Assembly: GCA_021811185.1 (NCBI GenBank)
Contig: JAJZPL010000004.1
Span: forward strand, 62,001-126,000
Origin: a bacterium
GTDB taxonomy: Bacteria; Elusimicrobiota; Elusimicrobia; Elusimicrobiales; UBA9959
Length of the DNA: 64,000 nt
Reading direction: 5' to 3'
The first letter of the stretch is position 1, and the number at the start of each line of letters is the position of its first letter. Below the pieces are notes generated by a model, which saw nothing but the letters and a program-made list of their open reading frames with translations, did no database searches and had not been told where the DNA came from. Shown here one piece after another: positions 1 through 64,000 of the stretch. The position numbers and the translations under genes were made by a program.

Positions 1-2
1 TG

Positions 3-1151
3 CTCGGCGGCGGCGGGATCTTCCTCTTTTTCATCATCCAGGGTTCCAATGACCTGACCGGGGCCGGAAAGAATAATTTCCATTACGGCAACGCTACCCG
101 CGGGGCTGTTTCTTCTTTTTTCAAGGTCCTGGGTTTCGACGACGCGGAACCCCTTTCCAAAGCAGCCAAGGTGCGGGTAGAGGCCAGGGGACTGCTTGAG
201 GACGGCCCTACTCCGCCCGCTGCCGATGTTTCGGACTGGATGGCTCCGGCCGGGAAAACCGGTAATTCCGGCCCTTCCGCGTCAAGGTCGGGCAGCACCG
301 CCGTGCCCAGGATGAGCGGAAGGGGGACTTCGGGTGTGGGCGGGCTCGGCGGCGGCGGGTCTAAATCTTCCGGAGGTGTTTCCCGTTTCGGCGAAGGTTC
401 GGATGGCGGCAACACCAAACTGGCTGCCGCGGCGGCCGGTGCGGCCGGAGTTAACGGCAAGGGCACCCTCGGAGCCCTTACCAACGCGCGGGCCGCGCTG
501 GGCGAAGGTCTGCGCAGCGGTTCGGCCATGACCGCCAAGAGCAGCTGGGACCGCAGTTTCGGCGTGGGCAGCGCCAGTACCCGCGGCGGGCCAAGCATGG
601 CCTACGGTAAATCCGGCCTGGTCAGCCTCGATAAGATCAAAAAAGGCGAGGTCGACAACCTCAAGACAACGGATATAAAGTCGCTTAAAACCCCGGAGCC
701 GGGAGCTTTTAAGGAAGACAAGGACGCCGAGGCCAGCGATCCCACCCTGAAAAAAGCCAAAGAGGAGGCGGCGGCGGATGCCGCCAAAAAAGCCGCCGCG
801 GAGGCCCTGGCCAGCGCTGCCTCCAATAGCCTGACCGGGACATCCTCGGATAAACCTAAATCCGCGGATGGCGACACCAAGGATGGCGGGGAACCGCCGC
901 CTAAGAAAATAATGGATTTGGCCAATTCTTCTTCCTGTTCCAAGAACTGCACCACGGCTGACGGACAGGTGTGGTCGGATAATAAAATGGTGGTGGGCAA
1001 AGATCCTGCCGGGGGGGGGAATTATATAGCCGAATATTCCGGCACGCAGACCAACCCGGTTACGGGCGCGAAAATTTCATACGTGGACACTGTGCGGATA
1101 TCTCCTGACGGGACAAAGACGATTATAAGTGTCAATGAAAAGCCGCTCTGA
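3..1151 (+). CDS. Low-complexity membrane-anchored protein, 5' end cut by window edge
   Basis: The reading frame is open to the left edge of the window, so the start lies outside it. The visible part begins with a hydrophobic stretch (GGGGIFLFFIIQG) that looks like the end of a membrane segment, followed by about 350 residues rich in Gly, Ala, Ser and Lys. A short Cys pair (SCSKNC) precedes a C-terminal region rich in beta-type residues, ending ISVNEKPL. I do not recognise a family. The next genes on the same strand have the same architecture (one N-terminal membrane anchor, long low-complexity stalk, distinct C-terminal domain), so it is probably a member of the same cell-envelope system. 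A strong promoter follows directly after its stop codon, so the next gene is a separate transcription unit. Confidence 0.75.
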   Translation, partial: LGGGGIFLFFIIQGSNDLTGAGKNNFHYGNATRGAVSSFFKVLGFDDAEPLSKAAKVRVEARGLLEDGPTPPAADVSDWMAPAGKTGNSGPSASRSGSTAVPRMSGRGTSGVGGLGGGGSKSSGGVSRFGEGSDGGNTKLAAAAAGAAGVNGKGTLGALTNARAALGEGLRSGSAMTAKSSWDRSFGVGSASTRGGPSMAYGKSGLVSLDKIKKGEVDNLKTTDIKSLKTPEPGAFKEDKDAEASDPTLKKAKEEAAADAAKKAAAEALASAASNSLTGTSSDKPKSADGDTKDGGEPPPKKIMDLANSSSCSKNCTTADGQVWSDNKMVVGKDPAGGGNYIAEYSGTQTNPVTGAKISYVDTVRISPDGTKTIISVNEKPL

Positions 1152-1158
1152 TTGGGCC

Positions 1159-1187
1159 TTGACAAGTCAACTTCTGTCTGGTATAAC
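1159..1187 (+). promoter_or_regulatory. Near-consensus sigma-70-type promoter with dyad over the -35 box
   Basis: TTGACA (1159-1164) is separated by exactly 17 nt from TATAAC (1182-1187). The -35 box is the left half of the 12-nt dyad TTGACAAGTCAA (1159-1170). The leader then has an inverted repeat, AACTTTACCTTGA pairing with TCAAGGAAAGTT about 30 nt later. The same dyad and part of the leader recur upstream of the gene at 6844, suggesting shared regulation. Confidence 0.8.
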
Positions 1188-1291
1188 ATAGACGAAATAA
1201 ACTTTACCTTGAACGTCCCGGGGACTGTGTCAAGGAAAGTTAAGTCTTATTTATGCGGGAAAAATCGGCGGGCTTTGAATAAGGCGGGGTT

Positions 1292-2218
1292 ATGATGAAA
1301 CTTCAAAATAAAAAATCCAAACCTATACAGTACGTTATAGGCGGCACTGTGGCCGTTGTAATACTGGGGCTGTGGGTTTCCCTTCCTCTGATGAACGGCG
1401 GTTCCGCCGACAGTTCCGTTTCCGCGGGAAATCCTTTCAAGTCCAAAGTAGCTGACATCTCTTCCCTGGGCAGCGAGATCTCGGCTGAAGGCGGCGCTCC
1501 CGGCTCGCCTTTGAGCGGCGAGATGATAAACAATCCCGCCACCTCGGGCGAGGAAATGGCTTCTTCACTTTTTCAGTCCGGCCCCAGCGAAGAAGAGGCC
1601 CCGGCGGCCTCCGCCTCCGTTGACCAGGCCCCGGCCGCTTCCGGCCCAGGCGCAGGTCCTTCAGCTTCCGGCGCCGCTCCCTCTTCCGCTCCCCACGGCA
1701 AGCTTGCCGCGGCCGCGTCCATAACCGCCGGCAACTCCAATTCCATGACTGCCGGAGGTGTGCATAATAAATTTTTCGGCTCCGGCAACAATAAGGCCGA
1801 ATTTGCTCCCGCGGGCCCCGGGCCGGACATGAAGAAACTGGCCACCACGGACAAGAAGTCCGCCCTGGTGGCAATGCTGAGCAGCAGCGCCGATAAAAGC
1901 GTCCTGGCAGCCAAAAGCGGCAATATGGACGCCGCCAAGGGCGGGGCCGCCGCCGCTTTCGGCGGCAATACCGCCAAGGGCGATACCGCCGACCTTAACG
2001 GCGATTTAGAGGCGCAGTCCCTGGAGTCAGGGCTGCAGATGGGACAGACCGCCCAGGACCTCAAAAAGAACGACCCCGGCCTGAGCAAGCACAAGGTCAC
2101 CCTTCCGGAACCCAAGGTGGAAAAGGATGAAGACGCTAACGCCGAAATGAAGAAGATGATAATGCAGATGATAATACAGGCGGTATTAAAGGTTGCGCTC
2201 GGGTCGCTGGGCTTTTAG
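1292..2218 (+). CDS. Membrane-anchored Ala/Ser/Gly-rich protein of unknown function
   Basis: A 308-residue protein with a short basic N-terminus, one membrane segment at about residues 12-33 (VIGGTVAVVILGLW...), and a long Ala/Ser/Pro/Gly stalk. The last 25 residues form a Met/Ile-rich hydrophobic tail (KKMIMQMIIQAVLKVALG) that could be a second membrane helix or an interaction helix. No catalytic motif is visible. The start has a plausible ribosome site (aaggcgggg), and the tandem ATGATG leaves either Met possible. It is the first gene after the promoter at 1159 and is followed 36 nt downstream by the next gene, so 1292-5231 is probably one operon. The family is unrecognised. Confidence 0.75.
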   Translation: MMKLQNKKSKPIQYVIGGTVAVVILGLWVSLPLMNGGSADSSVSAGNPFKSKVADISSLGSEISAEGGAPGSPLSGEMINNPATSGEEMASSLFQSGPSEEEAPAASASVDQAPAASGPGAGPSASGAAPSSAPHGKLAAAASITAGNSNSMTAGGVHNKFFGSGNNKAEFAPAGPGPDMKKLATTDKKSALVAMLSSSADKSVLAAKSGNMDAAKGGAAAAFGGNTAKGDTADLNGDLEAQSLESGLQMGQTAQDLKKNDPGLSKHKVTLPEPKVEKDEDANAEMKKMIMQMIIQAVLKVALGSLGF

Positions 2219-2254
2219 GCGCCCAGGGAAGATTTGCAAGCGGGAGGAAATTTT

Positions 2255-3736
2255 ATGAACAACTACAATGAAAGGGAAGAGAAGAAAGGCGGCTTCTGGT
2301 CCGCGCTTTCCGGGCTTTTCAGGGGCGGTTCTTCCGCTATGGGCGGCGCCTCTTCCGGGCTCGGTTCGGCCGGCGGCGGGCTTGGCGGCCTCTTCGCCAC
2401 CAAGGCCGGCATCCTGGGTATGGTGCTTGGCGGCGCTACCATAGCGGCCGGCGTTGGCGTGGTCTACAACTTCGTAGGACCCTCATCCAAGCCGGTTTAC
2501 TCCCCGGAACTTTTCCAGGAAAGTTATTACGAGGAAGAATCCTCCAAGGCCGGCTTCGAACGCGCCCAGGCCCGCAACACGGCCGCGGCCGAACCTTCCA
2601 CGCTGGATATGTTCAAGGAGCAGGCTAAAAAAGACGGGCTTGGCGGCCTGGCTTCAGAGGCTTCCGACCAGGACAAAGCCGATGCCTCGGCCGGAGCACC
2701 CGCTGACGGGGCGTCCGCTGACAGCGCGGCTCCGGGCGCTCCCGGCGCCGAAGGCGCGGGTTACGGTTCAGGCTCCGACTCGAGCGGGCCCAAGCTTAAG
2801 GCCGGGTCCGGGTTCGGCGGTAAAGGGGGGTCAGGTTCCGGTACTTCCATGCCCAAGATGCAGGGGAACGGCGGGCTGAGCGGCGGCATAGGCGGCCAGT
2901 TCCAGTCGGTTTACCGCGCTCCCGCTAACGCCGGTAAGACCTCCGCCATGACCGCTTCAGCCGCCAGGGTCAACAGTTCTCCCAAATATGCGGTTCCTCT
3001 GGGTAAGGGCAAGGGCGCTTACGGCCAGGCTAAATTCGCCGGCAAGATGGGCGCCAAGGCGGCCTATTCCGCGGACGGTTCCAGCGCGCGCTCGGGCGCT
3101 ACCAGCGCTTTCTCCGGCGAAACCACCGGGGCCGGGGATGTGGGGGCCGCCGGTACTGGCGCCGGGCTGGGCGGGGCCGGCGTTTCCAACGGCTCTGCGC
3201 TTAAAGGCAACGATCCCAGCATTAGCAGCAATGAGTCCACTCCTCCCGCTGTTCCCGAACCTACGAAAGAGAACCCCTGGCAGGCGACCGAAGACGGTAT
3301 CATGAACGCCATGATGTGGGCCGGCGGCCTGATCCTGGTTACCAAATTGCTCTCCGGCTTAGCGAAAAAAGCGGTTGAAATCCCCTGGCTGTCGGCCGCC
3401 TTGTATATTGCCGCCATGGCGGCTGCGGCTGCGGCCATCTTCTATGCGGTCAAGGTTATAATGGGCGGCTTCAAGATGTACAGTACATACGGTCAGAAGA
3501 TGATGGGCGGGCTGTATATCGTAGCCGGTATAGTTCTTATCATGAAGGCCATCGAGGCCCTTTGTGAGGCTGCCGGAGGGGCCGGAAGCGCCGGTACCGA
3601 ATCTACGAAAATGGTGGATGGGAAGTCGGTCACTATTAATAAGGGCGGCTCCCCTGTACTGGGTGGTGCTAGCGGCTTTCTTAAAGGCATGGGCGGATGG
3701 TCCAGTGCTTTCGACCTTGGCAGTTTGTTCAAGTAA
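2255..3736 (+). CDS. Multi-segment membrane protein, low-complexity, paralogue of the gene at 3762
   Basis: I choose ATG 2255 because GGGAGGAAA lies 5 nt upstream; a TTG at 2234 also opens the frame but has no such site. The 493-residue product has a charged N-terminus (NNYNEREEKKGG), one membrane segment near residues 52-73, a Gly/Ser/Ala-rich middle, and at least three hydrophobic segments between about residues 345 and 435. It shares with the next gene a motif, STLDMFKE (SSLDMFKD there), about 50 residues after the first membrane segment, and the same overall plan, so the two are paralogues. The C-terminal membrane bundle is vaguely like small pilin-type or channel-forming membrane proteins, but no assignment is justified. 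Confidence 0.8.
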   Translation: MNNYNEREEKKGGFWSALSGLFRGGSSAMGGASSGLGSAGGGLGGLFATKAGILGMVLGGATIAAGVGVVYNFVGPSSKPVYSPELFQESYYEEESSKAGFERAQARNTAAAEPSTLDMFKEQAKKDGLGGLASEASDQDKADASAGAPADGASADSAAPGAPGAEGAGYGSGSDSSGPKLKAGSGFGGKGGSGSGTSMPKMQGNGGLSGGIGGQFQSVYRAPANAGKTSAMTASAARVNSSPKYAVPLGKGKGAYGQAKFAGKMGAKAAYSADGSSARSGATSAFSGETTGAGDVGAAGTGAGLGGAGVSNGSALKGNDPSISSNESTPPAVPEPTKENPWQATEDGIMNAMMWAGGLILVTKLLSGLAKKAVEIPWLSAALYIAAMAAAAAAIFYAVKVIMGGFKMYSTYGQKMMGGLYIVAGIVLIMKAIEALCEAAGGAGSAGTESTKMVDGKSVTINKGGSPVLGGASGFLKGMGGWSSAFDLGSLFK

Positions 3737-3761
3737 TCGGTGAGGGGATATTGGAGGCGTT

Positions 3762-5231
3762 ATGAACGACAATCTTCCGGAAATAAACTTTAAGGAAAAA
3801 AAGGAAAAGAAGCGCGGCCTGCTCGGCTGGCTCAAGAGCAAGCTGGGTTTCGGTTCCCGCGGCGCCGCCATGGGCGAGGCGGGGATAAACCCTTCGGCCA
3901 TGAACGTGGGCAGGGCCCTCGGCGCGGCCAAGTTCGGCGCCTCCGCCGGGCTGGGCGGGTTCTTTTCCGCTAACATAGGCGCCATAGCCACCGCGGCCGT
4001 TGTTGCCGTGGCGGGCGGCGTCTACCTGGCCAATAACGCCCCGTCCCCGACTACCGGCACCTCTGCCTTCAGCTCCAATAGGAGTCCGGACAATTATGTG
4101 CCGGCCATCCTGAGAAGCCAGGCCGCCAATCAGGGTTCTTCGCTTGATATGTTCAAGGATACGAACAAGGGCGCGGGCCTTGCCATGGAGGAAGGCGCGA
4201 AGCCTGCCAAGCCTGAGGAGCCTAAGGCCTCGGCCGATGAGGAAGCCGCCAGCAACCCCGACGCCAACCAGGCGGCCCCGGACCAGTCTAATATGGCGGA
4301 ATCCATGATGGGCAAGCTCCAGGGAGGGAATATAGGTTCCCTTACCAGCTCCCTGGGCGGCGGTTCCAACAAGATGTCCGCCATGGGCGGCTTCGGAAAT
4401 AAGTTCAACCAGAACGGCGCCGGCGGCAAGTCCGGTTTTACCTCCGGGATCGGCGCCGGCTTTGCGGGCCTGCCCAAGTTCGACCAGCGCAAAAACAAGA
4501 TGATGGCCATGAAGGCCTCGTCCCGCCCCGTGTTCTCCAGCAGCCAGGCGGGGAAGAAGGCCCAGTTCGGCAAGGGGGCTTTCAACCAGGCCAAGGGCAT
4601 GCGCGCCACGCAGAAGAGTTACGATAAAAACAACATCGACTCCGCCCGCTCCACCCAGGATAAGGCCTGGGAGGGCAGCACCGGCTCCGGTGCGGCCGAC
4701 GGCGGCGCCGGCATCGGCGACGGCGGCGCCGGCATAGTCACTTCACCCTCGCTCGATAACGGCAGCGGCTCGACCGGCGGCGGCGGTACCGGCGTCAGCG
4801 ATGATGCCGCTATTCCCGAAGCTTCCAATCCCACCGACGTCAGTCCGTGGAAAGGGATGCCGCAGCAGGCGATGATGTATATCATGATGTCGGCCGTGCT
4901 CTCTGTTATAGGCGCCTTCCTCATAAGCATAGGCACAAAGATGAGTTGGGCCGTCGGTCTCGGCACCATACTTACGGCGCTTGGTTATCTCTTGTGCGCC
5001 GTGGCGATGGGGCTCGCGCTGATGGCGCTGATGATCGGTATTAAGCTGATGGGGCAGCACGGTCAGGCGCTGATGGGCACTGTTTACGTCCTGGGCGGCG
5101 GAGTCGCCATGGCCGGGGCCGCGATGGCGATGACCGGAGAACCCGGCAAAGCCATGAACACCAATGTTCTTTGGATGGGCGCTATTACCGGCATAATGGG
5201 CCTGCTGGGCAGCATGCTTGGAGGAGCGTAA
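3762..5231 (+). CDS. Multi-segment membrane protein, low-complexity, paralogue of the gene at 2255
   Basis: A 489-residue protein beginning MNDNLPEINFKEKKEKKRG, with one membrane segment at about residues 71-90, the SSLDMFKD motif near residue 126 shared with the preceding gene, a Gly/Asn/Ala-rich central region and about four hydrophobic segments from residue 365 to the end. The central part has the pattern QAKGM...SYDKNN..SA that is loosely repeated in the genes at 2255 and 6844, hinting at a common short element within the low-complexity stalk. It starts 25 nt after the upstream stop, with ggaggcgtt before ATG. It is the last gene before a strong hairpin at 5259. The function is unknown, most likely part of an envelope-spanning assembly. 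Confidence 0.8.
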   Translation: MNDNLPEINFKEKKEKKRGLLGWLKSKLGFGSRGAAMGEAGINPSAMNVGRALGAAKFGASAGLGGFFSANIGAIATAAVVAVAGGVYLANNAPSPTTGTSAFSSNRSPDNYVPAILRSQAANQGSSLDMFKDTNKGAGLAMEEGAKPAKPEEPKASADEEAASNPDANQAAPDQSNMAESMMGKLQGGNIGSLTSSLGGGSNKMSAMGGFGNKFNQNGAGGKSGFTSGIGAGFAGLPKFDQRKNKMMAMKASSRPVFSSSQAGKKAQFGKGAFNQAKGMRATQKSYDKNNIDSARSTQDKAWEGSTGSGAADGGAGIGDGGAGIVTSPSLDNGSGSTGGGGTGVSDDAAIPEASNPTDVSPWKGMPQQAMMYIMMSAVLSVIGAFLISIGTKMSWAVGLGTILTALGYLLCAVAMGLALMALMIGIKLMGQHGQALMGTVYVLGGGVAMAGAAMAMTGEPGKAMNTNVLWMGAITGIMGLLGSMLGGA

Positions 5232-5258
5232 GACTTGTTCGCGGTAAGAGCGTTGTCT

Positions 5259-5300
5259 CGCCCTCCCTTTTTGGCGTCAACAAAAGGGAGGGCGTTGCTT
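5259..5300 (+). terminator. 13-bp perfect hairpin, probable terminator
   Basis: CGCCCTCCCTTTT (5259-5271) pairs perfectly with AAAAGGGAGGGCG (5282-5294), followed by TTGCTTT. It lies directly after the 3762-5231 gene and ends only 10 nt before the radical SAM start, leaving that gene without a clear ribosome-binding site. A terminator is likely; a role in translation of the next gene is possible. Confidence 0.6.
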
Positions 5301-5304
5301 TAAT

Positions 5305-6669
5305 ATGAAGATCGTCCTGCTAAATCCCCCGTTCCCTCAGCCGGAATGGCTGGTCCGCCTCATCTATAATCACAATGTGCCGCTGGGGCTGGCCTATCTG
5401 GCGGCTTATCTGCGCCAAGCCGGGCACGAGGTGCGCGTCTTCGACCCTGAGCCGTCGGGAATGCCGCCTGAACTGATGTGGCGGAAGGTGGAAAATTTCA
5501 GGCCTGATGTCGTCGGCGTGACCTCCGTGACCCCGAATTTCATGGCGGCGCGCGGGCTGGCCATGGAAGCAAAGCGGCGTTTGGGCTGCCTGGTGGTCAT
5601 GGGTGGGCCGCACGCCAACGCGCTGCCGCATTCGACCCTGCAGGGCACCCCGGGGCTGGACGCGGTCATAATGGGCGAGGGCGAGATCCCAATGCTGGCC
5701 ATGGCCGCGGAATTCGACGCGCGCGGCAAGGTGGATTTTAACAAAGTCCCAGGCGCCGCTTTTTTTGAGGCCTGGAAATACCGCGAAACGCCGCGGCCCG
5801 GCCTCATCTCCGCGCTTGACTCTCTGCCTTACCCGGCCCGCGATCAGTTCGACCTGCGGCTGTATTACCGGCACCGGTTTTTTTTCGGCGGCAAAAAAAG
5901 CGCCACGGTCCTTACCAGCCGCGGCTGCCCCGGGCAGTGCACTTTTTGCGCCAATATCTGCATGGGCCGTAAATTCCGCGCGCACAGCCCGGAACGCGTA
6001 GTGGCGGAGCTGGAGCATCTGGTGGAAAAATACGGGATCCGGCATTTCCAGATCTACGACGATTGTTTCACCGCCGATCCGAAGAGGGTCTCCGCTATCT
6101 GCGACCTTATCCTCGCTAAAAAATTAAAGATAACCTGGGGTGCTTTCGGCCGCGTCAACACGCTGCTCGACGAGGCTTTGATCCTGAAGATGAAGCGGGC
6201 CGGCTGCGAGCATATCCTGCTGGGGACGGAGTCAGGAAGCCAGCGTATCCTTGACCTGATGAAAAAAGGCACTACGCTGGCGATGGCCGAGAAGTGCTGC
6301 GCCCTGCTGCGCAAGCACGGGATCATCTACAGCAATTCTTTCATTATCGGCAGCGAGGGGGAAACCGAGGCGACCGTCATGGAAACCATCGCGTTCGCGA
6401 AGAAACTTAAGGCCGACCTGGTTAATTTCGTGATCCTGATCCCGTTCCCCGGCACCCAGGTCTTTGAAAAGTATTTTAAGGATTATGACCGCCCCGATAC
6501 GGACTGGAGTAACTGGTGCGAGCAGGGGCTTGACAGGCCGGCGCCCCCGAGGCAGACATCCCTTACGATGGCGGAACTGGTTCGTCTGCAGGGGGTAGCC
6601 TATCAGAAGTATAACCAAAACCCCATGCAGGTGCTGCGCACTCTGGTCTTCGGGATGAGAATTCAGTAA
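5305..6669 (+). CDS. B12-binding-domain radical SAM enzyme
   Basis: The 454-residue protein starts with the B12-binding-like fold typical of this class (MKIVLLNPPFP, then VGVTSVTPNF and MGGPHANALP), followed by a radical SAM core with the cluster motif CPGQCTFCANIC at about residues 209-220 (CX3CX2C). The motif HILLGTESGSQRIL and a C-terminal region with VILIPFPGT are usual for the B12-radical SAM (Elp3/MiaB-like) superfamily. Such enzymes act in methylations or rearrangements in lipid, hopanoid, tetrapyrrole and natural-product chemistry; the substrate cannot be told from sequence. It sits inside a cluster of unknown membrane proteins, so a role in modifying those proteins or an envelope lipid is conceivable but unproven. 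No good ribosome site precedes ATG 5305. Confidence 0.9.
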   Translation: MKIVLLNPPFPQPEWLVRLIYNHNVPLGLAYLAAYLRQAGHEVRVFDPEPSGMPPELMWRKVENFRPDVVGVTSVTPNFMAARGLAMEAKRRLGCLVVMGGPHANALPHSTLQGTPGLDAVIMGEGEIPMLAMAAEFDARGKVDFNKVPGAAFFEAWKYRETPRPGLISALDSLPYPARDQFDLRLYYRHRFFFGGKKSATVLTSRGCPGQCTFCANICMGRKFRAHSPERVVAELEHLVEKYGIRHFQIYDDCFTADPKRVSAICDLILAKKLKITWGAFGRVNTLLDEALILKMKRAGCEHILLGTESGSQRILDLMKKGTTLAMAEKCCALLRKHGIIYSNSFIIGSEGETEATVMETIAFAKKLKADLVNFVILIPFPGTQVFEKYFKDYDRPDTDWSNWCEQGLDRPAPPRQTSLTMAELVRLQGVAYQKYNQNPMQVLRTLVFGMRIQ

Positions 6670-6681
6670 GCCCGGGAGGGC

Positions 6682-6710
6682 TTGACAGGTCAAGTGTTTT
6701 ATATTATAAT
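6682..6710 (+). promoter_or_regulatory. Consensus sigma-70-type promoter with dyad over the -35 box
   Basis: TTGACA (6682-6687), a 17-nt spacer, and TATAAT (6705-6710) give a perfect match to the consensus. The -35 box is part of the dyad TTGACAGGTCAA (6682-6693). The following leader contains AACTTT and, further on, TGTGTCAGGGAAAGTT, closely matching TGTGTCAAGGAAAGTT in the leader of the promoter at 1159. Confidence 0.85.
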
Positions 6711-6843
6711 ATATATGTATAAGTGGCTTTGCTCTGAACTTTTTTTATAAAATTGTGTCAGGGAAAGTTGGAGTTTCTTTTATAGCTTAAGCGCGGCGGC
6801 AAATAAATTTTAAGGGTTATGCGGCGGGCGGGATGGAGGCTAT

Positions 6844-8349
6844 ATGAGCAGCAAATTTGTTGAAAAACACAAGCGCAAGTCCGTACTTGCCGCCCTGCTT
6901 TTTATCTTCCAGGGCAGGACCAAGTACGTCGGGATAATGCTGATCGTTATGATCCTGTCCGTGCCCTTTGTCATCTCCGGCGAGACGCTCGGCCGTATCA
7001 TGGAACTTCCCCCCGTAGCGGCTTTCCTGAAGTCGGTGGGGCTGGGCAGCGTGGTTTCGACGCTTAACCCCAAATACTCAAATGACCTCCTGCGCGCCGC
7101 CATGGACAAAGCCGCCGAAGACAGCGGGCAGAATTCTTTCTGGGCCAAGTTCCTCAAAAGCATAAACGCCACGCTTCCGCCCGCCGGGGGCCCCTCCTCC
7201 ATAGCCATGATCCGCGGCGGCGGGGATATTTTCGGCCTGCCGGAGATAAAGGACGAAAAGGGCGGCAAGCGCGGACCGGGCCAGGTGGAGGGCGTGGTCA
7301 ACGAAGAAGAGCGCGGCCGCGGCGAGACCGGAGATGATGTGGATCTTGAAGGCTTGATCGGCGGCGCCGGAGCCGGCAAGGACGGCGGGCTTTACGGCGA
7401 CCTGATGGGGCAGAACCTGGCCGGGCGCTTCAGCGATGGCGGTTCGGCTGCGGGCAATGGCCCTTACATGAACCGCACCGCGATGAGCGGTCCCGGGATG
7501 TCGGCCGGCGGGCAGGCCGCGGGTATGTACAGCCGCGTGCTGGGCCAGGCCGCCAGCAAAGTGCCGGTCCCAGGGGCTCCAAAAAAGGTCAACGCCAAGC
7601 TGATGGGGCGCGTTTCCGGGTTTTCGTGGAAGAACGTAGGCTACAAGACCAAGAACGCCAAGGTGGATATAAAACTCACCTCCAAGAAGCCGATGTTCCA
7701 GCTTGCCCAGACCTTCGCCATGACGGGCTCCGCCTACAAGGCCAAAGACTCGGCTCTCGAGTACCAGGCCGCATACGTAGGTACTACTTACGACGGCAAC
7801 GATTCCAACCTGGACGCCATACAGACGGACGCCTCCGCTCCCGCGGTGCCCGACACTTCCTTCACCGGGGCCCTCATGACCGGGGCCGGGGACATGCAGC
7901 AGCAGGCTATGGACTGTTCTAAAGCGCAGAACGATCAGGGAGCCAGGATGTCCGAGGACGGCAAGGCGATGGACGACATCGCCAAGACGCTCGGCAAGCC
8001 GCCCAAGTGCTGCAGCGGCGGCGTCGGGGCCTGGAACGCCAAGATCGACCAGATAATTTACAAGTGCGTGGACTTCAACGCCAACGAGGCCATACTTTCG
8101 GCCAAGTGCCAGAACAAGAGCAGCCAGATGGATTGCAACAGTTATAACTCGCAGAAGATAAAGCCCTGCTCCAAGTGGAAATGCTGGCTGGCCATTATCC
8201 TGATGATCTTCCTGGGCTTCCTGCTGGGAGGACTTCTCGGCGCCCTGATCGTGGGCGTGCTCGCCGGAGGTTCCATGCTGGGAGGCAGCATGTTCGGCCC
8301 GGTGGGGGACATGGTCAGCGGCTTTATCAGCAAGATCGCCGGCGGTTGA
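6844..8349 (+). CDS. Membrane protein with Cys-rich C-terminal region, unknown function
   Basis: A 501-residue protein with a basic N-terminus, one membrane segment near residues 28-46 (YVGIMLIVMILSVPFVI), a Gly/Ala-rich middle and, in the last 130 residues, many cysteines (KCCSGG, YKCVDF, AKCQNK, MDCNSY, KPCSKWKCW) immediately before a long hydrophobic C-terminal segment from about residue 447. The cysteines lie in the part predicted to face the periplasm and may form disulphides. GGAGG lies 4 nt before ATG. It has its own promoter at 6682 and shares architecture with the other large proteins of this cluster. No family is recognised. Confidence 0.75.
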   Translation: MSSKFVEKHKRKSVLAALLFIFQGRTKYVGIMLIVMILSVPFVISGETLGRIMELPPVAAFLKSVGLGSVVSTLNPKYSNDLLRAAMDKAAEDSGQNSFWAKFLKSINATLPPAGGPSSIAMIRGGGDIFGLPEIKDEKGGKRGPGQVEGVVNEEERGRGETGDDVDLEGLIGGAGAGKDGGLYGDLMGQNLAGRFSDGGSAAGNGPYMNRTAMSGPGMSAGGQAAGMYSRVLGQAASKVPVPGAPKKVNAKLMGRVSGFSWKNVGYKTKNAKVDIKLTSKKPMFQLAQTFAMTGSAYKAKDSALEYQAAYVGTTYDGNDSNLDAIQTDASAPAVPDTSFTGALMTGAGDMQQQAMDCSKAQNDQGARMSEDGKAMDDIAKTLGKPPKCCSGGVGAWNAKIDQIIYKCVDFNANEAILSAKCQNKSSQMDCNSYNSQKIKPCSKWKCWLAIILMIFLGFLLGGLLGALIVGVLAGGSMLGGSMFGPVGDMVSGFISKIAGG

Positions 8350-8716
8350 GGGGCCGGCCCTGGATTCTTAAGCCCGCGGTAAGCCCGGTGGAGGATTGTT
8401 CCGGTTGTGAACATCTTTTGTGCGGCGTCTGCTTGTGATCCGGCGTTTGCGCCGGCGGAACGTTTCTTCCGGAACGCCATCAGCGTTCAGGCTTCGCCCC
8501 GCGGGCTTTTCTATGGGCCGCGTCCCGGGGAGCCGGCCCGGGGGCAAACGAGCGGCGGCCCGGTGGGCCTAAAGGCCCATTAGCTCAGGGGACCAATGAC
8601 ACTTGGCTGGAGCATTAATATTAGGTAAATTATAATCGGAGTTGTATGTAAATATTTTCGGCTGGTTTCGCAGGTGATCGGCACTCGGGAATTTAAATCA
8701 AGGATCGGAGGAAGTT
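8350..8716 (+). other. 367-nt noncoding region with many hairpins and a promoter-like -10 box
   Basis: No gene is visible here. AAGCCCGCGG (8370-8379) is exactly complementary to CCGCGGGCTT (8499-8508), enclosing about 120 nt that contain smaller perfect hairpins: CCGGCG/CGCCGG around a TTTG loop, and GAACGC/GCGTTC. The closing strand runs into TTTTCT, as a terminator would. A further hairpin, TGGGCC-TAAA-GGCCCA, lies near 8565-8580. A TATAAT at 8631-8636 is the best -10 box for the gene at 8717, with no good -35. This may be a structured leader, a small RNA, or a cluster of terminators. Confidence 0.4.
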
Positions 8717-11638
8717 ATGAATCTTTATAATGAAGACGAAAAAAAGGACGGGGCGCCGGTAATACCCAGCGGCGCTTCGCCGTTCAAGAAATCCTCCGCC
8801 TTCGGCAAGCCGATGTTCTCCCGCACCGCCGGCGGCATAATGGAAAGGCTCAAGAACCTGTCCCGCAAGGACATGGCCTTCGTGGGCATAGGCCTGAGCG
8901 TCCTGGTCATGGCGCCCGTGGCGGAATACATGACGTCCAAGCCTTCCACCGACAACCTTCTCACCCCGGGCTTCGGCTCCAGGGAAGGCTCCTCCGCTAC
9001 CGGGGGGGTGTATGAACCCGGCATCAACGCGCTCAGCCAGGGCTCCCCGGACGGCTCGGGAGAGGTCATCACCCCGCTGAGCTCCAGGGACCCGTCCTCG
9101 CTGATCCTCGGCTCGCAGCCGGCGCAGGCGCCGGTGGCGCCCGTTTCGGCGCCCCCGCCCAGCACCAGCTTCCGCGATTCCATGAAAGACGCGGGCCGCA
9201 ACGCCTTCTCCGAAGTGGCCAAGTCCGCTGGCGCTCCCACGCCCATCCCGCGCATGCAGTCCGCACTGCGGAGCTTCGGCTCTTTCTTCAGCGGCGGCGA
9301 AGGTACCCGCACCGGCGGTACGCTGGGCGGCGGCAAAATAATCGACGACGCCAAGGCGGCTTCTTCCAAAGCGGCCGGGCGCTCCATGGTAGGCCCGGTG
9401 GCTACCGCCGGCTATAAGGGCGTGGCCTCCAGCAGTCCCCACGGTTCCTCCGGGGGCGCTTACGATAAACTGCGTTCCCAGGGCGACAGGGCGGCCAGCA
9501 ACTTCAGCGGTACTTCCGCCATCAGCTCCCTGGACAAGGCCGCGGCCGACTCGGTGGACATAGGCAAAGGTACTGGCGGCCTGGGCGCGGGAGGCGCGGA
9601 TTCCGAAAAGACCGGCAAGCCTTCCAATTCCACCACCAAGTACGACCACAGCCGTTCGGGCGAGTCCCTGGCGGAAATGGCCGCCAAGCAGCGCATGCAG
9701 AAAGCGCTGGACTGGGAATTCTTCAAGAAATACGAGATCCCCAAGCAGATCATCAACGCCGTAGTGGGCGCGGTGTCCACTTCCATCGGCAAGTTCATCG
9801 GCGACTCTATCGACGGTGTCCTCAGTCCTTCCAGCCCTCCCGCCAAATGCTGGACCACCGTGGCGGATATCCCCGACTGGGACGGGGCCAAGAAGGCCTG
9901 CGCCAACAGCACGGACCCGAAGTGCAAGCTTAAGTACGTCTGCACCGACAACGGCGGGCCGACCGTGATCTCCTACCAGGTCGGCAAGGAAGCCGCGGTT
10001 TCGCAGTCCAAAAAGTGTATCTGCAACGAATTCTCCGGCGGCGGTTCCGCCCCCTCCGGAGACTCCGGCACCCCGGGCTCTACCCCGTCCGGGTCGTCAC
10101 AGAACCCGATAGCGCCGGGGGCCACGCCTACGCAGATCGCGGCTAATACGGCGCAGAACATCGGCGACTATGATACCGTGCTTAAGGAGACCGTGATACC
10201 CGCGCTGAAGGGCTATCACGACCTGGCAAAAAAGACCGTGGGGGACAACGGCGCGGTCAAGGCCGCGGACCCCGACAAAGAGAAGAAGGTTACCGACGCC
10301 CTCAGGGACGCGTTCGGCCAGCTTGATGTTTCGGCGGGTAAAACGTTCAACAACGCTATAGCCCCCAAGAACGCCGCGGCCAGGACCGCGCTGAACGAGT
10401 ACGCCTCCAAAGTTTCCGCCACGTACGCCAGGTTATCCTCTTCCCAGGCGAAGAAGGATATAGATAACATAAAAAAACTCAAAGCCGCGGCGGCGGCCGA
10501 CATCGCCAGGAATACCTGCAATGTCAAATTGAATAATACCGCCAACGCGAGCGGCGCCGTAGTAGCCGCTACGGTTGAGAACTGCAAGGCCATAGTCGAG
10601 ACTATCGACAAGAGCCAGGCCTTCACGGCCGCTACAGGCAACTTCGACGCCGCTACCGCCGCGATGGACGGCCAGCGCAACATGAGCTCCGCGTTCAGCG
10701 CGCATATCGCCGTGATGGACGGAGACGTGAAAGCGATGCAGGCCAGGCACGCCGAAGTGCCGCGGAAGGTGAACGAGATCCTGGCGAAAACGGACATGCC
10801 CATGATGGAGAAGATAATGGCTATCTCCGATATCGGCAACGCGCCCGCGGACGCGCCCGCCCCCGCGGCTAAAGGGGTAAAGGAGCAGGAGACCATCCCG
10901 CTCCGCATTTCCGCCATAGAGCTGCGCGGCATAACGTGGGAATCCTTGTGGAATAAGGACTTTAAATCGGACGCTGCCGTAAAGGCCGAGCAGGACGTCT
11001 GGAAGACCTTCGAGGATGCTTCGGCTAAAGGCGCGGCCTCTCTCGATAGACCTTCGAATATCGAGGCGGCCTTCCAGCGCCCCAACGAAATGAACTCGGC
11101 GATAACCGGCGCTTCCAAAGGCCTGGCCGACATAGACTCCATGGTGGAAACGGCCGGGCAGAACTCGCAGGCGTCCATAAACGAGTTGGAAAAACTTGTG
11201 GACGGCTGCTACTTCGGCGACGGCGGTTGTACGACCGTTAAGCCCGCGAATAACGACACGCCCGCGGGCGGGGACCATACGAATCAGGGTGGGGACCATA
11301 CGAACCAGGGCGTAGACGCGCAGCATGGAAAGATCGATGCCGCCGCGGCGGCCAAGAAAACGGACATGGACAGAGCCTCCCAGCTTGATTCCGCCGTTGA
11401 TTCCTGCTACAGCGCGACTTCCGGTTTTGTCGCCGGAAAATCGGCTGAGTGCAAGCGTGAACTGGCCACGAGGACGGCGTCCATCTCACTGGTCTCCGGT
11501 AAATATCTCGGCAAGGTTAATTCTGACGACGCTTCCGTCCGCGCTACCTATCTGAAGCGCATGGAGCAGGAACGCAATACGGCCTACGAATGGGCACAGT
11601 CGTGCCTTAAGCATGTTCCGGATGGCTGTTCAAAGTAA
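8717..11638 (+). CDS. Very large membrane-anchored protein with Cys-rich and helical periplasmic region, unknown function
   Basis: A 973-residue protein, the largest of the cluster. It has a short cytoplasmic N-terminus, one membrane segment at about residues 52-70, a Ser/Gly-rich stalk to about residue 300, a Cys-containing module at about residues 377-435 (CWTTVADI, KKACANS, PKCKLKYVC, KCICNEF), and then about 500 residues of Ala/Lys/Asp-rich, probably alpha-helical sequence. A short tandem repeat (GGDHTNQG twice) lies near residue 855, and a Cys-bearing C-terminus follows (QSCLKHVPDGCSK). AGGATCGGAGGAAG precedes ATG. It resembles large periplasmic structural or adhesin-like proteins, but no known domain is recognised. 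A strong terminator follows at 11661. Confidence 0.8.
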   Translation: MNLYNEDEKKDGAPVIPSGASPFKKSSAFGKPMFSRTAGGIMERLKNLSRKDMAFVGIGLSVLVMAPVAEYMTSKPSTDNLLTPGFGSREGSSATGGVYEPGINALSQGSPDGSGEVITPLSSRDPSSLILGSQPAQAPVAPVSAPPPSTSFRDSMKDAGRNAFSEVAKSAGAPTPIPRMQSALRSFGSFFSGGEGTRTGGTLGGGKIIDDAKAASSKAAGRSMVGPVATAGYKGVASSSPHGSSGGAYDKLRSQGDRAASNFSGTSAISSLDKAAADSVDIGKGTGGLGAGGADSEKTGKPSNSTTKYDHSRSGESLAEMAAKQRMQKALDWEFFKKYEIPKQIINAVVGAVSTSIGKFIGDSIDGVLSPSSPPAKCWTTVADIPDWDGAKKACANSTDPKCKLKYVCTDNGGPTVISYQVGKEAAVSQSKKCICNEFSGGGSAPSGDSGTPGSTPSGSSQNPIAPGATPTQIAANTAQNIGDYDTVLKETVIPALKGYHDLAKKTVGDNGAVKAADPDKEKKVTDALRDAFGQLDVSAGKTFNNAIAPKNAAARTALNEYASKVSATYARLSSSQAKKDIDNIKKLKAAAAADIARNTCNVKLNNTANASGAVVAATVENCKAIVETIDKSQAFTAATGNFDAATAAMDGQRNMSSAFSAHIAVMDGDVKAMQARHAEVPRKVNEILAKTDMPMMEKIMAISDIGNAPADAPAPAAKGVKEQETIPLRISAIELRGITWESLWNKDFKSDAAVKAEQDVWKTFEDASAKGAASLDRPSNIEAAFQRPNEMNSAITGASKGLADIDSMVETAGQNSQASINELEKLVDGCYFGDGGCTTVKPANNDTPAGGDHTNQGGDHTNQGVDAQHGKIDAAAAAKKTDMDRASQLDSAVDSCYSATSGFVAGKSAECKRELATRTASISLVSGKYLGKVNSDDASVRATYLKRMEQERNTAYEWAQSCLKHVPDGCSK

Positions 11639-11660
11639 AAGCCGCTCCGCGGCAGCAAGA

Positions 11661-11694
11661 ACCCCGCGGGTTGCCCCGCGGGGTTTTTCTTTTA
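11661..11694 (+). terminator. Rho-independent terminator
   Basis: ACCCCGCGGG (11661-11670), loop TTGC, CCCGCGGGGT (11675-11684), then TTTTCTTTT. The perfect 10-bp stem and U-tract end the unit carrying the 973-residue protein. Confidence 0.92.
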
Positions 11695-11792
11695 TGAGGT
11701 CATGGCCAAAAATCGTATAATGTAGGTGTGATTTGGGGAGTTAGGGAATAGTCGGCAGGGTGCTGTTGTAAATCTAGCATTAAAAGGGGAAT

Positions 11793-12665
11793 GTGATGAA
11801 AAAACTTATAGCTTTGCTTACTTTGCTTTCGGCGTTCGCGCTGCGCGCCTCCGCTGGGATGTATTTCGACGGCGGTGTAAGCGGCACTACCGGCCCGGAC
11901 AGCTACCGCGGCACCAAGCTGGACCTGGTGATAGGCTCGGGCAACTTCGCCCTGGAGCCCTCCATGGCCACCTACAAGGCCGATAACGCCGTGTTCAAGA
12001 ACAAGACCTACCGCTCGTACCAGCTGCGCGGCGCCCTTGAGGCCGACAAGTACACCGTAGGCGGCGAGGTCGGGACCACTCCCGAGGTGAACGGCTATTC
12101 CAACACCTCCGCCGGCGCCGACATTACTTTCTCCCTTACCCCCGGTTCCGGCGGCCATGCCCGCCTGGCGGGCCCCGGTTCGCGCGGTTCCGTCCGCGGC
12201 GGCGAGGGGGTTACCCGCATAGACGTGGGCGCCTCGCTGAAAGAGATCCTGCACAAGAACACCTCCGGCGCTTCCGACCTGAAGACCAATCAGACGGAGT
12301 ATTCCTTCTTCGCCGGCGCCAAGATCCTGATGGCCAACCTGTCGGCCTCCTATACCGGCTACCTTTACGGCACCCGGGATACCGCCACGCTGATCAACCC
12401 CATCCCCGGCCAGACCTTCGCCTACGGCGCCACGCCCAAGTCCAGCGTTAACGCCCGCCTGGACCTGCCCGGTTACCCCATGGTGACGCCTTTCGTAGGC
12501 TACACCGGCACCAAGTACAAGGACGGCGTTAAGGACAGTTCCGCTTACCTGTTCGGGGCGTATATAGACCTGAACCTGGTAACGGCCAACCTCAGCTACC
12601 AGATCTTCGACAACGGCTCCTCCAAGGACGGCTTCCTGTCCGTGGGCGCCGGGCTTAAGTTCTAA
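11793..12665 (+). CDS. Outer-membrane beta-barrel-like protein
   Basis: The 290-residue protein has a clear signal peptide (MKKLIALLTLLSAFALRASA) followed by alternating hydrophobic/polar strands rich in Gly, Tyr and Thr, ending in an aromatic residue (VGAGLKF), as expected of an outer-membrane barrel. Strand-like segments such as KLDLVIGSG, YQLRGALEADKYTVGGEV and YIDLNLVTANLSYQIF support this. The substrate or role is unknown. It has AGGGGAA before ATG, and TATAAT at 11716-11721 is a likely -10 box after the upstream terminator. Its position next to the envelope cluster may be meaningful: it could be the outer-membrane component, though that is inference. Confidence 0.65.
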   Translation: MMKKLIALLTLLSAFALRASAGMYFDGGVSGTTGPDSYRGTKLDLVIGSGNFALEPSMATYKADNAVFKNKTYRSYQLRGALEADKYTVGGEVGTTPEVNGYSNTSAGADITFSLTPGSGGHARLAGPGSRGSVRGGEGVTRIDVGASLKEILHKNTSGASDLKTNQTEYSFFAGAKILMANLSASYTGYLYGTRDTATLINPIPGQTFAYGATPKSSVNARLDLPGYPMVTPFVGYTGTKYKDGVKDSSAYLFGAYIDLNLVTANLSYQIFDNGSSKDGFLSVGAGLKF

Positions 12666-12734
12666 GGATACCAGTATGGCGCCCGGGGGCGGCTTACCGC
12701 CCCTGTACGCTTCAGCCGGCCGATAACTACATTT

Positions 12735-14438
12735 ATGTCCTACGAAAATCTTGCCACTAAGTACCGTCCCGCTAACCTCGGTGAAGTGATGGGACAGGAG
12801 ACCATAAAGACCACGCTGGCCAACGCCGTGAAGCTGGGCCGCATAGCCCATTCCTACGTGTTCTACGGGCCGCGCGGCTGCGGCAAGACCACCATCGCCA
12901 GGATCCTGGCCATGACGCTGAACTGCCACCACCCGAAGGACGGCGCGCCCTGCGGCAAGTGCCCTTCCTGCGTAGAGATCTCGGAATCCAAATCCCTGGA
13001 CGTGATCGAGATCGACGCCGCTTCCAATACCGGCGTGGACAAGGTCCGCAGCGTCATCATCGAACAGGTCGGTTTTGCGCCATCGCGCGACAAATACAAG
13101 ATCTATATCCTCGACGAAGTGCACATGCTCTCCACCGGCGCCTTCAACGCGCTGCTGAAGACCGTGGAGGAGCCGCCGGCGCACGTGGTGTTCGTGATGG
13201 CTACCACCGAGCAGCAGAAGGTGCCGCCTACCATCCTTTCCCGTTCCCAGTGCTTTCGCTTCCGGCCCATCTCCGAGGCGGATATTATAACCCGGCTTAA
13301 GGAAGTTACCGCCGCGGAAAAAATAAAGACGGAGCCCGAGGCCCTCAAGCTGATCGCCCGCTCGGCCGGCGGCGCGCTGCGCGACGCCCTTACGATGCTG
13401 GACCGCGCGGCCTCTTTCGGCCGCGGCGAAGTAAACGCCGACGTGATCAACGAGCTGCTCGGCCACCCCGGCACCGAGGTTGTGAATTCCATGGCGCTGG
13501 CGCTGGTGAACCGCGACGCCGCCTCCCTGCACTCGGCCTTCGACAGGCTCAACGGCGAGGGCCACGACCCGCTGGCGGCGCTGAGGGACCTGCGCAACAA
13601 CTTCGCCGAGGCTTTCCTGGCGGCGCAGGGCTTTGCCGAGGGCTCGCCCATCAAGGACCTGCCCAAGGACGTGCAGCCCGGCACGCTGGCGCGCCTTTCC
13701 CGCAAGCTGAGTGTGGTGATAGAGGAACTTAAATTTTCCGATTCGCTGGCGTTGGCCGCGGAAGTGGCGCTCTTCACCCTTATAGAAGTCCCGCAGAACC
13801 TGGAGGCCATGGTCAGGAGGCTGGAGGAACTGGAAAGCCGCCTGGCTTCCGGCGCCGCTCCCGTTCCCGCTCAGGCGGCCCGGCCGGCCTCCGAGGTCGC
13901 CCCGGCTCAAAAAAAAAATGATTTTTTAGCTCCTGCGCCCCCGGCGCCGGTCCGGCCTGCGGCTGAACGCTCTACTGAACCTTCTTCCGAACCCGCGCCA
14001 GCAGTCCCAGCGGACGCCTGGAAAAAACTGCTGGGCCAGGTTTCCGCCAGGAAGCCGGCGCTTTATAACGTGCTGCTTTCGGTCAAGATCGTTTTCACGG
14101 AAGCCGCCAAGTGGCGGCTGCTCTGCGCCAGCAAGTTCGAGGCCTCCATGGTGGAGACCGCGCGGCCCGAGCTGGAAGAAATGCTCGCGCGCGGCGCCGG
14201 GATGAAGATCTCCCTCAAGCCCGAATTCGCCGCCGGGCCGGTGGCCGGCGCGGAGGAGATCTCCGGGCCGGACAGCGAAGAGGCCATGGTGGAGGACTCC
14301 CCGGAGCAGGAGCCGGACCACCTCGCCCAGCCCAGGGCCCACGGCGCCAAGCCGGCGGCCGGGGACGCGGAGCCCGAGCTTAAACACCTCAACAAGGTTT
14401 TTCACGGCCGGATCACCAGGATCAACAAGGTCAAGTAA
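12735..14438 (+). CDS. dnaX: DNA polymerase III subunit gamma/tau
   Basis: The clamp-loader ATPase of the replicative polymerase. The N-terminus has the family sequence LATKYRPANLGEVMGQE, Walker A GPRGCGKTT near residues 43-51, a zinc-binding module with CGKCPSC, the LDEVHML Walker B region, and the SRSQCFRFRPI segment of domain II. The 567 residues include a Pro/Ala-rich linker and a C-terminal domain starting around residue 425, where a tau-type polymerase-binding domain would lie. It is followed 15 nt downstream by recR, a common pairing. There is no clear Shine-Dalgarno sequence before ATG 12735. Confidence 0.96.
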   Translation: MSYENLATKYRPANLGEVMGQETIKTTLANAVKLGRIAHSYVFYGPRGCGKTTIARILAMTLNCHHPKDGAPCGKCPSCVEISESKSLDVIEIDAASNTGVDKVRSVIIEQVGFAPSRDKYKIYILDEVHMLSTGAFNALLKTVEEPPAHVVFVMATTEQQKVPPTILSRSQCFRFRPISEADIITRLKEVTAAEKIKTEPEALKLIARSAGGALRDALTMLDRAASFGRGEVNADVINELLGHPGTEVVNSMALALVNRDAASLHSAFDRLNGEGHDPLAALRDLRNNFAEAFLAAQGFAEGSPIKDLPKDVQPGTLARLSRKLSVVIEELKFSDSLALAAEVALFTLIEVPQNLEAMVRRLEELESRLASGAAPVPAQAARPASEVAPAQKKNDFLAPAPPAPVRPAAERSTEPSSEPAPAVPADAWKKLLGQVSARKPALYNVLLSVKIVFTEAAKWRLLCASKFEASMVETARPELEEMLARGAGMKISLKPEFAAGPVAGAEEISGPDSEEAMVEDSPEQEPDHLAQPRAHGAKPAAGDAEPELKHLNKVFHGRITRINKVK

Positions 14439-14453
14439 GCGGTATTCAACCCA

Positions 14454-15047
14454 ATGAAGGCACTAGAAAAGATCATCGGCGTTTTCCGGAAGTTCCCCGG
14501 TGTCGGCCCCAAGCAGGCCGAGCGCTTCGCGCTTTACGTGGTGCGCGCCTCGGGCCCGGAGATCGAAAACCTGGTGGACGCGCTGCGCGCGGTGAAGGCC
14601 TCCGTCAGATACTGCCGCGAATGCTTTAATTACGCCGAGGGAGAGCTCTGCCCCGTTTGCGGCGATCCCTCGCGCGACCGGTCCCTGATCTGCGTGGTGG
14701 AGCGCCCGCAGGACCTGGCGGCCATCGAGAAAGCCAAGAGCTTTTCCGGAGTGTACCACGTGCTGCACGGGGCCGTCTCCCCGGCGGCAGGCGTGCTGCC
14801 GGAGCATATCAAGCTTAAAGAACTGCTGGAGCGCGTGCGCGCCTCCGACGGCAAGGTCCGGGAAGTGATCGTGGCCACCAACCCTGACGCGGACGGCGAG
14901 GCCACCGCCATGTACCTGATCCGCCTGCTCAAGCCCTATGTGGGCAGCATCACGCGCATAGCCTACGGCGTGCCGCTGGGCGGGGACATCGACTACATGG
15001 ACGAGGTCACGCTCGGCTACGCCCTTAAAGGCCGCGTAAAAATTTAA
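14454..15047 (+). CDS. recR: Recombination protein RecR
   Basis: A 197-residue protein of normal family length. It shows the N-terminal helix-hairpin-helix (KFPGVGPKQAERFALYVV), a four-Cys zinc finger (CRECFNYAEGELCPVCGD), and the Toprim domain with VVERPQDL and ATNPDADGEATAMYL. RecR works with RecF/RecO to load RecA at gapped DNA. It is the second gene of the dnaX-recR-comEC-nadK-recN run, which combines replication, repair and DNA uptake. Confidence 0.97.
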   Translation: MKALEKIIGVFRKFPGVGPKQAERFALYVVRASGPEIENLVDALRAVKASVRYCRECFNYAEGELCPVCGDPSRDRSLICVVERPQDLAAIEKAKSFSGVYHVLHGAVSPAAGVLPEHIKLKELLERVRASDGKVREVIVATNPDADGEATAMYLIRLLKPYVGSITRIAYGVPLGGDIDYMDEVTLGYALKGRVKI

Positions 15048-15110
15048 CCGTTCGGGGTTCGGGATCCAACATCGTAAAACTTCCATGGCCGCTGCCCGGC
15101 GGGAAGTTTT

Positions 15111-17099
15111 ATGCATTTCGCGTATTACCGCAGGCCGGTCTTCCTGCTGCTGGCTTGCTACGCCGCGGCGATCCTGATATTCAAGGGCTATTTCCTGAAG
15201 CCGCGGGAAGAGCTGCCTTTCCGGCTGCCGCGCGCCGGCGTGCTGGTGGAGGGCAGGGTGGCGGAATATCCCATAGGCAGGCCGGGAGGCCGGCGGTTCA
15301 CGCTTGAAACCTCCAGCCTTTACGGGCGGCCGTTCAGGACCGCCCTGATGGTCTATTCTAAGGAGAAAGCCGGCTTTTCCTACGGCGACCGCGTCTCTTT
15401 CCTGGCCGACCTCGGGCAGCCCGCGGGGGCTTCGGCTCCCGGCGGCCTGGACTGGGCCGACTACCTGGGCAAGCGCGGTATAACGGCCGAAGCCAGGGCC
15501 ATGAAGATAGACGTGGAGGAACAGGCCGGCCCTGTACTGCGCCTTGCCAGGGCTTTCAGGGAGAACGCGCTGGAAGCTTTTGACGCCAACCTGAGCCCCG
15601 AGGCCGCCTCGGTATTGGGCGGGGTGGTGATCGGGGAAAAAAGGGGCGTGCCGCCGGACCTGAAACTGGCTTTCCAGGATTCCGGCGCCATGCACCTGCT
15701 GGTGGCTTCCGGTTCCAACGTGGGCTTCGTGGTGGCGGTAGTCTATTTTTTCTGTTCCCGCCTGGGTTTCAGGCGCCGGTATGCCGGCCTGGCCGCGCTG
15801 GCGCTGTCGGGGTTTTACGTGCTGGTTTCCGGCCTGGACCCGCCGCTGGTGCGCGCCTACCTGATGTTCTCGGCCGGGCTCTGCGCCTACCTGCTGCGCA
15901 GGGAGGCCGGAGCTTTTCACGCGCTGACCGCGGCGGCCCTGGTCATACTCCTTTTTTCGCCCCGCGCGCTCTTCGATGCCGGGTTCCAGATGTCCTTCCT
16001 CGCCGCTTACGGGCTTATCGCCGGCATGGCCCTTTGGGGAAAGTATTTCAAGGCCGGCGGCCTTCGCGGGCACGCCGTTTCGCTTTTCCTGATGAGTTTC
16101 TTCGCCCAGCTGGGGCTGTACCCGCTGCTTGCGGTTTATTTTCACAAGCTCTCGCTGGTGTCGCTGTTCTCCAACATGCTGCTGGTCCCCGGTTCGGGTA
16201 TCGCCATGGCCCTGGGCTTTCTGCTGGCCTTCTTCGCCAAAGCCGGGCTGGTCTTGAAATTCCTGGTCCCGGCCGCCGCGCTGTTCATGAAGCTCTTCAT
16301 CGGAACGGTCAGGTTCTTCGCGGCGCTGCCATTCTCCTCGGTCTCCCTGCCGGAACCTTCGGCCTTGTGGATCGCGGGTTTTTACATTTTCGCTTTCGTG
16401 CTGCTTCACGCGCCGCTTATCGGGTTCAGGCGCCCGCGCCTTTACCTGGCGGCCGCGCTGGGCGCCGCCGTGATGGCAGCCGGGGTCCCGCGGCGCGTCC
16501 CGGCCGCGGGCGGGGAGAAGTGCCTGGCGCTGTTGTTCGGGGATGCCGACACCAGGTGCGCGCTGATAAAGGTCCCCGGGGCGGGAGTTTATATAGTGAA
16601 CCCGGGGCTGAAGGGGAAGAAACTGGCCGACGCGGTCCTTGCCGAAGGGAGCAGGGCCGTTGAAGGTATAATGCTGACTTCGCTCGAGAAAAAGAACTTC
16701 AGCGGGCTCGAGGAACTGGCCGGCATGATGAAGATAGGGAACGTGCTTGTCCCGTACGGGCCGCAGCCGCCGGGACTCAGGGGCCTCCTGAAGGACCTGG
16801 AGGGGAAAGGGGTAGCCGTGCGCCGGGTGTGGGCGGGAGAGGAGGCGCTGCCTTCCGTCAGGGCCGGCGCCGGCCCGGGCGCTTCCGGCGGCGGTTATAC
16901 CGGCAGGAACGATATCGTGGACTGGAATATTTACGGGCTGAGCGTGGAAAAGGACGGCGGCTATGCCGTACAAGGCAGTTCCCTGGCCGCTCCCCCGTCC
17001 GCCTCGCCGCAAAAGGCCGGGGTAACCGCCCTGGAATTCTATTACGCCGGAGAGAACAGCGCCCCGGGGCAGGCAAAATTTGTATCATATCCGTTATGA
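15111..17099 (+). CDS. comEC: ComEC/Rec2-type DNA-uptake channel with degenerate lactamase domain
   Basis: ComEC carries single-stranded DNA across the inner membrane in natural transformation. The 662-residue protein has an N-terminal membrane segment, an OB-like DUF4131 region (residues 40-140), and the central Competence domain with multiple membrane helices, including the signature HLLVASGSNVGFVVAV. The C-terminal 180 residues sit where the metallo-beta-lactamase-like nuclease domain belongs, but the metal motif HxHxDH is replaced by SLEKKNF (about residues 522-528), so this domain should not bind metal. It overlaps nadK by the ATGA junction. Together with PilB/T/C nearby, it suggests that the host could take up DNA. 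Confidence 0.88.
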   Translation: MHFAYYRRPVFLLLACYAAAILIFKGYFLKPREELPFRLPRAGVLVEGRVAEYPIGRPGGRRFTLETSSLYGRPFRTALMVYSKEKAGFSYGDRVSFLADLGQPAGASAPGGLDWADYLGKRGITAEARAMKIDVEEQAGPVLRLARAFRENALEAFDANLSPEAASVLGGVVIGEKRGVPPDLKLAFQDSGAMHLLVASGSNVGFVVAVVYFFCSRLGFRRRYAGLAALALSGFYVLVSGLDPPLVRAYLMFSAGLCAYLLRREAGAFHALTAAALVILLFSPRALFDAGFQMSFLAAYGLIAGMALWGKYFKAGGLRGHAVSLFLMSFFAQLGLYPLLAVYFHKLSLVSLFSNMLLVPGSGIAMALGFLLAFFAKAGLVLKFLVPAAALFMKLFIGTVRFFAALPFSSVSLPEPSALWIAGFYIFAFVLLHAPLIGFRRPRLYLAAALGAAVMAAGVPRRVPAAGGEKCLALLFGDADTRCALIKVPGAGVYIVNPGLKGKKLADAVLAEGSRAVEGIMLTSLEKKNFSGLEELAGMMKIGNVLVPYGPQPPGLRGLLKDLEGKGVAVRRVWAGEEALPSVRAGAGPGASGGGYTGRNDIVDWNIYGLSVEKDGGYAVQGSSLAAPPSASPQKAGVTALEFYYAGENSAPGQAKFVSYPL

Positions 17100-17941
17100 A
17101 AAGGATCAAGAACGTAGTCCTTTTTTTTAATTCGAAAAGGCGCAAAGCCCTCACCTACGCCTCCGTCATAGAACGTAAGCTCAAGGCGGCCGGGGCGAAG
17201 GTCGCGAGGGTCTGCGTCAACGACGCCACCTACTGCGATTTCAAGTCCGCCGACGCCGCCGTGGCCGTGGGCGGGGACGGCACCGTGCTGTTCGCCGCGC
17301 GCCACGTCACCAGCCGGGGGATCCCCGTGCTGGGCATCAACGCCGGCGGCCTGGGCTTCCTGAGCGGCATCGAGAAGAACGATTTCCTCCGCAGCGTGGA
17401 CGACTTCCTGGCCGGCGGGTTCAAGAAAATAAAGCGCAACCTGCTCTCCGTCAGCGTCGTGCGCGGCGGCCGGACGATGTCCGGCCCGGTGCCGGCGCTG
17501 AACGACTGCGTGATCCGCAGCCACGAATCCCGCGCTTTCACGCTGCGCGCCTCTTTCGGCGGGCAGTTCCTCTCCGAGTATTTCGGCGACGGGCTCATCG
17601 TTTCCACGCCCAGCGGTTCCACCGCTTACAGCCTCGCGGCTTCGGGCCCCATCGCCATGCCGGACCTGGAAGTGGTGCTGCTCACCCCGATCTGTCCCCA
17701 TACCCTTACCCACCGGCCCATAGTGCTTTCGGCCGCGGAGGAACTTAAAGTGTCCGTGGTGCGCGGGGCTTCCGGGCCGCAGCTGGTGTCGCTGTCCATC
17801 GACGGGCAGGAGAATTTCCTGCTGGAGCCGGGCGACGCCGTGGTAGTGCGCAAGCATCCGCGCACTTTCGAGATGCTGGCGCCGCGGGGCTTTTCCTATT
17901 TCGACATCCTCCGGCGCAAGCTCAGCTGGGGCGAAAGATAA
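17096..17941 (+). CDS. nadK: NAD kinase
   Basis: It phosphorylates NAD to NADP. I start it at ATG 17096, which overlaps the comEC stop (ATGA) and gives 281 residues, normal for the family; the frame is open further upstream but runs through comEC. The motifs are the GGDGTVLFAAR nucleotide-binding loop, GINAGGLGFL, LNDCVI in place of the more common LNE, and STPSGSTAYSLAASGP. It is in the run with recN, an arrangement seen widely in bacteria. Confidence 0.96.
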   Translation: MKRIKNVVLFFNSKRRKALTYASVIERKLKAAGAKVARVCVNDATYCDFKSADAAVAVGGDGTVLFAARHVTSRGIPVLGINAGGLGFLSGIEKNDFLRSVDDFLAGGFKKIKRNLLSVSVVRGGRTMSGPVPALNDCVIRSHESRAFTLRASFGGQFLSEYFGDGLIVSTPSGSTAYSLAASGPIAMPDLEVVLLTPICPHTLTHRPIVLSAAEELKVSVVRGASGPQLVSLSIDGQENFLLEPGDAVVVRKHPRTFEMLAPRGFSYFDILRRKLSWGER

Positions 17942-17965
17942 CCGGCCCGCTTTGTCCGCCGATCT

Positions 17966-19615
17966 ATGCTTAAGAAACTTTCCATCAGGAATTTCGCCGT
18001 CATAGCTTCCCTCGACCTCGTGCCGGGGCCGGGGCTTAATATTTTCACCGGCGAGACCGGGGCCGGCAAGTCCATCATTATTTCGGCGCTGGGGTTCCTG
18101 CTGGGCGAACGGTCCGGCGCCGATATCCTGCGCCCCGGGGCCGCTTCGGCCGAGGTGGAGGGGGAATTCCGCGCCGAAAACCTGCCGGAGGCCGTGACGG
18201 CCCGCTGGGGGATCAAGGACGGAACTTTCGTAATACGCCGCCAGGCCGACCCTAAAGGGCGCACCCGGGCCGCCATCAACGGGGCCGCGGCCACGCTGGC
18301 GCAGCTCTCGGAGCTGGGCGGTTTCCTGGTGGATTTCCACGGGCAGAACGAGCACCAGAGCCTGCTCAAGCCCGAGACCCAGCGTGACCTGCTGGACCGC
18401 TACGGGAAACTGGAGAAAGAGGCGGCGGCCGTAGGCGGGGCCTGGGGCGCGGCGCGGGCGCTGGAAGACAGCCTTAACGCCGTCTCCATGTCCGAGGACG
18501 AGCGCGCCCGGCTGCTGGACCTTTATAAATTCCAGCTCGCCGAGATAGAAACGGCGCATATCAAAGAAGGCGAGGAGCAGGAGCTGGAAGCCCTCTGGCC
18601 GCGCCTTAAGAATGCCGAAAAGCTCTCTACCCTTTCCAAAGAGGCGCACGCCCTGCTGGACGACGCCGCGGGCGGCGCGGAAAAGGCGCTCGAAAGGCTT
18701 AAGGCCCTTTCCGCCCTCGACGCCGCCGGCGAGCCTCTCACAGCGCGGCTTGCTTCGGCCGCCATAGAGCTGCGCGACCTTTCCGGAGAGCTGCGTTCTT
18801 ACGCCAAAGACGTGCATTCCGACGCAGGCGAAGTGGACCGCTGCCTGTCCCGGCTCGACAAGTTCAAAACCCTCAAGAAGAAATACGGCGCCGACCTTAC
18901 CGCGGTGCTGGCGAAGGCGGAGGAACTCCGCGCCAAGGTGAACGGCCTGGAAGACCTGACGCTGGACCGCTCCGAACTCGAGGCCAAACTGGCCGGCGCG
19001 CGCGCCAAGCTGGAAAAACTTTCGGCGGCGCTGCATGCGAAGCGCGAAGCCGCCGCGAAGAAGCTTTCGGCGGAAATAATCAAAGAGGCGGACGGGCTCG
19101 GCTTCAAAGAAGTGCGGTTCGCCGTGGACGCGGCTTACGACGAGGCCGCCCTGACCTCCACCGGGGGGGACTCCGTGGAATACCTGTTCACCGCCAACCC
19201 CGGCTACCCGCTGCGTCCCCTGCGCTATACCGCCTCCGGCGGCGAGATGGCCCGCATCATGCTGGCGCTCAAGACCGCCCTCTCCCGCGCGGACCGCATA
19301 GGCGCGCAGGTCTTCGACGAGGTGGACGCGGGCGTGGGGGCCGTGACCGGCCGCCTCGTAGGCGAGAAGCTGGCCCGCCTGGCCGGCCAGAAACAGATCT
19401 TCTGCATTACCCACCTGCCGCAGGTCGCGGCTTTCGGCTCCGCGCATTTCTTCGTGGAGAAGGACGTGAAGGCAGGGGTGGCCGCGGCCTCCGTGCGCCT
19501 GCTCGACGAAACCGAGCGCGAGCGCGAGATCGCCCGGATGCTGGGCGGCAAGAAGCAGTCCACCGACCTGGGCCTGAAGCACGCCCGGGAGCTGCTGGAA
19601 GAAAGCCGAAAATAG
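17966..19615 (+). CDS. recN: DNA repair protein RecN
   Basis: An SMC-like ATPase for double-strand break repair. It has 549 residues, with Walker A GETGAGKSIII near residues 31-41, FHGQNEHQSLL, a long coiled-coil middle with Ala/Leu/Lys-rich heptads, the ABC signature region (ASGGEMARIMLALK) and Walker B (QVFDEVDAGVG), ending with the GKKQSTDLGLKHAREL segment. It starts 24 nt after nadK. Confidence 0.96.
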   Translation: MLKKLSIRNFAVIASLDLVPGPGLNIFTGETGAGKSIIISALGFLLGERSGADILRPGAASAEVEGEFRAENLPEAVTARWGIKDGTFVIRRQADPKGRTRAAINGAAATLAQLSELGGFLVDFHGQNEHQSLLKPETQRDLLDRYGKLEKEAAAVGGAWGAARALEDSLNAVSMSEDERARLLDLYKFQLAEIETAHIKEGEEQELEALWPRLKNAEKLSTLSKEAHALLDDAAGGAEKALERLKALSALDAAGEPLTARLASAAIELRDLSGELRSYAKDVHSDAGEVDRCLSRLDKFKTLKKKYGADLTAVLAKAEELRAKVNGLEDLTLDRSELEAKLAGARAKLEKLSAALHAKREAAAKKLSAEIIKEADGLGFKEVRFAVDAAYDEAALTSTGGDSVEYLFTANPGYPLRPLRYTASGGEMARIMLALKTALSRADRIGAQVFDEVDAGVGAVTGRLVGEKLARLAGQKQIFCITHLPQVAAFGSAHFFVEKDVKAGVAAASVRLLDETEREREIARMLGGKKQSTDLGLKHARELLEESRK

Positions 19616-19696
19616 ATCCGCCCGCCCTGTAACAATTTAGCCACAACTCTGCCTTAAATCCTAAACACCAAACTTGTAAACTTTCCCTGTAACCTT

Positions 19697-21994
19697 ATGA
19701 AATACTGGTTCTACTCGGAAGGCAATATCCTCGGCCCATACGATCCGGCAGAAATGCTGGTCCTTCCCGCTTTTGCGGAGGATAGTCTGGTTTGCCCCGA
19801 GACCGCCACCGGCGATAACGCCGGCGACTGGCGCCCCGCCGCCCAGGTTTCCGAAATAGCCTCCGCTCTCAGCGTAGGTGCGGGCCGCTCCGTTACCGCG
19901 GGCGTGATGGCCGGGGCTTACGAATACGAGACCGGGTTCAGCTCCTCCGTCCGCTATTTCGAGGACAAGGAACCTTCTTCCGCTTCTTCCTACGGTGAAC
20001 TGCTCGATACCATAGACAATGTGCTGGGCGCCTACAAGGACGGAGAAAATACTCCCCCGGTCCGCCCCCAGGAAACCGACTACGACCTGGCCGAAAAATT
20101 CGACATCCGCCTCTCCCGCATCCAGGAAGAGCTGGAAGCGGCGCGCTGGGAGAAGAACCTCCTGCTCGAGAAGATGCGCATGAAGGAGCTGGAGGAGAAG
20201 AAGAACCGCGAGCGCATCAACGAACTGGAAGCCCGCCTGAAGGGGGAAACCGGCAAAGCCGAAGTGACCGCCAAGGAGCTCGAGCAGGTCCGCCACCTCA
20301 CCGACCTTAAGGAAAAGGCGGAGACCATCCGCAAGATAGAAGAGATAAAGAGGGAAGAATTCTCCATGATGGAAGGGAGCCCCGCCCGGTCCGAAGCGGC
20401 CCCTAAAGCGGAAGAGCCCGGGGCAGAGAAGGCCATTCCCGAGGTCGAAAGCAAGACCTTAAAGAGCCTGAAGCGCTCCACCGAGATAAAACTGGAGAGC
20501 TCGCTTAACTCCGCGCAGAACGAGTTCGAGCCTGAGGCCGGAATTACCAGCCGCAAACTTAAGAGCCTGGGGCAGACCAGCGAGCCCGCCTACGTCTACG
20601 GCTCGCATTACGACAAACCGCTGCCCGGGCCCGAAGCCGCCCCGGCCGGAGCGTTTAAACCCGAAACTTTAGAACCGCTGCCGCAGCAGGCTGGCGGCGT
20701 CGTATATGATTTCACCGTGGTTACCTCCAAGCCCGAGTCCTCGCAACAGTTCAAGATAGAGAGCCGCCAGGAAGAACCCCAGCAGTTCGCGCAGCCTCAG
20801 CAGTTCGCGCAGCCTCAGCAGTTCGCCCAGCCTCAGCAGTTCGCCCAGCCTGCAGCGCAGCCCGTGCCGCAGCCTCAGCAGTTCGCCCAGCCCGCTTATC
20901 AGTTCGCGTCGCCCGCGCCGGCGCAGCCGGCTCCCGCGCCTCAGCCCGCCCCCGCCCAGGCGCCCGCCATGCAGCAGCCAGCCGCGGCGCCGGCTTTCCA
21001 GAATTTTCAGTTCCATCAGCCCGCGGCACAGCCTCAGCCGGCAGCCCAGTTCACCGCTCCCTCTCCCGCGGCCGCTGGCGGAGCTGCCGCCGCGCCCGAT
21101 AAAGCGCCGGCCGATTCCCCCGACAAGACTCAGCGCATCCCGGTCCCTTCGGTAAAAGGGGGCAAGCCGGAACTTAAGCCTCAGGACAAGCCCAAGAGAA
21201 AGGGCGGCAAGTTCGCTTTCCTGATCATCCTCGTGGTCTTCGGCTCGATAGCCGCCGGCGGGCTGGGCTTCTTCTTTATGGGCGACGGCGCCAGCTTCTC
21301 CGAATTTACGATGCTGACCCTGGGCGGAAAGAAGAAAACTTCCGCCATGCCCAGCCAGTTGGAGGCTAAATCCGCGCCCGCAGAGCAGAAGCCGCCCGCG
21401 GCCCAGCAGCCCCAGGCCGAGCCCCAGCCTGCCGCCCAGCCTGCGCCCCAGGCGGTCGAGCCGGAAAAAACCGTGAACGAGAACACCCGCAAGGCGCTAG
21501 AGATAGTGAAGAACTACAAGCTTTCCGGCAACCGCGGCTCGGTGGCCACCTGGTTCGCCAACTCTTTCCTGTCCGGCGCGGCCGGCGGGGCCAACGAGGA
21601 ATGGACCGCCACCCCGCTGCACGGCGACATCCTCGTGGTGCAGTACCGCCTGCTCAGGCCCAAGCAGGACCCGATGATCTACCAGTTCGAAGTGGACGCG
21701 GCCAAGCAGGATATCGTGCGCGGCATCAACAACAACGCCATCGATCTGCTGGACCTGTCTTCCAAAGAAAAGAGCGTCAGCGCCGCCCCGGCCAGGAAGG
21801 CCGCGCCCAAGGCTAAAGCCCGGCCCAGGAAGCCTTCCAGGCCCAAAGAGGTCCCTTTACTTCCCCTGCCGGACGCTCCCGCCGCCGGTCCCCAGCAGGA
21901 GCAGGCCCCTACCGGCTTTGAGGACGCCCAGGGGGAAGGTTCCGACCAGGTAAAATATCTCAAAGCCCAGGAGTCGGACGAGGAGCTGTTTTAA
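19697..21994 (+). CDS. GYF-type domain membrane protein with coiled coil and Gln/Pro-rich linker, pilus-associated by context
   Basis: A 765-residue modular protein. Residues 1-50 match the GYF_2-type fold (YWFYSEGNILGPYDPAEML). A predicted coiled coil rich in Glu/Lys/Arg follows at about residues 130-220, then a disordered Gln/Pro/Ala linker with repeats of QQFAQP, a single membrane segment near residue 503 (FAFLIILVVFGSIAAGGLGFFF) and a C-terminal globular region (residues 595-690) that may face the periplasm. It lies 114 nt upstream of pilB, so it may be a scaffold or regulator of the pilus machine, with the GYF domain in the cytoplasm. That function is inference from context. There is no strong ribosome site before ATG 19697. 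Confidence 0.75.
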   Translation: MKYWFYSEGNILGPYDPAEMLVLPAFAEDSLVCPETATGDNAGDWRPAAQVSEIASALSVGAGRSVTAGVMAGAYEYETGFSSSVRYFEDKEPSSASSYGELLDTIDNVLGAYKDGENTPPVRPQETDYDLAEKFDIRLSRIQEELEAARWEKNLLLEKMRMKELEEKKNRERINELEARLKGETGKAEVTAKELEQVRHLTDLKEKAETIRKIEEIKREEFSMMEGSPARSEAAPKAEEPGAEKAIPEVESKTLKSLKRSTEIKLESSLNSAQNEFEPEAGITSRKLKSLGQTSEPAYVYGSHYDKPLPGPEAAPAGAFKPETLEPLPQQAGGVVYDFTVVTSKPESSQQFKIESRQEEPQQFAQPQQFAQPQQFAQPQQFAQPAAQPVPQPQQFAQPAYQFASPAPAQPAPAPQPAPAQAPAMQQPAAAPAFQNFQFHQPAAQPQPAAQFTAPSPAAAGGAAAAPDKAPADSPDKTQRIPVPSVKGGKPELKPQDKPKRKGGKFAFLIILVVFGSIAAGGLGFFFMGDGASFSEFTMLTLGGKKKTSAMPSQLEAKSAPAEQKPPAAQQPQAEPQPAAQPAPQAVEPEKTVNENTRKALEIVKNYKLSGNRGSVATWFANSFLSGAAGGANEEWTATPLHGDILVVQYRLLRPKQDPMIYQFEVDAAKQDIVRGINNNAIDLLDLSSKEKSVSAAPARKAAPKAKARPRKPSRPKEVPLLPLPDAPAAGPQQEQAPTGFEDAQGEGSDQVKYLKAQESDEELF
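20780..20891 (+). repeat. 18-bp tandem repeats encoding QQFAQP
   Basis: Four consecutive 18-nt units of the type cagcagttcgcScagcct (20780-20851) and a fifth separated unit (20874-20891) encode QQFAQP repeats in the linker of the preceding protein. The repeat number is likely to vary between strains. Confidence 0.85.
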
Positions 21995-22108
21995 CCGCGG
22001 GCAGTAGAATCCACGAGCGTATTAGTTATAGAATAATCACGGGCGGGGCGGTCGTGAGCGGGCCCGGGGAAAGGGCCGTTCCCGGATACTGCTTCCCGCT
22101 TTTGCATT

Positions 22109-23878
<1,770 letters not shown>

Positions 23879-23881
23879 TAA

Positions 23882-23940
23882 GGCCATAGGCCGTAGGTCG
23901 TAAGCGGGTTTCCCGCCTATGTCGTACGGCGTATGGCTTA
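23882..23940. repeat. Imperfect palindrome between pilB and pilT
   Basis: GCCATAGGCCGTA (from 23883) pairs with TACGGCGTATGGC (to 23938) at 12 of 13 positions, with an inner GCGGG/CCCGC stem around a TTT loop. It fills most of the 92-nt gap between pilB and pilT and looks like a dispersed palindromic repeat or an mRNA-processing hairpin. Confidence 0.5.
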
Positions 23941-23970
23941 TGGCGCAGCGCGGTTTTAGGAGCTATAACT

Positions 23971-25047
23971 ATGGTAACAATGAGCGAACTCTTTATCATG
24001 ATGCACGAGAAGAACGCCTCGGACATCCACCTTACCGCCGGGGCCACGCCGATGCTCCGCATAGACGGCGAGCTGGTCCAGACCCCATTCGAAAAACTGA
24101 CGCCTGAAATGTGCCAGACGCTGATCTTCTCGCTGATGACCGACGCGCAGCGCCAGCGCTTCGAGGCCACCAACGAACTCGACTTCGCCTTCGGCATCAA
24201 AGGCATGGGCCGCCTGCGCATGAACGCCTACCGCCAGCGCGGCGTGGTGGGCGCGGCCATCCGCTCCATCCCCAGCAAGTACAAGACCTTCGACGAGCTC
24301 AACCTGCCGCCGGTGGTGTACGACCTGATGAAGATGACCAAGGGCCTGGTGCTGATCACCGGCCCCACGGGTTCCGGCAAATCCACCACGCTGGCCTCGA
24401 TGATCGACTACCTGAACGAGCACCGGAACTACCACATCATTACGGTTGAAGACCCTATCGAGTATGTGCACACGCATAAGAAAAGCATCGTGAACCAGCG
24501 CGAAGTGGGCGCCGACACCGAGACCTTCGGCGCCGCGCTCCGCCACGTGCTGCGCCAGGACCCCGACGTCATCCTGATCGGCGAGTTGCGCGACCTGGAG
24601 ACCATCAGCGCCGCGCTCAACATCGCCGAAACCGGCCACCTGGTGTTCGCCACGCTGCACACTTCCGACGCGGCCCAGACCATCAACCGCATCATCGACG
24701 TTTTCCCTCCGCACCAGCAGGAGCAGATCCGCGTGCAGCTGTCCTTCGTGCTGCAGTCCGTGTTCGCGCAGCAGCTGCTGCCCATGGCCAGCGGCACCGG
24801 CCGTACCCTGGCTTGCGAAGTGCTGATCGCCAACTCCGCCGTAAGGAACCTGATCCGCGAGCAGAAGATAGAGCAGATCGCCACCATCATCCAGACCGGC
24901 GGCAAGTTCGGCATGGTCACGATGAACCAGTCCCTGGTGGAACTCTACAAGAAGCAGAAGATCAGCTACCAGGAAGCCGTGACCCGCTCGGCGGACCCGG
25001 AAGACCTGAAGAAGCTGCTGCAGAAGACGCTCTCGGTCAACAGCTGA
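23971..25047 (+). CDS. pilT: Type IV pilus retraction ATPase PilT
   Basis: The motor that depolymerises the pilus for twitching and DNA uptake. The 358 residues show the PilT N-terminal fold (NASDIHLTAGATPMLRIDGEL), Walker A GPTGSGKSTTLASM near residues 131-144, the Asp box VEDPIEYVH, Walker B RQDPDVILIGELRDLET, and the His box TGHLVFATLHTSD. The residue after GE in Walker B is Leu, where Met is usual. It starts at ATG with ggagctataact upstream, and pilC follows after 6 nt. Confidence 0.96.
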   Translation: MVTMSELFIMMHEKNASDIHLTAGATPMLRIDGELVQTPFEKLTPEMCQTLIFSLMTDAQRQRFEATNELDFAFGIKGMGRLRMNAYRQRGVVGAAIRSIPSKYKTFDELNLPPVVYDLMKMTKGLVLITGPTGSGKSTTLASMIDYLNEHRNYHIITVEDPIEYVHTHKKSIVNQREVGADTETFGAALRHVLRQDPDVILIGELRDLETISAALNIAETGHLVFATLHTSDAAQTINRIIDVFPPHQQEQIRVQLSFVLQSVFAQQLLPMASGTGRTLACEVLIANSAVRNLIREQKIEQIATIIQTGGKFGMVTMNQSLVELYKKQKISYQEAVTRSADPEDLKKLLQKTLSVNS

Positions 25048-25053
25048 TAAAAC

Positions 25054-26250
25054 ATGCAATTCGCTTATAAAGCCCGGGAATCCGGCGGAAAAATGACGGA
25101 GGGGGTTGTTGAGGCCGCCGACCAGAAGGCGGCCCTGGCCCGTTTGCGCGAGCAAAAACTGTCCGTCACGGAGATCAAAGCCGCCCCGGTAAAGAAAAAG
25201 TTCTTCAAGCCAAAAGTCGACAATAAAGACGTCGTGATCTTCTCGCGCCAGCTTTCCACGCTGGTCTCCGCCGGCGTGCCCATCGTGCAGGGGCTTAACA
25301 TCCTCGAGGCCCAGGCTGAGAATCCCGCCTTCAAAGCCGTGGTTAGCGGGCTTAAGACCGACATCGAGGCCGGTCTTTCCATCGCCGACGCGATGCGCAA
25401 GCACCCCACGGCCTTTACCGAGCTGTACGTCTCCATGATAAAGGCCGGCGAGGTGGGCGGTATCCTGGATACCATCCTCGAGCGCCTTTCCGCCTACCTG
25501 GAATCGGCCGAGGTCCTCAGGGCCAAGGTGAAGAGCGCGCTGATGTACCCCACCGTCGTGTTCAGCGCCGCCGGCCTGATCACCATCTTCCTGATCATGT
25601 TCGTTATTCCGATCTTCAAGGACATCTTCGCCAGTTTCGGCGCCAAACTCCCTTTCCTCACGCAGATGCTGATCAACGCCTCCGACTTCCTGCGTACCAA
25701 GATCCTCTACATCGTGCCGCCCATAGCCATAGGCGTATATCTGTTCAAGAAATGGCTCAAGACCGAGAAAGGCCGGGAAAAGATAGACGACATTTCCCTT
25801 AAGCTGCCCGTCTTCGGCATCCTGCTCAAGAAGGTGGCCATCGCCAAGTTCACCCGCACGCTGGGGACCCTGATCAAGTCCGGCGTCCCTATCCTGCAGG
25901 GCCTGGAAACGGTGGCCAAGACCTCCGGCAACAAGATCATCGAGCGGGCCATCATGAACAGCTACAATTCCATCAAGGAAGGCGGGCGCATTTCCGACCC
26001 GCTGAAAAAGGCCAATATTTTCCCGCCGATGGTCATCCAGATGATCAGCGTGGGCGAGGAGACCGGCGGCCTGGACAACATGCTCAACAAGATCGCCGAC
26101 TTCTACGACCAGGAAGTGGACACCGCCGTGAAGGGACTGACCTCTATGATCGAGCCTATCATCATCATCGTGCTGGGCGTGGTGGTTGGTACTATCGTTA
26201 TCGCCATGTTCATGCCGATGTTCAGCCTCGGCGAGATGGTCGGCGGCTAA
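25054..26250 (+). CDS. pilC: Type IV pilus inner-membrane platform protein PilC (GspF family)
   Basis: The polytopic platform to which PilB and PilT dock. The 398 residues contain two GspF domains: residues 60-190 (FSRQLSTLVSAGVPIVQGLNIL) and 265-390 (FTRTLGTLIKSGVPILQGLETV), with three hydrophobic segments around residues 165-195, 220-240 and 370-395. It starts 6 nt after pilT, so the two are translationally linked. A strong terminator follows at 26266. Confidence 0.96.
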   Translation: MQFAYKARESGGKMTEGVVEAADQKAALARLREQKLSVTEIKAAPVKKKFFKPKVDNKDVVIFSRQLSTLVSAGVPIVQGLNILEAQAENPAFKAVVSGLKTDIEAGLSIADAMRKHPTAFTELYVSMIKAGEVGGILDTILERLSAYLESAEVLRAKVKSALMYPTVVFSAAGLITIFLIMFVIPIFKDIFASFGAKLPFLTQMLINASDFLRTKILYIVPPIAIGVYLFKKWLKTEKGREKIDDISLKLPVFGILLKKVAIAKFTRTLGTLIKSGVPILQGLETVAKTSGNKIIERAIMNSYNSIKEGGRISDPLKKANIFPPMVIQMISVGEETGGLDNMLNKIADFYDQEVDTAVKGLTSMIEPIIIIVLGVVVGTIVIAMFMPMFSLGEMVGG

Positions 26251-26265
26251 GCGGTGAGGCATGTG

Positions 26266-26298
26266 AAAAAGCCCGGAGATCCCTCCGGGCTTTTTTTG
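26266..26298 (+). terminator. Rho-independent terminator after pilC
   Basis: AAAAAGCCCGGAG (26266-26278) pairs with CTCCGGGCTTTTTTT (26283-26297) around a short loop. The A- and U-rich ends make it usable in both directions, fitting its place between the convergent pilC and ogt. Confidence 0.92.
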
Positions 26299-26313
26299 TT
26301 TACAGCGCCCTGA

Positions 26314-26616
26314 CTATCGCGGCTTGTGGTTTTCTTTCTTTAAAAGTTTTTCTTTAGCGGCAGGGCCGCCGGGGCCGGAGAAGCCGCCCAGGCTGCCGTC
26401 GGACTTTATCACCCGGTGGCAGGGCACCATGGGCGCGAAAGGATTATGCCCCAGCGCCGTGCCCACGGCCCTTGCCGCGCCCGGCTTCCCTATCTTCTCC
26501 GCGATCCACTTGTAGCTGCGCGTCTGCCCCTCCGGGATCGTCATGCAAGCCTTCCACACCGCCTGCTGAAAAGGCGTATACTTCTTCATCTTAATAAGGA
26601 TTTCATTTTTAGTCAT
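26314..26616 (-). CDS. ogt: Short methylated-DNA--cysteine methyltransferase (MGMT, DNA-binding domain only)
   Basis: A 100-residue protein consisting of just the C-terminal winged-helix domain of O6-alkylguanine-DNA alkyltransferase. FQQAVWKACMTIPEGQTRSY and the active-site PCHRVI are present, so the alkyl-acceptor Cys is retained, unlike alkyltransferase-like proteins in which it is Trp. The N-terminal domain of canonical Ogt/AdaB is absent. It would repair O6-alkylguanine by suicidal transfer, or act as a damage sensor. It is on the minus strand downstream of uvrC, separated from it by a copy of the structured repeat. Confidence 0.88.
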   Translation of the reverse strand: MTKNEILIKMKKYTPFQQAVWKACMTIPEGQTRSYKWIAEKIGKPGAARAVGTALGHNPFAPMVPCHRVIKSDGSLGGFSGPGGPAAKEKLLKKENHKPR

Positions 26617-26650
26617 AAATTTATCGAGGAGCCATGGGAATGGTGCAGCC

Positions 26651-26789
26651 GGGCGGGAGCGAGCCGGGCCGGGTTAGCAAAACCCTCACGGAGGCCGAGG
26701 CTTACGCAAGCGACGAGGCCGAGTGAGGAGGTGCGAGCACGGTGTGCGAGACACCGTGTTTTGCGTTCCGGCCCGGCTTGATCCCGCCC
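26651..26789 (+). repeat. Structured dispersed repeat, copy 1
   Basis: A roughly 139-nt imperfect palindrome. The outer arms 26651-26672 and 26768-26789 are complementary at 19 of 22 positions. Inside lie GCAAAACCCTCACGGAGGCC, a first hairpin (CCTCAC 26684-26689 with GTGAGG 26723-26728) and a second (GGTG 26730-26733 with CACC 26752-26755, then GCAC/GTGC around a GGT loop). Two more copies, at 48257 and 49374, share the core but have different, still paired, stem sequences. It fills the space between ogt and uvrC and contains no gene. Confidence 0.85.
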
Positions 26790-26791
26790 TC

Positions 26792-28096
26792 TCATCCTTC
26801 CAACTCCGAGCTGCCGCGTAGTTTTCGATGATATGTTATACCGAACCTGTGCACCTCGTCGCGCAGGGCCTGAAGCAGGCGCAGGCCGGGGTGGGCGCGG
26901 TCCAGCAGCAGCGGCTTGGCGAACTTGGGAGAGTAGATCTCCTCCAGCCGCTTGGCCAGGCTTATAACGGATATCTTTAGATCCGCCGCGCGGATGGCCT
27001 TCATGGCCGCCGCCAGCTGGCCGGGGCCGCCGTCTATCAGCAGCAGGTCCGGCAAAGGCTCTCCCGTCTTCTTCAACTGGGCCAGGCGCCGGCCCACTAT
27101 CTCCTCTATCATCGCGAAATCGTTGGAGCCTTCCGGCGCGTTCTTGAACTTGATCTTGTACTTGCGGTAATGGGACGTGTTCTTCTCGCCGCTGATAAAG
27201 CACACGGAGGAGCCAACGGCCTGCCTGCCGAAAAGGCTGGAGGTGTCGAAGGCTTCTATGTGCGTAGGGGGGGACGCCATTCCCAAAGCTTCCTTCAGCG
27301 CCGTCACCGCGCTGGTGCGCCCGGTGGCCTTTTCTATGAAATCCGGTTCCAGCTTTCCTACGAGCACGCGCTCCTCCATGTGGCCGAAAGCGTTCAGAAA
27401 GTCGCGGTACTGGGCGGCTTCCTCGTAGTTGAGCGCGGCCGCGGCCTTCTCCATTTTAATTTTGAACGAGGCGCGCAGTTTCTCGTAATCGCCCTTCAGG
27501 AAATCGGCTATGCGCATAGCCAGCGCGCCGTAGGCGGCCCTGGAGATCTTCCCGGCGCAGGGGGCGGTGCACTGCCCGGTGTGGAAATAAAGGCAGGACT
27601 TTATCTTGCGCTCGTCCAGCGGTTTCTGCAGGGAGAACTCCCACTGGCAGCGCCGCAGGTTAACGAACTTGATCCGCCAGAGGTAGCCCAGCAGTTTTTT
27701 CAGGGGCTCCAACTTAGGATAGGGGCCGAAGTAAAGGCCGCCGTCCCGCGCCTTCTGCCGGGTGAAGAGCAGGCGGGGAAAATCCTCTTTGGTGATCTTC
27801 AGCCAGGGATAGGATTTGGAGTCCTTCCACATCTCGTTGAAGAAGGGCTGCAGTTTGTAGATCAGCTGGCGCTCGGTGAGCAGCGCCTCGCGTTCGCTGG
27901 CGGAGGATATGTAGTCTATGCGGCGGATCAGCGCCACTAAATTAGGGATCTTCCAGCGGCGGTCGGAGGGGGTCTTCTGGAAGTACTGGCCCACACGGGC
28001 TCGCAGGTCCTTGGCTTTGCCGACGTAGAGCACCGCGCCGGAGACGTCGCGCATCAGGTAGACGCCGGGGGAAGCCGGCAGGTGCGAAAGGTCCAT
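26792..28096 (-). CDS. uvrC: Excinuclease UvrC, short form without the C-terminal helix-hairpin-helix
   Basis: UvrC makes both incisions in nucleotide excision repair. The 434 residues show the GIY-YIG nuclease domain (SPGVYLMRD..., YVGKAKDLRARV, residues 8-90), the four-Cys cluster region (RRCQWEF, KSCLYF, GQCTAPC), a UVR UvrB-binding motif near residues 210-240, and the RNase H-like endonuclease domain (EAFDTSSLFGRQAVGS, LLIDGGPGQL, RDEVHRFGITYHRK). It stops right after HRK...ELEG, where ordinary UvrC (about 600 residues) continues with two helix-hairpin-helix motifs; some inter-domain sequence is also shorter. Its start overlaps the murJ stop by 1 nt. Confidence 0.92.
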   Translation of the reverse strand: MDLSHLPASPGVYLMRDVSGAVLYVGKAKDLRARVGQYFQKTPSDRRWKIPNLVALIRRIDYISSASEREALLTERQLIYKLQPFFNEMWKDSKSYPWLKITKEDFPRLLFTRQKARDGGLYFGPYPKLEPLKKLLGYLWRIKFVNLRRCQWEFSLQKPLDERKIKSCLYFHTGQCTAPCAGKISRAAYGALAMRIADFLKGDYEKLRASFKIKMEKAAAALNYEEAAQYRDFLNAFGHMEERVLVGKLEPDFIEKATGRTSAVTALKEALGMASPPTHIEAFDTSSLFGRQAVGSSVCFISGEKNTSHYRKYKIKFKNAPEGSNDFAMIEEIVGRRLAQLKKTGEPLPDLLLIDGGPGQLAAAMKAIRAADLKISVISLAKRLEEIYSPKFAKPLLLDRAHPGLRLLQALRDEVHRFGITYHRKLRGSSELEG

Positions 28097-29670
28097 CAGA
28101 ACTTCCCGCCCGTTATAAGTTTTCTTTCCTCCACCCCGAGCCCCCTGAGCGACAGGAAATAGACCAGGACCGCGCCGGGAACGGCGGCGGCCGTAACGGC
28201 CAGCGGCCCCGAGGAGGTAAAGAGACGCCTGAGCGCCAGCGCCGTGCCCGCCGCGAGCAGCGCGGAGAGCGCCGGCCTGAAGAGCGGCAGGTCGCTGAAG
28301 GGGCTGAAGCCGGAATGTTTTTTAAGCGCCGCCAGGAAGGCCAGGGCCGCGGCCCAGGAACTTATGGAGGTGGCCAGCATCAGCCCGCCGGCGCCCATCG
28401 CGCGCATCAGCGGCAGGCAGAGCGCGGCGTTCAGCGCCAGCTGCGAGGAAATTATTATTAAAGGTTCCTTTTGCCTGCCCAGCGCGTACAGCGCCGAGGC
28501 GGACACTTTATTGAAGCCGTAGGCGGGCAGCCCCAGGGCCAGCCAGAAGAGCGCCCGCGAGGTGAGCAGGCTCTGTTCCTGCGAGAAGCGGCCGTGCTCG
28601 AACAGCGCGCGGCAGACCGGCAGCGCGGTGGCCGCTATCCCCAGCGCGGCGGGGAGCATGATAAGCCACGAGGAGACCAGCGCGGGTTTGAGGTGCCGCT
28701 TGAACCCTTCTATGTCCTTGGCCGCGGTCCTGGCTGAAAGTTCCGGCAGGGAAACCGCCGCGGCGGCGGCCGCGAAGAGCGAGACCGGGAACTGTACGAG
28801 CCGGGCGGAATTGTAGATGGCGGTAACGGAGCCGGCCGGCAGGAAGCTGGCGTAGGCCGTGTTTATCAGCATGGAGACCTGGTCCTGGGCCAGCGTAAGC
28901 GCGGCGGGGGCCGCGGCCAGCAGCGCGGGGGCGGCGGAGAGGTTCCTTAGGGGGTTGGAAAAGTTAAGGGCGAAGCCCTCTTTCCTGAGCGCCGGCAGCA
29001 GAGCCAGCGCCTGCAGCAGGCCGGAAGCCGAGGCGGCGGCGGCAAGCAGAATTATCTTGCCCCGCCCGTCCAGGCCGGCGAAGAAGCCGGAATGGAAGGA
29101 CAGCAGCAGTGCTATGACCGTAACGGAGAAGGCGGCGGGGGCCAGCGCCGGCAGGAAGAACCTGCGGGCCGAATTCAGCGCGGCGGTGAACAGGGCGGCC
29201 ACGTTCACGAACAGCAGGTGCGGCATCAGCACGGCCGCCAGCAGCGCGGTGAGTTCCAACTGGCCCGGTTCGCCCTTGAAGCCCCAGGCCGCCAGGGTTA
29301 CCATCTGGCGCCTGAAGATGATCCCGGCCAGGCCGATAAGGGCGGAAAGGGAGAAGATCACGGTCCAGGCGGAGGAGAAAAAGACCGCGGCGGCGGGCGC
29401 CGGCTTGGCTTTTTCCTTCTCCAGCAGGGGGATGAAAACCGCGTTCAGCGCGCCCTCGCCCACGGTGCGGCGGAAGACGTTCACCAGCCTGAAAGCCGCG
29501 TAATAGGCGTCCGCCAGGGCGCCGCCGCCGAAAAAAGCCACCATCAGGGCGTCCCGGGCGTACCCCAGGGCCTTGGTAATGAGGTTGGCCCCGGTCATGC
29601 CGGTCAGGCCGCGGGTAAAAGCGCCGTGCGCCGTAGGGACCGCCGTTCCCTCATTTGCTTTTTTTTTCAT
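28096..29670 (-). CDS. murJ: Lipid II flippase MurJ (MviN family)
   Basis: It flips the peptidoglycan precursor lipid II across the inner membrane. I start it at the ATG ending at 29670 (MKKKANEG); an in-frame ATG seven codons upstream (MRIVYHS) is possible, and the longer open frame beyond runs into rpsT on the other strand. The product has about 524 residues and 14 predicted membrane segments. Family features include TGMTGANLITKALGYARDALMVAFFG, ADAYYAAFRLVNVFRRTVGEGALNAVFIPL near the N-terminus, and ALGLPAYGFNKVSASALYALGRQKEPL. It is divergent from rpsT, with only 21 nt between the starts. Confidence 0.94.
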   Translation of the reverse strand: MKKKANEGTAVPTAHGAFTRGLTGMTGANLITKALGYARDALMVAFFGGGALADAYYAAFRLVNVFRRTVGEGALNAVFIPLLEKEKAKPAPAAAVFFSSAWTVIFSLSALIGLAGIIFRRQMVTLAAWGFKGEPGQLELTALLAAVLMPHLLFVNVAALFTAALNSARRFFLPALAPAAFSVTVIALLLSFHSGFFAGLDGRGKIILLAAAASASGLLQALALLPALRKEGFALNFSNPLRNLSAAPALLAAAPAALTLAQDQVSMLINTAYASFLPAGSVTAIYNSARLVQFPVSLFAAAAAAVSLPELSARTAAKDIEGFKRHLKPALVSSWLIMLPAALGIAATALPVCRALFEHGRFSQEQSLLTSRALFWLALGLPAYGFNKVSASALYALGRQKEPLIIISSQLALNAALCLPLMRAMGAGGLMLATSISSWAAALAFLAALKKHSGFSPFSDLPLFRPALSALLAAGTALALRRLFTSSGPLAVTAAAVPGAVLVYFLSLRGLGVEERKLITGGKF

Positions 29671-29691
29671 GGAATGATAAACTATACGCAT

Positions 29692-29988
29692 ATGGCAAAA
29701 CTCAAGACCGGAAGACACACCAGCGCGATCAAAGCCTGGCGCAAATCGGAAAAACTCGCCTCCAAGAACAGGGGCATGAAGACCAGGATCCACGACGCCT
29801 CGAAAGAATTCGGCGCTCTCGTCGAGAAAAAGGATATGGACAACGCGCAGAAGCTGCTGCCCAAAACCTATTCCATTCTCGATAAAGCCGCCAAATCCGG
29901 CACTATCCATTGGAAAGCGGCCGCGCGGAAAAAGTCCCGCCTGGCGGCGCGCATCAAGTCGATAGCGCAGAATCCTTCCGTAAAGTAA
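29692..29988 (+). CDS. rpsT: 30S ribosomal protein S20
   Basis: A 98-residue basic protein beginning MAKLKTGRHTSAIKAWRKSE and containing NRGMKTRIHDA and KAAKSGTIHWKAAARKKSRL, typical of S20, which binds 16S rRNA during early 30S assembly. I start it at ATG 29692; the frame is open much further upstream but that part runs antisense through murJ. No Shine-Dalgarno sequence is visible before the start. A strong terminator follows. Confidence 0.96.
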   Translation: MAKLKTGRHTSAIKAWRKSEKLASKNRGMKTRIHDASKEFGALVEKKDMDNAQKLLPKTYSILDKAAKSGTIHWKAAARKKSRLAARIKSIAQNPSVK

Positions 29989-30012
29989 CTTTCCCTGAAA
30001 AGAAAGAACAGA

Positions 30013-30041
30013 CCCCGGCCCGTTAACGGCCGGGGTTTTTT
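30013..30041. terminator. Terminator between convergent rpsT and holA
   Basis: CCCCGGCC (30013-30020), a CGTTAAC-centred loop and GGCCGGGG (30028-30035), followed by TTTTTT on the plus strand. It serves rpsT; on the minus strand it lies just after the holA stop at 30044. Confidence 0.9.
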
Positions 30042-30043
30042 CG

Positions 30044-31045
30044 CTACTTGCCGGCGGTGATCTCGTGCACCAGCTGGCGCACCACCAGCCCCGGCTCCCT
30101 CTTGGAGGAGGACTTCAGCAGTTCCTCCGCCTCCAGGCAGCGCCTGAGGCTGCGTAAAAGCTTTTCTTCCGTGTAGGAGCCGGCGTCCCGCAGGGCGGCG
30201 TGATACTGGCCGGGGGACATCCCGGCCTGGTACGCGGCGCCCGGGCCTTCCCCGGAGGCTGAGAGGCGTTTCACCTTCAGCAGCCTTTCCACCGATCGGG
30301 ACACCTGCGACAGCAGCGCCAGCGGCTCGTTGCCGGAGGCGAGCATTTTGGTAATAGCCTCCGCGGCCTGCGCCGGCCGCTTGCCGCATACCGCGTTGGA
30401 AAGTTCGAAAGGGTTCTGCGTCCTGGCGAACCCGGCCAGCGCCAGCGCGTCCTCGGGGGAGAACACCCGGTTCTGCCCGTGCATGTAAAGTACGATCTTC
30501 TCGGCTTCCCCGTCCAGGGTCACCGAGTCGGTGCCCAGCAGTTCCACCATCATCTCCAGCGCTTCGCCGTCGGTCCTGACGCCGCCGGCCAGCAGCAGGG
30601 AGTTCAGCCGTTCCACCGCCTGCGGCGCGGACATCGGGGCGAAATCCACCAGCGCCGCTTCCGCGCCGAGCGCGGCAGGGATAGGGTCCTGCTTCTCGCG
30701 CGGCCAGTCGGCCAGGATCAGCAGGCAGGCGCTCGGGCAGGGGTCCCCGAGGTATTCCAGCAGCGCCTTCATAGGCTCTTTCTTGAGCTTCTCGGCGCGC
30801 TTTATGGCCACGAAGCGCACCTCGGCCAGCATGGGCGCGGTGCGGGCTTCGTCCAGGGCCTGGGCCATATCGGTGGTCTCCGCGTCCCTGAGGGAAAAGT
30901 TGAACGACTCCGGTTTGAAGATCCCTTCCAGCTTTTTAAGCGCGGCTTCCTTCAGCGCGGTCTCCTCGCCGCAGAGGTAATACACCGGGCGGGTTTTATT
31001 TTTGGCCCATTCTTCGGCCAGCGCTCTGGGGGTTAAAGTCTGCAT
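30044..31045 (-). CDS. holA: DNA polymerase III subunit delta
   Basis: The clamp-opening subunit of the clamp loader. The 333-residue protein has the HolA pattern: PVYYLCGEETALKEAALKKL near the N-terminus, VRFVAIKRAEKL, a central DFAPMSAPQAVERL, LLGTDSVTLDGEAEKIVLYM, and a helical C-terminal collar domain (NEPLALLSQVSRSVERLLKVK). The family is divergent, but the order of features and the length fit. It is the last gene of the long minus-strand run and begins 6 nt after lptE. Confidence 0.88.
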   Translation of the reverse strand: MQTLTPRALAEEWAKNKTRPVYYLCGEETALKEAALKKLEGIFKPESFNFSLRDAETTDMAQALDEARTAPMLAEVRFVAIKRAEKLKKEPMKALLEYLGDPCPSACLLILADWPREKQDPIPAALGAEAALVDFAPMSAPQAVERLNSLLLAGGVRTDGEALEMMVELLGTDSVTLDGEAEKIVLYMHGQNRVFSPEDALALAGFARTQNPFELSNAVCGKRPAQAAEAITKMLASGNEPLALLSQVSRSVERLLKVKRLSASGEGPGAAYQAGMSPGQYHAALRDAGSYTEEKLLRSLRRCLEAEELLKSSSKREPGLVVRQLVHEITAGK

Positions 31046-31051
31046 TCGGCG

Positions 31052-31645
31052 TTAAGGGTTTACCGTGGCCGAAGAGGCCTGCACTTCGTTGGGCGCCGGC
31101 ATCTTCTTATAGGAGGCGCTGGAGACGGAGCCGAAGCCCGAAACGGTCCGGAGCACCACGTCCTTGGCCAGGATCTCCCAGATGGCTTCCCGCGCCTGCT
31201 CTTCCGTAAGCCCGCCGGGCAGGTTAGCCGCGGAGTACATCTTGGTCACCTGCAGCGCGGGCTCTTCCCAGATGTAGCGGTTCTGTTCCCTGTCCAGCAG
31301 GCGCACCGCGGCGATCACGTTCAGCTTGTAGACGGTGGGGACCATGTTAACGTCGTACTGGATCGGGGTAAGGATGTAGTGGCTGATCTCGCCCACTATC
31401 ACGCCCTGCGCCGAGTTCTCGGGGGAAATAGAATACTCCCCGTTCTTGAGGAATTCGTCTATCACCTTGAGGGTGAGCTTCTCTTCCAGGCCGAACTGCT
31501 GCGTTTTGTTGGCGAAAGGGCGCACCGCTATGCGCTTGATGTTCGCCGGCATGATCTGCGCGGCGGGCTTGTAAACTATGTCCGAGGTCGTGGACGAGCA
31601 GGCCGCAAGCCCCAGCGCCGCCGTTAACAGGATGGTCTTCTTCAT
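31052..31645 (-). CDS. lptE: LPS-assembly lipoprotein LptE-like
   Basis: An outer-membrane lipoprotein that plugs the LptD barrel in LPS export. I start it at the ATG ending at 31645, preceded by GGGGGAGATATT, giving 197 residues; the frame upstream runs into leuS. The lipobox LAAC is at residues 13-16. The LptE-type region follows, with IKRIAVRPFANKTQQFGLEEKLTLKVIDEFLKNG shown here only as its order of motifs: IAVRPFANKT, then LEEKLT, then a TRYD-like beta-sheet part (GEISHYILTPIQYD). It lies between leuS and holA, the same neighbourhood as in many proteobacteria. Confidence 0.85.
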   Translation of the reverse strand: MKKTILLTAALGLAACSSTTSDIVYKPAAQIMPANIKRIAVRPFANKTQQFGLEEKLTLKVIDEFLKNGEYSISPENSAQGVIVGEISHYILTPIQYDVNMVPTVYKLNVIAAVRLLDREQNRYIWEEPALQVTKMYSAANLPGGLTEEQAREAIWEILAKDVVLRTVSGFGSVSSASYKKMPAPNEVQASSATVNP

Positions 31646-31665
31646 AATAATATCTCCCCCGTTCT

Positions 31666-34178
<2,513 letters not shown>

Positions 34179-34182
<4 letters not shown>

Positions 34183-34838
34183 TTTGAAGCCTCCACGTGC
34201 TTTTTCCTGAGCCGGTCGAAAATTATGCTGACGGTGCCTTTGCCCGCCTTTACTTTGTAGCTGGCCGGGTCGGCGCCTTTGGGCACGGCCATGACCCGCT
34301 GGCGGCGCCGCGTGAACGAGGAAGCGGCCATGCTGCCGTCCGGCTGCAGTTGCTGCCTGGTCTCCTGCCGCGCGTAGTTCATCTTGATGCGGCTGCCGGC
34401 TACGTCCACTTTCATGGATTCTTCCGCGTTTTCCGGGGTTTTGAGGTTGACCGTTATGGAATCTTCATCGGAGACCACTTCGGGCGTCAGGTCGGCCGCG
34501 GAGAGTTTCTTCGAGGCCCATTTTCCGCAGGAGTCGTTGAACTTCTTGCTGTTCCGGCCGCCCAGCTTTTCGTTTATGCGTTTCTGCGCCAGTTCGATGT
34601 CGCGGATCGGGTCGTCCGAGTTGGCGAAAAAAGAGTCGGGGAACACGGAATCCAGGTCCTTGGAGGTGACCGGCTTGTCCGACTCCAGCTTGTCGCTGAT
34701 CTGGCCGATCAGGGAGTCCAGGTTCTTTATCATGTCCTTGCTCAGCTGCTCGGCGTCCACGTTATCGGCAGGCTGGTCCCCGGCGCGGGCCGCGGGGGAA
34801 AAGGCGAGGAAAGCGGAGATCAGGAAAAAATAACGCAT
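34179..34838 (-). CDS. Secreted protein with alpha-crystallin-like C-terminal half
   Basis: A 219-residue protein with a signal peptide ([20 protein letters not shown]). A helical segment at residues 30-110 precedes a region from about residue 120 resembling the small heat-shock (Hsp20/alpha-crystallin) beta sandwich: [24 protein letters not shown], and [28 protein letters not shown]. If so, it would be a periplasmic chaperone-like protein, unusual because Hsp20 proteins are normally cytoplasmic. The similarity is by pattern only. It overlaps leuS by 4 nt and is probably co-transcribed with it. Confidence 0.65.
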
Positions 34839-34893
34839 ATTTATAAATATTTTATCAAATAAGAAGGGGCTAATACGGGCGGGCTGCCCTGGC

Positions 34894-35310
34894 TTACAGC
34901 TTCTTAAGGATCCTGGCGGTTTTCAGGTTCATCGCGCGGCGGAGCTCCGGAGTGCTGTCGTCCATGCCGGCCAGGTGCAGCGCGCCGTGCACGGTAAGTA
35001 CCAGCAGTTCCGCCAGGGCGGAGTGGCCCATGGTTTTGGCCTGCCTGGCGGCCACGGGCACGCAGACGTAGATCTCGCCCCAGTCGGCTCCCGGCACGGG
35101 GGAGTGGGGGAAGTTGAAGGCGATCACGTCGGTAAGGCGGTCCTTGCCCAGGAAGCGGCGGTTAAGTTTTTTTATGCCCGGTCCGTCCGTGAAGACCAGG
35201 TTCACCGGTTTGCGGGCGTGCGCGCCCAGGGCGAGCGCCGCGGCTTTCCTCAGCGCGGCGGTTTCGGCGGAAGCCGGGGTTTTAACTTCGAAGAAAACGT
35301 TTATAGGCAT
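34894..35310 (-). CDS. ybeY: Endoribonuclease YbeY, third metal ligand altered
   Basis: YbeY matures 16S rRNA and takes part in ribosome quality control. The 138 residues keep the family plan (KKLNRRFLGKDRLTDVIAF, then VHGALHLAGMDD near residues 107-118). The usual zinc motif is HGxLHLxGYDH; here His108 and His112 are present but the third His is Asp118, a change that could alter or remove metal binding. It begins 2 nt after the phoH stop, the usual phoH-ybeY arrangement. Confidence 0.9.
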   Translation of the reverse strand: MPINVFFEVKTPASAETAALRKAAALALGAHARKPVNLVFTDGPGIKKLNRRFLGKDRLTDVIAFNFPHSPVPGADWGEIYVCVPVAARQAKTMGHSALAELLVLTVHGALHLAGMDDSTPELRRAMNLKTARILKKL

Positions 35311-35311
35311 G

Positions 35312-36277
35312 TCAGCGGTCGAAAGCTTCTTTCTCGCCGTTAGCGGCTTCCCATTCTTCGTAGGCGCCCAGGATCTCTTTTACGAGCGGGTGGCGTTCTA
35401 CGTCCGCGGCCGTGAAATTAACGAACTTCACGGCTCCCACGTTCTTAAGGATGCCCTTTATCTGCACCAGGCCGGAGCGGTCCTTGTCCTGCAGGTCTAT
35501 CTGCGTCACGTCGCCGGTAACGACCACCTTTGACCTCGGGCCCATGCGCGTCAGGAACATCTTCATCTGCTCCGGCAGCGTGTTCTGCGCCTCGTCCAGG
35601 ATGATGAAGGCGTTGTCGAGGGTGCGGCCGCGCATGAAGGCCAGCGGCACGGTCTCGATGACCTCGTCGGCGCGGAGCGCGCGGAAATTGTCGGGGCCGA
35701 GCAGGGTGTAAAAAGCGTCGTGCAGCGGGCGCAGGTAGGGGTGCACTTTTTCTGCGATATCTCCCGGCAGGTAGCCCAGTTTCTCCCCGGCCTCCACGAT
35801 GGGGCGCGTGAGGATGATCCGTTTGACCTCCTGCGCCTTCAGCGCCCTGAGCGCGCAGACGGCGGCCAGGAAGGTCTTGCCGGTGCCGGCCGGCCCCACC
35901 CCGACCACCAGGTCGGTCGAGCGGATGGCGTCCACGTATTCTTTCTGGGCTTCGCCGCGGGGGCGGATCAGCTCGCCGAAACTGGTCTTGAACAGCGCGC
36001 CTTCGGGCAGCCCCGCGGGCTCCGCGGGGCGGGCTTCCTCCGGGGCCAGGCGGGCCTTGTAGAACTCCTCGAGCATGCCGCGCAGGCGGAGCTCGGCCTT
36101 TTCCACGGCGGCGGGCTTGCCGGTAAGGGTGAGGTCCGCCGTTTCCGTCTCCGGGTGGTGGCGCACGAAGAGCTGCACTTTCAGCGCCATTTCCAGCGCG
36201 CGCAGTTCCTCGTCCTGGGCGCCCAGGATCAGCAGGATCTCTTCGCGGTTCTTAAGCTTGAATTTCTTGCCTTCCAT
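35312..36277 (-). CDS. phoH: PhoH-like ATPase
   Basis: A 321-residue cytoplasmic ATPase of the PhoH/YbeZ type, which partners YbeY in RNA metabolism. An N-terminal region of about 110 residues is followed by the P-loop domain with Walker A GPAGTGKTFLAAV near residues 131-143, VEAGEKLGYLPGDIAEKVHPYLRPL given here as two motifs (EKLGYLPGD and KVHPYLRPLHD), Walker B FIILDEAQNT, and VVTGDVTQIDLQ. It lies 9 nt downstream of glgC. Confidence 0.95.
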   Translation of the reverse strand: MEGKKFKLKNREEILLILGAQDEELRALEMALKVQLFVRHHPETETADLTLTGKPAAVEKAELRLRGMLEEFYKARLAPEEARPAEPAGLPEGALFKTSFGELIRPRGEAQKEYVDAIRSTDLVVGVGPAGTGKTFLAAVCALRALKAQEVKRIILTRPIVEAGEKLGYLPGDIAEKVHPYLRPLHDAFYTLLGPDNFRALRADEVIETVPLAFMRGRTLDNAFIILDEAQNTLPEQMKMFLTRMGPRSKVVVTGDVTQIDLQDKDRSGLVQIKGILKNVGAVKFVNFTAADVERHPLVKEILGAYEEWEAANGEKEAFDR

Positions 36278-36286
36278 CGTTCCCCG

Positions 36287-37495
36287 TTACTGCCACTTGG
36301 AGATGCCGCGCGGGATCACCACGATGCCGTCCGGGTCTATATAGTAATGCTGCGCGTCCTGGTCCGGGTTATAGCCTATGGTAGTCTTGGCCTCGATGGT
36401 GTTATAGCGGTCCATGATCACTTTCTTGAGCCTGGTCCCTGCTTTTATCTCGCAGGCGTCCATGATGATGCAGTCTTCCAGCTGGCATTTCTCGTGGATG
36501 ATAACGTCGTTGGCCAGGATGCAGCGCTTCAGCGAGGACTGGTGGATCACGCAGCCGTCGCAGATCATGCAGTCCTGCAGGTTGGATTCGATGATCTTGG
36601 CCGGGGAGGTGGTCTTCCGGGCGTCCTGGATGGGCCACTGCTTGTTGTTCAGGTCCAGCTTGGGCTTGGCGCCCAGCAGGTCCATGTGCGTCTGCCAGAA
36701 GGCTTCCAGGGTGCCCACGTCGCGCCAGTAGTTCTTCTCCTCGTAGGGCTTTACGCCGGGCAGTTTCTGCTCGTCGAAGTTGTAGGCGAACACGCGGTAG
36801 CGCTTATGGATGTTGGGGAGGATCGTCTTGCCGAAGTCGAGCGCGGCCGCCTCGCCGGATTCCTCGTGCAGGATCTTCACCAGCGCGTCGTAGCTGAAGA
36901 TGTAGTTGCCCATCGAGGCCAGCACGGCGTTGGGGTTGCCGGGCATGGGCTTCGGGTTCTTGGGTTTTTCTTCGAAGCCGTTCACTCGGTTCTTCGCGTC
37001 CACCACCACGGTGCCGAAGCGGGAGGCCTGCTTGAGAGGCACTGTAAGGGCGGAGATGGTGACGTCCGCCTTGTTGGCTACGTGGAAGTCGATCATCTGG
37101 CGGATGTCCATGCGGTAGATGTGGTCGGCGCCGAACACGGCCACCAGGTCGGGCTTGTAATCGTTGATCAGGTTCATGTTCTGCTTCACCGCGTCGGCGG
37201 TGCCGCGGTACCACATCTCGCCCAGGCGCATCTGCGGGGGGACGATGGTGATGAAGTGTTCTTTGGTGATGCCGCCCAGGTTCCAGGTGGAGCGCAGGTA
37301 CTCTATGAGCGACTGGGACATGTACTGCACCAGCACGTAGTTGGAGTAGATGCCGGAGTTGATGAAGTTGGACAGCACGAAGTCGATGATGCGGTATTTC
37401 CCGCCGAACGGGACCGCCGGCTTGGTCCGTTCCTTGGTGAGGGGGTAAAGCCGCTCGCCCTTGCCGCCAGCCATGATTATGCCTATGGTTTTCAT
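36287..37495 (-). CDS. glgC: Glucose-1-phosphate adenylyltransferase
   Basis: It makes ADP-glucose for glycogen synthesis. I start it at the ATG ending at 37495, with AAGGAGATACTC upstream, giving 402 residues. The nucleotidyltransferase domain has MAGGKGERLYPLTKERTKPA and FGGKYRIIDFVLSNFINSG; GADHIYRMD and FEEKPKNPK are also typical, and a left-handed beta-helix occupies the C-terminal third. Its presence shows that the host can store glycogen. It is within the long minus-strand run. Confidence 0.95.
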   Translation of the reverse strand: MKTIGIIMAGGKGERLYPLTKERTKPAVPFGGKYRIIDFVLSNFINSGIYSNYVLVQYMSQSLIEYLRSTWNLGGITKEHFITIVPPQMRLGEMWYRGTADAVKQNMNLINDYKPDLVAVFGADHIYRMDIRQMIDFHVANKADVTISALTVPLKQASRFGTVVVDAKNRVNGFEEKPKNPKPMPGNPNAVLASMGNYIFSYDALVKILHEESGEAAALDFGKTILPNIHKRYRVFAYNFDEQKLPGVKPYEEKNYWRDVGTLEAFWQTHMDLLGAKPKLDLNNKQWPIQDARKTTSPAKIIESNLQDCMICDGCVIHQSSLKRCILANDVIIHEKCQLEDCIIMDACEIKAGTRLKKVIMDRYNTIEAKTTIGYNPDQDAQHYYIDPDGIVVIPRGISKWQ

Positions 37496-37524
37496 GAGTA
37501 TCTCCTTGGTTGAGAAACTTCTTT

Positions 37525-38223
37525 TCAGCTTATCGCGTCCATTATCTCCCTGAGGTCCCGCCCCAGGCACAGGAAGACCGGCTTGTCCTCGCAGGTATAG
37601 CTCTTGATGCGCTGCTGGCGCAGCTCGTGCGTGGCGGCGGTCAGGTCCTCCAGGGACTTGGCCTCGCGGGCCACGATCATGTCCGGCTCGTCGAGGCCGT
37701 AGGACAGGAAGAAATTCTCCTGGATGTCGGGGTAGCGGGAGGTCACCTGCGCGCGTTCCGTCATCAGCTTGGCGCGCTCCTGGTCCGCCAGCTCGTACCA
37801 GGTATGGTCCTTTACCACCGGGTGCAGCAGCAGGTAGCGGTGGCGGCCGAAGGTGTCCTTGGGCAGGAAGCCGAATTCCAGGTCCTTCTTGGGCGCGGAG
37901 ATCTCCGGCCCCTCGTACATGCCCATGTAGCAGTAGGACGGCGTGAAATACCTGCCGGCGCCGGCGGAAAAAGTGCGGGAGCAGGTCTCCTGCAGGTAGG
38001 CCAGGTCGTCGGACATGCGCCAGAAGAGGATGTCGGCGTCGGAGCGCAGGCCGGAGACCATGTAGGTGCGCAGGAACAGCTTCTCCTGGCTGGAGCCCAC
38101 CATGTTCTCGAACTCCTGCTTGGCGGCGATCTTTTCGTTGGAGATCAGCCTGCGGAATTCCGGCTGCAGCTTCACGAACATGAAGCTGGAGTAGATGCTA
38201 GCGGACCGTTTTGTCTTTTCCAT
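37525..38223 (-). CDS. Chlorite dismutase/HemQ-family protein lacking the heme-ligand His
   Basis: A 232-residue protein matching the Cld/HemQ fold in its C-terminal half: YLLLHPVVKDHTWYELADQER, then MTERAQVTSRYPDIQ, SYGLDEPDMIVAREA and LGRDLREIM. In heme-binding members the proximal His lies in a segment of the type MxEHxxxGRxY; here the aligned residue is Arg157 (MTER). Heme binding by the usual mode is therefore doubtful, and the role may differ from coproheme decarboxylation. The first 26 nt overlap the upstream adaptor-like gene, so the two are translationally coupled. The alignment is from memory of the family. Confidence 0.75.
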   Translation of the reverse strand: MEKTKRSASIYSSFMFVKLQPEFRRLISNEKIAAKQEFENMVGSSQEKLFLRTYMVSGLRSDADILFWRMSDDLAYLQETCSRTFSAGAGRYFTPSYCYMGMYEGPEISAPKKDLEFGFLPKDTFGRHRYLLLHPVVKDHTWYELADQERAKLMTERAQVTSRYPDIQENFFLSYGLDEPDMIVAREAKSLEDLTAATHELRQQRIKSYTCEDKPVFLCLGRDLREIMDAIS

Positions 38224-39127
38224 TTTTAGCCTCGGGGTACTCGGGTTCCAGGTAGATGGAGCTGTGGCCGGTGATCTCGGTCTCGTCTTCCGTTTCCAGG
38301 CCGGTCTTGATCTCGGTGACCAGGAACCTCCTGCCGCCGGATTCGATGATGTGCTTGCGCGGGACCAGCATAGTGTCGGAACTTTTGCCCACCAGCAGCG
38401 TGCCGTCGAACTGCTCGCCGATCTTTATGCCGTCCTTCATGTCCAGCACTTCCAGCCAGAGCCGGTTGTAGAGCGGGGAGTCCTTGAGCCGGATGAAGCC
38501 GGTGAGGGAGGTCTTGAAGGCCTCGTCGGGATCGCGGGCGTCCTGCATTTCCGCCGTCATGCCGGGGGCCGGCCTGGTGTAGAGCGGGGTGGTGTTCTTG
38601 CCTATGATCACCACTTTCCTGGCTATCGTGAAAAGCCTGTCGCCCTTGTTCACCGGGGTCTTGGGCTCGGCGTAGATGTTGGTTATTATACCCTGGGATT
38701 CCGGCTTGATCTCGGTGTAACTGTAGAGGTCCTTCCAGCGGGCTTCGGTCTGTTTGCGGTTCTCGGAACTGGAGGAGTCGAGCAGGGCGGCCATTTCGGT
38801 GGAGACCATCCTGGCGATAATGGTTTTCGGGGTTACGAAGGAGAACAGCTCGGTCTGCACTTCCTCGATGCGGCCGTCGAACGGGGCGAAGATGTCGTAG
38901 GTTTCCTGGGCGGTGGTGATGCCGGTCACCTTGGCGGTCACGGTGATGTCGCCCGTCCGGATGTTGCGCTGCACCGGGCTGATGCAGGGCCCGCCCTGCC
39001 GGGACGGCTGGGCGGCCGCCGCCGGGGCCGCGGCGGGCTTTGCCTTGGGAGCGGCTTTAGGCCCGGCGAAGGCCGGAGCGGTCAGCAGCAGGAGGATAGC
39101 GGCGGGATCAAGAATTCTTTTTTTCAT
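38198..39127 (-). CDS. Secreted HlyD/membrane-fusion-like protein
   Basis: The 309-residue protein has a signal peptide (ILLLLTAPAFAG), an Ala/Pro/Lys linker, then a barrel-sandwich hybrid: PFDGRIEEVQTELFSFVTPKT and, after a short helical insert, SQGIITNIYAEPKTPVNKGDRLFTI, followed by a beta-barrel-like domain (LWLEVLDMKDGIKIGEQF, DTMLVPRKHIIESGGRRFLV). This is the layout of periplasmic adaptor subunits of efflux systems, with an unusually short hairpin. No pump or outer-membrane channel gene lies beside it, so its partner is unknown. It overlaps thyX by 20 nt at one end and the Cld-like gene by 26 nt at the other. Confidence 0.7.
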   Translation of the reverse strand: MKKRILDPAAILLLLTAPAFAGPKAAPKAKPAAAPAAAAQPSRQGGPCISPVQRNIRTGDITVTAKVTGITTAQETYDIFAPFDGRIEEVQTELFSFVTPKTIIARMVSTEMAALLDSSSSENRKQTEARWKDLYSYTEIKPESQGIITNIYAEPKTPVNKGDRLFTIARKVVIIGKNTTPLYTRPAPGMTAEMQDARDPDEAFKTSLTGFIRLKDSPLYNRLWLEVLDMKDGIKIGEQFDGTLLVGKSSDTMLVPRKHIIESGGRRFLVTEIKTGLETEDETEITGHSSIYLEPEYPEAKNGKDKTVR

Positions 39128-39803
39128 GCAGTTTCGCGTAGGCTTCCCAGGTCCACGGCATTTTTTCGCTGAAGATGCCGCGGATGGCGTCGGCGTACTG
39201 CCGGATCTCGAACTGGGCGTGCTCGTGGGTGCGCAGGTCGATGAAGTTCAGCAGGCTCCTGGCGTTGACGCTCCAGTAGAACTGGGTGTATTGCGCCACC
39301 GGCAGCACCAGGCGGGCCATTTCCCTGGCGGCGCCGGCGTCGAGGAGTTCTTTGTAGGCGGCGAAGGAGGCTTTAATGGCCTTGTCGTAGATGGCTAGCA
39401 TCTTCTCCTGCTCCAGCGCGGACGCGGACACCGAGCCCTGCTTGTTCGCGCGGTCCTGGCCGCGGAAGGCTTCGGGCATATAGAACTCGTCGTGCACCTC
39501 GGTGTAGCGGGCGGAGATCTCGTTATATGAGGCGATGCGGTGGCGCATCCACTGGCGCGCCACGAAGATGGGGCACTTGATGTGGAACTGGAAAACGGAA
39601 TGTTCGAAGGGGCTAAGGTGGCCGTTGGCCAGCAGGTACTCGATGAGCTTCCTGTCCGCCGTCTCGCCTTTGGAGACCGAGCCGAACGAGACCCTGGCGG
39701 ATTCCACCGCCCGCTGGTCCCCGCCCATGAATTCCACGAGCTTAACAAAACCTTTGTCCAGTACCTTGTGCAAGCCTTCGGTCTGCGTGGTGGTTTCCGG
39801 CAT
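39108..39803 (-). CDS. thyX: Flavin-dependent thymidylate synthase
   Basis: It makes dTMP from dUMP using FAD and methylene-tetrahydrofolate. The 231 residues include the ThyX signature RHRIASYNEISARY, HLSPFEHSVFQFHI, and the C-terminal SLLNFIDLRTHEHAQFEIR. CGGAGGG precedes the start. It is first of the long minus-strand run and diverges from mazG; both deal with nucleotide pools. Confidence 0.97.
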   Translation of the reverse strand: MPETTTQTEGLHKVLDKGFVKLVEFMGGDQRAVESARVSFGSVSKGETADRKLIEYLLANGHLSPFEHSVFQFHIKCPIFVARQWMRHRIASYNEISARYTEVHDEFYMPEAFRGQDRANKQGSVSASALEQEKMLAIYDKAIKASFAAYKELLDAGAAREMARLVLPVAQYTQFYWSVNARSLLNFIDLRTHEHAQFEIRQYADAIRGIFSEKMPWTWEAYAKLHEKKNS

Positions 39804-39885
39804 GCGCCCTCCGCTGGGATTTTTTGGAATCTAACCGTAAAATTATATACTTTTAAAAGTCTTATTAAAAGGTCTGTAAACAACG

Positions 39886-40332
39886 ATGAAAAAAATGAAA
39901 CAGAAAGGCGCCCGCCTGGCGCGCAGCTCCAGCCTGGCTTCGCTGGCCAAAATAATGGATATTCTCCTTTCCCCGGGCGGCTGCCCCTGGGACCGCCGGC
40001 AGACACATTCCACGCTGATAAAATACCTGAAGGAAGAGTCCGGCGAGGCCGCGCAGGCCGTGCGCAGGAAGGACTGGAATAATTTGAAGGAAGAGCTGGG
40101 CGACGTGCTGCTGCAGGTGGTGTTCCACAGCGCGCTGGCCCGCCGGGAAGGGCTCTTCACGCTGGGCGACGTGATCCGAACCGTCAACTCCAAGATGGTG
40201 CGCCGCCACCCGCACGTTTTCGGCGGGGAAAAACTGCGGGGCAAGCTGAAGACGCCCGCTCAGGTCCTGACGGAGTGGGCGAAGATAAAGAAAGGCGAAA
40301 AGGCCCGCGCCGCGAAAAGGAAAAAGAATTGA
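39886..40332 (+). CDS. mazG: MazG-family nucleotide pyrophosphohydrolase, single domain
   Basis: It hydrolyses (d)NTPs to monophosphates, a housecleaning activity. The 148 residues hold one MazG domain: GCPWDRRQTHSTLIKYL, the metal-binding EESGEAAQAV and EELGDVLLQVVFHS, and RRHPHVFGG. The common MazG has two such domains in about 260 residues, so this is a short form. It shares a TTGA junction with nagZ. Confidence 0.93.
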   Translation: MKKMKQKGARLARSSSLASLAKIMDILLSPGGCPWDRRQTHSTLIKYLKEESGEAAQAVRRKDWNNLKEELGDVLLQVVFHSALARREGLFTLGDVIRTVNSKMVRRHPHVFGGEKLRGKLKTPAQVLTEWAKIKKGEKARAAKRKKN

Positions 40333-41804
40333 ATTCCCGCAAGCTCGCCCGGCTGATCTACCCGGAATTCAGGTTCGGCCGCACCGACCCGGAGCAGGCG
40401 CTGGCGCTGGTGAAGCTCGGCGTGGGCGGCTTCTGTTTTTACGGCGGCAAGGCTTCCGAAGTGTACGAAACCTCCCGCCTGCTCAAGGCCGCTTCCGAAA
40501 CTCCCCTTGTCATAGCTTCCGATTACGAGAACGGCGCCGGCCAGTGGGTCTCAGGCGCCACCGAACTGCCTTCCAACATGGCCATAGGCGCCTCCGGCTC
40601 CGAGGCGCTGGCCCGGCGCAAGGGGGAAATTACCGCGCTGGAGGCCAAGGCGCTCGGCGTGGACTGGATCTTCGCGCCGGTGGTGGACCTGGCCTCCCGC
40701 CCCGACAACCCGATAGTGAACGTGCGGGCCTACGGCGAGGACCGCCGGCTGGTGTCGCGCCTGGCCGGGGCCTATCTGTCCGGAGTCAGTTCGCAGGGCG
40801 CGCTCTCCTGCCTTAAACATTTTCCCGGCCACGGCGCCACCGCGGCCGATTCCCACCTGGCGCTCCCCGTACTGGAAAAAAGCAGGCACGACCTGGAGCG
40901 GGACGACCTGGTCCCTTTCGCGGAGCTCGCCGCCAGGGCGGACGCCGTGATGGCGGGCCACCTGCTGCTGCCCGCATACGACGAGAACTCCCCGGCTTCT
41001 TTTTCGAGGGAAATAATAGACGGGCTGCTAAGGAAAAAACTGCGCTATAACGGCCTGGTGCTGACGGACGCGCTCAACATGAAAGCCATTTCGGACGAGG
41101 GCCGCGCCGGAGTGAAAGCTTTCCAGGCCGGGGCGGATATCCTGCTGTACCCTGAGGACCCTTCAGCCCTGCACGAAGCGCTGGTCCGCGCCGCCAACGA
41201 CGGGCTCATAAACGCGGCGGCGGTGGAGGCCGCGCTGGCCCGGCAGGACGCTTTCGCCCGCAAACTTTCCCTTTCCCGTTCCTCGCCGCCCCCCTTGGCG
41301 GTCGTTCGCTGCCCGGAACACCTTGCTTTCAACTCCGAGGCCGCGCCGGCCTGCCTGGCCTGGGCGCGCGGCGAAGGCGCTTTCGCGCTCAAGCCCGGCG
41401 AAACCGTGGGCTACCTGGAGCCGCTTACCCGCCGGGAAGACTGGAAAGGCGCCGCTTTCGCGGAAGAACTTGTCCGGCTGGGGATCCGCGTGGAGCCTTT
41501 CCAGCCGGGCTGCGGCATGCGGCTTGCCGCCGGGGTTTTCTCCAGGCCGCGCGCGGGCACCGGCAGCATCAATATGGGCGCGGAGGAAAAAGCCGCGCTG
41601 GAGGCCGCCGTCGCGGGCGCCGCTTCTTCCGCGGTCCTGGCCTTCGGCAGCCCTTTCGTGCTTAACGGCCTTTCGCCCCGGCCGTCGGCCGCGCTGTGCG
41701 CCTTCAGCGCTCTCGAAGACTTCCAGCGCGCCGCCGCGCGCGTACTTTGCGGGAACGTAAAAGCCGGCGGGACCATGCCGGTTAAGCTTGAGGACCAACT
41801 ATGA
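40329..41804 (+). CDS. nagZ: Beta-N-acetylhexosaminidase NagZ-like (GH3)
   Basis: It probably removes N-acetylglucosamine from muropeptides during cell-wall recycling. I start it at TTG 40329, which overlaps the mazG stop, has AAAGGAAAAAG upstream and gives 491 residues; the frame opens earlier at 40275 but inside mazG. GH3 features are PVVDLASRPDNPIVNVRAYGED, the signature KHFPGHGATAADSHLALP, MAGHLLLP, and the nucleophile region GLVLTDALNMKAI. About 150 residues follow the barrel, so a C-terminal domain is present as in two-domain GH3 enzymes. Its stop overlaps the symporter start. Confidence 0.9.
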   Translation: MNSRKLARLIYPEFRFGRTDPEQALALVKLGVGGFCFYGGKASEVYETSRLLKAASETPLVIASDYENGAGQWVSGATELPSNMAIGASGSEALARRKGEITALEAKALGVDWIFAPVVDLASRPDNPIVNVRAYGEDRRLVSRLAGAYLSGVSSQGALSCLKHFPGHGATAADSHLALPVLEKSRHDLERDDLVPFAELAARADAVMAGHLLLPAYDENSPASFSREIIDGLLRKKLRYNGLVLTDALNMKAISDEGRAGVKAFQAGADILLYPEDPSALHEALVRAANDGLINAAAVEAALARQDAFARKLSLSRSSPPPLAVVRCPEHLAFNSEAAPACLAWARGEGAFALKPGETVGYLEPLTRREDWKGAAFAEELVRLGIRVEPFQPGCGMRLAAGVFSRPRAGTGSINMGAEEKAALEAAVAGAASSAVLAFGSPFVLNGLSPRPSAALCAFSALEDFQRAAARVLCGNVKAGGTMPVKLEDQL

Positions 41805-43294
41805 ACGAAGCAGCCGCTTTTGAAAAAATAACAGGGCTCATGCCGGTGGATTACGCCATACTCGGCATAGCCGTCGCCGCCCTTTTCGTGATCTCCTACT
41901 TTAAAGGCCGTGAGGAAACGGATACGAAGGATTACTTCCTGGGCAACCGGAAAACCCCGGTCTGGGTCGGCACGCTTTCCTTCGTGGCCACCGAGATCAG
42001 CGCGATGACCATCGTGGGCATCCCGCCGATCGGCTTCACCGAGAACTGGCAGTACATGCAGTTCTTCATCGGCTCGGCGCTCGCCAGGATCTTCATCGCT
42101 TTCTTCTTCATCCCGGCCTTCTACAAGTTCAACTGCACCACCATCTACGAATTCCTGAAGCACCGCTTCGGGGCCGAGACGCAGTACGCCGGCTCCGCGT
42201 TCTTCTTCGTCACCCGCCTGTTCGCTTCGGGCGTGCGGCTGTACGCGGCTTCGCTGGCGGTGTCGGTGATCATGGGCTGGCCGCTGGCCAACACCATCGG
42301 CTTCTTCACGGTTGTCAGTATCATTTTCATAGGCTTCGGCGGCATCAAGGCCGTGATGTGGACCGGCACTTTCGAGACCATTACCTTTTACCTGGCCGGC
42401 GGCGCGGTGGCCGCCTTCCTGGTTATGCACATCGACGGCGGCTTCGCGGGCGCCTGGCATACGGCGAGCGAGGCGGGGAAACTCTCCATCTTCAACTTCG
42501 GCTGGGACCTGAAGAACCCTAACGTGCTGTGGGGCGCGGTGCTCAACGGCGTGTTCGGCTCCATGGCCTCTTTCGGCACGGACCAGGAACTGATGCAGCG
42601 CCTGCTCACGCTGGAGACGCGGCGCGAGAGCCAGAAGACGCTGATCGCCACCATTTTCGCCAGCGTCCCGCTGACCGCGCTTTACCTGGGGATAGGCACG
42701 CTGCTGTTCGTGTTCTACAAGCAGAACCCGGCCATGCCGCTGCCGGCTAACGCCGACAAGATCCTGTCCCACTTCACCATCTACGTGCTGCCCGCCGGCC
42801 TGAAAGGCCTGGTGCTGGCGGCGGTGGTGCTGGCCAGCATCGACTCGCCGCTCAGTTCGCTGTCCTCTTCTTTCATCACGGATATCTACAGGCCGCTGAT
42901 AAACAAGACGGCGGAGGAGAAGCATTACCTGTTCGTTTCGCGTCTGAGCGTGGTGGGGTTCGGCATCCTGCTGGCCGGCATAGCCTGGCTCTGCGCGGCC
43001 GGGTCCGGGCGCATGCTGTGGCTGGCTTTCAAGGTGAACGGCGTGACCGCGGGCTCGCTGCTCGGCGTGTTCCTGCTGGGGCTGATGACCAAACGCCCGG
43101 GCAACCGCTCCAACGTGCTGGCCATGTTCATCAGCGCGGCGCTGGCCGGGCTGATCCTGTACCTTTCCGAGAAGGGGCTGGCGCCCATCGGCTGGAGCTG
43201 GATCATCGTCATCGGGACTATCTCCACTTTCACGCTGGGGTGGTTCATGTCCCCGCTGGAACCTAAATTCTCGAGGGCGCCCGCTCCCAAGTAA
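41801..43294 (+). CDS. Sodium/solute symporter (SSS family)
   Basis: A 497-residue transporter with about 13 membrane segments. Family features are KDYFLGNRKTPVWVGTLSFVATEISAMTIVG split here as DYFLGNR, WVGTLSFVATEISA and VGIPPIGF, plus GAVLNGVFGSMASFGTDQ and LASIDSPLSSLSSSFITDIY. The substrate cannot be determined; SSS members carry sugars, amino acids, vitamins or sialic acid. ATGA overlap with nagZ suggests co-translation and perhaps uptake of an amino-sugar-related compound, which is inference. A terminator follows. Confidence 0.93.
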   Translation: MNEAAAFEKITGLMPVDYAILGIAVAALFVISYFKGREETDTKDYFLGNRKTPVWVGTLSFVATEISAMTIVGIPPIGFTENWQYMQFFIGSALARIFIAFFFIPAFYKFNCTTIYEFLKHRFGAETQYAGSAFFFVTRLFASGVRLYAASLAVSVIMGWPLANTIGFFTVVSIIFIGFGGIKAVMWTGTFETITFYLAGGAVAAFLVMHIDGGFAGAWHTASEAGKLSIFNFGWDLKNPNVLWGAVLNGVFGSMASFGTDQELMQRLLTLETRRESQKTLIATIFASVPLTALYLGIGTLLFVFYKQNPAMPLPANADKILSHFTIYVLPAGLKGLVLAAVVLASIDSPLSSLSSSFITDIYRPLINKTAEEKHYLFVSRLSVVGFGILLAGIAWLCAAGSGRMLWLAFKVNGVTAGSLLGVFLLGLMTKRPGNRSNVLAMFISAALAGLILYLSEKGLAPIGWSWIIVIGTISTFTLGWFMSPLEPKFSRAPAPK

Positions 43295-43311
43295 GGCGCT
43301 GACGGCAAAAG

Positions 43312-43343
43312 AAAAACCCCGCGGACTGCCGCGGGGTTTTTTT
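43312..43343. terminator. Terminator between the symporter and the YtxH gene
   Basis: AAAAACCCCGCGG (43312-43324), loop ACTG, CCGCGGGGTTTTTTT (43329-43343). The arms are perfectly paired and A/U-flanked on both sides, so it can act for both convergent genes. Confidence 0.93.
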
Positions 43344-43361
43344 ATGGAGCGGTCAGACTTC

Positions 43362-43583
43362 TTAGTTGACGTGCTTCATCAGCTGGTCTTTGCGGTGCTT
43401 TATTTCAGCTTCCAGCTTTTCTATCTTCTCTTTGGCTTTTTCCTTGGTCTCTTCCATCCATTCGCCGAGCTCGGCGCGGGTTTCTTTCCCGGCCTTGGGC
43501 GCGAACAGGATGCCGAGGGCCGCGCCGATAAGGCCGCCGACCACGAACGCTCCGACTATTTCCCCGCCTCTGTGTTCAGACAT
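43362..43583 (-). CDS. YtxH-domain small membrane protein
   Basis: A 73-residue protein with one Gly-rich membrane segment (IVGAFVVGGLIGAALGILFAPKAGKETR) described by its motif GILFAPKAGKETR, typical of YtxH-like general-stress proteins, followed by a charged coiled-coil tail (KEKAKEKIEKLEAEIKHRKD). GGAGGACATC lies upstream. Its promoter (TTGACA at 43645-43650 and TATAAT at 43624-43629 on the minus strand, 15-nt spacer) overlaps the divergent promoter of the next gene. Confidence 0.85.
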   Translation of the reverse strand: MSEHRGGEIVGAFVVGGLIGAALGILFAPKAGKETRAELGEWMEETKEKAKEKIEKLEAEIKHRKDQLMKHVN

Positions 43584-43623
43584 GATGTCCTCCAGAACTA
43601 AATCATTAAAACCTTCCTTTAAT

Positions 43624-43660
43624 ATTATACATTGCCGTCTCCTTTGTCAATTCTTATAAT
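43624..43660. promoter_or_regulatory. Overlapping divergent promoters
   Basis: Minus strand: TTGACA (43645-43650) and TATAAT (43624-43629), 15-nt spacer, for the YtxH gene. Plus strand: TTGCCG (43632-43637), 17-nt spacer, TATAAT (43655-43660), only 7 nt before ATG 43668. The two polymerase sites overlap and should compete; the plus-strand transcript should be leaderless. Confidence 0.65.
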
Positions 43661-43667
43661 ACTATCG

Positions 43668-44948
43668 ATGAAAACGCTGCTCTTCGCGCTGGCGCTGGCC
43701 CTGGTCCCGTCCGCGGTCCTGGCCTACCCGCACGACGCGCAGCTGAGCGCCAAGCTCAAAAAAGAGTTCGAGGCGGAACTCAGTTCCGCCGCCGCCGGGC
43801 GCGAACTGCTGGGCAGGCTCAAAAAAGCCGGCCCCGGCTACGCGGCGCTTAAAGTGCTGGTGCGGCGCGACCCCTCGGATTGCCTGGCCTGGTTCGACCC
43901 CGCCGCCAACGCCGTCTATTTCAACTCCCGGTTCATCCTGAAATTCTTCGCCGCCAGGGGCTTCAAGGACCCCCAGGTTGTGGAGGTGCTCTGGGACAAC
44001 AGGAAGGTGCGCGCGGAGCTGGTGAAGTACGCCAATCCCGTCTATCTGCACGAGCTGGTGCACGCGGAGCAGTGCTACCTCTACCCGGAGTACCGCAGGG
44101 ACGCCGGGGCCAACCCGCTGGAGTTCGAGTACGAAGCCTACCTCACCGAGGATATGTACGTGCACGAGCGCATGAAGGCCGCTCCGAAGCTGCTTAAGGA
44201 TTTTATCCGGGGCGCCTACACCGACCTCTACACGGCCAACGTCTTCGGCAGCTACTTCACCCTCTCGCTGGACCCGGAACGGTACAAGGAAAAGATACGC
44301 CGGTACTACGAGGAGGGGGTGGGCGGGTACGTAAGCCTGGAGAAAGCCGAGACCGAGCGCAGGAACGGGGTGGAGGATTCCAGGATCCTGGCTTACGCCT
44401 CTGGCGACCTTAAGGGGCTCAAGGGGGAAACCACCTCGCTGGAGCGGCTTAAGGCCCAGGAAGAGGAATACGCCCGTTTCCTTAAGGATTTTTACGCCAG
44501 CCGCTGGCCGGCTTTCAGCGCCGACGCCCTGGCCTTCGTGGGGGGCATTGCCCTGGAGGAGAAGAATTACCCGCTGGCGCTGGACTGTCTGGCCGTGGCG
44601 GACGCGAATTCCGCCGGTTCCGGCCTGCCCGCCGAGGCGCTGGAGGCCCTTAAGACCAAGGGCGCGGTGGCCGTGCTGGAGACCGCCTCTTTTATCCGCG
44701 ACAATTCGAAGAAGATGGGCCTGGAATTGCTGAGCCAGCACCTGAAAGCGCTGGAAAAGGCCTGCCTGGCCACCAAAAGGCCCTTTCCGGAGGACCTTGT
44801 CCCGCTCAGGGACAAGACTTACCCGAAGGCGGTCGCTTATTTCGCTAAGAAATACGGCGCCGAGAAGGACCAAAGCCGCAGGGATTACTACAAGGAAAGC
44901 CTGGATTATTTCTCCGCCCGCTCGGGGCCCGCGGATGCCGTAAAATAA
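43668..44948 (+). CDS. Secreted protein with zincin-like HELVHAEQ motif
   Basis: I start it at ATG 43668, which opens with a signal peptide (KTLLFALALALVPSAVLA) and gives 426 residues. The motif HELVHAEQ (HExxH) at about residue 127, followed by EFEYEAYLTEDMYVHER, resembles the metal site of a gluzincin-type peptidase, where the later Glu could be the third ligand. The rest is helical and Lys/Ala/Glu-rich; no named peptidase family is recognised. It is predicted to act in the periplasm or outside the cell. The -10 box lies 7 nt before the start, implying a leaderless mRNA. Confidence 0.7.
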   Translation: MKTLLFALALALVPSAVLAYPHDAQLSAKLKKEFEAELSSAAAGRELLGRLKKAGPGYAALKVLVRRDPSDCLAWFDPAANAVYFNSRFILKFFAARGFKDPQVVEVLWDNRKVRAELVKYANPVYLHELVHAEQCYLYPEYRRDAGANPLEFEYEAYLTEDMYVHERMKAAPKLLKDFIRGAYTDLYTANVFGSYFTLSLDPERYKEKIRRYYEEGVGGYVSLEKAETERRNGVEDSRILAYASGDLKGLKGETTSLERLKAQEEEYARFLKDFYASRWPAFSADALAFVGGIALEEKNYPLALDCLAVADANSAGSGLPAEALEALKTKGAVAVLETASFIRDNSKKMGLELLSQHLKALEKACLATKRPFPEDLVPLRDKTYPKAVAYFAKKYGAEKDQSRRDYYKESLDYFSARSGPADAVK

Positions 44949-44961
44949 AAAATCTTTTTCC

Positions 44962-44990
44962 TTGAATTGACTTCTCTAATTGAGTAAATT
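44962..44990 (+). promoter_or_regulatory. Possible promoter of the aminotransferase/BMC operon
   Basis: TTGAAT (44962-44967) with a 17-nt spacer to TAAATT (44985-44990), in an AT-rich gap before the aminotransferase. An alternative pairing, TTGACT (44967-44972) with TACTTA (44990-44995), also has a 17-nt spacer. Either is only a moderate match. Confidence 0.4.
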
Positions 44991-45072
44991 ACTTATAGCG
45001 TTACCGGCCTTAAGGCGGCGCCATTTCCAAGGCCATGCCTCTAAGAGCCCAAACCAAGCAGCGGAGGAACTT

Positions 45073-46302
45073 ATGATCGACATCGCGAAGAATATCGCCA
45101 CCGCCCCCAGACGCACCAAAGCTTCCGTAATACGCGAACTTCTGAAGACCACCAACGTCCCCGGCATCATCTCCTTCGCCGGCGGCCTGCCTTCCCCCGA
45201 CAATTTCCCCTACGACTTCGTGGCCGATACCGTGAAAGAGATCATGGCCAAGAAGGGCAAGATAGCCCTGCAGTACGGCCCCACCGACGGGCTGCCCGAA
45301 CTGAAGGAAGAATTCATAAAGTTCCTGAAGAAGCACGAGGGCGTGGACGCCAAGCCCGAGAACCTCATCATCACCACGGCCAGCCAGCAGGCGCTGGACA
45401 TGGTCGGCCGCCTTTTCATCGACGCCTCCGACCCCGTGCTGGTGGAGAAGCCCAGCTACATGGGCGCGCTGCAGGTGTTCCGCTCCTACGGCGCGGAGTT
45501 CATCGGCGTAAAGCTCGAGGACGACGGCATCAGCACCGTGGAGCTGGAAGAGAAACTCGCCTGGCTCAAGAGCCAGGACGAGCACTACAAGTTCCTGTAC
45601 CTGGTGCCCGATTTCCAGAACCCCAGCGGCGTCACCCTTTCCGCCGAGAAGCGGACCAAGATCATCGAGCTCTCCGAGAAGTACAACGTGGCCGTGATCG
45701 AGGACTCCCCTTACCGCCAGATCCGCTTCGAAGGGACCGCCCCCAAGATGCTGTACCGCCTGGACCAGGAGACGCACAAGACCGACAACATCATCTCGCT
45801 GTTCACCTTCTCCAAGACCTTCGCCCCCGGCCTGCGCCTGGGCATCATCCTGGGCCACCCCCAGATCATCAAGAAGATGGAGATCCTCAAGCAGTCGCTG
45901 GACCTCTGCTCCTCCAGCCTGAACCAGCTGATCGCCGCCGAGTTCCTGCGCAGCGGCTACTTCGAGAAGCATATCGAAGTGATCAAGAAAGATTACCGCG
46001 TGAAGAAGAACACCATGGTGGCCGCGCTGGAGAAGTACATGCCCGAGGGCGTCACCTGGACCAACCCGGAAGGCGGCCTGTTCCTGTGGGTGCGCCTGCC
46101 GGAGGGCATGAGCGCCGACGACATGTTCCAGGACGCGCTGAAGGAGAACGTGGCCTACGTGATCGGCTCCGCTTTCCATTCGGACGGCTCGGGCAAGAAC
46201 ACCATGCGCCTTAACTTCTCTTTCGCCACCCCGACGCAGATAGACGAGGGCATCAAGCGGCTCTCCTCCGCGGTGAAGAAGCGCCTGGTAACCGCCAAAT
46301 AA
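45073..46302 (+). CDS. PLP-dependent class I/II aminotransferase
   Basis: I start it at ATG 45073, with gcggaggaac upstream, giving 409 residues. The sequence has the fold-type I pattern of the 2-aminoadipate/MocR-like aminotransferase group: GIISFAGGLPSPDNFP, YGPTDGLPELKEE, ASQQALDMVGRLF, VPDFQNPSGVTLS, EDSPYRQIRFEG, the PLP-lysine segment FTFSKTFAPGLRLG and GGLFLWVRLP. The substrate is not determinable. It is 11 nt upstream of the pduS-like gene, so it may belong to the BMC operon, perhaps forming an aldehyde precursor or acting independently in amino-acid metabolism. Confidence 0.92.
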   Translation: MIDIAKNIATAPRRTKASVIRELLKTTNVPGIISFAGGLPSPDNFPYDFVADTVKEIMAKKGKIALQYGPTDGLPELKEEFIKFLKKHEGVDAKPENLIITTASQQALDMVGRLFIDASDPVLVEKPSYMGALQVFRSYGAEFIGVKLEDDGISTVELEEKLAWLKSQDEHYKFLYLVPDFQNPSGVTLSAEKRTKIIELSEKYNVAVIEDSPYRQIRFEGTAPKMLYRLDQETHKTDNIISLFTFSKTFAPGLRLGIILGHPQIIKKMEILKQSLDLCSSSLNQLIAAEFLRSGYFEKHIEVIKKDYRVKKNTMVAALEKYMPEGVTWTNPEGGLFLWVRLPEGMSADDMFQDALKENVAYVIGSAFHSDGSGKNTMRLNFSFATPTQIDEGIKRLSSAVKKRLVTAK

Positions 46303-46313
46303 CTATAAACTGA

Positions 46314-47660
46314 ATGTCAGACTTCTCAGCCGAATTCAGCAGGGACCTGCGCAGCGCCGGAGTAGTGGGAGCCGGCGGCGCGGGTTTCCCGTCCTACGTT
46401 AAAGCGCAGGGCAGGGCCGGGTACGCCCTGGTGAACGCGGCCGAGTGCGAGCCGCTGCTGAAGAAAGACCAGAAGATCCTGGAGTATTTCCCGGCCAAGG
46501 TCTTCGACGGGCTGGAACTGCTGATGCGGGCCGTGGGCGCCGAAAAGGGCATGCTCTGCATCAAGAAGAAGCACGAGAAGATCATCCCGCGCCTGGAAGA
46601 GATAGCTAAAAGCCGCAAGAATATCACCGTGCTGAAGATGGGGGACTATTATCCCGCCGGCGACGAGCAGTGCCTGGTCTACGAGGCCACCGGCCGTATA
46701 GTGCCGCCGGGGGGGATCCCGCTGGACGTGGGCTGCGTGGTCAGCAACGTGGAGACCCTTTACAACGCCGCCTTCCGCGGCGTGCCCGTGACCGAAAAAT
46801 TCATCACCATCGCCGGCGCCGTTAAAAAGCCCGCCACCTTTAAAGTGCCCGTGGGAATAACCTGGGCGGAGGCCGTTGAGCTCGCCGGCGGTTTCACCGT
46901 GAAGGAACCCGCTTATATCGACGGCGGCCCGATGATGGGTAAGGTTGCCACGGATTTTAGCGCGCCGGTCACCAAGGCCTCGGCCGGCATCATAGTCCTC
47001 CCGAAGAACCATCCCCTTATCGTTAAGAAAGCCCTGGGCCGCCCGGTATTCTCCCGCATCAACCGCTCCGCCTGCGACCAGTGCTCTTTCTGCACCGAGT
47101 TCTGCCCGCGCTACCTGCTGGGGCACAACGTGCAGCCGCACCGCGTGATGCGCAGCCAGCTTTTCTCCGCCGGGCCGGAGCACAAGCTGCACAGCCAGTA
47201 TGCCCTGCTCTGCTGCGAATGTTCGCTTTGCTCCCTTTATTCCTGCCCCGAGGGGCTGAACCCGCGCGAGGCCTGCGTGGCGGCCAAGTCCGACCTGCGG
47301 GAACTTAAGATGGGCTTCAAGAATTCCGGGCTGAACAAGGGCGGCGCGCCCAAGGCGCACCCCGTGCGGGAATTCCGCAAGGTGCCGGTGTCCAAACTGG
47401 TGCAGCGGCTGGGGCTGACGGACTACAGCAAGGACGCGCCCTGGACCGAAGTGAACTATAAACCTTCCAAGGTCAGAATTTTAATGAGCCAGCACATCGG
47501 CTCGCCCTGCGCGCCCGCTGTAAAAGAAGGGCAGCGCGTGCAGAAAGGCGCGGTGGTGGGGGACGTTCCCGCCGACAAGCTGGGCTGCCCGGTGCACGCG
47601 AGCATCGCCGGCACCGTGACGAAGGTCAACGAAAAATACGTGGAAATACAGGCGGACTGA
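46314..47660 (+). CDS. pduS: PduS-like electron-transfer flavoprotein (RnfC/SLBB family)
   Basis: In the propanediol BMC, PduS is a flavin and Fe-S protein linked to cobalamin reduction and redox exchange across the shell. The 448 residues show the glycine-rich N-terminus (VVGAGGAGFPSYVK), RnfC-type AAECEPLLKKDQ, an SLBB region, and two ferredoxin-type Fe-S motifs: Cys254, 257, 260 and 264 (CDQCSFCTEFCPR), and Cys300-311 (CCECSLCSLYSCP). A C-terminal barrel-sandwich part follows. It is 4 nt from the pduT-like gene, as in known loci. No B12-dependent diol dehydratase is present here, so a general NADH-oxidising role is more likely. Confidence 0.9.
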   Translation: MSDFSAEFSRDLRSAGVVGAGGAGFPSYVKAQGRAGYALVNAAECEPLLKKDQKILEYFPAKVFDGLELLMRAVGAEKGMLCIKKKHEKIIPRLEEIAKSRKNITVLKMGDYYPAGDEQCLVYEATGRIVPPGGIPLDVGCVVSNVETLYNAAFRGVPVTEKFITIAGAVKKPATFKVPVGITWAEAVELAGGFTVKEPAYIDGGPMMGKVATDFSAPVTKASAGIIVLPKNHPLIVKKALGRPVFSRINRSACDQCSFCTEFCPRYLLGHNVQPHRVMRSQLFSAGPEHKLHSQYALLCCECSLCSLYSCPEGLNPREACVAAKSDLRELKMGFKNSGLNKGGAPKAHPVREFRKVPVSKLVQRLGLTDYSKDAPWTEVNYKPSKVRILMSQHIGSPCAPAVKEGQRVQKGAVVGDVPADKLGCPVHASIAGTVTKVNEKYVEIQAD

Positions 47661-47664
47661 ATTT

Positions 47665-48213
47665 ATGCTGAACGCAATAGGCGGGGTTGAACTTTCCAGC
47701 GTGGCCAAGGGCATGGAAGCGGCCGACGCCATGCTGAAGACCGCGAACGTGAAACTGATCCTGGCGCGCTCCGTGTGCCCGGGCAAGTACATCGTGATGG
47801 CCGCCGGCGACGTGGGCGACGTAAGCGCCGCGGTGGAGGCCGGAGCGGCCAAGGCCGCGCACGCGCTGGTGGACAGCTTCGTTATCCCCAATATCCATCC
47901 CGAGGTCTTCCCGGCCATCGAGGGCACCACCGTGGTGGACACTCTGGAGTCCCTCGGCATCATAGAAGCTTTTTCCATCTCCGCCCTTATCGAGGCCGCC
48001 GACGCCGCCGTGAAAGCCGCGCCGGTGAAGCTGATGGAGATCCGCCTGGCCATGGCCCTGGGCGGCAAGGCCTTCGTGACCCTGACCGGGTCCGTGGGCG
48101 CGGCCGAAACCGCCGTGGCGGCCGGCGCCGCCGTGGTGGCCAAGAAAGGCCTGCTGGTGGAAAAAGTCGTAATACCCCAGCCCCGCCAGGAACTGCTGCG
48201 GGAGCTGATCTAG
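47665..48213 (+). CDS. pduT: PduT-like tandem BMC-domain shell protein (BMC-T)
   Basis: Two BMC domains in 182 residues (first about 1-85, second about 95-180, with [26 protein letters not shown] as its start, here abbreviated by SLGIIEAFS) form a pseudohexameric trimer in the shell. The pore-loop sequence VCPGKY places a Cys at residue 38, the position that binds a [4Fe-4S] cluster in characterised PduT. Next to pduS, this supports an electron conduit through the shell. The BMC operon is interrupted directly after this gene by a repeat-flanked AT-rich insert. Confidence 0.93.
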   Translation: MLNAIGGVELSSVAKGMEAADAMLKTANVKLILARSVCPGKYIVMAAGDVGDVSAAVEAGAAKAAHALVDSFVIPNIHPEVFPAIEGTTVVDTLESLGIIEAFSISALIEAADAAVKAAPVKLMEIRLAMALGGKAFVTLTGSVGAAETAVAAGAAVVAKKGLLVEKVVIPQPRQELLRELI

Positions 48214-48256
48214 TTTTAGAAGTTACTCGCCACTGGGGGTAGTTATCACATATTTG

Positions 48257-48395
48257 CCGCGGGCGCCACGGGGACCGGAACGCAAAACACGGGGTCGCGA
48301 ACACCGTTCGCGCCCCTCCTCACTCGGCCTCGTCGCTTGCGCAAGCCTCGGCCTCCGTGAGGGTTTTGCTAATCCGGTCCCCGCGTCGCCCGCGG
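48257..48395 (-). repeat. Structured dispersed repeat, copy 2 (inverted)
   Basis: It has the same core as the copy at 26651, in the opposite orientation. The outer arms 48257-48279 and 48373-48395 are complementary at 21 of 23 positions, with a sequence quite different from the outer arms of the other copies. The inner hairpins (CCTCAC/GTGAGG and GGGG/CCCC with GCGAAC/GTTCGC) are kept. It forms the left boundary of the AT-rich nuclease gene. Confidence 0.85.
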
Positions 48396-48440
48396 AGTTT
48401 TTCTCGCAGACTCAATCACTATCTGACTTCTGACTCTGAA

Positions 48441-49349
48441 ATGATTGAAATATATCCAGTCTACCGTTATGAAAGTTCGGGTAAACTAATCGCTGCTATA
48501 GGTGGTGGAGACTATATACAACTTAGCAGTAATTTAACCTTTTTAGGAAAGGGATCTCATAAGGTTAATTACAAAACTGCTCTTCGGCGCACACCATATA
48601 AAATAGAAGTTGAGGTCGACAAAGGCCACGTTAAAATACTCCAAACATGGGACGAAAGCAGGTTCCCACAAAAGTCCTCAGACCCAAATGCTCCACTTGA
48701 ATGTAGAATTGATGTCTGTCCCTCTCAAGTATTAAATGAGGCGGAGAGGAAATATGTTAAATATTCAGATGGGCACCCATTTGGGTATGGCTTGTTCTAT
48801 GTGGCTTTTATATTAATTTTTATGGCAGGTTCTTGGGGTTGGTGGCCTGTTGTGGCGTCGGTTTCCCTCGGAGTAATTATTATCCTTCTTACTAAGACCA
48901 CAGGAAGCCCAACTCTAATACGATTGGTAATGGAGGCAAAAAGTCGCCTTCGTAAATCTCTTGAGAGTAAAATGCTTCAAAGCATGAGTGACATTAGCTG
49001 GTGGTCCAAACTTAGTGGAGTTGAGTTTGAGCGTGCTGTAGCTGCAATTTATCAGGAACAAGGATTCAGTGTTGAATTCACCCCGCAGACTAAGGATGGG
49101 GGTGTAGACTTAATTTTGAGAAGGAATAACCAAATATCGATTGTCCAGTGTAAACGATATTCAGGTAGTGTTGGCGTAGCGGCCATTAGGGAACTTGTTG
49201 GGGTACGCGCCTCTTGGCCAGAGGCTAAGGATGCAATTCTTGCGACTTTATATGATTTCTCTAGCGGGGCACAAACATTTGCAATAAAACATAATGTTAC
49301 ACTTTTTTCAGTAGCAAAGGACTATCTAAAAACAAATTTTCGGGTTTAG
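48441..49349 (+). CDS. Membrane-anchored Mrr-type restriction-endonuclease-like protein, AT-rich
   Basis: I start it at ATG 48441 (302 residues); a longer start at 48357 would read through the repeat. Residues 1-110 are a polar domain of unknown type. Two membrane segments lie at about 114-130 and 133-151. The C-terminal half is a PD-(D/E)XK nuclease of the Mrr_cat type: GVEFERAVAAIYQEQGFSVE, catalytic Asp223 in GGVDLILRR, and Gln236-Cys237-Lys238 in VQCKRY. Codon use and base composition are markedly AT-rich compared with all neighbours, indicating horizontal acquisition. It is flanked by inverted copies of the structured repeat and splits the BMC operon. A defence role is plausible. Confidence 0.85.
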   Translation: MIEIYPVYRYESSGKLIAAIGGGDYIQLSSNLTFLGKGSHKVNYKTALRRTPYKIEVEVDKGHVKILQTWDESRFPQKSSDPNAPLECRIDVCPSQVLNEAERKYVKYSDGHPFGYGLFYVAFILIFMAGSWGWWPVVASVSLGVIIILLTKTTGSPTLIRLVMEAKSRLRKSLESKMLQSMSDISWWSKLSGVEFERAVAAIYQEQGFSVEFTPQTKDGGVDLILRRNNQISIVQCKRYSGSVGVAAIRELVGVRASWPEAKDAILATLYDFSSGAQTFAIKHNVTLFSVAKDYLKTNFRV

Positions 49350-49373
49350 AAGATATACGTCAAGGTGTGAACC

Positions 49374-49516
49374 TGCGATGGTCGGCGTGGGGGCCGGATA
49401 AGCAAAACCCTCACGGAGGCCTGAGCTTACGTAAGCGCGAAGGCCGAGTGAGGAGGGGCGCGAACGGTGTTCGCGACCCCGTGTTTTGCGTTCCGGCCCC
49501 CACGCCGCCCAGCGCC
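49374..49516 (+). repeat. Structured dispersed repeat, copy 3
   Basis: The arms 49384-49398 and 49492-49506 are perfectly complementary over 15 nt, and weaker pairing extends the stem outward to 49374 and 49516. The core GCAAAACCCTCACGGAGGCC is identical to copy 1. The second hairpin has GGGG/CCCC and GAAC/GTTC around a GGT loop, where copy 1 has GGTG/CACC and GCAC/GTGC. It is inverted relative to copy 2 and forms the right boundary of the nuclease gene. Confidence 0.85.
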
Positions 49517-49563
49517 AAACGTAAAGGTTTTTCCCTTGACGGCATAATAAACCCGAAGATTTG

Positions 49564-49569
49564 TATAAT
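49564..49569 (+). promoter_or_regulatory. tpiA: Probable -10 box upstream of tpiA and the second half of the BMC operon
   Basis: TATAAT lies 30 nt before the tpiA start. TTGACG at 49536-49541 is the best -35 but sits 22 nt away, longer than usual. AAGGAG (49585-49590) is a good ribosome site for ATG 49599. This would restart transcription after the insert. Confidence 0.5.
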
Positions 49570-49598
49570 ATTTTTAACTAATTTAAGGAGACTTCACC

Positions 49599-50378
49599 AT
49601 GGCTTCAACCAAGAGAACCCCGATGATGGCAGGCAACTGGAAAATGCATATGACTTCCAAGGAGGCCGCGGACCTCGCCGCCGCCATAAGGAAAGGCCTT
49701 AGCCCCGACCTGAAGCACGACGTGCTGCTGGCTCCCACTTTTACCAACCTGCACGCCGTAAAGGCCGTGCTGGCCGGTTCCAAAATTATCCTTTCTTCCC
49801 AGGACGTAGCCTGGGAGGAAAAGGGCGCCTTCACCGGCGCGGTCTCCCCTTCGCAGCTGATAGACGCGGGCTGCACCGCGGCCATCATCGGCCACTCCGA
49901 GCGCCGCAAGGTGTTCCTGGAGACCGACGAGATGATCAACAAGAAGATGAAGGCCGCCATAAAGGCCAACCTTATCCCGGTGCTCTGCATCGGCGAGACG
50001 CTGGAAGAGCGCGAGAGCCAGAAGACCTACCGCGTGCTGGAGACCCAGCTCAACGGCGCCTTCGCCGGCATCACCGCCGCCGAGGCCGCAAAGGTGGTTA
50101 TCGCTTACGAGCCCGTGTGGGCCATCGGCACCGGCAAGACCGCCACCCCCGACCAGGCGCAGGACGCCCACGTTTTCGTGCGCAAGCAGATGGAGCGCAT
50201 CTACGGCAAGCCCTACGCTGAAGCCGTGCGCGTGCTGTACGGCGGCTCGGTGAAGGCCGACAACGTGGACGAGCTTATGTCCCAGCCGGACATCGACGGC
50301 GCGCTGGTGGGCGGGGAAAGCCTCAAGGCCGACAAGTTCCTGCGCGTGATCCATTTTCAGCCCGTGCTCGCAAGATAA
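49599..50378 (+). CDS. tpiA: Triose-phosphate isomerase
   Basis: It interconverts glyceraldehyde-3-phosphate and dihydroxyacetone phosphate. The 259 residues contain AGNWKMHMT (catalytic Lys), IIGHSERRK (catalytic His), AYEPVWAIGTGKTA (catalytic Glu and loop 6) and LYGGSVKADNVDEL. In this locus it would feed glyceraldehyde-3-phosphate released by DeoC into glycolysis or gluconeogenesis; it may also be the general cellular enzyme. It lacks an evident encapsulation peptide, so it may work outside the shell. It is 19 nt upstream of pduL. Confidence 0.96.
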   Translation: MASTKRTPMMAGNWKMHMTSKEAADLAAAIRKGLSPDLKHDVLLAPTFTNLHAVKAVLAGSKIILSSQDVAWEEKGAFTGAVSPSQLIDAGCTAAIIGHSERRKVFLETDEMINKKMKAAIKANLIPVLCIGETLEERESQKTYRVLETQLNGAFAGITAAEAAKVVIAYEPVWAIGTGKTATPDQAQDAHVFVRKQMERIYGKPYAEAVRVLYGGSVKADNVDELMSQPDIDGALVGGESLKADKFLRVIHFQPVLAR

Positions 50379-50397
50379 ACTACAAAGGAAAACTACC

Positions 50398-51030
50398 ATG
50401 GACGAAAAACTCGTTAAAGAAATGGTCGACGATATAAAGCTCCGCGAGGAGCGCTCCAATATGCCGATACCGGTGGGCATTTCCAACCGCCATATCCACC
50501 TGACCAAAGAGGACTTCAAGACCCTGTTCGGCGCCGATTGCGACGATACGCAGCTCAAGCCCGTAAAGCAGCCCGGCCAGTACGCCTGCAACGAACTGTT
50601 CGACCTGGAGGGCCCGAAGGGGACCATCAAGGGCGTGCGGATGATCGGCCCGTACCGGAAATACAGCCAGGTGGAAGTGTCCGCGGCCGACGCGCGCAAG
50701 CTGGGCATCGAGCCCCCGATCCGGGATTCCGGCAAGTTGGAGAATACCCCCGGCATCAAGCTGGTGGGGCCCAAGGGGACCGTGGTCCTCACGAAAGGCG
50801 TGATCCTGTCTAAGCGCCATATTCATTTCCTCACCAGGGAAGCCGAGGCTTTCAAGGTGAAGGACGGCCAGGAAGTGCGAGTGCTCTGCGGCAAGGGCAC
50901 CGAGCGCGAGGCCATCTACTCGCGCGTGCTGTGCCGCGTGTCGGACCAGTTCGCGCTGGAACTGCACCTCGACGTGGAAGAAGCCAACGCCGCCGGCATG
51001 AAGAACGGCGACAAGGCGTACATCGTGTGA
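50398..51030 (+). CDS. pduL: PduL-type phosphate acyltransferase
   Basis: The BMC phosphotransacylase converts acyl-CoA and phosphate to acyl-phosphate, recycling CoA within the shell. The 210 residues have the two duplicated zinc-binding motifs: SNRHIHLT (His32, His34) and SKRHIHF (His141, His143). The first 20 residues (DEKLVKEMVDDIKLREER) can form an amphipathic helix, as expected for encapsulation. AAAGGAAAAC lies before ATG. Confidence 0.95.
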   Translation: MDEKLVKEMVDDIKLREERSNMPIPVGISNRHIHLTKEDFKTLFGADCDDTQLKPVKQPGQYACNELFDLEGPKGTIKGVRMIGPYRKYSQVEVSAADARKLGIEPPIRDSGKLENTPGIKLVGPKGTVVLTKGVILSKRHIHFLTREAEAFKVKDGQEVRVLCGKGTEREAIYSRVLCRVSDQFALELHLDVEEANAAGMKNGDKAYIV

Positions 51031-51040
51031 AAGATCGAAC

Positions 51041-51105
51041 ATGGATGACCAGGATGGACAGGATCCGCATTTCTGTTTTTAATCCTGTATATCCTGTTCA
51101 TCAAT
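51041..51105. repeat. Imperfect palindromic repeat within the BMC operon
   Basis: ATGGATGACCAGGAT... (51041-51064) and its near-complement 51082-51105 agree at 20 of 24 positions, around a short AT-rich loop. The sequence, with repeated AGGAT/ATCCT units, resembles a palindromic repeat that I recall from many unrelated bacterial genomes. It fills the gap between pduL and the first BMC-H gene and may act as an mRNA hairpin. Confidence 0.65.
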
Positions 51106-51140
51106 GTGAATGTTTTTAAGAGTTCTACTAGGAGGATACT

Positions 51141-51425
51141 ATGGAAGCACTCGGAATGATAGAAACCAAGGGCCTCGTGGCCTGCGTGGAAGCCGCCGAC
51201 GCCGCCGTGAAAGCGGCCAACGTGAAGATCGTCGGCTACGAAAAGATAGGCTCGGGCCTGGTCACCATCCTTTTCAGGGGTGAAGTAGCAGCCTGCCGCG
51301 CCGCCTGCGACTCCGGCGCCGCCGCCGCCCAGAAAGTGGGCGAGCTGGTGAGCGTGCACGTAATACCGCAGCCTCACGGCGACCTTGAAGGCAAACTGCC
51401 CATCGCCGAAGCCAAGCGCAAGTAA
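51141..51425 (+). CDS. BMC-H shell protein
   Basis: A single BMC domain of 94 residues that forms hexameric shell tiles: [29 protein letters not shown] is summarised by [10 protein letters not shown] and [16 protein letters not shown], with [17 protein letters not shown] and VHVIPQPH at the end. The pore motif KIGSG is the usual one for metabolite pores. AGGAGGATACT lies before ATG. It pairs with the second BMC-H at 55898 as the bulk facet protein. Confidence 0.96.
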
Positions 51426-51486
51426 TCCGGACTTTAAGGGGAAAGGGGCTTCCTAAGCCCCTGCCCCTTTCCGTAGTGGAGGAATC

Positions 51487-51795
51487 ATGCTATTCGCACG
51501 AGTAGTGGGTAACGTGGTGTGCACCCGCAAAGACGATAAACTTGTGGGGACCAAACTGCTGATGGTGCAGCCGGTGGGCCTGGACGACAAGCCGCGCGGC
51601 AACCCCATCGTGGGCGTGGACGCCGTGGGCGCCGGCACCGGCGAACTGGTGCTGCTGGTGCAGGGCTCGAGCGCTCGCCAGACGACCAAGACCGAGAGCA
51701 CGCCGGTGGACTGCACTGTTTTCGCCATAGTGGACACTATCGAGAAGGATGGCAAGGTGGTGTTCAAGAAATCCGTCGGCAAGATGACCGACTGA
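51487..51795 (+). CDS. EutN/CcmL-type BMC pentamer (BMC-P), first of three
   Basis: The 102-residue vertex protein starts MLFARVVGNVVCTRKDDKLVGTKLLMVQPV (family motifs ARVVGNVVCTRK and KLLMVQPV), with the DAVGAGTGELVLLVQGSSARQT loop and IVDTIEKDG near the end. Pentamers cap the vertices of the shell. GGAGGAATC precedes ATG. Two other BMC-P genes occur downstream. Confidence 0.95.
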   Translation: MLFARVVGNVVCTRKDDKLVGTKLLMVQPVGLDDKPRGNPIVGVDAVGAGTGELVLLVQGSSARQTTKTESTPVDCTVFAIVDTIEKDGKVVFKKSVGKMTD

Positions 51796-51833
51796 CCCCC
51801 GCCGGGCGGGGATCTCTTTAGAGCGGAGAATTT

Positions 51834-53243
51834 ATGCCCATCAGCGAAGAAGACCTTAAAAAGATCGTCTCCGAGGTCGTAAAAAGCCTCGGTACCTCCG
51901 ATATCGGCGCCGGAGTTTCCGGCGGCCCGGTATTCGAGAGCGTGGACGACGCCGTGAACGCCGCCGAGCTGGCGCAGCCGGCTTTCCAGGAACTGGGCCT
52001 GGGCGCGCGCGGCAAGATCATCGAGGCCATGCGCGCGGCCTCCCGGGCCAACGCCCGCCGCTGGGCGGAGCTGGCCGTGGCCGAGACCGGCATGGGCCGC
52101 GTCGAGGACAAGGTTCTTAAGAACATGGTAGTGGCTGACGGTACGCCCGGCGTGGAAGACCTGCGCTCGGTTTCCTACACCGGCGACAAGGGCATGACCC
52201 TTGTCGAATACGCGCCTTTCGGCGTGGTAGCCTCCATCACCCCTTCCACCAACGCCGTGGCCACCATCATCAGCAACGCCATCGGCATCCTTTCCGCGGG
52301 CAACTCCGTGGTGTTCTCGCCGCACCCCGCCGCCAAGGGCTGCGTGGCGGACGCCGTGCGCGTCCTGGACAAGGCGATCGTAGCGGCGGGCGGCCCGGCC
52401 AACCTGGTGGTTACGATGGCCAATCCCACGCCCGACATCACCAAACAGCTTTTAGGCCACCCGAAAGGCCGCATGAACATAGTTACCGGCGGCCCCGCCA
52501 TAGTTAAGGTGGCGATGACCGCCGGCAAGGCCTGCAAGACCATAGCCGCCGGCCCCGGCAACCCGCCCATAGTTGTGGACGAGACGGCCGATTTCCCGAA
52601 CTGCGCCCGCGAGATCATCTACGGCTGCGGCTTCGACAACAACGTGCTCTGCATCGCCGAGAAAGAAGTGATAGTGGTGGAGGCCGCGCGCGCCCGCTTC
52701 CTGGAAGCCATGCGCTCCGACAACCGCGCCTACGAGCTAAGCCGCGAGCAGGCCGACCGGCTTACCAAGGAGATCATCCTGGAGCCCGGCAAAGAGCCCA
52801 AGGTCAACCGCAAATATATAGGCAAGAACCCGTCGGTGATCGCCAAGGCCATCGGCCTGAATATTTCCGACGACATCCGCGTGCTCTGGTTCGAAGCGCC
52901 CAACGACCACCCCTTTGTGATCAGCGAACAGCTGATGCCCGTGCTGCCGGTGACCACCGCCCGGAGCGTGGACGAGGCTATAGAACTGGCTTACAAATTA
53001 GAGTGGGAACATCACCACACCGCCGGAATGTATTCCACCAACGTGCACAACCTCACTAAGATGAGCCGCCGCATGGCCTGCTCGATCTTCGTGAAGAACG
53101 CATGCACGCTGCACGGCCTGGGCCTGGGCGAGGGCTACGCCTCCATGTCCATCGGCACGCCCACCGGCGACGGCATCACCAAGACCAGCCATTTCGCGCG
53201 CCCGCTGCAGTGCAGCGTGGTCGGAGATCTCAGGATAGCGTAA
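51834..53243 (+). CDS. CoA-acylating aldehyde dehydrogenase (PduP/EutE-like)
   Basis: It oxidises an aldehyde, in this context acetaldehyde, to acyl-CoA with NAD. The 469 residues begin with an amphipathic helix (ISEEDLKKIVSEVVKSLG) typical of BMC encapsulation peptides, followed by a linker. The core has GVVASITPSTNAVATII, MNIVTGGPAIVKVAM, catalytic Cys273 in FDNNVLCIAEKEV, and EWEHHHTAGMYS near the C-terminus. It lies between a BMC-P and a BMC-T gene. An alcohol dehydrogenase, often paired with it, is not in this window. Confidence 0.95.
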   Translation: MPISEEDLKKIVSEVVKSLGTSDIGAGVSGGPVFESVDDAVNAAELAQPAFQELGLGARGKIIEAMRAASRANARRWAELAVAETGMGRVEDKVLKNMVVADGTPGVEDLRSVSYTGDKGMTLVEYAPFGVVASITPSTNAVATIISNAIGILSAGNSVVFSPHPAAKGCVADAVRVLDKAIVAAGGPANLVVTMANPTPDITKQLLGHPKGRMNIVTGGPAIVKVAMTAGKACKTIAAGPGNPPIVVDETADFPNCAREIIYGCGFDNNVLCIAEKEVIVVEAARARFLEAMRSDNRAYELSREQADRLTKEIILEPGKEPKVNRKYIGKNPSVIAKAIGLNISDDIRVLWFEAPNDHPFVISEQLMPVLPVTTARSVDEAIELAYKLEWEHHHTAGMYSTNVHNLTKMSRRMACSIFVKNACTLHGLGLGEGYASMSIGTPTGDGITKTSHFARPLQCSVVGDLRIA

Positions 53244-53252
53244 GGAGAAATT

Positions 53253-53804
53253 ATGCAGGCAAACATCGCCATAGGCTTGATCGAAACCTCTTCCATAGCG
53301 AAAGGCATAGAGACGCTGGACGCCATGTGCAAGGCCGCCGGGGTAACCCCGGAAATGCACCAGGCTATTTCCAAAGGCAAATATCTGATCGTCGTGTCCG
53401 GGCCGCTGGGCGAGGTGGAATCCTCCCTGGCGAAAGGCGCGGAAACAGCCGGGAACGCCCTGATCGGGCGCCATATCATCCGCACCGTCCACGCCGGGGT
53501 GGCGGCCGCGCTGAACAAGAAAGTTAAGATAGAGAATATCGAGGCCGTGGGCATAGTGGAGACCAAAGAGGCCCTGCCCGCGCTGTTCGCCGCCGACGCC
53601 GCGGCCAAGGCCGCGGCCGTGCACATGGTGGAAGTTAATACCGGCAAGGGCATAGGCGGGAAGGGCTACTTCGTAGTGACCGGGGAGCCGGGCGCGGTGC
53701 GCACGGCCGTTTCCGCCGGCGTGAAGGCCATCGGCGAGGACGCGGTGATCGGCCGCATCGTGCTCCCCCAGGCGCACGCGCATATCCGCGAAGCGATAAT
53801 GTGA
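53253..53804 (+). CDS. Tandem BMC-domain shell protein (BMC-T), second type
   Basis: The 183 residues hold two BMC domains: IAIGLIETSSIAKGIETLDA starts the first, and IEAVGIVETKEALPALFAAD starts the second. The first-domain pore segment ISKGKYLIVV lacks the Cys of the PduT-like protein, so this trimer probably passes larger metabolites rather than electrons. TAAGGAGAAATT lies before ATG, 9 nt after the aldehyde dehydrogenase stop. Confidence 0.94.
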   Translation: MQANIAIGLIETSSIAKGIETLDAMCKAAGVTPEMHQAISKGKYLIVVSGPLGEVESSLAKGAETAGNALIGRHIIRTVHAGVAAALNKKVKIENIEAVGIVETKEALPALFAADAAAKAAAVHMVEVNTGKGIGGKGYFVVTGEPGAVRTAVSAGVKAIGEDAVIGRIVLPQAHAHIREAIM

Positions 53805-53836
53805 GTGCGAACTAATAACTTTTCAGGAGAACCTTT

Positions 53837-54283
53837 ATGAGATTAGTCATAGGCGCAGACCACGCGGGTTTCGAAGCCAAGGAAAGGATCAAGAAGTTCC
53901 TGCAGGGGCTGGGGCATGAAGTGGCCGACTTCGGCTGCTACTCCACCGCCCCGGTGGACTTCCCGGATATAGCGCTGCTGGTGAGCGAGGCCGTGCGCCG
54001 CAAGGAGTTCGACCGCGCCGTGCTGGTGGACGGCTTCAACGGCGCCATGCCGCTGGCCGCCAACAAGGTGCACGGCATCCGCGCCGTGGCCGCCTACGAC
54101 ACCATCTCGGCCCGCTTCGCCGCGGCGCACGAGGACTGCAACGTGCTGTGCCTGGGCGGCAAGACGCACGGCGAGCTGGCGCTCGAGGAGATGCTTAAGG
54201 TCTGGCTGAATACCCCTTTCGAAGGCGGCAAGTACCAGAAGCGCCTGGATAAAATAACGGCGATGGAACAGCGCTGTTGCTGA
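53837..54283 (+). CDS. rpiB: RpiB-family sugar-phosphate isomerase with altered active site
   Basis: The 148-residue protein aligns along its length with ribose-5-phosphate isomerase B: VIGADHAGFEAKERI, PLAANKVHGIRAVAAYD, HEDCNVLCLGG (His98) and FEGGKYQKRL. In typical RpiB the segment before AANK is CGTGIG with the catalytic base Cys; here it is DGFNGA, with Asp65 in the Cys position and the phosphate-binding Gly/Thr changed. It may use Asp as base, act on another sugar phosphate, or not be an isomerase of ribose-5-phosphate. It lies between BMC-T and BMC-P genes. AGGAGAACC precedes ATG. Confidence 0.88.
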   Translation: MRLVIGADHAGFEAKERIKKFLQGLGHEVADFGCYSTAPVDFPDIALLVSEAVRRKEFDRAVLVDGFNGAMPLAANKVHGIRAVAAYDTISARFAAAHEDCNVLCLGGKTHGELALEEMLKVWLNTPFEGGKYQKRLDKITAMEQRCC

Positions 54284-54290
54284 GAATAAC

Positions 54291-54590
54291 ATGAAACAGG
54301 CCAAGGTCATCGGACGGGTTTTCTGCTCCAGCCAGTGCTGCGGCATGGACCAGAAAACGCTGCTGCTCATCCAGCCGCTGGACTGGGAAACGGATAAGCC
54401 TTACGGCGACCCGATAGTGGCCGGGGATACCGTGGGCGCGGGCGCCGGCGAGACCGTTTTCTTCGTGGCCTCGCGCGAGGCCATCGTGGCGTTCGAAAAC
54501 TGGGAGGGGGAAACCGCGGTGAACACCCCGCTGCCGCCGGTCGACGCCGCCATAGTGGGCATTATCGACGGTAAGAATATCCGCGCGTAG
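54291..54590 (+). CDS. EutN/CcmL-type BMC pentamer, second of three
   Basis: A 99-residue BMC-P: KVIGRVFCSSQCCGMDQKTLLLIQPL (motifs GRVFCSS and TLLLIQPL), DTVGAGAGETVFFVASREA and AAIVGIIDGKNI. It differs from the other two pentamers by a Cys-rich early loop (CSSQCC, three Cys), which could cross-link subunits or bind metal. It starts 7 nt after rpiB. Confidence 0.94.
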   Translation: MKQAKVIGRVFCSSQCCGMDQKTLLLIQPLDWETDKPYGDPIVAGDTVGAGAGETVFFVASREAIVAFENWEGETAVNTPLPPVDAAIVGIIDGKNIRA

Positions 54591-54603
54591 CGGCTGGAAA
54601 TTT

Positions 54604-54894
54604 ATGTACATAGCTAAAGTTGTCGGCAACGTCTGGGCCACCCGCAAGCATCCGGGGCTGAAGAACGCCACCATGCTGCTGGTGAAGGCCGTGAACAGCC
54701 TGGACAAGGACAAACTGACCGGCGAGGCCACGCTGGCCCTGGACGCCGGTCAGGGCGCGGGCCCCGGCGATACCGTGCTGATCGTGGACGAGGGCGGCTC
54801 GGCCCGCAAAATTTTGAAGAACTCCAAGGCGCCGGTGCGCACCGTGATAGCGGGCATAGTGGACAAAGTGCACATTACCGCAAAGGATAAATAA
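54604..54894 (+). CDS. EutN/CcmL-type BMC pentamer, third of three
   Basis: A 96-residue BMC-P beginning [19 protein letters not shown], with [32 protein letters not shown] and [11 protein letters not shown]. It immediately precedes deoC (1 nt between stop and start). Having three BMC-P forms suggests vertices of different kinds or mixed pentamers, as reported for some well-studied shells. Confidence 0.94.
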
Positions 54895-54895
54895 T

Positions 54896-55873
54896 ATGAA
54901 CGACGAAGATATAAAGAAGATCGCGGCGGAAGTTGCGAAAATAATGAAGGCCGGCGGCCAGCCCGCCCCCAAGCAGACCCTGGGCGATTCCGTAAGCATC
55001 GGTTCCGCGGGGAAAGTGTTCCAGCACCCGCTGGTGAACAAGCCCGCCGAAGGCAAAAAAGCCTGCACCGGCCAGGGGGATTGCCGCCTGGAGGAGAATA
55101 CCTGCAGTTCCTCTTGCCAGAACTGCAACCCGCTCACCAACTATACGGCCCAGCAGGTGAAAGCCAGCGTGGACCGCGTGACCTTCTGCAACCCGAACGA
55201 GCAGAGCTCCTCTATCGCCGGCATGATCGACCACACCCTGCTTAAGGCCAACGCCACGCAGGAAGAGATAGGCAAACTCTGCGAAGAGGCCCGCAAGTAC
55301 CATTTCGCCTCGGTCTGCGTTAATCCCGGCTACGTGGCCATGTCCGCCCGGCTCCTCCGCGGCAGCGGCGTTAAGGTCTGCACCGTGATCGGCTTCCCGC
55401 TGGGCTCCACCACGCCCACCGTCAAGGCGATCGAGGCCCGCGACGCCATAGCCAACGGCGCCGAAGAGATAGACATGGTGATCAATATCGGCGCGCTCAA
55501 ATCCGGCAACGACCAGCTGGCGCTCGACGATATCAAGGCCGTGCGCGAGGCCACCCGCGGCAAGCTCCTCAAGGTTATCCTCGAAACCTCCTACCTTACC
55601 AACGACGAGAAGGTCCGCGCGTGCAAGATGTCGAAGCTCGCCCAGGCCGACTTTGTGAAAACTTCCACCGGTTTCGGCACCGGCGGCGCCACGCCCGAGG
55701 ACGTTGCCCTGATGCGCCAGACCGTGGGCCCCGAGATGGGCGTTAAAGCCTCCGGCGGCATCAAGAACGCCGAGGTGGCCGCGGCCATGATCAAGGCCGG
55801 CGCCAACCGTCTGGGCACCAGCGCCAGCATAGCCATAGTTTCCGGCGGTGAAGCGGCGAAAGGGCAGTACTAA
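54896..55873 (+). CDS. deoC: Deoxyribose-phosphate aldolase with encapsulation peptide and five-Cys linker
   Basis: It cleaves 2-deoxyribose-5-phosphate to glyceraldehyde-3-phosphate and acetaldehyde. The catalytic barrel (residues about 105-320) has Asp193 in [11 protein letters not shown], the Schiff-base Lys255 in FVKTSTGFG, and Lys284 in VKASGGIK. Ordinary DeoC has about 220-260 residues; this one has 325 because of an N-terminal extension. That extension starts with an amphipathic helix ([17 protein letters not shown]), the likely encapsulation peptide, and then a linker with five Cys (57, 63, 70, 74, 77) in the order CX5CX6CX3CX2C, which could bind a metal or Fe-S cluster. It is the probable signature enzyme of this BMC. 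Confidence 0.95.
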
Positions 55874-55897
55874 TTTAGCGACTAACAAGGAGTTATT

Positions 55898-56191
55898 ATG
55901 TCAGAACCTAAAGAAGCGTTGGGAATGATCGAGACCAAAGGTTTCATCGGCATGATCGAAGCCTCGGACGCCATGAGCAAGGCCGCCAAAGTTCGCCTGC
56001 TGGGCTACGAGAAGATCGGCTCCGGCTACGTTACCACCCTTTGCGTGGGCGAAGTGGGCGCCGTGCGCGCCGCCGTGGAGGCCGGCGCGGCCTCCGCCCA
56101 GAAAGTGGGCGAGCTGGTGGGCATGCACGTTATACCCCGCCCCGCCGACGAACTGGATAAATACCTGGCCAAGATCTCGGTAAAAGCGTAA
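55898..56191 (+). CDS. BMC-H shell protein, second copy
   Basis: The 97 residues include [52 protein letters not shown] and [11 protein letters not shown]. It is clearly paralogous to the BMC-H at 51141 and keeps the KIGSG pore motif. AAGGAGTTATT lies before ATG. It closes the block of shell genes. Confidence 0.96.
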
Positions 56192-56247
56192 GCGAGGCAC
56201 AGGGGACAGCGCCGCCGGCGTGAACGCCGTCCGCCGTCCGCAGTACT

Positions 56248-56487
56248 ATGCTTTCCAAGGGCGCGCTGGAAGATATCATAATGGAACACCTAACCCGGAA
56301 GCCGGGCGCGCGCCCGGCTGCGCCCAGGAAAGTGCCCGAGCTCAAAAAGAAGGTTTTTTTGAGCGACCGGGAGATGCGCGGGCTTTGCAAGCCCGGAATG
56401 AAGACCGTAAAGGTCCCCGCCAACGCCATCGTGAGCCCGCTCGCGCTGGACTGGCTTGATTACGACGGCATGGAAATAGTACGTTAA
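56248..56487 (+). CDS. Small BMC-locus protein of unknown function
   Basis: A 79-residue basic protein. Residues 1-15 (LSKGALEDIIMEHL) are amphipathic and could be an encapsulation peptide; the rest contains VFLSDREMRGL, TVKVPANAIVSPLALDWL and ends GMEIVR. The pattern of a polar turn, then a VSPLALDWL-type segment and a short strand, is one I associate with N-terminal modules of some BMC enzymes such as EutT, but this is weak. No strong ribosome site precedes ATG 56248. Its place between the last BMC-H and the GH84 gene, on the same strand, supports a real gene. Confidence 0.6.
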   Translation: MLSKGALEDIIMEHLTRKPGARPAAPRKVPELKKKVFLSDREMRGLCKPGMKTVKVPANAIVSPLALDWLDYDGMEIVR

Positions 56488-56506
56488 CCCCCGGAGGGTA
56501 CAATAC

Positions 56507-57598
56507 ATGAAAAGTCCGACAGGCGTGATAGAAGGTTTTTACGGCGAGCAGTGGAGCTGGGGCGAACGTGCCGACTATGCGGCCTTCCTCCGGAAGCAGG
56601 GTTTTTCTTTTTACATCTACGCGCCTAAAGCCGACGTGTTCCTGCGCAAGAAATGGCGCGAACCCATGCCCAAGGCGATCGAGGAGAAGCTGGCCAAGCT
56701 GGCCGGACAGTGCCATTCCGCCGGCATCGAATTCGGCGTGGGCTTTAGCCCCTACGAGATCTACCTGGCCCCTTTCGATATCGAAGTGAAGAAGTTGCTG
56801 CAGGCCAGGATCGACGTGTTCAACAGGATCGGCGTGGATAAGTTCTGCATCCTGATGGACGACATGAAGGGCGACCTGCCCAACCTGGCCGAGCGCCAGA
56901 TCGAGGTGGTGAACTGGATAGTTACGCGGTCCAACGCCAAACAGTTCGTGTTCTGCCCCACCTATTATTCCAACGACCCGGTGCTCGAGAAGCTTTTCGG
57001 AAAGATGCCTGAGGGGTATTTTGCCCAGTTGAACTCCGGCTTGGATAAGAAGGTCGGCATGTTCTGGACCGGCGAAGAGGTCTGCTCCAGATCTTACACC
57101 GAGGCTCAGCTGAAATCCGCGGCCGAAAAACTGGGCAGGAAGCCCCTGCTCTGGGACAATTACCCCGTTAACGACGGGCCCAAGATGTGCAAGTTCCTGC
57201 ACCTTAAGCCCTTTACCGGGCGCCCCGCCGGGATGGCCGAATGTCTCGGGGGCCACGCCGTAAACCCGATGAACCAGGCCGCGCTTTCGAAGATCGTGCT
57301 GCTCACGCTTAAACAGAGCAACGAACAGGGCGCGGCTTATAATCCCGAAAAGGCCTTCCGTCGAGCCGCGGACATGGTGACCTGCCACGAAATGGCGCTG
57401 CTGCTGGAGCGCGACCTGCCGGCCTTCGCCGACAAGGGCCTGGACGGGCTTACCGACGACGAGAAGGAATCGCTTAAGACGGATTACGCCGCTTTCCTGG
57501 AAGCCCGCGAGAACGATACAGCCCAGGCGGCGCGCGAGGTGGTGGACTGGCTGTCCGGAAAGTACAACGTTACCAAGGACTTGTTCCTGCGGCAGTAA
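56507..57598 (+). CDS. GH84-type beta-N-acetylglucosaminidase
   Basis: The 363 residues match the GH84 catalytic barrel (protein O-GlcNAcase and hyaluronidase-type enzymes): GVIEGFYGEQWSWGERADY at the start, YIYAPKADVFLRKKWRE, the catalytic Asp pair at 118-119 in CILMDDMKGDLP, and LLWDNYPVNDG. It has no signal peptide, so it should act in the cytoplasm. GGAGGGTACA precedes ATG, 19 nt after the small gene, so it may be co-transcribed with the BMC locus and supply an amino-sugar-derived substrate; that link is inference. Confidence 0.92.
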   Translation: MKSPTGVIEGFYGEQWSWGERADYAAFLRKQGFSFYIYAPKADVFLRKKWREPMPKAIEEKLAKLAGQCHSAGIEFGVGFSPYEIYLAPFDIEVKKLLQARIDVFNRIGVDKFCILMDDMKGDLPNLAERQIEVVNWIVTRSNAKQFVFCPTYYSNDPVLEKLFGKMPEGYFAQLNSGLDKKVGMFWTGEEVCSRSYTEAQLKSAAEKLGRKPLLWDNYPVNDGPKMCKFLHLKPFTGRPAGMAECLGGHAVNPMNQAALSKIVLLTLKQSNEQGAAYNPEKAFRRAADMVTCHEMALLLERDLPAFADKGLDGLTDDEKESLKTDYAAFLEARENDTAQAAREVVDWLSGKYNVTKDLFLRQ

Positions 57599-57621
57599 AA
57601 CGCCGCGGGAAAGGGGGGAGC

Positions 57622-58311
57622 ATGAAGAAGCTGTTTTTTATGCTGCTGCTGCTGGCGGCGGGCGCGTACGCGCTGCTGCAGTGGAAGCCCGGCCTATATT
57701 ACGGGGAGAGCGCCCCCTTCGATAACTTCACCCTGCATTCTTCCGAACCGCTTCAGGGCGACGCGGCCCGGGTTATCGTTATGGCCAAGGACAGGCTGGC
57801 GACTTCCGAATTCAACGACCCGTCGGCAAAGTTCGACGTGTACCTGGCCACCGGGGCCCGCGACTACGCCTTCTTTACGCCCTTCTGCAAGGACCGCAAC
57901 GCCTGCGTTAACCCGCTGAACGGTCATATCTTTATAGCCCCGGCGGACCTGGACAAGGATATTATCCCGGCGGCTTCCATAGACGAGACCAGGCATTTCA
58001 GCGCGGTGCTGGCCGGCGCGGCCGCGCGCGAGCTGATCCGGCGCAGGATGCGGCCGCTCTCTTACCTGATGCTCAGCGATTGGATGCTGCGCGGCTACTC
58101 CGGGCTGATCGGAGGCACCGGCGAGCGTATGCCGTCCGAGATCTGCGGCAAGACGTTCGCCGAGGGAAGCGCGATGCGCGATTACGAGTACCGCCTGGCG
58201 GTGGAGTACGCGCTGAGCGAGGAAAGAATAACTTTTTGGGGGCTGCTGGAAAGGGACCTGGCCCTTGAGCCGCTTGAAAAGCAGCTGAACCAGCGGTACT
58301 GCGGCAAGTAA
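57622..58311 (+). CDS. Membrane-anchored protein of unknown function
   Basis: A 229-residue protein with an N-terminal membrane anchor or signal (KKLFFMLLLLAAGAYALLQW) and a globular domain with RVIVMAKDRLATSE, FFTPFCKDRNACVNPLNGHIFIAP and SAVLAGAAARELIRRRM. The paired Cys in CKDRNAC could form a disulphide in the periplasm. The layout recalls degenerate peptidase-like proteins, but the HExxH site is absent (DETRHFSAVLA at that point). Function unknown. AAGGGGGGAGC lies before ATG. Confidence 0.7.
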   Translation: MKKLFFMLLLLAAGAYALLQWKPGLYYGESAPFDNFTLHSSEPLQGDAARVIVMAKDRLATSEFNDPSAKFDVYLATGARDYAFFTPFCKDRNACVNPLNGHIFIAPADLDKDIIPAASIDETRHFSAVLAGAAARELIRRRMRPLSYLMLSDWMLRGYSGLIGGTGERMPSEICGKTFAEGSAMRDYEYRLAVEYALSEERITFWGLLERDLALEPLEKQLNQRYCGK

Positions 58312-58315
58312 AAGG

Positions 58316-58726
58316 TCAGTCGAAGCTGCCGTCGCGCCGGTCCCGTTTTATCCCGGACCGGCGCTTCTTGCTTTCAAGGCGGCGCTGCCTGGAGCCGTAG
58401 GAAGGGCGGGTGGCGTGCCGGTGCTTGGGCGGTCGCGCGGCGCGGGCCAGGAGTTCCAAGAGGCGCGCGCGGACGGCCTGGCGGTTCTGCTCCTGGCTGC
58501 GGTATTCGCTGGCGATGAGGATGATGTCGCCTTCGGCGGTAAGCTTGGAGCCGGCAAGGGCTTTGAGCCTTTCCTGCACGGCCCAGGGCAGCCCGGACAG
58601 GCGAGGGAAAAAACGCAGCTGCACGGTGGTGGCCACCTTGTTCACGTTCTGCCCGCCGTGCCCGCCGCTCCTTATGAACTTCTCCTCGAAAGAGCCCGGC
58701 GGCAGCGAAGGATCTTCGTCTTTCAT
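58316..58726 (-). CDS. arfB: ArfB/YaeJ-type peptidyl-tRNA hydrolase (ribosome rescue)
   Basis: A codon-independent release factor that frees stalled ribosomes. The 136 residues have the catalytic GGQ in FIRSGGHGGQNVNKVATTVQL, and a basic, disordered C-terminal tail (SYGSRQRRLESKKRRSG) which in ArfB enters the empty mRNA channel. The length is normal for ArfB. It is divergent from the short-chain dehydrogenase. Confidence 0.94.
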   Translation of the reverse strand: MKDEDPSLPPGSFEEKFIRSGGHGGQNVNKVATTVQLRFFPRLSGLPWAVQERLKALAGSKLTAEGDIILIASEYRSQEQNRQAVRARLLELLARAARPPKHRHATRPSYGSRQRRLESKKRRSGIKRDRRDGSFD

Positions 58727-58783
58727 GCCTAAATATTACAATAAAAGCCGCGAGGTAGTGCGCGGTTATCGTACGAAGGATAT

Positions 58784-59602
58784 ATGAAAAACATAGTTTT
58801 AATTACCGGGGCTTCGGCGGGGATAGGGTATGCCGCGGCGGAGCTGCTGCTGAAGAACGGGTACAAGGTTTACGCCGGGGCGCGGCGCGTGGAGAAGATG
58901 AAGGGGCTCGAGGCGCTGGGGGCGAAGGTGCTGGCGCTGGACGTGACCGACGAGGATTCGCTTAGGCGCGCCGTGGACCTGGTCCTGAAGAACGAGGGCA
59001 GGCTGGACATCCTGATCAACAACGCCGGCTACGGGGCGCACGGGGCAGTAGAGGACGTGCCGCTGGCGGAGGCCAGGCGGCAGTTCGAGGTGAACGTGTT
59101 CGGCCTGGCGCGGCTGACCCAGCTGGCGCTGCCGCATATGCGCGCGCAGGGGAGCGGGCGCATAGTTAATATTTCGTCCATAGCCGGCAAGATCACCACC
59201 CCCACCGGCGGCTGGTACCACGCCAGCAAGCACGCGGTGGAGGCCTACTCCGACGCGCTCCGCCTTGAGGTCGCCCAGTTCGGTATAAAGGTCATCCTTA
59301 TAGAGCCGGGGCCCATCAGGACCGAGTGGGACAATACGGCCATGGTGAACCTGGAAAAATATTCCGGTTCCGGGGTTTACGGGCCGCTGGTGAAGCGCAT
59401 AACGGAAAAGTTCCGGGCAGGCTACCGGAAAGGCGCTCCCGGGCCGGAAGTGGTGGCCGGTAAAATACTTAAAGCCCTGCGCGCCGACAGCCCGGCCGCG
59501 CGCTACCCGGTTCCGTTCCAAGCGTCTTTTATTATATTCCTTAAGTGGCTGCTGCCCGACAGTGTGCTGGACTGGGGGATAAGGCGGATGCTGAAGATAT
59601 AA
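58784..59602 (+). CDS. Short-chain dehydrogenase/reductase
   Basis: An NAD(P)-dependent oxidoreductase of 272 residues: the nucleotide-binding TGASAGIGYAAA at residues 8-19, LDVTDEDS, the NNAGYG motif, Ser in VNISSIAG, and the catalytic YHASK. It belongs to the classical SDR group; the C-terminal hydrophobic segment (SFIIFLKWLLPDSVLD) may lie on the membrane. The substrate is not predictable. A perfect palindrome follows the stop. Confidence 0.93.
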   Translation: MKNIVLITGASAGIGYAAAELLLKNGYKVYAGARRVEKMKGLEALGAKVLALDVTDEDSLRRAVDLVLKNEGRLDILINNAGYGAHGAVEDVPLAEARRQFEVNVFGLARLTQLALPHMRAQGSGRIVNISSIAGKITTPTGGWYHASKHAVEAYSDALRLEVAQFGIKVILIEPGPIRTEWDNTAMVNLEKYSGSGVYGPLVKRITEKFRAGYRKGAPGPEVVAGKILKALRADSPAARYPVPFQASFIIFLKWLLPDSVLDWGIRRMLKI

Positions 59603-59606
59603 AAGA

Positions 59607-59656
59607 AAAAGGGGACAGGCTACTTTATTTTAAAATAAAGTAGCCTGTCCCCTTTT
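59607..59656. repeat. Perfect 50-bp palindrome
   Basis: The 25-nt arms 59607-59631 and 59632-59656 are exact reverse complements with no loop base to spare; they contain AGGGGACAGGCTAC and end in A/T runs. It sits exactly between the convergent SDR and secreted-protein genes and can work as a bidirectional terminator. The GGGGACAGG-type sequence resembles dispersed REP-like repeats seen in other genomes, from memory. Confidence 0.9.
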
Positions 59657-59658
59657 AT

Positions 59659-60246
59659 TTAGTCGATGGAGTAGGTGTAAGCGGGGTTCCGGCCGGAGCG
59701 GTCTATCACGGTCCAGTAGGACCTGCCGGCAAGGCGGGTGAAGAGGATCCAGTTCTGCTCTACGGTCTCGCCGTTGGCCGGCTGGTTGGCGGCGTAAGGG
59801 CGTAACAGGGAGATCATCGAGTCCCGGTCGTTGAGCTGGGCCATCACTTTCTGGCGTGCGGTCTTGAGTTCGGACTTGGAGGGGGTATTCGACGCGCCGA
59901 GCTGCGCGAGGGTCCGCGCCAGCGGGCCCTTGGGATTCTTATAATTATCGAGGATGTCGGCAAGGGCCAGGCGGAGGGCGTGTTCGAAACAGAAAGCGTT
60001 GCTGTAGTAGCTGCCCTGGCGGATGACTTCCGATTCGGGGACGTCCAGGGTTATGCCGGTGATGTCGAACTCCATGATAAGGAGCTCTTCGGCGCCGGAG
60101 TAGTTGATGCCGTCGCGGGGGGCTGCCTTGGAAGGCGCTGCGATCTCTACGGCGGCGAGTTTCTCAAAGTTCACTTCGGGGGCCCACTGCGCGGCGGCGG
60201 GGCCTGCGCACAGGAGGCAGGCTGAGATCGCGGCTGATATTTTCAT
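59659..60246 (-). CDS. Secreted protein of unknown function
   Basis: I start it at the ATG ending at 60246, with GGAGGAAAGTACAG upstream, giving 195 residues with a signal peptide (ISAAISACLLCAGPAAAQ). The mature part contains LLIMEFDITGITLDVPESE, YYSNAFCFEHALRLALADIL and a C-terminal NWILFTRLAGRSYWTVIDRSG. No family is recognised. It is predicted to be periplasmic and stands alone, convergent with the SDR gene and divergent from hrcA. Confidence 0.75.
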   Translation of the reverse strand: MKISAAISACLLCAGPAAAQWAPEVNFEKLAAVEIAAPSKAAPRDGINYSGAEELLIMEFDITGITLDVPESEVIRQGSYYSNAFCFEHALRLALADILDNYKNPKGPLARTLAQLGASNTPSKSELKTARQKVMAQLNDRDSMISLLRPYAANQPANGETVEQNWILFTRLAGRSYWTVIDRSGRNPAYTYSID

Positions 60247-60372
60247 CTGTACTTTCCTCCGAAAATTATTTTGCCTTACCCTGCAGATAGTGTAGCACGA
60301 ACTCCGTTTTTCTCCTTTGACCATAGTCATGCCCGCTGGCGGAGGGCTATTTTAGCAGTCGGGGGGGTGGTG

Positions 60373-60401
60373 TTGACAATTATAAAACCAAGGTGTATAA
60401 T
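60373..60401 (+). promoter_or_regulatory. Consensus promoter of the hrcA-grpE-dnaK operon
   Basis: TTGACA (60373-60378), a 17-nt spacer, and TATAAT (60396-60401): a perfect vegetative promoter, the usual type for HrcA-repressed operons. The operator follows immediately. Confidence 0.9.
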
Positions 60402-60405
60402 ATTT

Positions 60406-60432
60406 TTAGCAAACTGGTAATACGAGTGCTAA
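60406..60432 (+). promoter_or_regulatory. CIRCE operator (HrcA-binding site), left half degenerate
   Basis: TTAGCAAAC (60406-60414), 9-nt spacer, GAGTGCTAA (60424-60432). The right half and spacing are exactly the CIRCE consensus; the left half differs from TTAGCACTC at two positions. Placed just after the -10 box, it should block transcription when HrcA is bound. Confidence 0.9.
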
Positions 60433-60453
60433 TTTAAAAGGACACGACGGGAT

Positions 60454-61563
60454 ATGAGGGTTCTGAAACCGGAAGTAGCGCAGGACAGGAAAGAGAAGAT
60501 CCTTAACTGGGTGGTTTACAACTACGTCAGCACCGGCCGCCCCGTAAGTTCCGAACTGATCGCCGAAGAGGGCCGGTTCAACGTTTCGAGCGCTACAGTA
60601 AGGAATATATTAAAGGAACTTGAAGACGGCGGCTACCTGTACCAGCCGCACACCTCCGGCGGGCGCATTCCTTCCGACAAAGGCTACCGCGCCTACGTGG
60701 ACAATATCCTTAAGATGCAGCGCCTGGCGGCCAGCGAGAAGGACCGCATGGAGCGGGAGTACGACCGCCGCGAAGAACAGCTGGACGGCTTCCTTAAGAA
60801 CACCTCCAAAATGCTGGCCGATATGTCCAAGTGGGCAGGCTTCGTGATGAGCGCCGACATGGACCTGGACAGCGTGAAGCGCCTGGACCTGCTCAGCATG
60901 GGCCCCAAGAGCGTGCTGTCGGTGATGTTCGCGCATTCCGGCCTGATCAAGCACGCCGCCTTCACGCTGGACCATCCCGCCGACAAGGGCGCCGTGAAAG
61001 TTCTTTCGATGCGCCTGAACCGCCGCCTGCGCGACCTGCCGATTTCCGACATCCCCCAGGTGATCTTTAAAGAGTTCCTGGCCCAGGAGCGGAACAAAGG
61101 CCTTGAAGAGCTGCTCCGGAAATTAGTGGAATACTTCCGGGGACTCTCAAAAAGCGAAGACGCGCTGTACCTGGAAGGGCTCAGCCGCATTTATTCCAAC
61201 CTGGAAGCGGGCAACATGGAAGACCTGCGGAACGTCGCGCGCCTGCTTGAGGAGAAGGACCGGTTTTCCGGCCTGCTCCGCGAGCGCCTGCGGGACTGCG
61301 CCACCAAAACCAAGGCCGTCGCCGTGCCGGGCAAGCGCCACGTGGTGGACGTCACCATCGGCTCCGAGAACAGCCTTAAAGAGTTCAAGAATTTCAGCCT
61401 GGTTTCCAGCTACTACTGCATCAACGACAAGGCGGTGGGGCTGGTAGGGATACTCGGCTACAAGCGCATGGAGTACCCGCGCATGATCTCCCTGGTGGAC
61501 ACGGTAAGCTCCATGATGGAGGACATGCTGGGCGAATGGGAGAAGATAGACTTCGAAGAATGA
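60454..61563 (+). CDS. hrcA: Heat-inducible transcription repressor HrcA
   Basis: The 369-residue repressor of class I heat-shock genes. An N-terminal winged helix (STGRPVSSELIAEEGRFNVSSATVRNILKEL, with the motifs GRPVSSELIAE and SSATVRNIL) is followed by a GAF-like domain, with IGSENSLKEFKNFSLVSSYY and VGLVGILGYKRMEYPRMISLVD near the end. It should bind the CIRCE site in its own promoter. The length is close to the usual 340-350. It overlaps grpE by ATGA. Confidence 0.96.
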   Translation: MRVLKPEVAQDRKEKILNWVVYNYVSTGRPVSSELIAEEGRFNVSSATVRNILKELEDGGYLYQPHTSGGRIPSDKGYRAYVDNILKMQRLAASEKDRMEREYDRREEQLDGFLKNTSKMLADMSKWAGFVMSADMDLDSVKRLDLLSMGPKSVLSVMFAHSGLIKHAAFTLDHPADKGAVKVLSMRLNRRLRDLPISDIPQVIFKEFLAQERNKGLEELLRKLVEYFRGLSKSEDALYLEGLSRIYSNLEAGNMEDLRNVARLLEEKDRFSGLLRERLRDCATKTKAVAVPGKRHVVDVTIGSENSLKEFKNFSLVSSYYCINDKAVGLVGILGYKRMEYPRMISLVDTVSSMMEDMLGEWEKIDFEE

Positions 61564-62198
61564 CCGCTATGAAGAACCATAAAGAGGAAAAAAAACACAA
61601 GGAAGACGGGAAGCCTGAAGCCACGGAATGCGTCTGCGGCGAAGAGGCGCAGAAGGCGGAGGCCGCCGTCGGGGAACTGGAGAAGAACAAGAAGCAGTGC
61701 GCCGAGTATTACAGCCAGCTGCTGCGACTGCAGGCCGATTTCGAGAATTACCGCAAGCGCGTTGAGAAAGAGAAGCCCGAACTGATAAAGTGGGGCAAGG
61801 CCGAGATCCTGATGAAGCTGATGCCGCTGTACGACCTGCTGCTGGCCGCGCACCTGCACATCAACAATAACAAGGAAGGCGGCGGCAGCGAAGACGTACT
61901 GAAGGGCCTGGAGATGATCTTCAAAGAGTTCACCAAGGTGTTCGAGAGCGAGGGCATCCGCCCTATGGAGCCGGTGGGCAAGCCCTACGACCCTATGGCC
62001 TCGGAGATCCTGGGCGTGGTGGACGGCACCGACGAGAACGACGGGCTGGTGACGGAGGAGCTGCAGAAGGGCTTTTACTACGGGGACAAGATCCTGCGCC
62101 CGGCCCGGGTGAAGATAGCCAAGAAGAAAGCGGCCCCGGCGCCGCAGGCGGAAGAGAAACCGGCGGCGGAAAAGCAGGAAGAAGCGGCGGAAGATTGA
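61560..62198 (+). CDS. grpE: Nucleotide-exchange factor GrpE
   Basis: The DnaK co-chaperone. I start it at ATG 61560 overlapping the hrcA stop; a second Met lies three codons later at 61569. The 212 residues have a charged N-terminal tail with CVCGEE, a long coiled-coil helix leading to LQADFENYRKRVEKEK, and the C-terminal beta domain (GIRPMEPVGKPYDPMASEILGV...), ending in an Ala/Glu/Lys tail. It is the middle gene of hrcA-grpE-dnaK. Confidence 0.95.
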   Translation: MTAMKNHKEEKKHKEDGKPEATECVCGEEAQKAEAAVGELEKNKKQCAEYYSQLLRLQADFENYRKRVEKEKPELIKWGKAEILMKLMPLYDLLLAAHLHINNNKEGGGSEDVLKGLEMIFKEFTKVFESEGIRPMEPVGKPYDPMASEILGVVDGTDENDGLVTEELQKGFYYGDKILRPARVKIAKKKAAPAPQAEEKPAAEKQEEAAED

Positions 62199-62231
62199 AT
62201 TTCAGCAACTTAATTTGGAGGAACAACTAAC

Positions 62232-64000
62232 ATGGCAAAGATAATAGGAATAGACCTTGGAACTTCTAATACCGCGGCGGCCGTGATGGAAGGCGGCAAA
62301 GTCACCATCATCCCGTCCGCCGAAGGCACCACGCTGGGCGGCAAAGCTTTCCCTTCGTACGTGGCCTTCGCCAAAGACGGCCAGATGCTGGTGGGCGAGC
62401 CCGCCCGCAGGCAGGCCGTGGCCAACCCCGACGGCACCATCTCCGCGTTCAAGCGCAAGATGGGCACCGACTTCAAGTACCACATCTCCGGCAAGGAATT
62501 CACCCCGCCGCAGCTGGCGGCCTTCCTGCTGCAGAAAGTTAAGCGCGACGCCGAAGCTTTCCTGGGCGAGAAAGTGGAGAAAGCCGTGATCACCGTGCCG
62601 GCCTACTTCAACGACAACCAGCGCCAGGCCACCAAGGACGCCGGCACCATCGCCGGCCTCGAAGTGGTCCGCCTGGTGAACGAGCCCACCGCGGCCGCGC
62701 TGGCCTACGGCATAGATAAAGAGGGCAAGGACCAGAAGATCATGGTGTTCGACCTGGGCGGCGGCACGCTCGACGTGACCATCATGGAGCTGGGCAAGGA
62801 GGGCACGTTCGACGTGATCTCCACCTCCGGCGACACGCAGTTGGGCGGCACCGACATGGACAAGGCCCTGGTCGAGTTCATCGCCGGCGAGTTCCGCAAG
62901 GACAATGGCATCGACCTGACCAAGGACGCCACCGCCACGCAGCGCATCAAGGAGGCGGCCGAGAAGGCCAAGATCGAGCTCTCCACCACCATGGAGACCG
63001 AGATCAACCTGCCGTTCATCTCCGCCGACGCCACCGGCCCCAAGCACATGGCGCTCAAGCTCAGCCGCGCCCGCCTGGAGTCCCTGGTGGATTCCATCGT
63101 GAAGCGCTGCCAGAAATCCATTGATACCGCGCTCGCCGACGCGAAGCTGAAGACTTCCGACATCAGCCGCATCATCCTGGTGGGCGGCCCCACCCGCATG
63201 CCGATCGTGCAGAAGTTCATCGAGGACTTCGTGGGCAAGAAGATCGAGCACGGCGTGGACCCGATGGAGTGCGTGGCTTCCGGCGCCGCCGTGCAGGCCG
63301 CCGTTCTCACCGGCGACGTTAAGGACGTGCTGCTCCTGGACGTTACCCCGCTGTCCCTGGGCATCGAGACCCTGGGCTCCGTGATGACCAAGCTGATCGA
63401 CAAGAATACCACGATCCCGGCCAAGAAGTCGCAGGTGTTCTCCACCGCGGCCGACAGCCAGCCCGCCGTCACCATCCACGTGCTGCAGGGCGAGCGCGCG
63501 ATGGCCGGCGACAACGTGTCGCTGGGCAAGTTCGACCTGGACGGCATCCCTCCCGCGCCCCGCGGCGTGCCGCAGATCGAGGTGACGTTCGACATCGACG
63601 CCAACGGCATCCTGCAGGTGCACGCCAAGGACCTGGGCACCGGCAAGGCGCAGCATATCACCATCAGCGCCCCGAACAAGCTGTCCAAAGAGGACATCGA
63701 CAAGTTCGTGAAGCAGGCGGAGCAGTTCTCCGACGCCGACAAGAAATACAAGGAAAAGGTGGAAGCCAAGAACGAGGCCGACACCGTCCTCTACACCACG
63801 GAGAAGGCCCTGAAGGAACACGGGGACAAGATCTCCCCCGACGAGCGCCTGGCCGTGGACCGCTCCCTCGGCGAGATGAAGGAAGCGCTGAAAGGCGACG
63901 ACGTTGAGAAGATCAAGAAGGCCAAGGAAGCCCTGATCGAGGTCTCCCAGAAGCTGGGCGAGGCCGTATACAAAGCCTCCCAGGCCAAGGCCAATCCCGG
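62232..64000 (+). CDS. dnaK: Chaperone DnaK, 3' end cut by window edge
   Basis: The Hsp70 chaperone, start [18 protein letters not shown] at ATG 62232 with TGGAGGAAC upstream. About 589 codons are visible: the ATPase domain ([56 protein letters not shown]), the linker [15 protein letters not shown], the peptide-binding domain ([13 protein letters not shown]) and part of the lid. The frame is open at the right edge, so the final 20-40 residues lie outside. It is regulated with hrcA and grpE by the CIRCE site. Confidence 0.97.

What the first reader, a model, noticed from the sequence alone, without database searches (positions are those of the whole stretch)
26651..49516. A roughly 140-nt structured repeat in three copies whose stems covary
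Copies at 26651-26789 (+), 48257-48395 (-) and 49374-49516 (+) share a core that includes GCAAAACCCTCACGGAGGCC. Each folds into an outer stem closing two inner hairpins. The outer-stem sequences differ between copies (arms built on AGCCGGGCCGG, GCGGGGACCGGA and GCGTGGGGGCCGGA) yet stay paired in each. In the second hairpin GGTG/CACC becomes GGGG/CCCC, and GCAC/GTGC becomes GAAC/GTTC, which are double compensatory changes. This pattern is expected for a structure under selection, a noncoding RNA or a folded single-strand DNA site, more than for a simple transposon end. No family that I know matches.
Basis: seen in the sequence. Interest (0 to 1): 0.82.

Follow-up and report, generated by a model that had tools for sequence, protein, structure and literature searches.

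The report
Self-folding DNA repeat family in Elusimicrobiota
A group of uncultured bacteria carries many copies per genome of a large repeat that folds on itself into a forked hairpin; copies keep the fold while their letters change, often sit in mirror-image pairs, here sometimes around foreign-looking genes, and match no RNA family in the catalogue searched.

Summary
Observation confirmed. The three copies are where stated and fold far better than shuffles (z -7.3, -8.7, -9.5). They belong to a family: 65 matches (E<=1e-6) in the 3.09-Mb genome; matches in 32 of 32 same-genus Elusimicrobiota genomes, 1 of 5 other genera of the family (stem lost), 0 of 24 genomes of another family. Covariation is strong (28 of 43 pairs with double changes; score 0.378, shuffles 0.101). 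At one orthologous site 8 species keep the element with differently spelt, self-pairing arms. No Rfam match.

Close neighbours are outward (-,+) pairs: 16 of 16 here, 18 of 18 and 7 of 8 in two relatives. Here 11 pairs enclose 433-1,093 AT-rich bases (Mrr nuclease gene between copies 2 and 3); the relatives' pairs enclose under 100. The stem is nearly all Watson-Crick; outside one position G.U (107) is about as rare as A.C (95), which favours a folded DNA site over an RNA. It is no REP by size, head or transposase neighbourhood, and no integron site (no integrase). The enzyme is unknown; template-switch upkeep is not excluded.

The parts
26650..26792 (+). Y-element copy 1, solo, between a UvrC-domain gene (26792-28096, -) and an O6-methylguanine methyltransferase-type gene (26314-26616, -); outer stem about 26651-26673 with 26767-26789, two-hairpin head between
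   Evidence: R1 match 128 bits, E 4.6e-23; fold z -7.33; flanking genes by Pfam; same site occupied in 8 of 24 scorable genus loci
48254..48396 (-). Y-element copy 2, left member of an outward (-,+) pair
   Evidence: R1 134.1 bits, E 2.6e-24; fold z -8.70
48441..49349 (+). cargo gene between copies 2 and 3: 302-aa protein with a hydrophobic middle (by eye) and a C-terminal Mrr-type restriction endonuclease domain; region GC 0.41 against 0.61 for the window
   Evidence: Pfam Mrr_cat E 1e-24 on the longer ORF 48357-49349; PADLOC Mrr-like nuclease models, best E 2.7e-11; composition; no Mrr match in the flanks held for the other 29 TIM loci
49375..49517 (+). Y-element copy 3, right member of the pair, upstream of triosephosphate isomerase (49599-50378)
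   Evidence: R1 132.1 bits, E 6.2e-24; fold z -9.47; TIM by Pfam

Best explanation
A genus-wide family of interspersed, non-autonomous DNA elements, here called Y-elements: an outer stem of about 20 bp or more carrying a two-hairpin head. They behave like very large REP/BIME repeats. Shown: the family, the fold, covariation, a recurrent stem mismatch, inverted pairing, cargo in this genome, presence/absence between species. Inferred: when a strand is single (replication, repair) one strand folds, and an unidentified enzyme recognises the head and the mismatch. Rare movement of pairs carries the DNA between them, which is how gene cargo is acquired. Once in place many copies persist for long, the stem drifting in sequence but staying complementary, by selection on the folded DNA, with template-switch repair probably helping.
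For: 65 matches in own genome at E<=1e-6; 32 of 32 g1 genomes; 70 and 95 matches in G014 and G018. Pairs: neighbours under 1,500 bp are (-,+) in 16 of 16 (G000), 18 of 18 (G018, 85 of 95 matches listed), 7 of 8 (G014, 65 of 70 listed); over 182 loci 27 of 31 under 450 bp and 14 of 20 at 450-1500 bp. Cargo: 11 of 16 G000 pairs enclose 433-1,093 bp at GC 0.38-0.48. Stem: 94.0% paired within a copy, 72.6% with arms swapped; orthologous arms mean -48.3 against -26.3 kcal/mol swapped. Recurrent irregular places: position 8 has G.U in 56 and A.C in 3 of 218 copies, position 10 is not Watson-Crick in 106 of 218. In 15 of 16 empty orthologous sites no palindrome is seen (by eye), so the stem belongs to the element.
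Against: No mobilising enzyme found: 0 of 20 Y1-transposase loci hold a Y-element (about 2 expected from density), and 3 of 25 g1 genomes lack Y1_Tnp yet hold 23 or more matches. No target-site duplication was recognised. Gene-sized cargo is largely a feature of this genome: none of the 25 (-,+) gaps listed in G014 and G018 exceeds 93 bp, and only 3 further gene-sized cases turned up elsewhere, two of them at GC 0.53 and 0.57. Many copies sit at the same place in several species (26 of 38 testable; loci chosen for holding a copy), which looks more like long residence than active movement. A strand-specific G.U position is also what an RNA could show.
Confidence: 0.5

Rival explanations
1. Passive palindromes: old repeat insertions whose long stems stay complementary mainly because replication template switching copies one arm onto the other, without selection on a folded form.
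For: The stem is nearly all Watson-Crick and, apart from position 8, G.U (107) is about as rare as A.C (95). At the ogt-uvrC site arms are rewritten and 5 of 8 stems have no mismatch at the usual place (my reading). The mechanism is described in PMC8794818 (abstract and start of the introduction seen).
Against: A stem mismatch (columns 12/133 unpaired in 31 of 42 copies; copies 1 and 2 here have it, copy 3 does not) and a G.U position recur, which arm correction should erase; the head covaries too; the lone G033 copy did lose its stem.
Confidence: 0.2
2. A structured noncoding RNA (or 3' UTR element) present in many paralogous copies.
For: Head and stem covary (223 double-change cells, shuffles 56.8); the given strand is the better fit (reverse-strand R1 matches of the same copies are weak); G.U exceeds A.C at position 8 (56 to 3) and over positions 11-14 (41 to 14).
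Against: G.U and A.C about equally rare elsewhere; no -10 excess upstream; no orientation rule relative to genes seen; no Rfam match; inverted-pair arrangement.
Confidence: 0.15
3. Integron-like gene cassette recombination sites (attC analogue).
For: Structure kept over sequence with irregular stem positions, and small orphan genes as cargo; the attC comparison is recalled.
Against: Integron integrase model above its cut-off in 0 of 32 g1 genomes (only G034, another genus without matches); sites are inverted round each gene, not in a direct array; several cargos have terminator-like ends of their own (by eye).
Confidence: 0.05
4. Ends of a classical transposon/MITE whose conserved outer tail is the terminal inverted repeat, the fold being incidental.
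For: A tail like CCCGACT(TCG/GGG)CATCTCGCGG follows the stem in many copies, on both outer ends of several pairs.
Against: Many copies, including the three in the window, have no tail; no target-site duplication recognised; the fold is kept far better than the tail.
Confidence: 0.1

Closest known systems
REP / BIME / REPIN repeats with TnpA-REP (RAYT) transposases
   Same: Interspersed palindromes, inverted pairs with a short variable linker, complementary changes, a conserved stem mismatch, only one strand's fold recognised (features from passages of PMC8266576, PMC3733652, PMC2817692)
   Different: About 140 nt with a branched head instead of 20-50 nt; no GTAG head (GGAG at the cargo side of many copies); 0 of 20 Y1-transposase loci hold copies; genes lie between the pair in this genome
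Integron attC sites
   Same: Folded single strand recognised by structure, with unpaired bases; small orphan cassette genes (recalled, and listing)
   Different: No integron integrase in the genus; inverted pairs instead of direct arrays; branched head
IS200/IS605 subterminal hairpins
   Same: Hairpins with an irregular base recognised as single-stranded DNA (passages of PMC8266576)
   Different: Two elements inverted relative to each other; no transposase in the 9 of 11 gene-sized cargos checked
MITEs
   Same: Many short non-autonomous copies, inverted ends
   Different: Compensatory change in the ends; no parental transposon found here

Membership tests
REP/BIME | 20-50 nt palindrome preceded by a GTAG-type tetranucleotide | tested here: not met
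   About 140 nt; the cargo-side boundary reads GGAG in many copies, other in some
REP/BIME | copies flank a RAYT (Y1) transposase gene | tested here: not met
   0 matches in 20 Y1 loci, 106 kb; in 12 overlapping smaller loci only two weak matches of 20.2 and 17.7 bits
REP/BIME | inverted pairs with short variable linker | tested here: met
   G018: 18 of 18 close neighbours (-,+), 14 of the 18 gaps 39-48 bp; 27 of 31 over 182 loci
REP/BIME | conserved mismatch within the stem | tested here: met
   Columns 12/133 unpaired in 31 of 42 copies, A.G in 23; not Watson-Crick in 106 of 218; absent in 5 of 8 orthologues of copy 1
Integron attC | integron integrase in the genome | tested here: not met
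   0 of 32 g1 genomes above the TIGR02249 cut-off
Integron attC | conserved core triplets at the site ends | not tested
   Read by eye only; none recognised
Known structured RNA (Rfam 15) | score over a family's gathering cut-off | tested here: not met
   0 in the window and 0 in 10 further loci; best of a lax search is a miRNA model at 19.9 bits, cut-off 168
Transposon/MITE | target-site duplication and parental transposase | tested here: inconclusive
   Flanks read, no duplication recognised; no transposase in 9 of 11 gene-sized cargos checked with Pfam
Functional RNA gene | transcript of the folded strand | not testable with these tools
   No RNA-seq available

The most novel reading that the evidence does not exclude
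A new class of gene-cassette mobility in Elusimicrobiota: pairs of large, forked, folded-strand DNA sites, kept by structure instead of sequence, flank and move genes by an enzyme that is neither a RAYT nor an integron integrase. A candidate to test is the small GIY-YIG nuclease whose gene these elements repeatedly abut.
Probability: 0.17. Interest if true: 0.85.

Novelty: new variant of a known kind. Interest (0 to 1): 0.62.

Why it matters
It is a large repeat family, present throughout the genus sampled, that the RNA family library misses, and in which folding is preserved while stem sequence is rewritten at an orthologous site. It gives a natural test bed for whether compensatory change comes from selection or from template switching, and suggests an uncharacterised route by which single genes, among them a restriction-type nuclease, enter these genomes.

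Tried and rejected
Target-hairpin model (the element inserts into a pre-existing palindrome, which would explain the variable outer stem): rejected. Of 30 ogt-uvrC loci, 24 had both anchors; 8 hold the element, 15 are short and without a palindrome by eye, and one (G027) holds a different, itself palindromic, insert. What looked like a target hairpin round one G014 pair proved to be a sequence shared by other element ends.

RAYT as mobiliser: Y1_Tnp is in 22 of 25 g1 genomes and 2 of 16 genomes of the other family, but no Y-element lies in the 20 loci read. Integron. Elements inside genes: the overlaps are upstream over-extensions or wrong-frame calls of my simple gene caller. Insertion with target duplication: not resolved, since the genomes held are one per species.

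GIY-YIG nuclease as mobiliser: Y-elements abut its gene in 12 of 30 loci, 13 with one match cut by a contig end; both sides in 2 of these by R1; 10 of the 12 follow the (-)gene(+) orientation and L404 and L426 do not. The gene appears to sit mostly at one conserved place (tRNA and glmU-like neighbours, by eye, output cut), is not found in 4 of 32 genomes that have Y-elements, and 17 or 18 loci have none. An inverted-repeat scan gave 11 of 29 upstream and 4 of 29 downstream for this gene, 2 and 1 of 29 for TIM, 3 of 60 for random stretches. Kept as a lead only.

Promoter scan: TATAAT with up to one mismatch within 60 nt upstream in 22 of 64 copies (shuffled 21.7), downstream 21 (shuffled 15.3), and 25 reading inward from the 3' side; the last is a small unexplained excess.

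Viral contigs, plasmids and phages: no match. Paper searches on Elusimicrobia with repeats, integrons, cassettes, MITEs or REPs (listings only) showed nothing on such a family; one search was mis-set (whole-word match on a word stem) and counts for nothing. Most subscription papers are not held.

An earlier wording that G.U exceeds A.C at one position only was too strong and is mended. The probability of the novel case went from 0.2 to 0.17 because one search shows no gene-sized cargo in the listed pairs of G014 and G018.

Full report
Check of the observation. The three copies are where stated. Each folds into a long outer stem, an internal loop, a GCAAAAC/GTTTTGC stem and a two-hairpin head, with z-scores of -7.33, -8.70 and -9.47 and no shuffle of 200 as stable. 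The window has no Rfam match.

A family, not three copies. A 16-mer pattern with up to 2 mismatches gave 7 places in the genome; 6 are full copies and one is a chance match. The right-end 14-mer gave 38 exact and 14 one-mismatch places. I extracted 49 copies, aligned the 42 without nested insertions (A2; the other 7 were left out) and built covariance model R1. R1 gives 84 matches at E<=0.01 in the genome, 65 of them at E<=1e-6 (one partial); many of the weaker ones are the opposite strand of strong copies. In relatives, 32 of 32 genomes of the genus match (9 to 53 matches each; 53 is the number of candidates scored), 1 of 5 other genera of the family and 0 of 24 genomes of another family of the order. 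With more candidates scored, G014 has 70 and G018 95 matches at E<=1e-6. A pattern scan of named genomes stopped at its limit with 116 stretches; the 80 listed are titled Elusimicrobia, Elusimicrobiales or Elusimicrobiota, or plain 'bacterium'. Viral contigs, plasmids and phages gave none.

Covariation. On A2 with its RNAalifold structure: 96.2% of cells paired (shuffles 80.5, slid versions at most 47.0), 28 of 43 pairs with double changes (shuffles 17.3), 223 double-change cells (56.8), score 0.378 (0.101; slid at most 0.077), 0 of 500 shuffles as high on any of the five measures. The copies are related and the structure came from the same alignment, so these figures overstate independence. 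A separate test swaps arms: 21 outer pairs are 94.0% paired within a copy and 72.6% between copies, 5.5% of swaps reaching the own mean. At the ogt-uvrC site of copy 1, 24 of 30 loci could be scored; 8 species hold the element and 16 do not. The 8 outer stems differ in sequence; every 5' arm pairs best with its own 3' arm (own mean -48.3, swapped -26.3 kcal/mol), although one swap (G024 5' arm with G005 3' arm, -41.3) beats G005's own -39.5. The flanks beside the stems look homologous by eye, which favours one old insertion; repeated insertion at the place cannot be excluded.

DNA or RNA. In 218 distinct copies from all loci held the stem is nearly all Watson-Crick. At position 8 from the inner end (A2 columns 14/131) G.U is found 56 times and A.C 3 times. 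Position 10 (columns 12/133) is not Watson-Crick in 106 of 218, mostly by mismatches other than G.U or A.C; in A2 the commonest there is A.G. Leaving out position 8 only, G.U is 107 and A.C 95 over 20 positions. Within that, positions 0-7, 9 and 15-17 have 47 and 39 among 2,586 cells (these 12 were picked after seeing the profile), positions 11-14 have 41 and 14, and the frayed outer end (18-19) 17 and 34; about 20 copies appear one position out of register. An RNA helix is expected to tolerate G.U clearly more than A.C (general knowledge); here this holds only round the irregular part of the stem. I read this as a DNA-level fold with a specific irregularity, or as template-switch upkeep (PMC8794818, abstract and start of the introduction), rather than an ordinary RNA; it is not proof. 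Against pure template switching stands the surviving mismatch, unpaired in 31 of 42 A2 copies; but 5 of 8 orthologues of copy 1 are perfect there, and copy 3 has a pair there too, so this argument is limited. No -10 excess was found upstream (22 of 64, shuffled 21.7); inward from the 3' side there were 25, a small unexplained excess.

Arrangement. Neighbours closer than 1,500 bp are (-,+), that is with 3' ends outward, in 16 of 16 cases in G000, 18 of 18 in G018 (85 of its 95 matches were listed) and 7 of 8 in G014 (65 of 70 listed) (G000 includes one match at E 4.3e-5). In 182 loci, own and other species, many chosen because they hold a copy, neighbours under 450 bp are (-,+) in 27 of 31 and at 450-1,500 bp in 14 of 20; (+,-) in 2 and 1 (p 6e-13 and 3e-5 against one quarter, with related loci). 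In G000, 11 gaps are 433-1,093 bp at GC 0.38-0.48 and 5 are 30-81 bp. In G018, 14 of 18 gaps are 39-48 bp and none exceeds 48; in G014 none exceeds 93. So gene-sized cargo is largely a feature of this genome; of the 14 gene-sized cases, 11 are here and 3 elsewhere (GC 0.53, 0.38, 0.57). Linkers of 11 G018 pairs share a loose pattern. Of 9 of the 11 gene-sized G000 cargos checked with Pfam, one has a clear domain (Mrr nuclease, between copies 2 and 3), two have only sub-cut-off matches and six none; two were not checked. Several end in hairpin-plus-T-run sequences (by eye). The Mrr region is 41% GC in a 61% GC window, and no Mrr match lies in the flanks held for 29 other TIM loci, where the BMC-TIM gap is short, holds other DNA, or the BMC gene lies outside the flank.

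Modularity. Weaker R1 matches show a second subfamily with the same kind of head but another stem, GGGTATGGG...CCCATACCC; it takes the place of the first kind in one half of 3 of 11 aligned G018 pairs. Many copies carry an outer tail like CCCGACT(TCG/GGG)CATCTCGCGG, and GGAG at the cargo side; copies 1-3 lack the tail.

Persistence. Of 38 own copies with alignable flanks among other-species loci, 26 have a copy at the same place. Those loci were selected for holding a copy, and two of the 38 queries hit 21 and 55 loci, clearly through repeats, so this is an upper view. The one copy found in another genus has kept the head but lost the outer stem, as an unmaintained copy would; it is a single case.

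Known kinds. [quoted passage not shown] the E. coli REP stem has a conserved mismatch needed for TnpA-REP activity (passages of PMC8266576, PMC3733652 and PMC2817692). Y-elements share inverted pairing, mismatch and complementary changes, but not size, head or transposase neighbourhood. Integron membership fails on the integrase. Hence: works like a folded-strand mobile site; member of no family tested.

Conclusion. The finding is real and larger than stated. Most likely these are REP-like, structure-recognised DNA elements that move rarely and can carry genes; the enzyme is unknown. Noncoding RNA and passively maintained palindromes remain open.

Noticed in passing
L401-L430 (gene near 1490-1760); own genome G000:C32:12552-12812: A small GIY-YIG nuclease gene, found in 28 of 32 genus genomes, is abutted by Y-elements in 12 of 30 loci, 10 of them in the (-)gene(+) orientation.
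   Followed up: partly
G000, e.g. C36:27106-27122, C66:1552-1568: A short REP-like hairpin, GTGGAGCGNAGCGACAC, at 14 places in the genome; 10 of them lie inside Y-element matches.
   Followed up: partly
L220:13184-13323, L195:2909-3051, L203:2227-2386 and others: Second Y subfamily with the same kind of head and a GGGTATGGG/CCCATACCC stem; L230 and L232 show still other stems.
   Followed up: partly
L120 and L122, upstream of TIM: A different long palindrome, GGGGTCAGGTCTTGCATTTCAA...TTGAAATGCAAGACCTGACCCC, sits upstream of TIM in two other genomes.
   Followed up: no
L194:3087-3449: A nucleotidyltransferase-like cargo protein (Pfam Polbeta below cut-off) matches a PADLOC model named Specificity_I over that model's first 99 positions, E 5.7e-13.
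   Followed up: no
window 46314-48213: RnfC-like gene next to a bacterial microcompartment shell gene.
   Followed up: no
G034:C99:3711-4634: An integron integrase match over the curated cut-off (410 bits) in another genus of the family.
   Followed up: no
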